In this document: piece by piece, positions 1-35,463 of the stretch
How the letters are laid out: every line of letters starts with the position of its first letter
Position numbering within the stretch: position 1 is the stretch's first letter
Origin: Moorena bouillonii PNG
GTDB lineage: Bacteria > Cyanobacteriota > Cyanobacteriia > Cyanobacteriales > Coleofasciculaceae
Direction: 5' to 3'
Length of the DNA: 35,463 nt
NCBI RefSeq assembly: GCF_001942495.1
Contig: NZ_MKZS01000001.1
Location: forward strand, 3,037,090-3,072,552
Made by a program: the position numbers and the translations under genes
Notes under the pieces: model-generated
What the model was told of the DNA's origin: nothing
Databases searched by the model: none
The model's input: only the letters and a program-made list of their open reading frames with translations

Positions 1-50
1 TGATTTCGCCCCCCTAGCCCCCCAATTCTGGGGGGTAAAGATGTCAAAGT

Positions 51-80
51 CCCCCGAGCGAGGGATTGCTCGCTCGGGGG
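51..80. repeat. C/G-rich hairpin repeat
   Basis: A perfect inverted repeat has 12-bp arms (CCCCCGAGCGAG at 51-62 and its complement at 69-80) and a 6-nt loop. It lies among runs of C and G (10-40, 81-92). It resembles the C-rich/G-rich dispersed elements near 9.8 kb and 21.9 kb. No gene lies in 1-448. Confidence 0.8.
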
Positions 81-195
81 ATTTAGGGGGCAAATGCGTA
101 AGTCCTGTTGGAGTTTTTAGGCAATGAAAGTACGTACTCCCACCAAAGTTAAAAACCTACCCGGGCATCAGCCGTGGAACGGGCATCAGGTGTGG

Positions 196-214
196 AACCG
201 GCATCTTGCCGGTT
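196..214. repeat. short hairpin repeat, GGCATCTTGCC core
   Basis: A palindrome with 8-bp arms AACCGGCA/TGCCGGTT and loop TCT. It shares the core GGCATCTTGCC with the 17-bp repeats at 4341 and 24161 but has different, still paired, outer stem bases. Confidence 0.75.
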
Positions 215-227
215 ATAAATATTCCCA

Positions 228-330
228 GGCAGGCAGGATGCCCACCCCACTTATTCATATTGATCCGAAGATACTGATCTTGTGGGGCAGGCAGGATGCC
301 CACCCCACTCATTCATATTGATCCGAAGAT
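228..330. repeat. 45-bp direct repeat, two copies
   Basis: Two nearly identical copies (228-272 and 286-330) differ at one base. Each starts with ggcaggcaggatgccc, the complement of the GGGCATCCTGCCC hairpin found in the 40-bp array at 4.0 kb, and ends with tgatccgaagat. The open frames running through this stretch are repeat-derived and are not called as genes. Confidence 0.8.
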
Positions 331-352
331 TCAGCAATGCCGGATTTTTTAC

Positions 353-427
353 CGATTCCCAACTCCCGATTCCCGACTCCCGATTCCCGACTCCCGATTC
401 CCGATTCCTAATTCCCTATTCCCTATT
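353..427. repeat. heptamer tandem repeat (STRR-like)
   Basis: Tandem 7-bp units gattccc/gactccc, drifting to attccct. This is the short tandemly repeated repetitive type known from filamentous cyanobacteria. It lies just downstream of the stop codon of the NYN gene. Confidence 0.85.
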
Positions 428-448
428 GCCTGACAATTGCCGCGAATT

Positions 449-1864
449 CTACTGTTCAATCACGAGTGCATTCAACCCGTCTAACCTTAAAGCAACTTGA
501 TAAGCTTTACCAACTTTCTTCAGTTTAAACGCTCCCAAGGATTGCAAAAATTTTGGGAATGTACCTTTTAAATTTAAGTCTCTCATCAACTGAGTAATGG
601 GTCGAGAGTATTGTTTTTTAAATTCAGTAGCTATATGAGCGATCGGAACATAAGGTTCTTTATAGTTTGTCTTCAAATCCTTGAGTAGTTTAACTAGTAT
701 CTCTTCCAAATCTGATTTAGATTCAATTTTAGATAAAGGCTTAACAGTAGGTTTTAACTGAATAGTCTTCAAAGAAGAGGTCTTTTTAATGAAAGAAATT
801 GGCTTGTCAAATAGAGTTATATAAAAATTTGAAGTCCCAGGTATGTGATGAGTCACAAACTCCTTAGGGTAATCACTAAAAATATCGGTTGTTAGTTTTC
901 CAGGCAAGCGCAGAGACACAACTTGATTGAGGGTAAGCTGATACTTAGCCTCAAATAGATAAGATAGTCTAGACAGGTTTATCCAAGCATTGGAAGTGCG
1001 TTTTTGTTCAGCTTTGAGGATGTCTTTGAGTTGATTAATAAATTCCTCAAGGGTGGGAATTTCTGGTACAGAAACCAGAGAATGGGCTTGAGTTTCACGA
1101 GTCTTGTTATTTAAAACAATGATCTTATCGTTTTGCTTACGCACCAAATAGACTGTTAGTCCATGGGTTTGTAGGGTGGTGCAAAGATGAGTCATTACCC
1201 CATCAGAGGAACAGACTAAGACTTCCTTGGCGGTTGGGTAATGGACAAAGATAGAAGACCCAACGCTAGCCATCTTGAAATCAGCGCTGTCCTTTCCTGG
1301 TGGGACGTGAATTAGCTCATAGCCACGAGTATGAAGTTCAGTGTCATACTTACCCATAGCACGCCAATTGGCAAAAGCAATCTTGATTTGAACCGGGTAG
1401 GAAGAAATTTGAGCTAGGAACTTTTCGGTTTCAGTATTGAGCCGTAAATTTTCGGCATCTAGGAGTAAGATTGCAATTCCTGTCTCTAGCTTTGGCAAAG
1501 GGGAAACCCATGTTGGGGTTTTATTATTAGTAGAGACAGCTAAGTTATGGGAATTATTCCCTGGCTTGGGTCCGATAGAGTGACGAAGTTTTTGGGTCAG
1601 TTCTCTAAAGCTGGGGGAGTTGAAATAACTAGGAATGAACAGAACTTGCAGTAATTTCCTGACTTTGATAATTCGTCGGGGCCAATCTTGCTCTTGGCTG
1701 AGTTCTGATTTCAAATTGGCCAGGAAAGCAGATTGATGACGGGGCTTATCCCAAGCGATTTTTCGGTATTTTTCCTTGAGTAATTCGGACTGCTGCTGCT
1801 GAAGCTCAAGGATGGCTTGGTAGAGGTAAAGGCTAATTTCGTTGATCGCGGCAGAGTCATTCAC
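449..1864 (-). CDS. NYN domain protein with two OST-HTH/LOTUS domains
   Basis: The protein has 471 residues. Residues about 128-245 form a NYN (PIN-like) nuclease domain. Visible acidic residues are D136 in LLLDAEN, D192/D195 in GKDSADF and D221 in CSSDG, the pattern expected for metal-dependent RNase chemistry in this fold. The C-terminal half carries two winged-helix OST-HTH/LOTUS-like segments, about 275-350 and 385-460, of the type linked to RNA binding. The N-terminal 120 residues are charged and helical with no domain I recognise. No signal peptide or membrane segment is seen, so it is probably cytoplasmic. The likely role is an RNase in RNA turnover or defence. That is inferred from the family, not from the neighbours, because the nearest gene is the divergent UbiD gene. 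No Shine-Dalgarno is seen before the ATG. Confidence 0.85.
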   Translation of the reverse strand: MNDSAAINEISLYLYQAILELQQQQSELLKEKYRKIAWDKPRHQSAFLANLKSELSQEQDWPRRIIKVRKLLQVLFIPSYFNSPSFRELTQKLRHSIGPKPGNNSHNLAVSTNNKTPTWVSPLPKLETGIAILLLDAENLRLNTETEKFLAQISSYPVQIKIAFANWRAMGKYDTELHTRGYELIHVPPGKDSADFKMASVGSSIFVHYPTAKEVLVCSSDGVMTHLCTTLQTHGLTVYLVRKQNDKIIVLNNKTRETQAHSLVSVPEIPTLEEFINQLKDILKAEQKRTSNAWINLSRLSYLFEAKYQLTLNQVVSLRLPGKLTTDIFSDYPKEFVTHHIPGTSNFYITLFDKPISFIKKTSSLKTIQLKPTVKPLSKIESKSDLEEILVKLLKDLKTNYKEPYVPIAHIATEFKKQYSRPITQLMRDLNLKGTFPKFLQSLGAFKLKKVGKAYQVALRLDGLNALVIEQ

Positions 1865-1950
1865 GAATGGTTTCTGGTAGAGAGGGTGAGTAATTTTGGG
1901 CAGAATACAAAAGCAGATCTATGAACCCAGTATATGTGAAATAGCAAAGA

Positions 1951-1990
1951 GAGTAGGGAGTAGGGAGTAGGGAGTAGGGAGTAGGGAGTA
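1951..1990. repeat. heptamer tandem repeat (gtaggga)
   Basis: About five consecutive 7-bp units of gtaggga. It is the complement of the ctcccta tract at 2276-2349, so the two tracts are inverted relative to each other about 300 bp apart. Confidence 0.85.
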
Positions 1991-2197
1991 CGGAACAAAA
2001 ATTCCCACAATTCCTACACGGATCCCTCAAGGATCAGCAGTGGGTAGTGGAAAAATGCGAGTTCCATAGAACTCAAGTGCTGGTAGATTGAAGGAGCTTC
2101 GAGCCAGAAGCCAGGAGTCAGAATCCTTGATAACGGAAATATTTTCCGATCACTTGGTTTGTTGACGGGGTTAAATTTGCTATTATAGCGCTGTCTT

Positions 2198-2241
2198 GAT
2201 GCAGTCGCTCATGGGGGAAACCCCCAAGACCGCGCTGCATC
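2198..2241. repeat. 44-bp palindromic dispersed repeat, copy 1
   Basis: The ends GATGCAG and CTGCATC pair, and a central GGGGGAAACCCCC can form a second hairpin. An identical 44-bp copy lies at 22019-22062 in the same orientation. A degenerate relative surrounds 33438-33590. Confidence 0.85.
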
Positions 2242-2275
2242 GCTTCTGTTGAGTAATCAGGTATACAGAATTTTT

Positions 2276-2349
2276 CCCCTGTTCCCTGTTCCCTGTTCCC
2301 TACTCCCTGCTCCCTGCTCCCTACTCCCTACTCCCTACTCCCTACTCCC
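2276..2349. repeat. heptamer tandem repeat (ctcccta)
   Basis: About ten 7-bp units move from gttccct through ctccctg to ctcccta. The tract ends about 80 bp upstream of the UbiD start. Confidence 0.85.
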
Positions 2350-2427
2350 AATTAACCCAAGACTAAACTCCCTCAGCCAATTGTGAACTGGTATAGTAAG
2401 AGTAACTCAGCTTTACAAATTGTAATC

Positions 2428-3933
2428 ATGGCCAGAGACCTAAGGGGATTTATCCAAGAGCTAGAACAGAAGGGACAATTGCGGCGGATTAAGGCTTTAG
2501 TTGACCCAGATTTGGAAATTGCTGAGATATCAAACCGGATGCTACAAGCGGGTGGACCTGGCTTGCTGTTTGAGAATGTAAAAGGGTCATCCTTTCCGGT
2601 TGCGATTAATTTAATGGGAACAGAAGAACGGGTTTGCTGGGCGATGAATCGGTCAACCCCGGAAGATTTGGAAACTCTGGGCAAGAAGCTAGGGATGCTG
2701 CAACAACCAAAGCCACCTAAGAAGATTTCCCAGGCGGTGGAATTTGGCAAAATTTTGTTTGATGTGGTCAAAGCTAAACCAGGGCGAGACTTTTTCCCTC
2801 CTTGTCACCAGGTGGTGATCCAGGAAAATGATTTGGATTTGAATACATTACCCCTGATTCGCCCTTATCCCGGTGATGCTGGCAAGATTATTACCTTAGG
2901 ATTGGTGATTACCAAAGATTGTGAGACTGGTATTCCTAATGTGGGGGTTTATCGGCTACAACTGCAGTCTAAGACTACGATGACGGTGCATTGGCTCTCG
3001 GTCAGGGGTGGAGCACGACATTTGCGCAAGGCGGTGGAGAGAGGAAAGAAATTAGAAATTGCGATCGCACTCGGTGTTGACCCCCTGATTATTCTGGCTG
3101 CTGCTACTCCCATACCGGTTGACCTGTCGGAATGGCTCTTTGCTGGACTCTATGGTGGGTCTGGGGTTAACCTAGCTAAATGTAAAACCTTAGATTTAGA
3201 AGTACCGGCGGATTCTGAGTTTGTCCTGGAAGGCACCATTACTCCAGGGGAAATGTTGCCAGATGGTCCCTTTGGTGACCACATGGGCTATTACGGTGGA
3301 GTGGAGGATTCCCCGTTGATTCGCTTCCACTGTATGACTCACCGCAAGGATCCGATTTATTTAACTACCTTTAGTGGGCGTCCACCCAAAGAAGAAGCCA
3401 TGATGGCGATCGCACTCAATCGGATTTATACCCCGATCCTGCGGCAACAAGTCTCAGAAATTGTGGATTTCTTCTTGCCCATGGAAGCTCTGAGTTACAA
3501 AGCGGCCATTATTTCGATTAAGAAAGCCTATCCAGGACAAGCGCGACGGGCTGCTTTGGCGTTTTGGAGTGCGTTGCCTCAATTTACTTACACCAAGTTT
3601 GTGATTGTGGTGGATGAGACTATTAATATTCGGGACCCCCGTCAAGTGGTGTGGGCGATTAGTTCTAAAGTTGACCCGGTGCGGGATGTCTTTATTTTGC
3701 CTAATACTCCCTTTGATAGTTTGGATTTTGCCAGCGAAAAGATTGGCTTAGGGGGACGGATGGGTATTGATGCTACTACTAAGATTCCACCGGAAACCGA
3801 ACATGAATGGGGCGCAACTTTGGAGTCAGATGGGGATGTAGCAGCGATGGTAGATAGACGTTGGGCTGAATATGGGTTAGGGGATTTGGATTTGAAGGAT
3901 GTTGACCCGAATTTGTTTGGGTATGATATGTAA
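2428..3933 (+). CDS. ubiD: UbiD family decarboxylase
   Basis: The protein has 501 residues, close to the family norm. UbiD enzymes use prenylated FMN for reversible decarboxylation. In cyanobacteria a UbiD homologue is thought to remove the carboxyl of the prenylated 4-hydroxybenzoate ring in plastoquinone synthesis. Family landmarks are VITKDCETGIPNVGVYRLQ at about 165-185, EWLFAGLYGG, and PDGPFGDHMGYY at about 290. Characterised Fdc1 has E277 and E282 in the matching EGPFGE segment; here both positions are Asp. The ATG at 2428 is chosen because the family begins MARDLRGF; the same frame is open upstream to 2383 but adds 15 non-conserved residues. It is a single gene, divergent from the NYN gene. 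The flavin prenyltransferase partner (UbiX) is not in the window. Confidence 0.93.
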   Translation: MARDLRGFIQELEQKGQLRRIKALVDPDLEIAEISNRMLQAGGPGLLFENVKGSSFPVAINLMGTEERVCWAMNRSTPEDLETLGKKLGMLQQPKPPKKISQAVEFGKILFDVVKAKPGRDFFPPCHQVVIQENDLDLNTLPLIRPYPGDAGKIITLGLVITKDCETGIPNVGVYRLQLQSKTTMTVHWLSVRGGARHLRKAVERGKKLEIAIALGVDPLIILAAATPIPVDLSEWLFAGLYGGSGVNLAKCKTLDLEVPADSEFVLEGTITPGEMLPDGPFGDHMGYYGGVEDSPLIRFHCMTHRKDPIYLTTFSGRPPKEEAMMAIALNRIYTPILRQQVSEIVDFFLPMEALSYKAAIISIKKAYPGQARRAALAFWSALPQFTYTKFVIVVDETINIRDPRQVVWAISSKVDPVRDVFILPNTPFDSLDFASEKIGLGGRMGIDATTKIPPETEHEWGATLESDGDVAAMVDRRWAEYGLGDLDLKDVDPNLFGYDM

Positions 3934-3941
3934 TTTATACA

Positions 3942-3974
3942 TCAGCGGTCAGCGGTCAGTGGTCAGCGGTCAGC
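3942..3974. repeat. heptamer tandem repeat (tcagcgg)
   Basis: Four to five units of tcagcggt/tcagtggt lie directly after the UbiD stop codon. This is another STRR-like family; related tracts occur at 32787-32868. Confidence 0.75.
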
Positions 3975-4020
3975 TTCAAATAGATGACTAGAAAGCGTTG
4001 CTGAATCTTCGGATGAATAG

Positions 4021-4326
4021 CAGTAGAGTGGGCATCCTGCCCGCGCGAAAATAAGCATGAAAGTAGAGTGGGCATCCTGCCCGCGCGAACATAAGCATGA
4101 AAGTAGAGTGGGCATCCTGCCCGCGCGAACATAAGCATGAAAGTAGAGTGGGCATCCTGCCCGCGCGAACATAAGCATGAAAGTAGAGTGGGCATCCTGC
4201 CCGCGCGAACATAAGCATGAAAGTAGAGTGGGCATCCTGCCCGCGCGAACATAAGCATGAAAGTAGAGTGGGCATCCTGCCCGCGCGAACATAAGCATGA
4301 AAGTAGAGTGGGCATCCTGCCCGCGC
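4021..4326. repeat. 40-bp tandem repeat array
   Basis: Seven complete units of exactly 40 bp (starts 4021, 4061, 4101, 4141, 4181, 4221, 4261) and one partial unit from 4301. Units are nearly identical; the first and last carry single changes. Each holds a hairpin GGGCA-TCC-TGCCC extended by a G.T and a G-C pair, then a non-palindromic cgaacataagcatga linker. There are no unique spacers, so this is not a CRISPR. All three minus-strand frames are open only because the unit lacks stops. Confidence 0.95.
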
Positions 4327-4340
4327 AAAAATATATTGAA

Positions 4341-4357
4341 ACTGGCAAGATGCCAGT
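4341..4357. repeat. 17-bp hairpin repeat
   Basis: Arms ACTGGCA/TGCCAGT with loop AGA. This is the complement of the unit repeated at 24161-24277. It sits just after the 40-bp array. Confidence 0.8.
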
Positions 4358-4424
4358 TCCACCAAGATGCCCATTCTACCTCACTCTTAAAATCATTCAA
4401 TTATTAAGCAATGCCTACTAAACA

Positions 4425-4456
4425 GCGATTGGCCGTAGGCCACGCTACGCGATCGC
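4425..4456. repeat. HIP1-associated palindromic repeat
   Basis: The layout is gcgat, then 24 bp (tggccgtaggcca... ending in ...cgctacgcgat), then cgc. The outer halves would join to give GCGATCGC. A full HIP1 also exists at 4449-4456. The layout matches the 26-bp insertion at 34981-35006 and related copies near 9950, 29010 and 32720. Confidence 0.65.
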
Positions 4457-4466
4457 CTTAGGGGTT

Positions 4467-4706
4467 CTATAGCAACTCATCACCTGCTATCGGTTCTGTA
4501 TCTGGCACTGATGCTAATATTTGATCAAAACGGTTGTAATCAGCTTTTTCCGCATAACTCTGCAATAGTCGTACAACTTTCTGAGCTTCCATTTTTTCGG
4601 TAACAGCACTCACTAACCACTGCTCGATAGAAACTTGATTTTCTTCAGCAAGACGTTGAATTTCCTTCAACAATGTCTCAGGTAATTGTAACGGATAATA
4701 ACTCAT
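4467..4706 (-). CDS. antitoxin-like protein paired with PIN toxin
   Basis: The protein has 79 residues. The N-terminus (YYPLQLPETLLKEIQRLAEE, then SIEQWLVSAVTEKM) has the short beta-strand plus two helices expected of a ribbon-helix-helix DNA-binding antitoxin. The acidic C-terminal tail (SVPDTEPIAGDELL) could bind the toxin. Its ATG overlaps the TGA of the upstream PIN gene by 4 bp (ATGA), so the two are translationally coupled. By family practice it would neutralise the toxin and repress the operon. The pairing is secure; the exact antitoxin family is less so. Confidence 0.8.
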   Translation of the reverse strand: MSYYPLQLPETLLKEIQRLAEENQVSIEQWLVSAVTEKMEAQKVVRLLQSYAEKADYNRFDQILASVPDTEPIAGDELL

Positions 4707-5140
4707 TCGCTAACTTGCTCCTGTAAATTGAGAGAGTGAACCAACTCTCCTGGTCGAATAACTTCAATCCCGAAATATTGGGCAGCTGGCCAAAAATCTT
4801 GTACATTAAAAGTGACAATAGCTTGGGCTTGAGCATTAATTGCACATTCCAAAACCATTTCATCATCTGGATCACTTAACTGAGGTCGCCACTTCCAATA
4901 AATTTTGATGGGTCTGAATACATCTGCAAGCACACCCAGAATCACGTCAACATCTTCTGATGTCGTCCAAAAATTCTGTAGGTTTTCATCTCGCTTTAAA
5001 ACTTCAGCATATTCTAGAAACAATGCTTCAGAAACTCCACCTACAATTAATCCTTGACGAATGGCTTTCAAAATTAAAAAGCTAGCACCTCGTCGAGAAC
5101 GTAATGCAGCGACAAAAATATTAGTATCAAAGACATACAT
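4703..5140 (-). CDS. PIN domain toxin (VapC-like RNase, type II TA)
   Basis: The protein has 145 residues, the normal size for this COG1569-like PIN group. Acidic residues in the expected order are D5 (VFDTN), E43 (FLEYAEV), D92/D93 (SDPDDEMVLECA) and D115 (FNVQDF). This is the metal-binding set of a PIN endoribonuclease. The likely action is cleavage of RNA when the antitoxin is lost. It is the first gene of a two-gene operon, with the antitoxin second and overlapping by 4 bp. A 36-bp perfect palindrome lies about 100 bp upstream of its start. Confidence 0.88.
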   Translation of the reverse strand: MYVFDTNIFVAALRSRRGASFLILKAIRQGLIVGGVSEALFLEYAEVLKRDENLQNFWTTSEDVDVILGVLADVFRPIKIYWKWRPQLSDPDDEMVLECAINAQAQAIVTFNVQDFWPAAQYFGIEVIRPGELVHSLNLQEQVSE

Positions 5141-5240
5141 ATCTGTTTTTTGACCACTGCATCAACTGTAGATCTGTATTATACACTTTCCCAACTTCTA
5201 TATTTAATCCAAGTCAGCTTCAGCTGTTGGCTTTTGGCTG

Positions 5241-5276
5241 ATAGCAGTTCCTAAGCATATGCTTAGGAACTGCTAT
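5241..5276. repeat. 36-bp perfect palindrome
   Basis: Two 18-bp arms meet without a spacer: ATAGCAGTTCCTAAGCAT followed by its exact complement. It lies between the stop of the TPR gene (5301) and the start of the PIN toxin (5140), both on the minus strand. It could be a terminator hairpin without a U-tract, an operator, or a mobile palindromic repeat. Confidence 0.85.
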
Positions 5277-5300
5277 ATTGTTAGTTCAATAGAGTTGGCC

Positions 5301-6875
5301 TCACCTTGACAAGTCTATTTCGCGTTTGATAGCTAAACTCTGTTGCTGGAAATCATTCGCTTTTGAATAGTCGCCCAAGGCACGGTAAGTAATGGCGATA
5401 TTGTTGAGAGAGTTAGCCTCACCGACGCGATCGCCTATTTCTCGTTTAATAGCCACACTCTGCTCGAAGTGTTCAATGGCCTTTCGGTAGTCTTTGAGGT
5501 TTCCGTAAACCATGCCAAGATTGTTCAGAGACCTAGCCTCACCTGAGCGATCGCGTATTTGTCGTGCAATAGCTACACTCTGCTGGAAGTTTTCAAGGGC
5601 CTTTCGGTACTGCCCCAGGGAATAGTAAATATTACCGAGATTGTAAACAGAATCAGCCTCACCGCTGCGATCGCGTATTTGTCTATAAATAACCACACTC
5701 TGCTGGTAGCTTTTAATTGCTTTTGGGTAGTCCCGCACAATACGGTAAGCATTACCGAGATTGTAAACAGAATTAGCCTCACCAAGGCGATCGCCTATTT
5801 CTCGATAAATAATCACACTCTGCTGGAGGTTTTCAATGGCTTTTGGGTAGTTCCGTAGTTTGTTGTAAGCAATACCTAAACCATCGATAGCAGGAAGTTC
5901 ACCAAGGCGATCGCCTATTGCTTGTGCAATGGTTAAACTCTGCTGGAAGTTTTCAATGGCCTTTTGGTAGTTTCCCAGGAAATAGTAAGAAAAGCCGAGA
6001 TTGCTCAGAGACTTAGCCTGACTTTTCTGATCGCCTATTTCTCGCTCAATAGCTAAACTCTGCTGGTAGAAATTAATAGCTTTTCGGTAATCCCCCAGAT
6101 TTTGGTAAGCATTACCGAGATTGCTCAGAGACTTAGCCTGACCACTGCGATCGCCTATTTCTCGCTTAATAGCTAAACTCTGCTGGTGAAAATCAATGGA
6201 TTTTCGGTAGTCCCCTAGATTTTGGTAAGCAATACCGAGATTGGTCAGAGACTTAGTCTGATTTTTCTGGTCGCCTATTTCGCGGCCAATAGCTAAACTC
6301 TGCTGGTGAAAATCAATGGCTTTTCGGTAGTCCCCCAGATTTTCGTAAACAATACCAAGATTGGCCAGGGAGTCAATCTCAACGTAGCGGTATTTGATTG
6401 CTCGTGCAATAGCCAAACTTTGCTGGAGGTTTTCAATCGCCTTTGGGTACTTTTTTAGCTTTCTGTAAGCAATACTGATATTGTTCAGAGAGTTAGCCTG
6501 ACCTTTGAGATCGCCTATTTCGCGGCTAATAGCTAAACTCTGCTGGTGGGAATCAATGCTCTTTTGATAGTCCCCTAGGTCTATGTAAACAAGACCGATA
6601 TTATTGAGAGATGACGCCTCACTAGGCCTATCGCCTATTGCTCGATAAATAGTCAGTGCCTTCTGCCAAGACTGCAATGCTTCCTGAAATTGCCTTAGTT
6701 TAAGCTGCATAAAACCTTGACTAACAAGTTGGTCAGCTTGAGCTTGACGGCTTTGTGACGTTTGAGCTAATGATGCAGAAGCTGGTAATAGGAGTGAATC
6801 ATTAAATAGTAACGTTGGGGAGAAACTACCTAATAAAGCCAGAAGGATAATTAATCGAAATTTTGGAAATTTCAT
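5301..6875 (-). CDS. exported TPR-repeat protein without CHAT domain
   Basis: The protein has 524 residues from the ATG at 6875. That start gives MKFPKFRLIILLALLGSFSP..., a clear signal peptide ending near SLAQ, and it matches the start of the TPR-CHAT gene at 13281. The frame continues upstream to 6971 but adds 32 non-homologous residues. The rest is about twelve TPR units of 40 residues (consensus NLG..Y..LGDY.KAI...QQSLAI.REIGDR.G.A) of the kinesin-light-chain-like TPR_12 type. It stops inside the last unit with no CHAT domain, unlike its paralogue. It may be an adaptor or a truncated copy. It is the last gene of the minus-strand CHAT/DUF3160 run. Confidence 0.9.
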   Translation of the reverse strand: MKFPKFRLIILLALLGSFSPTLLFNDSLLLPASASLAQTSQSRQAQADQLVSQGFMQLKLRQFQEALQSWQKALTIYRAIGDRPSEASSLNNIGLVYIDLGDYQKSIDSHQQSLAISREIGDLKGQANSLNNISIAYRKLKKYPKAIENLQQSLAIARAIKYRYVEIDSLANLGIVYENLGDYRKAIDFHQQSLAIGREIGDQKNQTKSLTNLGIAYQNLGDYRKSIDFHQQSLAIKREIGDRSGQAKSLSNLGNAYQNLGDYRKAINFYQQSLAIEREIGDQKSQAKSLSNLGFSYYFLGNYQKAIENFQQSLTIAQAIGDRLGELPAIDGLGIAYNKLRNYPKAIENLQQSVIIYREIGDRLGEANSVYNLGNAYRIVRDYPKAIKSYQQSVVIYRQIRDRSGEADSVYNLGNIYYSLGQYRKALENFQQSVAIARQIRDRSGEARSLNNLGMVYGNLKDYRKAIEHFEQSVAIKREIGDRVGEANSLNNIAITYRALGDYSKANDFQQQSLAIKREIDLSR

Positions 6876-6972
6876 GGCGATAACACAAAAAATAATAGAA
6901 TAAGGAATCGGGGGTTTTTCTGTTAAAAATTCACCCGTTACTTCGTTAATTTTTCCCAGTACAATAATCAAG

Positions 6973-7245
6973 CAAGGGCTGTGAATTAATTTTTTATCAA
7001 CCCACCTGTTGTCATAAATATGGCCAATTCTGAGGGAGGGTTTTATCCTAGGAATTAGCCAAACCTAGTTGAGCAAGGTTGCTGAGGGCATCAAACCACA
7101 ACCCTTTGGGCATACTGGAAGTTTGAAGCTCGAAAAAATTTATCTATGTATATAACAGTGTTAGATGGGTAAATTATGAAAACCAGTGGTATTTCTTTTT
7201 TCATTTACCCAAAACTAAGCCACTAATCAGTAAACCTTTTTGGAA
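6973..7245 (-). pseudogene. decayed remnant of DUF928 gene and of the CHAT-CHASE2 3' end
   Basis: Read on the minus strand, 7110-6973 encodes GLWFDALSNLAQLGLANS, a stop (7048-7050), then DKTLPQNW. This matches the C-terminal DUF928 segment LWFDALTSLAELRLANPQD, DKTLAQDW encoded near 18.4-18.5 kb. More stops follow. Next to it, 7120-7170 matches the intergenic block upstream of the intact DUF928 gene (19258-19310, including tataacagtgttag). Then 7203-7235 matches the 3' end of the CHAT-CHASE2 gene (19455-19490). Most of the DUF928 gene is deleted. A short piece around 7240-7255 resembles the start of the TPR gene (complement of atttcatggc). This is the footprint of an old duplication of the DUF928/CHAT-CHASE2 region. 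Confidence 0.85.
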
Positions 7246-7390
7246 ATTTCATGGCAATCAAACAAGACTTATTTCAGAAATCGGGAATAGCGGATCTCGG
7301 AACATGTAACAGTGGAAAATAATTCACGAAAATCGATTGAGCGCTACTCCCGACTCCCTACTACCCAGGAAGAGAGAACTAATTCAATAA

Positions 7391-9730
7391 TTAATCAACT
7401 ACAAGATAGCTTTTTGTCCAGTTGGGGCGAGGTGGAAGCTTGCCAGTTTGGATATCTTTTTTCCACTCAGAATCTGATTTACGGGATACTTCTGGCATCT
7501 CAAATTCATAATGGCTTAGCACTGGTCCAGCAAAGACCATTTTGTCTTTACCATTGTCCACTGCAATCATCAACAAATCGATATTACCCACCCCCTGGTG
7601 AAGTACACTGCCTGGATCTCCCACCATTGGCTCAGGTACATCTGTGTGTACATCCGCAACAATGGCATCCCACTTATCAGAATCCTCAGGTTTCTTATAG
7701 AAAAGGCTGGGATACCAACCGCTATAAGTCGGACCCCCTGAAGCAAACCGTTGAATCTCAACAACCTTTTCTAGGAAATTGCTTTGGGCTTCGGTAAGTT
7801 CCTGTTGTGCTAATTCCTTGAGTGCTATTTCCTTGAGGATAGTTAACTGCTGGCTGAAATTTTTGAAGAATTTAGTTTGTTTTTGCTGAATCTTTCGGAA
7901 GCGCTCTGGAAAGGGAGTGTTTTCAATTAGCTGCCCTGCCAGCACTGCCATTTTTTCAAAGCGTTCCCAGAATTCCGGTCTCGGCTCCACAAACCCGGCT
8001 GGATAGTAGCATAAGGTTCCACCGGTGTAAGATTGTTTGGCATAAAGGATGGTGTCGTGGCGCAATTGTGTCCATGACGCTAGTTGTGTATTGAGTGTCT
8101 TCATCCCCCAGGCACGGGTACGCATGGCTTCCGGGTATTTGGAGTCCGTAGTGGGTTTTGAAAGTTCCCGCAAGGTTGCCAGCCAATTCATGTAAAGGTT
8201 TTCTTCCCAGGCAGAAGGATTTAGCTTTTCAACTACATTAAAGGCTGCCGCTAAGTTGTGTTGATAGTTGAGACCATCTCGGAACTCATGCCCATTCTGG
8301 TTTGTGATCCGATCAACCAGTTCTGGTACTACTTGAGTGTTTCCTAGGGTGGCGAATGCGACATCTAATCCACTTGGTACACGGCGCTGAACTTTCTCAC
8401 CATTCCAAATAATATCATCGTAAACTACTTTGCTCAACATCCAGCTATCCAAAATAAACTTTTGACCGATAACTGTAAAGGAGTAAGGTATTATATCTTT
8501 AATCTGATCATCGTCTTCCGGACTAAAGTAAACATGACTCCTGATGTTTTGAAAACCTAGGTTGTTAGCTGAAATTTTAGTTTGCAGCTGCTCTAAGGTG
8601 GATAAATCTTTAATATCTGTCGGAGATTTAATCTTAGCTTGTTTTAATAGGTCAGCTAGTTGAGCAAACGTCATGGAATCAGTTGGACCGACAAAGGTCT
8701 GGAGCATTTGGTCAAACTGTTGCCATTGCTCGAACTTACCAGATTGTTTTAACAGATCATTGAGGATTATGGCTGCACCCAATTCCCGTGAAGAAGCCTC
8801 TTCCGGTTTACCTGCAATCCGTAGATCGACTCTACCGCACCACATTACTGCCTGGAAATATTTCTTAAGAGTCTCGGAGTTCTCATAATGCCCACGTACC
8901 TTGAATTGAGAAAAATCCATCTCGCGCTTACGCCCAAACAGCTCAAATTGCTGGAGTTGCTCTCCTTCTATGGCTTTGAGGGTTGCTGCCACACGGGCAT
9001 CCTGATTTAATTTGGTTTTAACTGTTTCTCCTGCCAATAACGAACGAGCGACTGCTAGAAAGTAGTCGGCATCAATTAAACTTAGGTCAAGGACACCATC
9101 GCCATATTGATTACTGGCTTCTGGGATTTTATCTGCCATTCCTGTGAGAATTTCATCTAGTGATGTGGCAAGATAACTTTCTTCTAGTTCTTCTAACATG
9201 GCGTCATAAGAACGATGCCAAGCATGAAGCAAGGCATCAGCGGAAACAAAAACTGGTAAATCGCTGCTATAGATTTGGTAGAATAATTGAGCGAAACTCT
9301 TTCTCCCCATGCGCTCACTGACAACAAAGCCTTGTTTCTTGAATACTGCCAGTTCATCTGAATTGAGGCGAAAGTTGTAGTGGGAATAATTTCCACGATT
9401 GGTCTTCTGATTATGCTTTTTCTGAGCAAGATTGAACAAGTTCCAAAATTTAGCCTTGGTCGGATTCCAACTAATTTTTTTTAGATACTTAACCTTGGCA
9501 TCGTAGCGTTTAGCAAATTCCTGGGGTGAAATCTGTCGGATTTTATCTAATTCCTGATCGAAGGTAGGGTTGTAACCAAAAACATCCGGTGACACTTCTG
9601 CTGAAGCTGGGTTGACCAAAAGTTTGGAACTGTCAATGCCATCTTCGAAGAAAGTATGGTTGCTCATCAGAATTGACAATACAATGATCGGAGCAATAAT
9701 TAGCTTGCTTAATTTATTAAAAAGCTTCAT
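7391..9730 (-). CDS. DUF3160 domain protein, exported
   Basis: The protein has 779 residues. Residues 1-45 form a signal peptide (hydrophobic IIAPIIVLSILM, then ...NPASAEV). The rest is a single DUF3160 domain, recognised by DVFGYNPTFDQEL, GFVVSERMG, SSDLPVFVSADALLHAWHRS, WTQLRHDTILYAKQSY, AGFVEPRPEFWERFEKM and ADVHTDVPEP. The biochemical role of the family is unknown. The conserved His, Asp and Glu residues in HAWH, RHD and DVHTD could be catalytic or metal ligands, which is inference. It is strongly similar to the first 790 residues of the fusion protein at 13443-18293. It lies downstream of the TPR-CHAT gene with a 521-bp repeat-containing gap, so it may have its own promoter. Confidence 0.92.
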   Translation of the reverse strand: MKLFNKLSKLIIAPIIVLSILMSNHTFFEDGIDSSKLLVNPASAEVSPDVFGYNPTFDQELDKIRQISPQEFAKRYDAKVKYLKKISWNPTKAKFWNLFNLAQKKHNQKTNRGNYSHYNFRLNSDELAVFKKQGFVVSERMGRKSFAQLFYQIYSSDLPVFVSADALLHAWHRSYDAMLEELEESYLATSLDEILTGMADKIPEASNQYGDGVLDLSLIDADYFLAVARSLLAGETVKTKLNQDARVAATLKAIEGEQLQQFELFGRKREMDFSQFKVRGHYENSETLKKYFQAVMWCGRVDLRIAGKPEEASSRELGAAIILNDLLKQSGKFEQWQQFDQMLQTFVGPTDSMTFAQLADLLKQAKIKSPTDIKDLSTLEQLQTKISANNLGFQNIRSHVYFSPEDDDQIKDIIPYSFTVIGQKFILDSWMLSKVVYDDIIWNGEKVQRRVPSGLDVAFATLGNTQVVPELVDRITNQNGHEFRDGLNYQHNLAAAFNVVEKLNPSAWEENLYMNWLATLRELSKPTTDSKYPEAMRTRAWGMKTLNTQLASWTQLRHDTILYAKQSYTGGTLCYYPAGFVEPRPEFWERFEKMAVLAGQLIENTPFPERFRKIQQKQTKFFKNFSQQLTILKEIALKELAQQELTEAQSNFLEKVVEIQRFASGGPTYSGWYPSLFYKKPEDSDKWDAIVADVHTDVPEPMVGDPGSVLHQGVGNIDLLMIAVDNGKDKMVFAGPVLSHYEFEMPEVSRKSDSEWKKDIQTGKLPPRPNWTKSYLVVD

Positions 9731-9810
9731 AATTAATCAGGAAACAGCGAATATAAAACAGAAAATAGACAACAGGGTTGGGAGCATGTCAACTTTGTAA
9801 TTAGGTAAAT

Positions 9811-9893
9811 AGATCCCCCCTAACCCCCCTTAAAAAAGGGGGGAATTAGATGGAAAAGTCCCCCTTATTAAGGGGGATTTAGGGGGATCTGAA
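9811..9893. repeat. C/G-rich hairpin element
   Basis: Nested inverted runs: gatccccccctaacccccc, then aaaaaaggggggaa, then a second hairpin tcccccttattaaggggga. It closely resembles 21855-21985. It is a dispersed non-coding element, possibly MITE-like. Confidence 0.8.
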
Positions 9894-10169
9894 TCAGGGA
9901 TTAACAAAATTGACATGCACCCACAGGGGTAAGCATATGCGCTACGCCCACGCTACGCGAACAGCTCTCAGCTTTGGCCTTAACGGCTTACCGCTTACTG
10001 CTAAATGCTTAGAAGCTATATAGCTGTTTACACCCAAGATGACAAATTAATAAAGACCTAGGTTGGTTTAGGTCTTTCCAAAAATAGTTCTGTTGCCTGT
10101 CTAGAATACTTATCAGTCTTGTTTTGACTATTTATGCAAAACGTTAAAGAAAGTTATCAATAACAGTTC

Positions 10170-10250
10170 TCCCCTACTCCCTACTCCCTACTCCCTACTC
10201 CCTACTCCCTATTCCCGACTCCCGATTCCCGATTCCCGATTCCCCATTCC
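10170..10250. repeat. heptamer tandem repeat
   Basis: Units of ctcccta turn into gattccc. The tract ends right at the stop codon of the TPR-CHAT gene (minus strand, stop at 10252). Confidence 0.85.
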
Positions 10251-10251
10251 C

Positions 10252-13200
10252 TCAAAGCGCCTCCCCAATCAAGGTAAATGCCGCCCAATCTTTCGGATTA
10301 CCTGACTTCGGAATCATGGTCAACATCGCTTGGCGCAACGCTTGAGCTTTATCCCCTGTGCGGTTAAGATTCCGATAAAACTCGGTCATCAATTCTGTGG
10401 TTTTATCATCAGGAATTGACCACAAGGAGACCATCACACTGGGAACACCGGCTGCAACTAAAGACCGAGATAAACCAATAACGCCCTCACTGTTGATGTG
10501 ACCGACTCCGGTATCGCAGGCACTGACTACTACTAGTTCCGCACTGAGTTTCATGGCAAAGATTTCTTCAGCAGTCAGTAGTCCGTCCTCTCCTGGAGAA
10601 GGAGCCAAGGCGATCGCACTCCCAATACCTCCAATACGCTTGGGATCAAATAACCCGTGGGTAGCAAAATGAATATACCTGGCCTTGGGCATCTGGCGTT
10701 TAACTATGGCTTCGGTAGCGTCTTGTCCCAATAGAGGTTGAGCCTTTAACTGAGAAGCAATGTATTTAGCTTCCTGTTCAGCACCATCGAGAGAACCTAA
10801 TTGTTCAGGTTCTTCTCCAGCAGCTGGTGGTACCTTGGGCATGGTAGGATTACCAACTACCAGGGCAGTTTGGGCTGAATTAGCAAGGTTTTTCCGTTTC
10901 TGATGGGTTAAGTCCAAGACTTGGATAGAAGGAGCAGTGAGGATAGTGTGTTTCTCTATCAAGTACTTTCCCTCCTGGTCTTGCAGGGCTGGGAAAGGCA
11001 CAGAAAACAGTTCTCTGTGAGGGATGAAGACTACACGGGCATTTTCATCCTTGGGCAGTAAGTCTGCAATCGGTTCAATCAACAGTTGATGAAGCTGTTG
11101 TAAGTGTGGTTTACCAATATTAGGGGAATCGACAATCCTGACAACATCAGTGATTGGGCGCTCGATTGTTACCCCTTCTTCCCACCCTGGTAACTTGAGT
11201 CGTAAAGTACCTTCTTGAGCATTAACTTCAACTACTTGCCAGGGGTCTGGGAAATCGTCATCCTTGATTTTGACCCAATCACCCTGGGACGGTTGCCGGG
11301 AAGACTGACTACTGCGACATTGACCATGGTCTGCAAGGCAAGCATATCCATTTTTAAGCAGCTGCTGGAGAGAGGTATCTGGAGGCAGTTGAACCGAGCG
11401 CCATTCAATTGTGCCTGTAGGCTGGATCACCCAAACATAGATTCCTTCATCGGGAATCATAGAGTATGCTACTAGTGTAGCCTTCTGCTGCTGGGCAATC
11501 TGTTTGATTTTCTCCAGGCTAGGCTTAGTTATTGGAGTATCTCGTTTTGGGGATAACCCCTTTGCCAGTAATTCCGCCAAGGCACGAGCACGTCCCCTCT
11601 CGGCAATTTCCAATGCAGTATCCGTTTTATTTTGAGCAATTAGAACTTGCTGCAAGTTGCGATAGGTATTAGATTGCTCTTCGGATAGGGTAATTTTCTG
11701 GTTATCTGGCAAGCCTGGTCGTAGAGATTCCTTAAGCTCGATTGCTTTGGTGAGGGTGGTTTCAGCTTGTTTAAGATTACCTGATTTAAACAGAGCATAT
11801 CCTAAGTTATTGAGCAAGTTTCCTTCCCCCTGCCGGTATCCTATTGCTCGTGCAATCGTTAAAGTTTGCTCGAAGAAATCAATAGCTTTTGGGTAGTCCC
11901 CCTGGAAAAGGTAAACAAGACCGAGATTGCCCAGAGAGTTAGCCTCACCTGAGCGATCGCCTATTTCTCCTGCAATAGCCAAATGCTGGTGGTGAAAATC
12001 AATAGCTTTTGGGTAGTCCCCCAGGGAAAGGTAAGCATTACCGAGATTGCCCATAGAGGTAGCCTCACCTTGGCGATAGCCTATTTCTCCTGCAATCTTT
12101 AAACTCTGCTGGAGGTTTTCAATGGCCTTTGGGTAGTCCCCCAGGTTTCTGTAAGCAACACCGAGATTGCCCAGAGAGTTAGCCTCACCTGAGCGATCGC
12201 CTATTTCTCGTGCAATGGTTAAACTCTGCTGGTGGTTTTCAATGGCCTTTGGGTAGTCCCCCAGGTTGTGGTAAGCAAGACCGAGATTGTTCAGTGAGTT
12301 AGCCACACCTTTGCGATAGCCTATTTCTCGTGCAATGGTTAAACTCTGCTGGAGGTTTTCAATGGCCTTTGGGTAGTCCCCCAGGTTGTTGTAAGTAAGA
12401 CCGAGATTGCCCAGAGAGTTAGCCACACCTTGGCGATTTCCTATTTCTCGTTTGATAACTAAACTCTGCTGGTGGTTTTCAATGGCCTTTGGGTAGTCCC
12501 CCAGGTTGTGGTAAGCAAGACCGAGATTGTTCAGTAAGTTAGCCACACCTTTGCGATTTCCTATTTCTCGTGCAATGGTTAAACTCTGCTGGTGGTTTTC
12601 AATGGCCTTTGGGTAGTCCCCCAGGTTGTGGTAAGCAAGACCGAGATTGTTCAGTGAGTTAGCCACACCTTTGCGATTTCCTATTTCTCGTGCAATGGTT
12701 AAACTCTGCTGGTGGTTTTCAATGGCCTTTGGGTAGTCCCCCAGGTTGTGGTAAGCAAGGCCGAGACCATTGAGAGATTTCGCCTCACCTTCACGGTCTC
12801 CTATTTCTCGTTTGATAACCAAACTCTGCTGGTGGTATTCAATGGCCTTTGGGTAGTCCCCCAGGTTTTGGTAAGTGAGGCCGAGACCATTCAGAGAGTT
12901 AGCCTCAGCTCTTCGATTGGCTATTGCTCGTGCAATGGTTAAACTCTGCTGGTAGTTTTCAATGGCCTTTGGGTAGTCCCCCAGGGTCTCGTAAGTGAGG
13001 CCGAGATTATTCAGAGAGATAGCCTGACCAAGGCGATTGTCTATTTCTCGATAAATAGTGAGTGCCCTCTGCCAAGACTGCAATGCTTCCCGAAATTGAC
13101 TCACTTTATACTGCTTACTACCTTGCTTAAAAAATCTGTCAGCTTCAGCTTTACGGCTTTCTATAGTTTGAGCTAGTGCTGAATAAGTTGGGAATAGGGT

Positions 13201-13281
13201 TGAAACATTACCTAGTAACGGTGGGGAGAAACTACCTAGTATACCGAGGAGTGCAATAATGGCTATTCTAGAAGACTTCAT
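10252..13281 (-). CDS. exported TPR-CHAT (caspase-like) protein
   Basis: The protein has 1009 residues. The N-terminus (MKSSRIAIIALLGILGSFSP...SALAQ) is a signal peptide, so export is likely. About twelve TPR units follow (about 45-540). The CHAT domain (about 590-1009) has an intact putative dyad: His875 in HFATHG and Cys922 in VVSACDTG, followed by GVIGLSRSLVAAGVPSV. CHAT domains belong to the caspase/separase clan, so a cysteine protease is predicted; the substrate is unknown. Several 120-bp TPR units are nearly identical in DNA. The last codons share a 65-bp identical block with the neighbouring fusion gene. The gap to that upstream gene is 161 bp, so cotranscription is plausible. Confidence 0.93.
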   Translation of the reverse strand: MKSSRIAIIALLGILGSFSPPLLGNVSTLFPTYSALAQTIESRKAEADRFFKQGSKQYKVSQFREALQSWQRALTIYREIDNRLGQAISLNNLGLTYETLGDYPKAIENYQQSLTIARAIANRRAEANSLNGLGLTYQNLGDYPKAIEYHQQSLVIKREIGDREGEAKSLNGLGLAYHNLGDYPKAIENHQQSLTIAREIGNRKGVANSLNNLGLAYHNLGDYPKAIENHQQSLTIAREIGNRKGVANLLNNLGLAYHNLGDYPKAIENHQQSLVIKREIGNRQGVANSLGNLGLTYNNLGDYPKAIENLQQSLTIAREIGYRKGVANSLNNLGLAYHNLGDYPKAIENHQQSLTIAREIGDRSGEANSLGNLGVAYRNLGDYPKAIENLQQSLKIAGEIGYRQGEATSMGNLGNAYLSLGDYPKAIDFHHQHLAIAGEIGDRSGEANSLGNLGLVYLFQGDYPKAIDFFEQTLTIARAIGYRQGEGNLLNNLGYALFKSGNLKQAETTLTKAIELKESLRPGLPDNQKITLSEEQSNTYRNLQQVLIAQNKTDTALEIAERGRARALAELLAKGLSPKRDTPITKPSLEKIKQIAQQQKATLVAYSMIPDEGIYVWVIQPTGTIEWRSVQLPPDTSLQQLLKNGYACLADHGQCRSSQSSRQPSQGDWVKIKDDDFPDPWQVVEVNAQEGTLRLKLPGWEEGVTIERPITDVVRIVDSPNIGKPHLQQLHQLLIEPIADLLPKDENARVVFIPHRELFSVPFPALQDQEGKYLIEKHTILTAPSIQVLDLTHQKRKNLANSAQTALVVGNPTMPKVPPAAGEEPEQLGSLDGAEQEAKYIASQLKAQPLLGQDATEAIVKRQMPKARYIHFATHGLFDPKRIGGIGSAIALAPSPGEDGLLTAEEIFAMKLSAELVVVSACDTGVGHINSEGVIGLSRSLVAAGVPSVMVSLWSIPDDKTTELMTEFYRNLNRTGDKAQALRQAMLTMIPKSGNPKDWAAFTLIGEAL

Positions 13282-13442
13282 GGTTATTACCCCTATATCA
13301 ACTTGGAATCAACTCAAAGAACAGAATTCTATTTATTTAACGGTGGTAGAATAGCAAAACCATGCAAGTGCGATCGCAAAAGTCAGAATTTCCATTAATC
13401 TCAATCCAAGAAAGTGCGATCGCCTCACGAAAATTTGTTGCC

Positions 13443-16400
13443 TCAATTAGCTTCACCAATCAACGTAAATGCCGCCCAATCTTTCGGATTACCTGACTTC
13501 GGAATCATGGTCAACATCGCTTGGCGCAAGGCTTGCGCTTTATCCCCTGTACTCTTAAGATTTTGATAAAACTCCTTCATCAAATCAGCCGTGGGAGCAT
13601 CGGGAACTGACCACAAGGAAACAATAATACTGGGAACTCCGGCAGCAACTAATGAGCGAGATAGACCGATAACTCCATCACTGGTAATATCACCTTGTCC
13701 AGTTTTACAGGCACTCAGGACAACTAACTCAGCATTTAATTTCATCTGTAACAGTTCACCTGCGGTGAGCAAACCGTCATTGATCTCTCCTGTGCCGGAG
13801 GGGGCAAGGGCAATGGCTCCGGGTATACCGAGTCCTTTAAAATCACTTAATAGACCGTGAGTAGCCAGATGAATAATTCGAGCTTGGAGTAGTTTAGGCA
13901 AAATAGCAGCTTTAGTGGCGCGATTCCCAGTAAGAGCTTGGGTGTTAAGGAGTTCGGCAATCTTAATTGCTTCTTCCTGAGCATGGGGTAACTCAGGTAA
14001 TTGTTCGGGTTTTTCTCCTGGTTTAGTGGTGACCCTGGGCATGGTGGGGTTGCCTACGACTACAGCACCTTGGACTGAATTGGGAAGCTGTTTCCGTTTT
14101 TTATGGGTTAAACCCAAAACTTCAATGGATGGAGCAGTTAGAATAGTGTGTCTCTGAATTAGGTAGTTGCCATCCTTGTCCTGTAGAGCGGGAAAGGGAA
14201 CGAGAAATAGTTGTTGATGAGGGATGAAGATCACTCGGTCATTCTCATTTTTTGGTAGTAGGTCGGCGATGGGTTCAATGAGGAGTTCATGGAGTTGTTG
14301 TAGACTTTTTCGGTTGAAGGCTTTGACAATCGCTACTACATCAGTAATAGGACGTGGGATAGTAGTATCTTCTTCCCAATTCTCCAGTCTGAGTTTGAGA
14401 GTGTCTTGCTGAATATCGACTACTTGCCAGGGTTGGTCAAACTGGTCATCGTTTAATTTTACCCAATCACCCACAGTCGGTAGGGTTTGATTGGCACCGC
14501 TGCGACATTCGTCTTGAAGAATACAGAAATATCCGTTGCTTACCAATTTTTCTAGGGACGTTTCTTGAGGGAGGTCAACGGCACGAAACTCAATCTTACC
14601 TGTGGGCAGAATGACCCAACTATAGAGTTTAAATTCCTTACTATTGCTGGGAAGAATAGAATATTCAACTAGGGTCGAATTTTGTTCTACAGCAATCTGT
14701 CGAATTTGTTTAAGGGATATTGGCTTGAAATCAGCAATTTCTTCTGAGTTAACAGCTAACCGCTTCGCTAGTAATTCCACAAAAGCTCTTGTCCGGCCTC
14801 TTTCTGAAACTTCTAGAGCTTCTTCACGTTCATTTTGCTGAATGAGTACATATTGTAGAGCCTTGTAAGGAAATACTTTGTTTTCAAACATTGATATTTT
14901 ATGGAGATCTTTGTTAGGTCTGATCACAGACTCTATTAAATCAATAGCTTGATAAAGCGTTGCTTTGGCTTTATTTAGCTTACCCATGCTCATAAAAGTA
15001 CTGCCGATATGAGCAAGAGCATTAGCTTGATCATCAGAAAGTTTTAATTCTTGGAAAATTGCCAACGCCTGTTGATAGAAATGGAGAGCTTCTTGAAACT
15101 GTTCCATTCCACTATAAGCTTTGCCAATGTTCAACATAGTCTTCGCTTTCTCACTGTAAAAACCATATTTTTCACAAAAATCCAAAGCTTTACGATATAA
15201 CTCTAGTGCCTGTTTTTTATCCCCCAGTTCATAATAAATTAAGCCACTGTCATTAAGGCTAACTGCTATTCCTTCGCAATCGCCAATTTTTAAACTAATG
15301 TCGAAGACTTGGTTATACAATTTCAGTGCTTTTTGATACTCACCCTGATCGCCGTAAATTGATGCTATATTGGTGAGGCTAAATATTTCTCCTCTTTTAT
15401 CTCCAATTTTACGATTAATTTCCAAAGCTTGTTGGAAAAGTTCTAGTGCTTTTTTGTTATCTTCTAAAGAGCTTTGAATTGCTTGGATGCTGTTGATACT
15501 ACGTCCTTGTGTAACACGATTGCCAATTTGTTGGCTGACGTCTGAAGATTTATCGAAAAACTCCAGAGCTTGGGAATACTGAGCCAGTTCTGCATGAATC
15601 CTTCCCATATTGCTCAGAATTATAGACTCAATAGTACGATCACCTATTTTTTGAGTAAGAGGTAAAGCTTGCTGATATAACTCTAATGCTTGTTGATATT
15701 GCTCTCGATTTGTGTATTCTACTGCCATTGAGTAGAGTATTTTGGCTTCCCATGCTGTATCCTTAAGTTCTCTGGTAAGGGATAATACTTGATCGTAATT
15801 GCTCATGGCTTCTTGAAATTGACCTTGATCCAAATACTGCAAAGCTTCTTTCTGTAGCTGTAAAGCTTTGTACCTTGGTTGTTGACCAATACTTGTCTTT
15901 ACTGACAGAGGTGAGACGAGATAATCCTTTGTCCAATCAGGACGAGGGGGAATATTTTTGTTCTGTATGTCTTGCTTCCACTCAGAATCAGATTTCCGCA
16001 TAACGCTAGGAACTTCAAATTCATAGTGACTCATAACCGGACCAGCAAAAACCATGCGGTCGTCACCATTTTCTACTGCAATCATCAGCATATCTACATC
16101 ACCTACACCCTCATGAAGGACAATATCTGGTTCTCGTTCCCCTATACTTGTATGGACATCTGCAACCAAGGCATCCCATTCGACTGAGTCTTCAGGATCA
16201 CTATAGAATAGACTAGGATACCACCCTTCGTATTTGGGAGAGCCCGATCCTTGTCGAATGATCTCAACAATATCTTTGAGAAATTTGGTTTCTACTTTTG
16301 TAAGGGGCTGCTGGGCAAGTTCTTTTGACGCAATCTCTTTGAGAATCCCCAACTTTTGGGCAAATTGTTCAAGAAATTTAACCTGTTTGGTCTGAATTTC

Positions 16401-18293
16401 TTGGGATTCTAAGGGAGTCTTTTTAAGCTGTTGGGCTGTTAGCCTTACCATTTGCTCAAAACGTTCCCAGAATTCTGGTCTTGGCTCAACGAAACCAGCC
16501 GGATATTCGCATGCCAAAAAAATACCATAGCTTTGTTTGGCGTAGAGAATGGTATCGTGACGCAACTGCGTCCATGAAGCTAACTGGGTGTTGAGGGTTT
16601 TCATGGCCCAAGGCTGAGTTCGCATAGCTTCAGGATATTTGGAATTTGAGGTAGGTACTGAAAGTTCACGCAACGTTGCCAGCCAATTCATGTAAATGTT
16701 GTCTTTCCAAACAGATGGGTCTTGTTGCTCGATTACATTTTTGGCTGCTGCTAAGTTATTTTGGTAGTTAAAACCAACTTTTGGCTGCTGCTTCTCAAGA
16801 TTGGTAATACGCTCAACGAGATTGGGAGTAACCTGATTGTTATCCAATGCAGCAAAGGCTACATCCAAAGCTGTTGGTCTATTCTGTTTAATGAAAGTAC
16901 CATCCCAAATTTTTGAAACATCGACTACCTGAGACATTACCCAACTATCCAAAACAAACTTTTGACCTAATATTGTGAATGATCTGGGTAATTGTGGTTT
17001 TTCTTCCTTGAATAGTAAGTGGTAATGACCTCGGATATTTTGAACACCAAATTTTCCATCCAAGATAGTATTTTGCAGTTGTTCTAGGCTTGACAGACTG
17101 TTGACATTTGCTGGAGATTTAATCTGTGCTTGTACCAAAAGTTCATCCATTTCAGCAAAAGTCATAGAATCTGTCCAACCAACAAAAGTTTGGATAATTT
17201 CATCAAATCGCTGCCATAACTCAAAATTCCCTGATTTTTTAAGAAGGTCATGAAAAATAATCGCTGCCCCCAGTTCTCGTGGAGAGGCTTCTTCAGGTTT
17301 ACCAGCAATACGGAAGTCAATTCTGCCACACCACATCATTGCCTGGAAATACTTCCTAAGTCTTTCAGAATTTTCATAATGACCCCTTGGTTTAAATTGA
17401 GAAAAATCTACCCGGCGCTCTCGTCCAAACAACTTAAATCCCTGTAATTGTTGAGCTTTAACAAAGTTGATAGTTTCAGCAACACGCTCATCTTGATTTA
17501 AGTAAGTCTTGACGGGTTCATCAGCTAGATCAGATTCTGGAGATGCTTCGTTGTTAGATTTCCCTACAATTATTTGTAGTCTTTTATTTTTCGACTGTTT
17601 AGCAGAATTGGGTTTAAGCAAGGAACGAGCTACAGCTAGGAAATAATCAACATCCTTTAAACTTGATTCTAGTTCTCCATTACCATATTCTTTTGCTGCC
17701 ACAGGGATAGTTTCTGCCATACCCTGAAGTATTTTTTCTAGAGATGGAGCTAAAACCTTTTCTTCTAGTTCTTTGAGCATGGCATCGTAGGACATATGCC
17801 AGGCATGGAGAATGGAGTCAGCGGAAACAAAAACAGGTAAGTCGTTACTATAGATGCGATAGAACATCCTACCAAAACTCTTTGTCCCGAGGCGCTCACT
17901 GACTACAAATCCATTTTTCTTGAAAACGCTAAGTTCATCTTGGTTCAGTCGAAAATCGTAGTAGAGTTTCTCGTGCTTTTTTGGATCTCGATTGAATAAA
18001 TCCCAGTATTTAGCTGTGGTTGGATCCCAACTAATTCCTTGAATATAATCAGCATTGGCATCATACCTTTGGGCAAATTTTTCCGTTGACATCTGCCCAA
18101 TTTTATTCCATTCTTCTTCAAAGGCAGCATTGTAACCGAAAGTATCACTTGTTGTTTGAGCAAAAGCTCTTTTGGCAAAAAAGTCAGAGCCATTAATGGA
18201 ATTGATCAGGAAGGGCTGATTACTGACAATAATAAACAGTGCCACCAAAAAACTAAGAATCAGCTTTTTTGATTTCTTGAAATGTTTCATCAC
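13443..18293 (-). CDS. giant DUF3160-TPR-CHAT fusion protein
   Basis: The protein has 1616 residues. Residues 1-45 are signal-peptide-like (hydrophobic LILSFLVALFIIVSN, ending near ...RAFAQ). DUF3160 spans about 50-790 with the same landmarks as the stand-alone copy (SNDLPVFVSADSILHAWH, WTQLRHDTILYAKQSY, ADVHTS). It has one extra low-complexity insert near 225-260. About nine TPR units occupy about 800-1145. A CHAT domain spans about 1180-1616 with His1479 (HLATHG) and Cys1529 (LSACKTG). The frame is continuous with no stop or frameshift at the joints. The combination joins into one chain the products of the two downstream genes, DUF3160 and TPR-CHAT. It starts 60 bp after the DUF928 gene, so it is probably in the same transcript. 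Confidence 0.93.
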   Translation of the reverse strand: MMKHFKKSKKLILSFLVALFIIVSNQPFLINSINGSDFFAKRAFAQTTSDTFGYNAAFEEEWNKIGQMSTEKFAQRYDANADYIQGISWDPTTAKYWDLFNRDPKKHEKLYYDFRLNQDELSVFKKNGFVVSERLGTKSFGRMFYRIYSNDLPVFVSADSILHAWHMSYDAMLKELEEKVLAPSLEKILQGMAETIPVAAKEYGNGELESSLKDVDYFLAVARSLLKPNSAKQSKNKRLQIIVGKSNNEASPESDLADEPVKTYLNQDERVAETINFVKAQQLQGFKLFGRERRVDFSQFKPRGHYENSERLRKYFQAMMWCGRIDFRIAGKPEEASPRELGAAIIFHDLLKKSGNFELWQRFDEIIQTFVGWTDSMTFAEMDELLVQAQIKSPANVNSLSSLEQLQNTILDGKFGVQNIRGHYHLLFKEEKPQLPRSFTILGQKFVLDSWVMSQVVDVSKIWDGTFIKQNRPTALDVAFAALDNNQVTPNLVERITNLEKQQPKVGFNYQNNLAAAKNVIEQQDPSVWKDNIYMNWLATLRELSVPTSNSKYPEAMRTQPWAMKTLNTQLASWTQLRHDTILYAKQSYGIFLACEYPAGFVEPRPEFWERFEQMVRLTAQQLKKTPLESQEIQTKQVKFLEQFAQKLGILKEIASKELAQQPLTKVETKFLKDIVEIIRQGSGSPKYEGWYPSLFYSDPEDSVEWDALVADVHTSIGEREPDIVLHEGVGDVDMLMIAVENGDDRMVFAGPVMSHYEFEVPSVMRKSDSEWKQDIQNKNIPPRPDWTKDYLVSPLSVKTSIGQQPRYKALQLQKEALQYLDQGQFQEAMSNYDQVLSLTRELKDTAWEAKILYSMAVEYTNREQYQQALELYQQALPLTQKIGDRTIESIILSNMGRIHAELAQYSQALEFFDKSSDVSQQIGNRVTQGRSINSIQAIQSSLEDNKKALELFQQALEINRKIGDKRGEIFSLTNIASIYGDQGEYQKALKLYNQVFDISLKIGDCEGIAVSLNDSGLIYYELGDKKQALELYRKALDFCEKYGFYSEKAKTMLNIGKAYSGMEQFQEALHFYQQALAIFQELKLSDDQANALAHIGSTFMSMGKLNKAKATLYQAIDLIESVIRPNKDLHKISMFENKVFPYKALQYVLIQQNEREEALEVSERGRTRAFVELLAKRLAVNSEEIADFKPISLKQIRQIAVEQNSTLVEYSILPSNSKEFKLYSWVILPTGKIEFRAVDLPQETSLEKLVSNGYFCILQDECRSGANQTLPTVGDWVKLNDDQFDQPWQVVDIQQDTLKLRLENWEEDTTIPRPITDVVAIVKAFNRKSLQQLHELLIEPIADLLPKNENDRVIFIPHQQLFLVPFPALQDKDGNYLIQRHTILTAPSIEVLGLTHKKRKQLPNSVQGAVVVGNPTMPRVTTKPGEKPEQLPELPHAQEEAIKIAELLNTQALTGNRATKAAILPKLLQARIIHLATHGLLSDFKGLGIPGAIALAPSGTGEINDGLLTAGELLQMKLNAELVVLSACKTGQGDITSDGVIGLSRSLVAAGVPSIIVSLWSVPDAPTADLMKEFYQNLKSTGDKAQALRQAMLTMIPKSGNPKDWAAFTLIGEAN

Positions 18294-18353
18294 AAACCTG
18301 CTTAAATGCTAGTGAATAGTGAACAAAAAAAATCAGGTTAATAATCAAAACTA

Positions 18354-19151
18354 TTACTCAACTGTGCAACAATCAACTAAAGGCTGTGAGTCAATTTCCT
18401 TCAAACCCACCTGCTCTAATAAATCTGCCCAATCCTGAGCCAGGGTTTTATCCTGGGGATTAGCTAAACGCAGTTCAGCTAGACTAGTTAGGGCATCAAA
18501 CCACAACCCTTGTTTGGCATAAACAACAATACGCTCCCGGGGATTCTTGCCTTCTAACTGCTGCTCCAAATCATCAGTGATAGAGATTCTTTCAACACCA
18601 CCACTAACGAAATCATTATCTAATGGGTCTGTGGGATTGCAAATCACAGAGAAACGCCAATGATATAAATCTTCCACAACAAGTCCTGAGACCGTTTCCG
18701 GTAGAGTTATCTTGACTATTCCGGGTGTATTTTGGAGCGTAAACGTTTCTTTGTAGATCTCCTTAAGTTCCTTATTCCGCAACCGAAATTCTGCTTGGAG
18801 TTTCCGGTTATCGGAATAGGGCACATAAAACCAAAAGGTAGGACGTTCACTAGTCGTTAAGCCGAAATTAGTACCAGGTACTAAAGCAATAAATTCCTCA
18901 AAGGGACAGTCGTTCCGACTTCCTGCACCTTTACGTTTACCAGGTGCTCCTTTAGGAGGTAGAGTAAGCTCTAATTTAACTGGAACTGGCAATTCAGCTA
19001 TAGGGGTTAAGGTGTTTTCCCCTTGCTTGAGCAAGTTAGTTAGGGGTTCAATTGCCTCTATAGCTTTAACTATGTGAGATTCGAAACTAAATAACCAACT
19101 CAGAGTCAGAGCAATAATTACCTTTTGTAGACGAAATTTATTACGATTCAT
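18354..19151 (-). CDS. DUF928 domain protein, exported
   Basis: The protein has 265 residues from the ATG at 19151, which has AGGGA 11 bases upstream; an ATG at 19163 in the same frame lacks room for a ribosome site. The N-terminus (KVIIALTLSWLFSFESHIVKAIEA) is a signal peptide. DUF928 landmarks are PGKRKGAGSRNDCPF, TTSERPTFWFYVPY, LYHWRFSVICN and the C-terminal LWFDALTSLAELR. DUF928 is a cyanobacterial family of unknown role, often found beside CHAT-CHASE2 genes. Here it sits 283 bp after CHAT-CHASE2 and 60 bp before the fusion gene. A decayed partial copy lies at 6973-7245. Confidence 0.92.
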   Translation of the reverse strand: MNRNKFRLQKVIIALTLSWLFSFESHIVKAIEAIEPLTNLLKQGENTLTPIAELPVPVKLELTLPPKGAPGKRKGAGSRNDCPFEEFIALVPGTNFGLTTSERPTFWFYVPYSDNRKLQAEFRLRNKELKEIYKETFTLQNTPGIVKITLPETVSGLVVEDLYHWRFSVICNPTDPLDNDFVSGGVERISITDDLEQQLEGKNPRERIVVYAKQGLWFDALTSLAELRLANPQDKTLAQDWADLLEQVGLKEIDSQPLVDCCTVE

Positions 19152-19257
19152 GATACAAAACATCCCTAATTTACTTAAGAGATTACCTATCTAATCAAGC
19201 TCTTAATCAAGATGCCCTGAAACTAAGGAACCAGCCATCTAAACCACCTGCCATTTT

Positions 19258-19310
19258 GAGGCTGGAAAAAATTAACCTATTTATATAACAGTGTTAGTTT
19301 TGAAAATTAT
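19258..19310 (-). promoter_or_regulatory. conserved block upstream of DUF928, candidate promoter
   Basis: On the minus strand the block reads ...ctaacactgttatataaat... with a TATATAA-like -10 box about 130 bp before the DUF928 ATG. It is conserved in the decayed copy at 7120-7170, while the DUF928 gene body there is mostly deleted. I could not place a convincing -35 box, so the promoter call is tentative. Confidence 0.4.
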
Positions 19311-19446
19311 GCAAAACACTGGAATTATTTTTTTCAGCGTTGCTGTGACAACTGTAAGCGCACCGGGGATACTTTTAGAGTTTTGTATCCCCCAAAATAG
19401 GGAGCTATGGAGGAAAATTATACCCAAAATCAGCAAATACATTTTG

Positions 19447-21804
19447 TCAATTACCCAAAACCGAGCAACTAACCGATACAGCCCTTTGGTAACCAACAAT
19501 CATCCCTGTAGCCACAAAAGCCAAACCCGAAGGGATTAATGGTATCCACCAACCTTGAATAAAGACAACAAAGCAAACACCAGATAAAATTACCAGATTG
19601 GCGATACCCACTCCCACCCAATGAAAGAGTCGTTTACAGACCAACACCAAGAAACCCCCTAGACTCCCCCAAGCCCAAATCCACAAAAACTCTCCCCACT
19701 CGGACCATATCCACAACGGTTGTTGTCCATCTTTCACCGCACTCAGAATCTGACTAACCATCTGAGCATGAATAAATACACCACGCATCTCTATAGTCTG
19801 GTTTGAATTCCGAGTAAAAGGAGTGGAAAAATCATCTTGAACGCTAGGGGCAGTAACACCAATCAAAACTACCCGGTCTTTAACCCAACTCGGTTCAAAT
19901 TGATCCGTTAGAATCTGTTTTAGGGTAACCCTTTGGGCGATATCACCAGGAGTGCGATAATCCAGTAGCATCTGATAGCCAGCATTACTCGTTGCGGAGT
20001 AATTACCAGCATAACCAGGCAACGACCTTAACGTGGTTTCCCCTAATTGCACCTCATCTTCTAGTGTGACCTTAGGGTCAATCCCGTCTGCAGCTAAGTA
20101 ATGTAGTGCTAACTGCAAACTTAGAGACGTCTCAGTCTGACAAGGGGAATCACGGTTAAAGGTAGCATACCAAAGATAACGGCGCAGTACGCCATCGGAG
20201 TCAATCACCACATCCGTAAAGCCCAAACGTTCCGGTGGCACTTCTGGGGGTGGGGCAATACCACCATAGTTACGAGTGGGGTTACTAGCTTGACAGACAG
20301 CAAAAAAGTTATCCATCCTTGGCAAGCGATCCGCCAAATCCTGATATTCGTCACTGACCGGAAAATCCCGATAGATATCCAAGCCAATGGCACGAGGGTG
20401 ATGAGCCTGTAATTTATCCAACAGTTGAGCCAAAGCCGCATCAGACAGGGACCACTTACGCTTCATACCCTGGTCATCCTGATACTGAAAATCCTCTTCA
20501 GTTATTTCAACCACTAACAGCCTCGGGTCAACCCCTTGGTCGGGTCGCCAGCGCATAAATTGGTCATAAGCCTGTAACTCCCAGGGTTGGATTACCCCCA
20601 ATGGCCGCACCACCATCAGGGCAAGGGTAACCAGAAAACTGGCAATCACAGCCGTGCGGGGTAACTGCCAAGGAGACTGGTTGATCGGACCATAGCGTAA
20701 TTCTTTCCAAGTGGGGGGTTGAACGGTAGGGTTTTGGCAAACCACCGGTAACCAACTGGCACAGGGATACTGTTGTTCCCAGCCATGTAATTTTTCCCGT
20801 GCTTCTGCCACCGAGCTATACAGAGACTCACCCCGGATGTAAGCTTCCAGAAAATACCGCAAAAACTTGGGTGATACTGGGTCTGGCACTTTCTCTGCCA
20901 TCACAATCACCTGGGGCAAATACAAATCCTGCTGTGCTGCCAACTGGTAGGCTAAGCCGAGACCATCACAGGAATTAAAAATAGCTAACTGCAAGCCTCG
21001 TGCAATCGCATTCTTCAAGGCAAACCGCAGATCATCGATAGTCAACCGTTCCGTCTGATTGAGTTGAATTTCCCCCCGCTGCCCCTCTTGGGAAGTGCCA
21101 CTGTGACCAGCAAAAAACAGAATATCCCACCCCTGCTGCCATAACTGCTGATTCAACTCCGATGCCTGGGGTTCCTGCCGCCAGGTAATTTGTGCCCCCG
21201 CCTTTCCCGCCAACTCCTCCAACGCCTGCTGATCTGCTTGCTGGTCAAGACCGGCACCCTGTCCCAAAATTGCCAGAATTCTGACCTTGCCCTTGGGGGT
21301 AGTCTGCCGGTTAAGGGGGTTGGGACAATCGTATTCAAGGGCACTCAGGGCAACGTCTGCCTGGGCTTCCGCCAGTAAATCCCAGCGGTGCCAGGGAAAC
21401 CGACGCAGCCAGGGATTATTGGTCTGTAACAGAAGTTGAAATTTTTTCCCCGAGCGCAATAACTTATCCCGAATCGAGCGAAACTCTGGGTCAGTATTGA
21501 GCCAGTGATTAAGACTCTCTTCCAAAACCTCAGCCCCTTGCCGACAAGCCGCAAAGGCTTCACCCCGCTGGGATGAATTGGTCACCTGTTCGGCATTGGC
21601 ACTCAGAGCACGAAATAGCATTTCCAAACTCAGATACCGTTGCTGCCAATGGCGATAACAGTTGAGTAAGTCTCGATTCCCCGACAACCGCCCTTTAATC
21701 CGAGTTTGGGACGGAGAATGGAGATCCCCTTGCCGAATTTCCAGGGTGGCATCAAACCCCTGCTCAATTTCTCCGTCTAATATTAACGTTAACAGCCTCT
21801 TCAT
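19447..21804 (-). CDS. CHAT-CHASE2 transmembrane sensor protein
   Basis: The protein has 785 residues from the ATG at 21804 (MKRLLTLILDGEIEQGF), the usual start of this family; 11 further upstream residues in frame are not conserved. The N-terminal CHAT domain (about 170-365) has His234 in FFAGHSG and Cys279 in FNSCDGLG. A membrane segment follows at about 384-400. A CHASE2 domain (about 405-695) includes LLVVEITEEDF, PRAIGLDIYRD and VVLIGVTAPSVQDDFSTPF. Three C-terminal membrane segments (about 705-770) complete it. With no signal peptide, the topology places CHAT in the cytoplasm and CHASE2 outside, so an external signal could control the protease. It lies 326 bp after DUF1822; that gap holds repeats. 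Confidence 0.93.
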   Translation of the reverse strand: MKRLLTLILDGEIEQGFDATLEIRQGDLHSPSQTRIKGRLSGNRDLLNCYRHWQQRYLSLEMLFRALSANAEQVTNSSQRGEAFAACRQGAEVLEESLNHWLNTDPEFRSIRDKLLRSGKKFQLLLQTNNPWLRRFPWHRWDLLAEAQADVALSALEYDCPNPLNRQTTPKGKVRILAILGQGAGLDQQADQQALEELAGKAGAQITWRQEPQASELNQQLWQQGWDILFFAGHSGTSQEGQRGEIQLNQTERLTIDDLRFALKNAIARGLQLAIFNSCDGLGLAYQLAAQQDLYLPQVIVMAEKVPDPVSPKFLRYFLEAYIRGESLYSSVAEAREKLHGWEQQYPCASWLPVVCQNPTVQPPTWKELRYGPINQSPWQLPRTAVIASFLVTLALMVVRPLGVIQPWELQAYDQFMRWRPDQGVDPRLLVVEITEEDFQYQDDQGMKRKWSLSDAALAQLLDKLQAHHPRAIGLDIYRDFPVSDEYQDLADRLPRMDNFFAVCQASNPTRNYGGIAPPPEVPPERLGFTDVVIDSDGVLRRYLWYATFNRDSPCQTETSLSLQLALHYLAADGIDPKVTLEDEVQLGETTLRSLPGYAGNYSATSNAGYQMLLDYRTPGDIAQRVTLKQILTDQFEPSWVKDRVVLIGVTAPSVQDDFSTPFTRNSNQTIEMRGVFIHAQMVSQILSAVKDGQQPLWIWSEWGEFLWIWAWGSLGGFLVLVCKRLFHWVGVGIANLVILSGVCFVVFIQGWWIPLIPSGLAFVATGMIVGYQRAVSVSCSVLGN

Positions 21805-21854
21805 TGATCTATTTTTGACAATTTTAAGTGTTTCCAAGAATAGCAGGAGTCCGC

Positions 21855-21985
21855 AAAGTCCCCCTTATTAAGGGGGATTTAGGGGGATCAAAAGCCTGAA
21901 CAAAATTCCCAATGGTCGATCCCCCCCAGCCCCCCTTAACAAAGGGGGGAGTCGGAAAAGTGCCCCTTATTAAGGGCAAGGCTGA
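21855..21985. repeat. C/G-rich hairpin elements
   Basis: Consecutive inverted runs: tcccccttattaaggggga, atcccccccagcccccctt with aaaggggggag, and tgccccttattaagggca. They resemble 9811-9893 and lie between DUF1822 and CHAT-CHASE2, where they may act as partial terminators. Confidence 0.75.
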
Positions 21986-22018
21986 TTTCCTGAAAAACCT
22001 CTTGCCTCTTGCCGTCTT

Positions 22019-22062
22019 GATGCAGTCGCTCATGGGGGAAACCCCCAAGACCGCGCTGCATC
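22019..22062. repeat. 44-bp palindromic dispersed repeat, copy 2
   Basis: Identical over 44 bp to 2198-2241, with the same preceding gtctt. It lies 70 bp downstream of the DUF1822 stop codon (read on the minus strand). Confidence 0.85.
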
Positions 22063-22130
22063 GCTTTTGCCTCTTGCCTTTTGCCTTAAAAAGCTCCTCA
22101 ACCAAATAATAATTGCTATATCTCTCTCGA

Positions 22131-23057
22131 TCAAACCTGAAACCTTTCCGTTACACTAGCTTCACCTAAAGAAACCTGAATTCCGAAGTCATCTCCCTGT
22201 TGGGCATTAAACTGATATTGGATGAATTCATCATTACTTCTGGCGGTTACTTCGGTAAAAATATCACCGGTTGCAGTCAGTACCGATAGTTTCAAATTCG
22301 GAGGCAAGGTTAGTGCTTCACCGTTGGGATAAACTTGGGCTCGAACGCTGGCAGTTTCCTTATCAATTTTTCCAACAGTAATAATTAAAACGACAGGATT
22401 ACCCGCTAATTCTAGCCCTAAATCAAATAAATCAATTGGTTTAGCTCGTTGTTGCTGGTCTTCGGTATTTCTAAATGCTGGTCTAAGTTGTGGAGACAGC
22501 AAATCGGTAACCGACTGCCAATCTACTTGAAAATTACCCTTAAACCATTCCAGTAAGTTCACCACATTTGACTCCGGCTCTGGTAATTGCTCTGGTAATT
22601 GGTTAATTAACTGCTCAAGAGACTGGATTTTACTAATCTCCAAGCTTCCTCCCAGTGCAGTTTTGGCAAATCCTAGCAGTTTAGCTTGATTACTTGCTTG
22701 ATTAATTTCTACCACCACATAACCGACTCGGTCTTGGCGACTTTCTGGTGGGATGTGACAAACTTGGTCACCAGGTAAAACAGGACGACATTCCAATTTC
22801 CCCCAACCTTTAACTATCAAGTCGGATACATTCATCAGCGATCGCAGGGCTGGATTGCTGCTATCACTTGCTGGTAAATCAGTTTCTACTTCCAGACACT
22901 GTAAGTAGAAATTTACCGCATAAACTGCTAATGTATTTAGGTAAACGTCTTGAGCTTTGTCTGGTTCGTGCTGTTCCCGACTAAAGGTTTCTGCTAGTTG
23001 ATACCAATCTCTGGTAATAGGCACAGAAAAGGCTAATTTTTCCGTTAAGTTATTCAT
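22131..23057 (-). CDS. DUF1822 family protein
   Basis: The protein has 308 residues. Family landmarks are the N-terminal ...FSVPITRDWYQLAETF and AQDVYLNTLAVYAVNFYLQCLEVETDL, followed by WGKLECRPVLPGDQVCHIPPES and the mid-region VGYVVVEI. There is no signal peptide or membrane span, so it is likely cytoplasmic. The family is cyanobacterial with unknown role and is typically encoded between a sigma-70-like gene and CHAT-CHASE2, as here. It starts 36 bp after the sigma factor stop, so the two are almost surely cotranscribed. A direct interaction with the sigma factor or CHAT domain is possible but is inference. Confidence 0.92.
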   Translation of the reverse strand: MNNLTEKLAFSVPITRDWYQLAETFSREQHEPDKAQDVYLNTLAVYAVNFYLQCLEVETDLPASDSSNPALRSLMNVSDLIVKGWGKLECRPVLPGDQVCHIPPESRQDRVGYVVVEINQASNQAKLLGFAKTALGGSLEISKIQSLEQLINQLPEQLPEPESNVVNLLEWFKGNFQVDWQSVTDLLSPQLRPAFRNTEDQQQRAKPIDLFDLGLELAGNPVVLIITVGKIDKETASVRAQVYPNGEALTLPPNLKLSVLTATGDIFTEVTARSNDEFIQYQFNAQQGDDFGIQVSLGEASVTERFQV

Positions 23058-23093
23058 TATTACTCTCTCGATACATTGAATCTTGTTTGTCAG

Positions 23094-23750
23094 TTATTCC
23101 TGTAAGTATTCCTTAAACGTGTCAGAAAAATACTTGCAACAGCGCCAGTAGAAACTTTGCACCGTTGACGCTTGCTTTGGCTTTAACCCAACTGCTACAG
23201 CAGTCTGTTGCCAACTCTTCCGGTCTAGATATAAAAGAGCTATAGTTCTGAAGTTGGCTTTAGGATGTCCTTTAACGTGTTTGCTGGCAAACAGCCCATC
23301 AGAGTCTTCTTCAATACACTGACGTATAAGCTGTGAAGGTAACGGAGTGTCTTCTGGTTGCGGAATAGTATCTAAATAAGTCATACCTGATTGATTGACT
23401 TTACCCCCATCGGAAGAGTTTATTGGTGCATCTAGTGAGTACTCCCGTCCCTGTTTGGTATGTCGTTTCTTGGCATCAATCAACCGCCACTTAAGAACAC
23501 TATTAATCCAGTTAATCACCGGAGCTGTCGGTTTATAAGTGTCAATTTTTTTAAACACATACAACCAAGTCTCTTGAAGTGCTTCATCGTAAACCTCTTG
23601 GGGAGTGTCATATCTCCTGCGAGATAATCTGCCGGATGTTTGAATCATGTGAATCAGCCGAGTCAGGGCTAGACGACGGCCACGGGTTTGTGGGGAATGC
23701 TGTTGAGCCTCCAAAGCTAGCTGTTGCAGTCGTTCGTCCAGTTCGTCCAT
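23094..23750 (-). CDS. sigma-70 family RNA polymerase sigma factor (ECF-like)
   Basis: The protein has 218 residues. A region-2-like segment is at about 48-100 (TPQEVYDEALQETWLYVFKKI, then WINSVLKWRLIDAKKRHTK). A region-4-like helix-turn-helix is at about 163-208 (NFRTIALLYLDRKSWQQTAVAVGLKPKQ). No region 1.1 or 3 is evident, which fits an ECF-like factor. It is the first gene of the minus-strand run and would direct transcription of unknown promoters, possibly its own. A divergent small gene begins 188 bp away. No anti-sigma gene is recognised nearby. Confidence 0.87.
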   Translation of the reverse strand: MDELDERLQQLALEAQQHSPQTRGRRLALTRLIHMIQTSGRLSRRRYDTPQEVYDEALQETWLYVFKKIDTYKPTAPVINWINSVLKWRLIDAKKRHTKQGREYSLDAPINSSDGGKVNQSGMTYLDTIPQPEDTPLPSQLIRQCIEEDSDGLFASKHVKGHPKANFRTIALLYLDRKSWQQTAVAVGLKPKQASTVQSFYWRCCKYFSDTFKEYLQE

Positions 23751-23937
23751 AGGTTAACTCCATCTCAATCCATCTCCTGGATGCACCTTTCTAAATAACT
23801 AACGGTGGCTAACCCTGGATTCTATGCAAAGTCGGAAAAAATTTTTTAAATGGGCTCTCTAGGGGGATTTGGCATGGAATGGCTATTTGGAGAGAGTTAA
23901 CAAAAACAGATGAGGCTGTTGTTTTTTATCCCTGCCC

Positions 23938-24123
23938 ATGTACAATCGTAAAACCATCAAGCGTTGGCTCGTCGGACTTATTGCTATTCCTTTAATTTGG
24001 TCAGCCTACTCCGAGTATCAAGGTAAACCCTTTACCCAAGCCAGGGATGTGATCAATTCCCTGGTGCAAGTCACGGTATTAGTGGATGCCCTTCTCAAGC
24101 AAGAAGACTCAGACAATAACTAA
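23938..24123 (+). CDS. small single-span membrane protein
   Basis: The protein has 61 residues. A basic N-terminus (MYNRKTIKRW) precedes a hydrophobic stretch, LVGLIAIPLIW (about 11-21). It then has a soluble helix (INSLVQVTVLVDALLKQ) and an acidic end. The positive-inside pattern suggests an inner-membrane anchor with the N-terminus in the cytoplasm. I do not recognise a family. It is divergent from the sigma factor gene and might share its control region. Confidence 0.6.
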   Translation: MYNRKTIKRWLVGLIAIPLIWSAYSEYQGKPFTQARDVINSLVQVTVLVDALLKQEDSDNN

Positions 24124-24160
24124 TTGTGGGCTTTGGGCTGGTTTTGGATGCGATCGCTAA

Positions 24161-24277
24161 ACTGGCATCTTAGTAGAACTGGCATCTTGGTAGAACTGGC
24201 ATCTTGGTAGAACTGGCATCTTGGTAGAACTGGCATCTTGCCAGTGTCAATGTGCGTAGAACTGGCATCTTGCCAGT
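24161..24277. repeat. 17-bp repeats, actggcatcttggtaga type
   Basis: Four units of 17 bp (24161, 24178, 24195, 24212) are followed by the hairpin form actggcatcttgccagt at 24229 and again at 24261. In the tandem units the 3' arm (ccagt) is replaced by ggtaga, so only the full form can fold. It sits just upstream of the sugar kinase gene. Confidence 0.88.
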
Positions 24278-24301
24278 TTCATTAGAGTCAACTAACTATA
24301 G

Positions 24302-25294
24302 ATGAAAAGCTGTGTAATCGGAATAGATGGCGGTGCCAGTAAAACCCTTTGTGTAGTCCTCAACCACCAAGGTCAAGTCCTAGGTCGAGGAGAAGCCGAC
24401 GCCTCCAATTATCACACCGTTGGTATCAATACCGCTTTCGCCTCCATAGAATCAGCGATTCGCCTCGCCACCCAACAAGCTTCCGCTAAACTGTCCATGG
24501 AATCGGTCACAGTGGAAGCCATTTGTTTGGGATTAGCCGGTGTTGGTCGTCCACGAGATAGAGAAGTGGTGCAAGGCTTCGTCGAACAGTTGTTGTCAAG
24601 TCAGACAATTCCGGTCACTTGGGCATTACTCCCCTCTACTGTTGTTATTTGTGATGATGCTTTGATTGCCTTAGTGGGGGGAGTCGGTAAGCCTGTGGGA
24701 GTTGTTGCGATCGCAGGCACCGGCTCAATCGTTTTTGGACGCAATGCCCAGGGAAACACCAAGCGAGTGGGTGGCTGGGGACATATCCTAGGAGATGTTG
24801 GCAGTGCCTATCACATTGCCGTCTCTGGATTACGAGCCGCTATCAACGCCTATGATGGCTTTGCAGTAACTAGTCTAAGAGCAACTAGTCTTCAGGAGCG
24901 CTTCACCACCCATTTTAACTTATCAAACTTAAATTATATCACAGATATTATTTATCAGCCAGGGTGGGGTGTCAAAGAAATTGCTTCTTTAGCACCAATT
25001 GTGGATCAAGCAGCCGCTGAAGGGGATCAGGTAGCCATTAGCATTATCGAAGATACCGTTAATCAACTAGCAAAAGCTACCCAAGTTGTAATTGAAAGCG
25101 TATTTACCCCTGACTCAGAATGTGAGGTAGTAACCACCGGAAGTGTATGGCATGGTCTTTCCTCAATCCGTCAGCAATTTGAATCATCCCTTGTCATGCT
25201 TAGCCCTAATGCTAAAGTGATTTGGCCTCGCCATGAGCCTGCTTATGGTGCCGGTTTGTTAGGGTTGCGGAGTCTAGGCAAGAGGCAAGAGTAA
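24302..25294 (+). CDS. BadF/BadG/BcrA/BcrD-family ATPase, N-acetylglucosamine kinase-like
   Basis: The protein has 330 residues of the ASKHA sugar-kinase fold. Landmarks are phosphate-1 loop IGIDGGASKT (6-15), the ICDDALIALVGG segment near 120, phosphate-2 loop VAIAGTGSIVFG near 140, GGWGHILGDVGSAYHIA near 158-175, and an adenosine-type motif VVTTGSVWHG near 280. The length and motifs fit COG2971 N-acetylglucosamine kinases, which phosphorylate GlcNAc salvaged from cell wall. The substrate is inferred from family. No ribosome site is obvious. A hairpin with a T-rich tail follows the stop codon. Confidence 0.88.
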   Translation: MKSCVIGIDGGASKTLCVVLNHQGQVLGRGEADASNYHTVGINTAFASIESAIRLATQQASAKLSMESVTVEAICLGLAGVGRPRDREVVQGFVEQLLSSQTIPVTWALLPSTVVICDDALIALVGGVGKPVGVVAIAGTGSIVFGRNAQGNTKRVGGWGHILGDVGSAYHIAVSGLRAAINAYDGFAVTSLRATSLQERFTTHFNLSNLNYITDIIYQPGWGVKEIASLAPIVDQAAAEGDQVAISIIEDTVNQLAKATQVVIESVFTPDSECEVVTTGSVWHGLSSIRQQFESSLVMLSPNAKVIWPRHEPAYGAGLLGLRSLGKRQE

Positions 25295-25296
25295 CC

Positions 25297-25331
25297 CACC
25301 CCACGGTCGAAGTGGGGTGTGGTCTTATTTA
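25297..25331 (+). terminator. terminator hairpin after sugar kinase
   Basis: Stem CACCCCAC (25297-25304) pairs with GTGGGGTG (25312-25319) around a 7-nt loop, followed by tggtcttattt. It lies two bases after the kinase stop codon. Near-copies at 26343-26365 and 27353-27375 are part of the duplicated units that follow. Confidence 0.6.
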
Positions 25332-25332
25332 A

Positions 25333-26304
25333 TTAATTGGGCAAATGTTGAATAAACTCATCTAGGGAGTTAACCGTTAATGCTGTAGCCATCAACTCTT
25401 CTAATTGTTCGAGAGTTAACGATTGAATTCTGATTGATATCTCTGAAGGAATCTCGGAAAATCGCAGTTTAAGGATGCGCTCCAAACTGCCTCGACGTTC
25501 TTGTTGGATGCCTTGTTCAATGCCTTGTTCAATGCCTTGTTCAATCCCTTGAGCAACCCCTTGTTGGATGCCTTGTTCAATGCCTTGTTCAATGCCTTGT
25601 TCAATCCCTTGTTGGATGCCTTGTTCAATCCCTTGAGCAAGACCCTCTTGTAAAATCTCTTGATACCAGGGTGATTCCCGTAATACTGTCATATCCCACC
25701 TCATGATTTGTTGAATTAATGGTATCTCTAGCACAAAGCTAGCAAAGAAAGCTAACAACGGTTCTAGTTGATTTAAGGTTTGATCCCCTCGTAAAGCCTG
25801 CACCGCTGAGCGCAATTTTGATTCACTACCACCTCCAAATAAGATCGGGACAAAGGGAAATAGGGGAGGCAAAGGTTGTCCTAATACTAATTCAGACTCT
25901 ACTTCCCAGAGATTAATTACCCGATAATCTTGACGCGCCTTTAATCCCATGAATTCACTGTCGTAACAGTCAACGATGGTGACTGTGGATGGGGGCGGCA
26001 AGATGTTAATTAATACAGGATAAGCGGATAGGTTGTATTTTTCCTCAGCTAAGGCCACATAATTGCGCATTCTCTGAGGCATCTTCTGGTCATAGCGTAG
26101 TTGTAATTCATTGAGAATCAGAAATTCTTGATGTTGAGGACTCTTTGCTTTAACAATGACATCGCTTTCGCGACTAATCCATTGAAACTCAGCATCCAGT
26201 AACTGAGATGCCCGCACTTGGGAATTACCGGTTACCCATTGCACCCAAGCATTAGGAGCTAGACTGATTAGGCGTTTGCTACCAATATCTACAGGTTTTG
26301 CCAT
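25333..26304 (-). CDS. Rpn/PD-(D/E)XK-like DUF4351 protein, copy 1
   Basis: The protein has 323 residues. The N-terminal part resembles Rpn/PDDEXK_2 nuclease-like proteins: D48 in ESDVIV and E66-x-Q68 in NELQLRYDQ are a plausible D...ExQ active site. Residues about 218-265 are a 4-residue repeat of the IEQG/IQQG type, 12 units here, encoded by 12-bp DNA units. The C-terminal 45 residues (ERILKLRFSEIP...LTLEQLEELM) form a DUF4351-like helical end. This family is often linked to transposition or recombination, but its role is uncertain. It is the last of three tandem copies in transcription order. Confidence 0.82.
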   Translation of the reverse strand: MAKPVDIGSKRLISLAPNAWVQWVTGNSQVRASQLLDAEFQWISRESDVIVKAKSPQHQEFLILNELQLRYDQKMPQRMRNYVALAEEKYNLSAYPVLINILPPPSTVTIVDCYDSEFMGLKARQDYRVINLWEVESELVLGQPLPPLFPFVPILFGGGSESKLRSAVQALRGDQTLNQLEPLLAFFASFVLEIPLIQQIMRWDMTVLRESPWYQEILQEGLAQGIEQGIQQGIEQGIEQGIEQGIQQGVAQGIEQGIEQGIEQGIQQERRGSLERILKLRFSEIPSEISIRIQSLTLEQLEELMATALTVNSLDEFIQHLPN

Positions 26305-26342
26305 AGAATTGATCCAATGAAGACTAATTATTGAATTACGCC

Positions 26343-26365
26343 CACCCCACGGTCGAGGTGGGGTG
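26343..26365. repeat. hairpin at duplication-unit border
   Basis: Stem CACCCCAC/GTGGGGTG with a 7-nt loop, the same hairpin as at 25297. It recurs at the same place relative to each DUF4351 copy and so marks the border of the ~1-kb tandem unit. Confidence 0.75.
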
Positions 26366-26378
26366 TGGCCTTATTTAA

Positions 26379-27314
26379 TTAATTGGGCAAATGTTGAGTA
26401 AACTCATCTAGGGAGTTAACGGTTAATGCTGTGGCCATCAACTCTTCTAATTGTTCAAGAGTTAAGGATTGAATTCTGACGGATATCTCTGAAGGAATCT
26501 CGGAAAATCGCAGTTTAAGGATGCGCTCCAAACTGCCTCGACGTTCTTGTTGGATGCCTTGTTCAATGCCTTGTTCAATGCCTTGTTCAATCCCTTGAGC
26601 AACCCCTTGTTGGATGCCTTGTTCAATGCCTTGTTCAATCCCTTGAGCAACACCCTCTTGTAAAATCTCTTGATACCAGGGTGATTCACGTAATACTGTC
26701 ATATCCCACCTCATGATTTGTTGAATTAAAGGTATCTCTAACACGAAGCTAGCAAAAAAAGCTAACAACGGTTCTAGTTGATTTAAGGTTTGATCCGCTC
26801 GTAAAGCCTGCACTGCTGAGCGCAATTTCGATTCACTACCACCTCCAAATAAGATCGGGACAAATGGAAATAAGGGAGGCAAAGGTTGTTCTAATACTAA
26901 TTCAGCCTCTACTTCCCACAGATTAATTACCCGATAATCTTGACGAGCCTTTAATCCCATGAATTCCCTGTCGTAACAGTCAACGATTGTGACTGTAGCT
27001 GGAGGTGGCAAGATATTAATTAATACTGGATAAGCGGATAGGTTGTATTTTTCCTCAGCTAAAGCCACATAATTGCGCATTCTCTGAGGCATCTTCTGGT
27101 CATACCGTAGTTGTAATTCATTGAGAATCAGAAATTCGGAGTGTTGAGGACTCTTTGCTTTTACAATGACATCGCTTTCTCGACTAATCCATTGAAACTC
27201 AGCATCCAGTAACTGAGATGCCCGCACTTGGGAATTACCGGTTACCCATTGCACCCAAGCATTAGGAGCGAGACTGATTAGGCGTTTGCTACCAATATCT
27301 ACAGGTTTTGCCAT
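26379..27314 (-). CDS. Rpn/PD-(D/E)XK-like DUF4351 protein, copy 2
   Basis: The protein has 311 residues, nearly identical to copies 1 and 3 (same MAKPVDIGSKRLISLAP start, same D48 and E66-x-Q68). The G-x-x-Q repeat region has 9 units, against 12 in copy 1 and 6 in copy 3. This explains the whole 12-residue length difference. A hairpin precedes and follows the gene at the unit borders. No inactivating change is seen, so all three copies may be expressed. Confidence 0.82.
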   Translation of the reverse strand: MAKPVDIGSKRLISLAPNAWVQWVTGNSQVRASQLLDAEFQWISRESDVIVKAKSPQHSEFLILNELQLRYDQKMPQRMRNYVALAEEKYNLSAYPVLINILPPPATVTIVDCYDREFMGLKARQDYRVINLWEVEAELVLEQPLPPLFPFVPILFGGGSESKLRSAVQALRADQTLNQLEPLLAFFASFVLEIPLIQQIMRWDMTVLRESPWYQEILQEGVAQGIEQGIEQGIQQGVAQGIEQGIEQGIEQGIQQERRGSLERILKLRFSEIPSEISVRIQSLTLEQLEELMATALTVNSLDEFTQHLPN

Positions 27315-27352
27315 ACAATTGATCCAATTAAGACTAATTATTGACTTACGCC

Positions 27353-27375
27353 CACCCCACGGTCGAGGTGGGGTG
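27353..27375. repeat. hairpin at duplication-unit border
   Basis: Stem CACCCCAC/GTGGGGTG with a 7-nt loop, as at 25297 and 26343. It is located between DUF4351 copies 2 and 3. Confidence 0.75.
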
Positions 27376-27388
27376 TGGCCTTATTTAA

Positions 27389-28288
27389 TTAATTGGGCAA
27401 ATGCTGACTAAACTCATCTAGGGAGTTAACGGTTAATGCTGTTGCCATCAACTCTTCTAATTGTTCGAGAGTTAAGGCTTGAATTCTGATGGATATCTCG
27501 ACAGGAATCTCGGAAAATCGCAGTTTAAGGATGCGCTCTAAACTGCCTCGACGTTCTTGTTGGATGCCTTGTTCAATCCCTTGTTCAATCCCTTGTTCAA
27601 TCCCTTGTTGGATGCCTTGAGCAAGACCCTCTTGTAAAATCTCTTGATACCAGGGTGATTCCCGTAATACTGTCATATCCCACCTCATGATTTGTTGAAT
27701 TAACGGTATTTCTAATACAAAGCTAGCGAAGAAAGCTAACAATGGCTCTAGTTGATTCAAGGTTTGATCCGCTCGTAAAGCCAGCACGGCTGAGCGCAAT
27801 TTTGATTCACTACCACCTCCAAATAAGATCGGGACAAATGGAAATAAGGGAGGCAAAGGTTGTTCTAATACTAATTCAGCCTCTACTTCCCACAGATTAA
27901 TTACCCGATAATCTTGACGAGCCTTTAATCCCATGAATTCACTGTCGTAACAGTCAGCAATTGTGACTGTGGATGGGGGCGGCAAGATGTTAATTAATAC
28001 CGGATAAGCGGATAGGTTGTATTTCTCCTCAGCTAAGGCAACATAATTGCGCATTCGCTGAGGCATCTTCTGGTCATAGCGTAGTTGTAATTCATTGAGA
28101 ATCAGAAATTCTTGATGTTGAGGACTCTTTGCTTTAACAATGACATCGCTTTCGCGACTAATCCATTGAAACTCAGCATCCAGTAACTGAGATGCCCGCA
28201 CTTGGGAATTACCGGTTACCCATTGCACCCAAGCATTAGGAGCTAGACTGATTAGGCGTTTGCTACCAATATCTACAGGTTTTGCCAT
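27389..28288 (-). CDS. Rpn/PD-(D/E)XK-like DUF4351 protein, copy 3
   Basis: The protein has 299 residues from the ATG at 28288, chosen to match the MAKPVDIG start of the other copies; an ATG three codons upstream is in frame. Active-site-like residues D48 and E66-x-Q68 are present. The repeat region has 6 units of the IEQG/IQQG type. It is the first copy in transcription order. The sequence upstream (28318 on) no longer matches the repeated unit and instead shows a longer-loop hairpin (AACCCCA...TGGGGTT near 28332-28362). Confidence 0.82.
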   Translation of the reverse strand: MAKPVDIGSKRLISLAPNAWVQWVTGNSQVRASQLLDAEFQWISRESDVIVKAKSPQHQEFLILNELQLRYDQKMPQRMRNYVALAEEKYNLSAYPVLINILPPPSTVTIADCYDSEFMGLKARQDYRVINLWEVEAELVLEQPLPPLFPFVPILFGGGSESKLRSAVLALRADQTLNQLEPLLAFFASFVLEIPLIQQIMRWDMTVLRESPWYQEILQEGLAQGIQQGIEQGIEQGIEQGIQQERRGSLERILKLRFSEIPVEISIRIQALTLEQLEELMATALTVNSLDEFSQHLPN

Positions 28289-28421
28289 ACAATACAATTG
28301 ATCGAATCAAGACGAATTATTGACTTACACAAACCCCACTTTGCAGAGCTGTTTCTGGGGTTCAACTAAAATTTGATTAGTGAAGAGTTGGGCTTTTCAG
28401 ACTTCCCAAACTTCCTGCTTC

Positions 28422-28643
28422 TTAAGATTCTTCGACTATAGACTCGCCCTCTATAGAATCGCCGTCTATAGGGTCTCCTAAATCGAAGATAATAATAAAT
28501 TTTTCATCGGGCATCAGTCGTTTAAGGGTCTGCAAGTGACCCTCCGCGTCAGAGCGGTTCCGAAAACGACGAACAACCACCCGCTGCATGTTCGGCAATA
28601 GCCGAATGAGCGCCCATGGATATAGGCGTTGAGAGTAGGACAT
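28422..28643 (-). CDS. small conserved cyanobacterial protein
   Basis: The protein has 73 residues: MSYSQRLYPWALIRLLPN, a basic helix (VVVRRFRNRSDAEGHLQTLKRLMP), a beta-like FIIIFDLG, and a very acidic tail. From memory, short proteins with this SYS.RLYPW... start are widespread in cyanobacteria; their function is unknown to me. AAGGAGA lies upstream with a 13-base gap to the ATG. A structured leader with two adjoining hairpins precedes it. No partner gene is obvious. Confidence 0.75.
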   Translation of the reverse strand: MSYSQRLYPWALIRLLPNMQRVVVRRFRNRSDAEGHLQTLKRLMPDEKFIIIFDLGDPIDGDSIEGESIVEES

Positions 28644-28656
28644 AGAATATTAGGTA

Positions 28657-28744
28657 TCTCCTTAACTGGGGCTCCAGAGCCAGCCTGTAGCCGGGAGAAA
28701 CTGTCGGCTGGCTCTTACCGTGGAACGTTTTAGCGCCCACGGTA
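28657..28744 (-). promoter_or_regulatory. structured 5' leader RNA of the 73-residue gene
   Basis: On the minus strand, hairpin A (28744-28716) has 8-bp arms UACCGUGG/CCACGGUA and a 13-nt loop. It is followed with no gap by hairpin B (28715-28676), with 10-bp perfect arms AGAGCCAGCC/GGCUGGCUCU and a 20-nt loop. The loop of B contains UCUCC (28698-28694), complementary to the GGAGA of the ribosome site (28661-28657), so a pseudoknot could hide the start. AT-rich DNA with TATAAT-like boxes (about 28746-28785) lies just upstream. I do not recognise a named riboswitch. Confidence 0.55.
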
Positions 28745-28809
28745 ATTTTATTATAACACAAAAAAATACTATATTATAACATTTTTTGAAAACTTTTGTA
28801 ACAAATTTG

Positions 28810-28855
28810 GGAGTAGGGAATCGGGAATAGGGAATAGGGAATCGGGAATCGGGAC
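28810..28855. repeat. heptamer tandem repeat (gggaatc/gggaata)
   Basis: About six 7-bp units of gggaatc/gggaata. It is the inverse orientation of the gattccc tracts elsewhere. Confidence 0.85.
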
Positions 28856-29009
28856 TCACTCGTGATCAGAATTGCTATGGGTAGTGGGATTAATACAAAA
28901 GGGAACAGGGAGGGAGTAGTGGAGTGGGGAAAAATCCTGTGTTTTCAGGTATTAATTAATTAATACTTTTATAGCTATGTGCGATGGGAGCTTGGAGCCG
29001 CTACGGGAT

Positions 29010-29090
29010 TGGCCGTAGGCCTCAGCTTCCGCGCTTATGCGATCGCATTCCCGATTCCCAATTCCCGATTCCCGACTCCCGATTCCCGAA
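29010..29090. repeat. HIP1-associated repeat and heptamer tract
   Basis: Positions 29010-29046 hold attggccgtaggcctc... ending in tgcgatcgca, related to 4425-4456. It is followed directly by gattccc heptamers (29047-29090). The heptamers end where the HTH-gene fragment at 29100 begins. Confidence 0.7.
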
Positions 29091-29099
29091 AATAAATGC

Positions 29100-29193
29100 T
29101 CCGTGTAAGATTGTGTATCAGCCGGATAATCCACTAGATTGTGGCGCTCGTTTGTGGATTGAAACCTTTAGTGATATTCACTTTATTTCTTGA
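29100..29193 (+). pseudogene. 3' fragment of the HTH gene (cassette copy A)
   Basis: These 94 bp match the last about 31 codons of the intact HTH gene at 33008-33439 (CKIVYQPD.PLDCGARLW...), with only a few substitutions. The rest of the gene is missing and heptamer repeats adjoin the break. It faces the minus-strand membrane-protein gene at 29416. Confidence 0.85.
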
Positions 29194-29279
29194 TGCAATA
29201 GCGAGTGGTTTTGGGTCTGTGTGCGGAACCTGCATCAAGACAACAGGTAAGCATTGGAATAATGCTGAGTTAGCTCCCA

Positions 29280-29395
29280 GCGTCCTTCGCACAGCGTGGC
29301 CAAACGCGCCCCGCGCGGCCTTTTGGCCAAGGCCAAAGCCTGTGCCACGTCGGCTGACGGCTGACTGCTGTTCGCGTAGCGTGCGCGTAGCGCAT
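29280..29395. repeat. cluster of palindromic dispersed repeats
   Basis: The stretch contains ggccttttggccaaggcc, cgcgccccgcgcgg, ctgacggctgac and cgcgtagcgtgcgcgtagcgc. All are short inverted or direct repeats seen elsewhere in the window. No coding signal. Confidence 0.6.
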
Positions 29396-29415
29396 TAGCT
29401 GAATGGTTAGGTCGG

Positions 29416-30243
29416 TCAAGGGTTTTTATCGAATTCTTTTTGACAAGATTCTATATGATGATGCTTATTGTTATAAGCATATTGTAGAGCATACTTGCTA
29501 GAGGTAGAGATTTTATCCCAACTTATTCGATACCACTTCGATAAATTTATTGGGTCAACACTTTCGACCTGTGGTATAAAATCAAGGCCATAAGAAATTC
29601 CAGTTACATCTTCCAGTATATTACGCCGTATAATTCCTTGAAAACAAAGGATATCATCACTTTGAAACGTATATCTTGTCCCTAAGATACTATTTCCTTG
29701 CTTTTGAAAAATAATATATCTACTATAGTCTTTGTTGTGTTGATAAAAATAGATGCCATCAGTAAAGCCTTCTACTCCAACTAATTGTCTCCACTTTTTT
29801 TCCCACTTAAGGATCGCATCTTGAGCTTTATTATGGACAGACGTTGATGAAGGAATTTGTTTGGCCAAGTTAATTGCTAATTTATAATTTTCATCAACTG
29901 GTTTCAACTCCTGAGTTTTTACCACTTTCTCTGCTTGAGCCAACTGTCCTTGAGCACACTGATTTAGAAAAGCTCGTGCATTATACGATTGGTGAGAAGT
30001 TTCAGGAATTTCTAGAGCTTTGTTCATACACTCGACAAAGTCTTGATTGATGATCAGGTCTTCCATAGTTTCCACAAATAGTTGCTCTTGACGAGATAGC
30101 CATTGCTGATAGCCAAAAATGACTCCCTCACCAGTAATGAAAAGTGTGGCAATACCGATTCCCATCCATAAAAAATTCTTAACTAAAGATCTAGGTGGAT
30201 TCTGCGGGTTTACTAGCTTCTGATCTTGTTTGTAATTTTGCAT
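29416..30243 (-). CDS. membrane-anchored protein of unknown function, paralogue A
   Basis: The protein has 275 residues. A short polar N-terminus (MQNYKQDQKLV...) precedes a membrane span at about 22-45 (LVKNFLWMGIGIATLFITGEGVIFGY). An alpha-helical region follows (about 50-150, with paired Cys in FVECMNKAL and LNQCAQG). The C-terminal part is beta-rich (GVEGFTDGIYFY, GNSILGTRYTF, DDILCFQGIIRR). I do not recognise a family. The paralogue at 31486-32322 is similar along its whole length, and their upstream regions are also conserved. AT-rich codon use compared with the CHAT genes hints at a different origin. Confidence 0.8.
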   Translation of the reverse strand: MQNYKQDQKLVNPQNPPRSLVKNFLWMGIGIATLFITGEGVIFGYQQWLSRQEQLFVETMEDLIINQDFVECMNKALEIPETSHQSYNARAFLNQCAQGQLAQAEKVVKTQELKPVDENYKLAINLAKQIPSSTSVHNKAQDAILKWEKKWRQLVGVEGFTDGIYFYQHNKDYSRYIIFQKQGNSILGTRYTFQSDDILCFQGIIRRNILEDVTGISYGLDFIPQVESVDPINLSKWYRISWDKISTSSKYALQYAYNNKHHHIESCQKEFDKNP

Positions 30244-30302
30244 ATGATGACTTTAGTATTCATATGTCTAAAGATTCTAACCACTCCTCAAGTGATTGAA
30301 AA

Positions 30303-30313
30303 GGATCTGATCC
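30303..30313. promoter_or_regulatory. conserved dyad upstream of paralogue A, candidate operator
   Basis: GGATC-T-GATCC, about 60 bp before the start codon at 30243. The same dyad is present at the equivalent place before paralogue B. Around it the two upstream regions are conserved. Confidence 0.4.
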
Positions 30314-30438
30314 CTTAAAGGCCATTCCTTACAACTTTAGATTTCCCTGCTCTTAGTACGGAAGAGCCATAATGTGGATGCCATCGGGTTTGTTTTCAGG
30401 ACTTACGCAAAATTAGGGCTTATACGCTATAAATAGCT

Positions 30439-30462
30439 TAGGGTGCGTTGCAACGCACCCTA
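30439..30462. repeat. 24-bp perfect palindrome
   Basis: TAGGGTGCGTTG is followed directly by its complement. This looks like a common dispersed cyanobacterial palindrome. It is in the 439-bp gap between the secreted repeat protein and paralogue A; apart from this palindrome I see nothing coding there. Confidence 0.8.
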
Positions 30463-30682
30463 CAGGTAGATTTTCTGCTGAAATTAATAAAGATATTGTT
30501 TCCAATGAGACTTAAAGCTTATCGAAGCTGATTAAAATCAGATTCTTTATCAGGGGTGATAGGGTTACTTGACAGCAGAATAATACGGTGGTATCTATGA
30601 TTGGGTAGTGATGTAGGGCGGTGCATAAGCTGGGGTTTTGACGGATTAACACCTGGACTCAGCGACGCAAGGAAAGCAACTC

Positions 30683-31162
30683 TTACTTTGATTGGTTGGC
30701 GCTGATAAGCCCTAAGCAAGTATTCAAAGAAGATGTATCCCCAATCTTATTTCCATCAGAAATCCTGGTAATTTGATAACTGTTATAAGAGGAAGTAGGA
30801 GCACATATCAGATCAGAACTTACACTATTCAATAGTTTTTTACAAGTTTCCAAAGAAGATGTACCCCCAATCTTCTGCCCATCAGAAAGCCTGGTAATTT
30901 GATAACTGTTATAAGAGGAAGTAGGAGCACAAATAAAATTATTCTTAATTGAAGGTGTACCTGGATTACTCGTATGCTTACAAATTGAGTTATTGAGAAT
31001 AGCCTGAGTATTAACTTTTTCTAAGCTACCATCCAAGCAGATTACATTGAAGCTATTATTGGCATTTTGGTGCATATACCTAACGTTTTGAATACCCGCA
31101 AAAACAGGTGTGGGCATAAGCAAAGTATAAACAAATGAACACAAAAGAGTTAATTTTTTCAT
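30683..31162 (-). CDS. secreted protein with Cys-bracketed repeats
   Basis: The protein has 159 residues. A signal peptide runs to about residue 22 (MKKLTLLCSFVYTLLMPTPVFA, with a cleavage site after VFA). Two 31-residue repeats, 77-107 and 119-149, start ICAPTSSYNSYQITR and end SSLETC or SSLNTC. They differ at only a few positions. Each repeat has a Cys near both ends, so disulphide-closed loops outside the cytoplasm are likely. A weaker similar segment with Cys42 and Cys61 may be an older unit. I do not recognise the family. No Shine-Dalgarno is seen. It lies between the two membrane-anchored paralogues, in the same direction. Confidence 0.75.
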   Translation of the reverse strand: MKKLTLLCSFVYTLLMPTPVFAGIQNVRYMHQNANNSFNVICLDGSLEKVNTQAILNNSICKHTSNPGTPSIKNNFICAPTSSYNSYQITRLSDGQKIGGTSSLETCKKLLNSVSSDLICAPTSSYNSYQITRISDGNKIGDTSSLNTCLGLISANQSK

Positions 31163-31332
31163 ATTTTATCTGCTCGATTAGGTGCATTGTCATTATTCTT
31201 GACTACTGTTCCCGTTCTTTGTTCCTGACAACTGCTGCGAATTTTAATTTTGCAGGTTTTAGTGTGTAAAGCACTAAAGAGGTTAGGGATAAAATAATCG
31301 TTACAATATATGCTCTGTATACTTTTCAGCTG

Positions 31333-31477
31333 ATAAACAAGTGCGTTGGAACGACTTAAGCCGCATCTCTATTAGCAATTTCCTCTCGACGATTGCGCCA
31401 ACTCCTAGAGAAGGGTCGGGTCAGGGGTGCCTATAAAACCGGGAAATTCTGGATTACTCCTCTGTTCAACCATTTGC
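31333..31477 (+). pseudogene. 5' fragment of the HTH gene (cassette copy B)
   Basis: About 145 bp match the first 48 codons of the intact gene at 33008. The start codon is changed from ATG to ATA (31333-31335) and an in-frame TAA replaces a GAA codon near the ninth position. The match ends at catttgc, where sequence downstream of the opposing paralogue B gene begins. It is clearly inactive. Confidence 0.88.
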
Positions 31478-31485
31478 TAAGTCTG

Positions 31486-32322
31486 TCAAGGGATTTGCTC
31501 GACGAAGTCTTTTCGACAAGATTCTATATTATGATGCCTATAATAATAGGCATATTGTAGAGCCTCATTGCTAGACTTAGAAGCTTTATCCCAACTTATT
31601 CGATACCACTTAGATAAATCTATTGGGTCAATATCTTTGATCTCTGGCCTAAAATCAATACCAGAAAAAATTCCAATTACTTCTTCAACTAGATTACGCC
31701 GTATAACTCCTCTAAAACAAAGGATATCATCACTTTGAAAAGTATATCTTGTCCCTAAGATAGTATTGCCTTGCTTTTCTAAAATAATATATCTATCAAA
31801 TTCTTTCTCATTATGGTACAAATAGATGCCATCACTAAAGCCTTCTACTCCAACTACTTGTTTTAACTTTTCGTTCCACTTAAGGATAGCCTCTTGAGCT
31901 TGATTATAGACAGACGTTGATGAAGGAATTTGTTTTGCCAATTTAATGGCTAATTTATAATTCTCATCAACTGGTTTAAACTCCTGATTTTTTACCACTT
32001 TATTGGCTTGCTCTAACTGTCCTTGAGCACACTGATTCAAAAAAGCTTGCGCATTAGAATAGTTGTGAGAAGTTTCAGGAATTTCTAGAGCTTTGTTCAT
32101 ACACTCGACAAAGTCTTTATTTATCATCAGGTCTTCCATAGTTTCCACAAATACTCGCTCTTCATGATGAGATAGCCATTGCTGATAGCCAAAAATGGCT
32201 GCCTTACCAGTAATTAAAAGTGTAGCAATACCGATTCCCACCCATAAAAAATTCTTAACTAAAGATCTAGGTTGCTTTGGTTGGTTCTGATCTTGCTTTT
32301 GATCTTGTTTGTAATTTGGCAT
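31486..32322 (-). CDS. membrane-anchored protein of unknown function, paralogue B
   Basis: The protein has 278 residues, collinear with paralogue A: polar N-terminus, membrane span at about 22-45 (VKNFLWVGIGIATLLITGKA), helical middle with conserved Cys (FVECMNKAL, LNQCAQG), and a beta-rich C-terminal part (GVEGFSDGIYLY, GNTILGTRYTF, DDILCFRGVIRR). The strong conservation of both copies argues that the protein is under selection. Its 3' end directly abuts the broken HTH fragment (copy B). A third relative is reduced to about 20 bp at 33612-33631. Confidence 0.8.
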   Translation of the reverse strand: MPNYKQDQKQDQNQPKQPRSLVKNFLWVGIGIATLLITGKAAIFGYQQWLSHHEERVFVETMEDLMINKDFVECMNKALEIPETSHNYSNAQAFLNQCAQGQLEQANKVVKNQEFKPVDENYKLAIKLAKQIPSSTSVYNQAQEAILKWNEKLKQVVGVEGFSDGIYLYHNEKEFDRYIILEKQGNTILGTRYTFQSDDILCFRGVIRRNLVEEVIGIFSGIDFRPEIKDIDPIDLSKWYRISWDKASKSSNEALQYAYYYRHHNIESCRKDFVEQIP

Positions 32323-32381
32323 CTGATGACTCTAGTATTTATATGTCTAAATAATCTAGCTATTCTTAAAGTGATTGAGAA

Positions 32382-32392
32382 GGATCTGATCC
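32382..32392. promoter_or_regulatory. conserved dyad upstream of paralogue B, candidate operator
   Basis: GGATC-T-GATCC, about 60 bp before the start codon at 32322, matching the site before paralogue A. A TATAAATA-like box lies between the dyad and the start codon on the minus strand. Confidence 0.4.
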
Positions 32393-33007
32393 CTTAAAGG
32401 CAATTCCTTTCCTCCTTTATGTCTTATTTAACATAGACTTTGCAGTACCCCTGAGGGTACCTTTTGTACTAATAAAGTACTTTTTTAAAAAATTGTGTAA
32501 AAGTAAGACTACCAAGCTTATTAGCTAACATCGGTTACTTTGCCTAACCAATCTGATTCAACGGTTCCTACCAACGTGGTTTAGCTCCTCTATTTTTCCC
32601 TATACCCCCACACCCCACACCCAGTAAAGCAACAATTTGGACTACTGCGATCGCATCGACCGTCCGTAACTATATGCCATAGTCCTTGCTGCTATAGGAT
32701 TGACCTTGGCCAAAAGGCCAAGCTACGCCATTGGCCGTAGGTCACGCTACGCGAACGCATTTTCCTACCACACCTAAACGTAAGCATTCAGCTATCAGCT
32801 ATCAGCTCTAGCTATCAGCTATCAGCTCTCAGGGCTGACGGCTGACGGCTGACTGCTGAGTGCTGAATGGTTACACCTAAACTCTTCCGTTTCTTCCCGA
32901 TTCCCGATTCCCGATTCCCGATTCCCGATTCCCGATTCCCGGAAATTGTCAATTTCTCTTTTATCAATTAAAATAGTATTATCGGAAGAGTTAAAGGAAG
33001 TCCACTG
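32393..33007. other. repeat-rich gap upstream of HTH gene
   Basis: The gap holds HIP1-associated palindromes (about 32700-32760, ggccaaaaggcc and attggccgtaggtcacgcta), cagctat-type heptamers (32787-32868) and gattccc heptamers (32895-32941). A likely promoter and ribosome site for the HTH gene follow (TATTAT near 32977, AAGGAAG near 32994). I see no coding signal. Confidence 0.6.
32787..32941. repeat. two heptamer tandem tracts
   Basis: Positions 32787-32868 hold cagctat/ctgacgg units. Positions 32895-32941 hold about six gattccc units. Both are STRR-like and end about 65 bp before the HTH gene start. Confidence 0.8.
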
Positions 33008-33439
33008 ATGAACAAGTGCGTTGGAACTACTGAAGCGGCATCTCTATTAGGAATTTCTTCTCGACGATTGCGCCAACTCCTAGAGAAGGGTCGGGTGCGG
33101 GGTGCCTATAAAACTGGGAAATTCTGGATTATTCCTCTGTTCAACCATTTGCCACAAATTACTAAAGGTAATCGTGGACCCAAGGGCAAATGGCGCACTA
33201 GTCGTCCGCCAGCTTTAGCGAAGATTAATGTCAATCGCAATCACATTGGCTCGAATATCAAGAAAAGCCCCAAAGACCGGAAGCCAGTGATTTCAGTAAA
33301 ACGAAAGGGCACTAATCTCTACGGTAATGAAGTGGAAATCCTCGGTCCGTGTAAGATTGTGTATCAGCCGGATCATCCACTCGATTGTGGCGCTCGTTTG
33401 TGGATTGAAACCTTTAGTGATATTCACTTTGTTTCTTGA
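33008..33439 (+). CDS. HTH (excisionase/MerR-like) DNA-binding protein
   Basis: The protein has 143 residues. Residues 4-44 (VGTTEAASLLGISSRRLRQL, then GRVRGAYKTGKFWIIPLF) are a helix-turn-helix plus wing of the HTH_17/excisionase type. The centre is basic and Pro-rich (KGNRGPKGKWRTSRPPALAK), and the end, CKIVYQPDHPLDCGARLW..., is of unknown function. AAGGAAG lies about 8-9 bases before the ATG. The gene points toward the cupin gene. Two broken copies (29100-29193, 31333-31477) lie next to the membrane-protein paralogues. Its stop codon lies inside a TTGATGCA dispersed repeat, so the C-terminus may have been set by that insertion. Confidence 0.82.
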   Translation: MNKCVGTTEAASLLGISSRRLRQLLEKGRVRGAYKTGKFWIIPLFNHLPQITKGNRGPKGKWRTSRPPALAKINVNRNHIGSNIKKSPKDRKPVISVKRKGTNLYGNEVEILGPCKIVYQPDHPLDCGARLWIETFSDIHFVS

Positions 33440-33590
33440 TGCAAAGCGCTCATGGGGAGGGGCTGCCTGCGGAACCTGCGTCTGCAGCTGTCAGCCATGC
33501 AAAGCGCTAGTGGGGGAAACCCCCGCGTGAAGGTAATGGTGCGCTTTCCGTAGGCGAATTAAATTCGCCACGGGTCGCACTTCTGCATCG
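33438..33590. repeat. dispersed palindromic repeats after HTH gene
   Basis: GATGCAAAGCGCTCATGGGG (33438 on) is a variant of the 44-bp repeat of 2198 and 22019. A second variant follows at about 33499 (atgcaaagcgctagtggggg). At 33548-33573 a hairpin GGCGAATT-A-AATTCGCC is extended by CCGT/ACGG. Confidence 0.7.
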
Positions 33591-33611
33591 CTGGTGGTAG
33601 TTTTCCGGCAA

Positions 33612-33631
33612 ATAGGTGAGTCGGTCAAGGG
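33612..33631 (-). pseudogene. trace of a third membrane-protein 3' end (cassette copy C)
   Basis: gtcggtcaagggatttgc matches the sequence at the 3' border of paralogues A (29411 on) and B (31480 on). Nothing more of the gene is left here. The match is short, so this is tentative. Confidence 0.4.
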
Positions 33632-33768
33632 ATTTGCGACTATTTCGAGTATACGCTACAGGTTTTGTGAATACCTAATTTCGTTTATATGCCAAGGGAT
33701 TCTGTATAAAATCACCTATCCAGACAAAACCTATATTAGCGATCGCAAAGGAGCCACATTCATTTGCA

Positions 33769-34098
33769 CTATTCGTTCACTATATGACAGTCTCCTATGG
33801 CAGGAGGCACTTCAATTACCAGAATTTCCAAAGGAGATTTACCTTCAATGGCTTGGTGCTTAACTCCTGGTTCGATTTTAATCAAGTCGCCTTTTTTTAT
33901 CGGCTGTATCTCGTCATCAAGGGAAATATGTCCTGAGCCATCAAGTACATAATAATACTCTGTGGTTTTTTTGTGATAATGCTTTTCGGCCTTATCTACA
34001 CAAAGATGTATAAATCTAGCCGGTTCTTGAGATATGAGTTTTTTAATCGTGCCACAGTGTCCTCTTTGTTGGGGAATGCTATCGCTAGAAACTATCAT
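33769..34098 (-). CDS. cupin domain protein
   Basis: The protein has 109 residues with a single cupin barrel. Motif 1 is H40-Y-H42-x4-E47...G54 and motif 2 is G70...P77-G-V-K-H81. The metal-binding set of three His and one Glu is complete. The short single-domain form suggests a small-molecule enzyme or binding protein (mannose-6-phosphate isomerase-like or dioxygenase-like); the substrate cannot be told. AGAAGG lies 9 bases before the ATG. It follows a 44-codon ORF by 35 bp on the same strand. That ORF and possibly this gene's promoter lie next to an IS630 insertion. Confidence 0.88.
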   Translation of the reverse strand: MIVSSDSIPQQRGHCGTIKKLISQEPARFIHLCVDKAEKHYHKKTTEYYYVLDGSGHISLDDEIQPIKKGDLIKIEPGVKHQAIEGKSPLEILVIEVPPAIGDCHIVNE

Positions 34099-34133
34099 TA
34101 TATATAGACCTTCTTTCTAATTTAAACCGCTCG

Positions 34134-34268
34134 TTATTGTGGTATTGTTGTTTTTTTTTTATACCATAAATTTAAAAAAATTACAATGTCCATAGCTACT
34201 TTTGCCGAACAAGGATTATCTCGTTTGTCCTGAAAATATTCTATAGCCTTTTTCAAAGATTTACTCAT
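34134..34268 (-). CDS. short ORF next to IS insertion, possibly disrupted gene
   Basis: This is a 44-codon ORF (MSKSLKKAIEYFQDKRDNPC...KKKTTIPQ). The IS630 target TA lies three bases upstream of its ATG. Joining the flanks across the IS keeps the frame open for about 24 more codons back to a TAA, but with no clear ATG, GTG or TTG start. It may be an intact small gene that lost its promoter or ribosome site to the insertion, or a non-coding stretch. I do not recognise it. Confidence 0.35.
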   Translation of the reverse strand: MSKSLKKAIEYFQDKRDNPCSAKVAMDIVIFLNLWYKKKTTIPQ

Positions 34269-34399
34269 TGTATAGCAACCGCCAAGGCGGTTAGGACGCC
34301 AAGTGCCAGACATACTCCATCGCATCACGTAGACAATCAAACTGGTTGAGTTGCTTGCGAATTCGACATATGATCCAAGACCAGCATCGCTCAATCTTA

Positions 34400-34498
34400 A
34401 GCATTTAAACAAAATTAATTTCCTACTACCAATCTCTGTAACCCTTACATCGTAAGGCTTTGAGTTTTGGAAAATGTGTAATTAATTTTGTGCACCTG
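34400..34498. mobile_element. 99-bp MITE inside the IS630 transposase
   Basis: It is bounded by 4-bp direct repeats CTTA (34396-34399, 34499-34502). The ends carry inverted ACAAAATTAATT/AATTAATTTTGT with less perfect outer bases. An internal CCTTAC-atc-GTAAGG hairpin is present. Removing it with one CTTA restores the transposase reading PDFNK-IERCW. It encodes nothing itself. Confidence 0.85.
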
Positions 34499-34980
34499 CT
34501 TATTGAAGTCTGGTGAATAAGCAGGTAAGTAGAGCAATTGACAGCCAGCTTCCTCAATGAGTTGCTCAATCTTCCCCCCTTTATGAAAGGTGGCATTATC
34601 CATAACCACTACCTGCCCCGGCGAAAGCAGAGGAATCAGGCAGGTTTCCAACCAAATCTCAAATACACTCCGATTGCAGGAACCTTCCACAGTAATCGGA
34701 GCCATCAGTTGTCCTTGACATTGGGCTGCCATCATATTCACTCGCCCCTGTCGTCGTCCTGACTTCTTCGCATGAAAGCGTTGTCAAATTTCATTTATGC
34801 CATAACCGTAGTCCTCCCGATTGTCCATGCCGGCTTCATCCACATAAACAATCGTTTCATCCGCCCACTTAGCCAACTGCTCTATGAAGCTTTGCCGTTT
34901 CGACTCGTCCCGTTCTTGGTAGCCGTAGGTCTTTTTTTTCGCGTAAACCCAATTTTCTTTAATGCTCGTGAGATTGTGCG

Positions 34981-35006
34981 TTCGCGAAGCGTCGGGCTTT
35001 GCCCGA
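34981..35006. repeat. 26-bp palindromic repeat inserted in a HIP1 site
   Basis: Flanks gcg (34978-34980) and atcgc (35007-35011) join to GCGATCGC when the 26 bp are removed, and the transposase frame is restored (ISDRTISRAL). The insert contains TCGGGC/GCCCGA and TTCGCGAA dyads and resembles repeats at 4425 and 32740. Confidence 0.8.
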
Positions 35007-35417
35007 ATCGCTGATATCCCCTTCCCACAGTTGAGCCATCTCCACCTGAGTTTTATCGCCATGAGCCTTGGCAAACCCTCGAAACTGCTCCCAGTCTGTG
35101 ATTTTCTGGTTGTTGCCTGGGGGGCGATTGGGCAATGCCCGAACATCACCCGTTTCAGCAAAGCGCTTCAACCACAGGTTGATCGTATTGCGGCTGATAT
35201 TGAACAGTTCACTGGCTTCGTGTTTCTTGAGTCCATCTAATTCGAGCGCTTGGAGCACTTTTTGACGGAAGTCGTAACTGTAGGGTTTGGGCATGGCAGA
35301 GTACACGCTAAGCTAATTACGATCACATCTTTAGTCTACGTCCTAACCGCCCTGGCGGTTGCTATATCATCAACAATAGGGGAGATAATTGTTTTGACAA
35401 TACCATTTTTGAACGCA

Positions 35418-35447
35418 CCCCAGCTAAATTAAAAATTCTAGCTGGGG
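35418..35447. terminator. strong hairpin, possible terminator
   Basis: Arms CCCCAGCTA (35418-35426) and TAGCTGGGG (35439-35447) pair perfectly over 9 bp with an AT-rich 12-nt loop. No clear U-tract follows on either strand, so termination is only a possibility. Confidence 0.45.
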
Positions 35448-35463
35448 ATTCTTATGCTAGGTT

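Follow-up and report, generated by a model that had tools for sequence, protein, structure and literature searches.

A caspase-fold CHAT protein, DUF1822 and an ECF-like sigma factor in a candidate envelope-sensing cassette of Moorena bouillonii PNG

The window analyzed here is a stretch of 35,463 nucleotides from Moorena bouillonii PNG. Eight minus-strand open reading frames (ORFs) were verified in it between positions 5301 and 23750 (Table 1), and the ORF list and Pfam bear out the genes, coordinates and names proposed in a first-pass annotation, which missed a degenerate DUF928 remnant (G000:C1:3044062-3044196) and a possible transcript break at 9731-10251. Domain content, invariant catalytic dyads, recurrent linkage, an association of DUF928 with CHASE2 and a promoter-like motif in relatives were all computed directly. 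The genome harbors 51 CHAT matches, 49 of them above cut-off. The locus had been called undescribed, but its core is already present in the EACC2-caspase systems described by Kaur and colleagues: the head, with sigma factor, DUF1822 and CHAT-CHASE2, fits their arrangement of an EACC2-caspase with an ECF sigma factor and DUF1822, in a paper framed around immunity and cell death (eLife 2021 e70394). New here are the DUF928-CHASE2 association, the promoter-like motif and the patchy occurrence of DUF3160.

Table 1. Features of the locus, in window coordinates.
Feature	Position	Strand	Basis or remark
Candidate degenerate promoter, ATTTAAAAA-N14-TGCATAGAA	23820..23851	-	69 nt before sigma start
ECF-like sigma factor, first cassette gene	23094..23750	-	Weak Sigma70_r2; family-level matches to regions 2 and 4_2
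DUF1822 protein, candidate CHAT substrate that would hold the sigma factor	22131..23057	-	Pfam DUF1822 E 6.9e-67
Conserved N-terminal region, CHAT, hydrophobic segment, CHASE2, C-terminal hydrophobic segments	19447..21804	-	Pfam; conserved Met12 start
DUF928, probably exported, candidate CHASE2 partner on the outside	18354..19163	-	Pfam E 8.1e-62
DUF3160-TPR-CHAT fusion, N-terminal hydrophobic (signal-like) segment	13443..18293	-	Pfam; dyad H1479/C1529
TPR-CHAT, N-terminal hydrophobic (signal-like) segment	10252..13281	-	Pfam; dyad H875/C922
DUF3160, N-terminal hydrophobic segment, possibly separate transcript	7391..9730	-	Pfam E 2e-178
Degenerate DUF928 remnant covering profile positions 140-184, with four internal stops	6973..7107 (about)	-	E 8.3e-6
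TPR-only protein	5301..6971	-	Paralogue of the TPR part of TPR-CHAT, 56% identity over 520 aa

By itself, the window's sigma protein matches region 2 only, and below the cut-off (Sigma70_r2, E 0.0029, 17.8 bits against 24). Among the 26 members of its family, the window's included, Sigma70_r2 is found in 8 and Sigma70_r4_2 in 7 (E ≤0.1), with no region 3 match among the 18 families listed for them; the ECF layout of regions 2 and 4 without region 3 is seen at the family level only. The five best PDB matches of the 26-member profile are ECF sigma chains, all weak (E 0.010-0.019), and a smaller 6-member profile found no ECF sigma chain there. The earlier sigma-70-like call is thus weak for the window protein alone, and is carried by relatives that match sigma regions 2 and 4. 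The neighboring DUF1822 gene lies close by: the gap does not exceed 40 nt in 55 of 71 pairs on the same strand (median 25). The structure predicted for DUF1822 (pLDDT 88, pTM 0.55) comprises an N-terminal alpha/beta domain, a less certain stretch at about residues 155-200, and a C-terminal beta-sandwich; residues 165-190 or so form a well conserved W-rich stretch. Fold comparison returned generic beta-sandwiches, chiefly for residues 202-308, and no recognized anti-sigma fold.

The third gene was listed from 19447 to 21837 with a TTG start that probably lies 11 codons upstream of the real one: Met12 of the listed form is conserved in 97% of 99 sequences, and the start therefore more likely lies at 21804. 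Counted from there the dyad is His234/Cys279, Cys290 of the listed form being the Cys279 of the first-pass annotation. Pfam identifies CHAT (E 4.1e-11) and CHASE2 (E 2.3e-71), and a hydropathy scan of the resulting 785-aa form places hydrophobic segments at 381-405 and 731-771. The protein appears to be membrane-anchored, with CHAT in the cytoplasm and the sensor outside. In the listed numbering, H245 and C290 are invariant in 130 and 129 aligned sequences, respectively, and the dyads of TPR-CHAT and the DUF3160-TPR-CHAT fusion are invariant in 87 aligned relatives, in agreement with the proposal that all three CHAT proteins keep the His/Cys pair.

This gene order recurs in other genomes, and the absence of recurrent linkage, which had been named as grounds for abandoning the initial interpretation, can therefore be dismissed. 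In 80 loci from named genomes, a CHAT gene lies within 1.2 kb downstream of 82 of the 87 DUF1822 ORFs, which include a few pieces of split genes. A sigma gene lies within 0.6 kb upstream of 38, and none was found immediately upstream of the other 49. At the same distances in a 79-genome sample, CHAT is downstream of 24 and sigma upstream of 25 of 38 DUF1822 ORFs.

The fourth gene, DUF928, is probably exported, as judged by eye, a hydropathy scan giving no segment above threshold; its AlphaFold2 model (pLDDT 82) consists of a beta-sandwich followed by four helices. Among 115 CHAT genes, DUF928 adjoins 76 of 86 of the CHASE2 type versus 0 of 29 others, and after 70% dereplication 23 of 27 versus 0 of 25. 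The CHASE2 model misses weak cases: three CHAT proteins of the window's own genome (loci L020, L022 and L023), without DUF928 and counted as CHASE2-less, carry partial CHASE2 matches (Pfam E 9e-12 to 1e-7), and with these reclassified the counts become 76 of 89 versus 0 of 26. Ten scanned CHAT proteins scored as CHASE2-less instead harbor periplasmic-binding-protein domains (five; Peripla_BP_6, PBP_like_2), pentapeptide repeats (three), STAND-WD40 (one; nSTAND1-WD40) or nothing else known (one). On a tree, DUF928 and CHASE2 changed jointly in about three of four independent pairs, with none against; with only about four such pairs, significance is out of reach. A CHASE2 protein without CHAT is found near 40 of 92 DUF928 genes (80 regions), and the outputs of ten scanned CHASE2 proteins are cyclases (five, one with trypsin), kinases (four) and GGDEF-EAL (one); 36 of the 92 have no CHASE2 gene within 1.5 kb. 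For 35 of 101 DUF928 genes, a gene cluster that includes two-partner exoproteins and ShlB is no more than 4 kb away. The association with CHASE2 gives this uncharacterized family a testable role.

A motif that we take to be a candidate ECF-type promoter, TTTTGTAAC-N13/14-TGCGTAAAA, precedes 23 of 78 cassette sigma genes versus 1 of 572 other cassette genes when scored by matrix, the motif having been derived from inspection of these same sigma upstream regions. It is missing above threshold from the remaining 55, and 7 of the 23 belong to one close Nostocales group. Of three patterns, the middle one occurs ahead of 20 of 79 sigma genes, compared with 2 of 1289 other ORFs and 0 of 570 further cassette genes. 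A genome scan found 35 sites in 81 genomes of the same order versus 2 for the reversed pattern; outside the order there is little excess (15 versus 10 for the control). Eight of the 30 sites examined precede cassette sigma genes, five of these eight being training sequences, and one precedes a CHAT gene. Another eight, by raw count, have two-partner exoprotein, RTX, DUF4347-DUF11 or trypsin-like genes downstream of them, at a distance of 0-0.5 kb or, in one case, 1.9 kb; 13 precede other or no clear genes (scanned in part). The position and spacing of the window's own candidate site are kept in L035, L036 and L040; its score of 8.6 is below the threshold of 13.7, and 25 of 600 control upstream regions reach 8.5. 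The genome scan gave no strict match in the window's own genome. A surface-signal cascade, as proposed earlier, fits motif sites that in relatives stand before sigma genes and upstream of exported-protein genes. The motif also makes the sigma factor's targets measurable in laboratory strains.

No other DUF3160-CHAT fusion was found in the 221 stretches compared. The free-standing DUF3160 protein shares 59% identity with the DUF3160 half of this fusion and has a 90% identical copy in L040. We propose that DUF3160 and its TPR-CHAT fusion are local additions, and the extra exported genes at the locus end look like one as well.

We give about an even chance to the reading of the head of the locus as an envelope-sensing CHAT/ECF-sigma cassette of the EACC2 type. 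CHASE2, which the CHAT protein would hold on the outer side of the membrane, and the probably exported DUF928 would read an outside or periplasmic state, which would activate the cytoplasmic CHAT peptidase. CHAT would then cut DUF1822, probably within the segment that links its two domains, and thereby free the sigma factor to activate its operon along with a group of exported or surface proteins, while the exported TPR-CHAT proteins would work outside as partners of the DUF928/CHASE2 side. What we infer here is proteolysis, a DUF1822 protein that is both substrate and inhibitor, the release of sigma, the ligand, and which genes the window's sigma factor controls. In short, a membrane-bound caspase-like protein probably switches on a dedicated sigma factor, which may control cell-surface proteins. 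More tentatively, the caspase-fold protease of filamentous cyanobacteria could be a membrane receptor for envelope signaling: CHASE2 plus Ig-like, exported DUF928 would sense the surface, the CHAT domain would release an ECF sigma factor, and this factor would drive, from a TTTTGTAAC-N13/14-TGCGTAAAA promoter, a regulon of surface exoproteins and exported proteases, exported TPR-CHAT forming a second, outside protease layer; as part of this receptor reading, DUF928 might partner CHASE2 on the outside in general, irrespective of the output domain. From the first-pass interpretation, the linkage, the CHAT-sigma analogy and the surface-signal fit are retained, but not the novelty of the core or the membership of DUF3160.

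The eight genes may also not be one system. It is conceivable, if somewhat doubtful, that the head, from sigma factor to DUF928, acts alone and that TPR-CHAT, DUF3160 and TPR arrived here as an independent exported set. The patchiness of DUF3160, present in 1 of 292 cyanobacterial genomes sampled and in 3 of 20 within the family, speaks against its inclusion in the system. The window has intergenic gaps of 521 and 419 nt, of which the former (9731-10251, upstream of DUF3160) contains a terminator-like hairpin (9877-9859) and a possible transcript break, hairpins being no commoner than in shuffles; TPR-CHAT genes occur near DUF928 on either strand. Yet 36 of 92 DUF928 genes have TPR-CHAT no more than 4.5 kb away, and TPR-CHAT follows DUF928 in close relatives (L035, L037, L038 and L040; at the end of L039 such genes begin after DUF928), so at least TPR-CHAT is linked and only DUF3160 and TPR-only look accidental.

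An immune or cell-death cassette, in which invasion or stress would make CHAT cleave itself or proteins of the cell and the sigma factor would launch a defense, as Kaur and colleagues propose for EACC2 systems, seems unlikely. Those authors do envisage autopeptidase activation in which an ultimate step is the ECF sigma factor (eLife 2021 e70394), plasmids carry relatives (59 records match to some extent, 9 of them over at least 80% of the query), and the genome holds numerous paralogous copies. However, motif sites in relatives precede exoprotein and exported-protease genes (among Pfam-scanned proteins), the DUF928/CHASE2 pair accompanies cyclases and kinases too, which suggests ordinary signaling, and PADLOC models (2023 library) match only TPR repeats among the eight window proteins. 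There is likewise a small probability that CHAT has a target other than DUF1822, such as the sigma factor, the linker to CHASE2 in the CHAT protein itself or a regulator encoded elsewhere, and that DUF1822 is a sigma partner or adaptor: the conserved W-rich stretch could serve a stable interaction, and closeness of the sigma and DUF1822 genes is expected of any complex. Gene order and two-domain layout nevertheless resemble sigma/Csx30/Csx29, where the sigma-binding protein is the substrate (PMC10028731).

Among the closest known systems are the EACC2-caspases, described as a constant N-terminal module with a caspase-fold domain, a variable C-terminal domain (CHASE2 is named), and ECF sigma and DUF1822 neighbors (e70394). 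The locus has a caspase-fold domain with a His/Cys dyad, CHASE2 as the C-terminal domain, and the adjoining sigma and DUF1822 genes; aligned relatives share a conserved N-terminal region before CHAT, a candidate for the constant alpha+beta EACC2 domain. The EACC2 section of that paper mentions neither DUF928, exported TPR-CHAT and DUF3160 nor a promoter or regulon, assigns a TRADD-N companion gene to one subgroup only, and terms DUF1822 a TPR protein, whereas neither a Pfam match nor the predicted structure gives a TPR in the window protein. In type III-E CRISPR, an ECF-like sigma factor is inhibited by Csx30, which Csx29 cleaves (PMC10028731), and the earlier appeal to this precedent was apt: Csx29/Csx30/CASP-sigma likewise combines a CHAT peptidase with an ECF-like sigma factor and a partner that binds it, and locus autoregulation is proposed there as well as here. 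That trigger, however, is RNA via Cas7-11, and Csx29 is a TPR-CHAT protein (PMC10028731), whereas the CHAT protein here appears membrane-anchored with an outside sensor. Profiles of the CHAT protein and DUF1822 matched neither Csx29 nor Csx30 among PDB sequences, and a Pfam scan found no Cas families among 14 window proteins. RpoE/RseA/DegS, the protease-released ECF sigma system named in PMC10028731, similarly joins an envelope signal, a protease and a sigma factor. It differs in that the protease here is a caspase-fold domain, predicted to be cytoplasmic and fused to the sensor, and that the proposed inhibitor is predicted to be soluble; a general Pfam scan recognized no RseA-like protein among the window proteins scanned. 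Positive autoregulation is generally ascribed to ECF factors, and would be a further likeness to RpoE/RseA/DegS.

The eight minus-strand genes listed in the first-pass annotation all lie where it placed them, and Pfam matched the family names it gave; overall, its observation holds and its interpretation holds only in part. By DUF1822, the nearest named relatives are Moorena MAGs, with 93–94% identity. From the sigma gene to the TPR gene, the intergenic gaps measure 36, 326, 283, 60, 161, 521, and 419 nt, with the CHAT-CHASE2 gene starting at Met12. A terminator-like hairpin lies inside the 521-nt gap, hairpins not being above shuffle level, and the DUF3160 and TPR genes that follow may or may not form a separate transcript. 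Neither sigma-70 promoters (29 vs 33.0) nor terminators (24 vs 19.8) are in excess in the window.

Coordinates of features in the window and in the genome stretches compared with it
Feature	Location	Strand	Description
Window	G000:C1:3037090-3072552		Own genome, G000 (M. bouillonii PNG); genome size 8.3 Mb
CHAT-CHASE2 gene start	Window 21804	-	Conserved Met12 (alignment)
Candidate promoter-like site			ATTTAAAAA-N14-TGCATAGAA; 69 nt before sigma start, right spacing; kept in close relatives L035, L036, and L040
61-aa ORF	Window 23938-24123	+	Hydrophobic N-terminal part; divergent from sigma gene; also near the cassette in L035, L036, L037, L039, and L040 (60–98% identity)
Tandem repeat	Window 24160-24240		17-bp unit x4.8, 98% match; between sigma gene and next divergent gene
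Three neighboring ORFs	Window 25333-28297	-	ORFs at 25333, 26379, and 27389; common internal CTTGTTCAATGC-type repeat; DUF4351 domain in the first (25333)
Palindrome	Window 5241-5276		Perfect, 36 bp; downstream of TPR gene; 34-bp core has a single genomic site with up to 3 mismatches allowed
Tandem array	Window 4022-4333		40-bp unit x7.8, 98% match
Sigma-gene array (L021)	G000:C1:5834000-5853900		Three sigma-like genes (381–384 aa) accompanied by whole or fragmentary DUF1822 genes and followed by E2CHAT-CHASE2, DUF928, and a gene of TPR-CHAT type
DUF3160 fusion	L295:1288-4668		DUF3160 fused to leucine-rich repeats; other genus of the family

The His/Cys pair noted earlier in the three CHAT proteins is kept, and it is invariant across aligned relatives: the CHAT-CHASE2 protein has H245/C290 (130 and 129 aligned sequences), and the two TPR-CHAT proteins have H875/C922 and H1479/C1529 (87 aligned sequences). 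A hydropathy scan places a hydrophobic stretch ahead of CHASE2 in the CHAT-CHASE2 protein, and more behind it. Both TPR-CHAT proteins, DUF3160, and the TPR protein are likely exported, judging from their N-terminal hydrophobic segments; the N-terminus of DUF928 is signal-peptide-like by eye, with no segment above threshold in the scan. The sigma protein alone gives a weak Pfam match (E 0.0029), and Sigma70_r2 and Sigma70_r4_2 are found in 8 and 7, respectively, of the 26 members of its family. The five best PDB matches of the 26-member profile are ECF sigma chains (E 0.010–0.019); FAS death-domain chains were also matched (E 0.065–0.13), and a 6-member profile found no sigma chain in the PDB. 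From these sequence comparisons, the window protein is taken as an ECF-like sigma factor. Searches of PDB sequences gave no convincing match for DUF3160, DUF928, or CHAT-CHASE2, while TPR proteins are among the best 60 matches listed for TPR-CHAT. PADLOC defence models matched only TPR repeats in the eight window proteins.

The locus had been proposed as undescribed, but its core arrangement is already found in eLife 2021 e70394. That paper describes a constant EACC2 plus caspase domain with a variable C-terminus, CHASE2 being named; outside the TRADD-N group, most neighborhoods contain a gene for DUF1822 and one for an ECF sigma factor. The head of the window locus (sigma, DUF1822, CHAT-CHASE2) fits this arrangement, its EACC2 domain being itself putative, and the window locus is a variant of the described system. 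We call proteins of this type E2CHAT. Domain models were home-made, first from the own genome and then from 80 loci, the best matches in named genomes to a DUF1822 alignment including the window's protein; in own-genome stretches they recovered 10 DUF1822 ORFs vs 16 Pfam matches, some of which are pieces of one gene. The 80 loci hold 87 DUF1822 ORFs, a few of them pieces of split genes. E2CHAT lies within 1.2 kb downstream of 82 and carries CHASE2 in 72, DUF928 comes next on the same strand in 64, a sigma gene lies within 0.6 kb upstream of 38, and the full order sigma, DUF1822, E2CHAT-CHASE2, DUF928 is found in 22. In the 79-genome sample, for whose DUF1822 neighborhoods 40 regions were fetched, 120 regions held 38 DUF1822 ORFs, accompanied by E2CHAT (24), CHASE2 (15), DUF928 (13), and sigma (25), with the full order in 8; DUF1822 is matched in 52 of the 79 genomes and DUF928 in 24.

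Several paralogous cassettes are present in the own genome. Two of them (L017 and L018, 41 kb apart) each carry sigma, DUF1822, and E2CHAT-CHASE2, and are probably a recent duplication, since their ORF lengths and scores are identical. In a variant cassette (L020, L301), a protein of about 500 aa stands upstream, where the short sigma factor would be; a weak C-terminal Sigma70_r4_2 match was seen in two of four such proteins scanned. The orthologous cassette of Moorena sp. SIO3I8 (L036) is broken inside E2CHAT and DUF1822 is split in Moorena sp. SIO3H5 (L040), given which the cassette may be dispensable in some relatives. The CHAT-CHASE2 protein is partially matched in 59 plasmid records, 15 of them typed conjugative, with at least 80% covered in 9; in one plasmid stretch (L300), a filamentous haemagglutinin gene lies directly upstream.

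DUF928 is associated with CHASE2. Among 115 E2CHAT genes (16 of 131 CHAT genes, with less than 2 kb downstream, were dropped), DUF928 lies within 1.5 kb of 76/86 with CHASE2 vs 0/29 without. The two genome sources may repeat a species, and dereplicated counts guard against double counting: DUF928 is beside 23/27 CHASE2-type vs 0/25 other E2CHAT at 70% identity, 10/13 vs 0/20 at 55%, and 3/4 vs 0/13 at 45%. The home-made CHASE2 model misses weak domains, and three own-genome E2CHAT proteins (L020, L022, L023), none adjoining DUF928, had been counted as CHASE2-less where Pfam gives a weak partial CHASE2; recounted as CHASE2-type, they bring the figures to 76/89 vs 0/26. On a tree of 114 E2CHAT domains (one more short gene was dropped from the 115), CHASE2 changes 8 times and DUF928 9 times, and of 4 independent pairs about 3 change in the same direction and none in the opposite one, too few for significance.

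Seen from DUF928, in 80 regions selected from the sample's matches, with sister-genome orthologues, fragmentary copies, and a final set of some 20 left out, a CHASE2 gene lies within 1.5 kb of 56 of the 92 DUF928 genes (16 E2CHAT-CHASE2, 40 other CHASE2 proteins) and of none of the remaining 36. In ten CHASE2 proteins near DUF928, eight from the sample and two from the own genome, the output is a cyclase in 5 (one of which also has a trypsin domain), a kinase in 4, and GGDEF-EAL in 1. The own genome has 13 intact DUF928 matches, and 10 of these are within 2.6 kb of one of its 18 CHASE2 matches. TPR-CHAT lies within 4.5 kb of 36/92 DUF928 genes, and a linked 33-gene cluster within 4 kb of 35/101. 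Three of these 33 genes were scanned, giving two two-partner secretion exoproteins and one ShlB-type transporter, neither type being found among 14 window proteins scanned. The model of DUF928 (pLDDT 82) is a beta-sandwich followed by four helices; its matches among known structures are Ig-like domains of a generic kind, all with E above 0.001.

Alignments of the regions upstream of sigma genes have in common a two-box motif, TTTTGTAAC / TGCGTAAAA, whose boxes and spacing we presume to resemble those of ECF promoters. The middle of three patterns for it precedes 20/79 sigma genes, 0/570 other cassette genes, and 2/1289 other ORFs; a matrix, with its threshold at 1% of 500 controls, retrieves 23/78 sigma genes vs 1/572 other cassette genes. 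Seven of these 23 sigma genes are one close group, and their 23 cassettes comprise 14 with CHASE2, 6 whose E2CHAT lacks it, and 3 with no E2CHAT seen. Because the motif was chosen from the same upstream sequences, a genome scan is the fairer test: it gave 35 sites vs 2 for the reversed pattern in 81 same-order genomes, and 15 vs 10 in the other 211. Thirty of the 35 were examined, one of them ending at a contig end and five on G116 contigs being left out. Eight precede cassette sigma genes (5 in the training set) and one an E2CHAT gene, as second gene; two-partner exoproteins are downstream of two sites, in one case only as a later gene at 1.9 kb, and trypsin-like proteins with signal-like N-termini of three; DUF4347-DUF11 proteins are downstream of two and an RTX protein of one. 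The other 13 are followed by some other gene, by no clear gene, or by a contig end, all these figures being raw counts.

The candidate site of the window scores below threshold, 25/600 controls being as high, and no strict match was found in the own genome. The window sigma factor may therefore have shifted to a different promoter, and the motif does not reveal which genes it controls. An initial clade-specific promoter pattern gave no clear signal, with 20 matches in the own genome vs 18 for the reversed control, and only its source site in the window. The DUF928-CHASE2 association and the motif before exported-protein genes of relatives are the parts without precedent in the literature searched: the open-licence PubMed Central papers searched, in which cyanobacterial ECF promoters were only sampled, held no report of either, and none was found joining CHASE2, the CHAT domain, and cyanobacteria.

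The tail of the locus is less constant. In four close relatives (L035, L037, L038, L040), sigma, DUF1822, E2CHAT-CHASE2, and DUF928 are followed by TPR-CHAT, at the beginning of which a fifth (L039) ends; within the stretch compared, DUF3160 is present only in L040. DUF3160, put forward earlier as a part of the system, was dropped as a conserved component, being present in 1/292 sampled cyanobacterial genomes (the own genome only) and in 3/20 in the family, one fused to leucine-rich repeats and one a fragment. The second DUF3160 is 59% identical to that of the fusion, and the DUF3160-TPR-CHAT fusion, second DUF3160, DUF928 remnant, and TPR-only paralogue look like local duplication. In the three plasmid records examined out of four with a relative, two from Deinococcus and one from Bacteroides, a CapA-family gene follows DUF3160, which hints at a surface-polymer role.

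The DUF928 and DUF1822 models found no structural matches beyond beta-sandwich or Ig-like proteins of a generic kind, and among the matches listed neither Csx30 nor a known anti-sigma fold appears, save for an RsgI4 sensor domain at a middling Z of 5.8; this absence does not count against such folds. Neither sequence nor fold search matched DUF1822 to Csx30, so DUF1822 would work like Csx30, without membership in its family. In type III-E CRISPR, PMC10028731 reports, Csx29 cuts Csx30, an inhibitor that binds an ECF-like sigma factor. The likeness is one of position and two-domain layout: the DUF1822 gene overlaps the sigma gene or lies within 40 nt of it in 55/71 pairs, and the DUF1822 model has two domains with a less certain stretch between them. 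On these grounds DUF1822 could take Csx30's role, and the trigger would come from outside, via CHASE2 and DUF928; for the window, we infer cleavage, inhibition, and ligand alike. By this analogy, type III-E CRISPR as reported there is the closest worked-out analogue of the window cassette.
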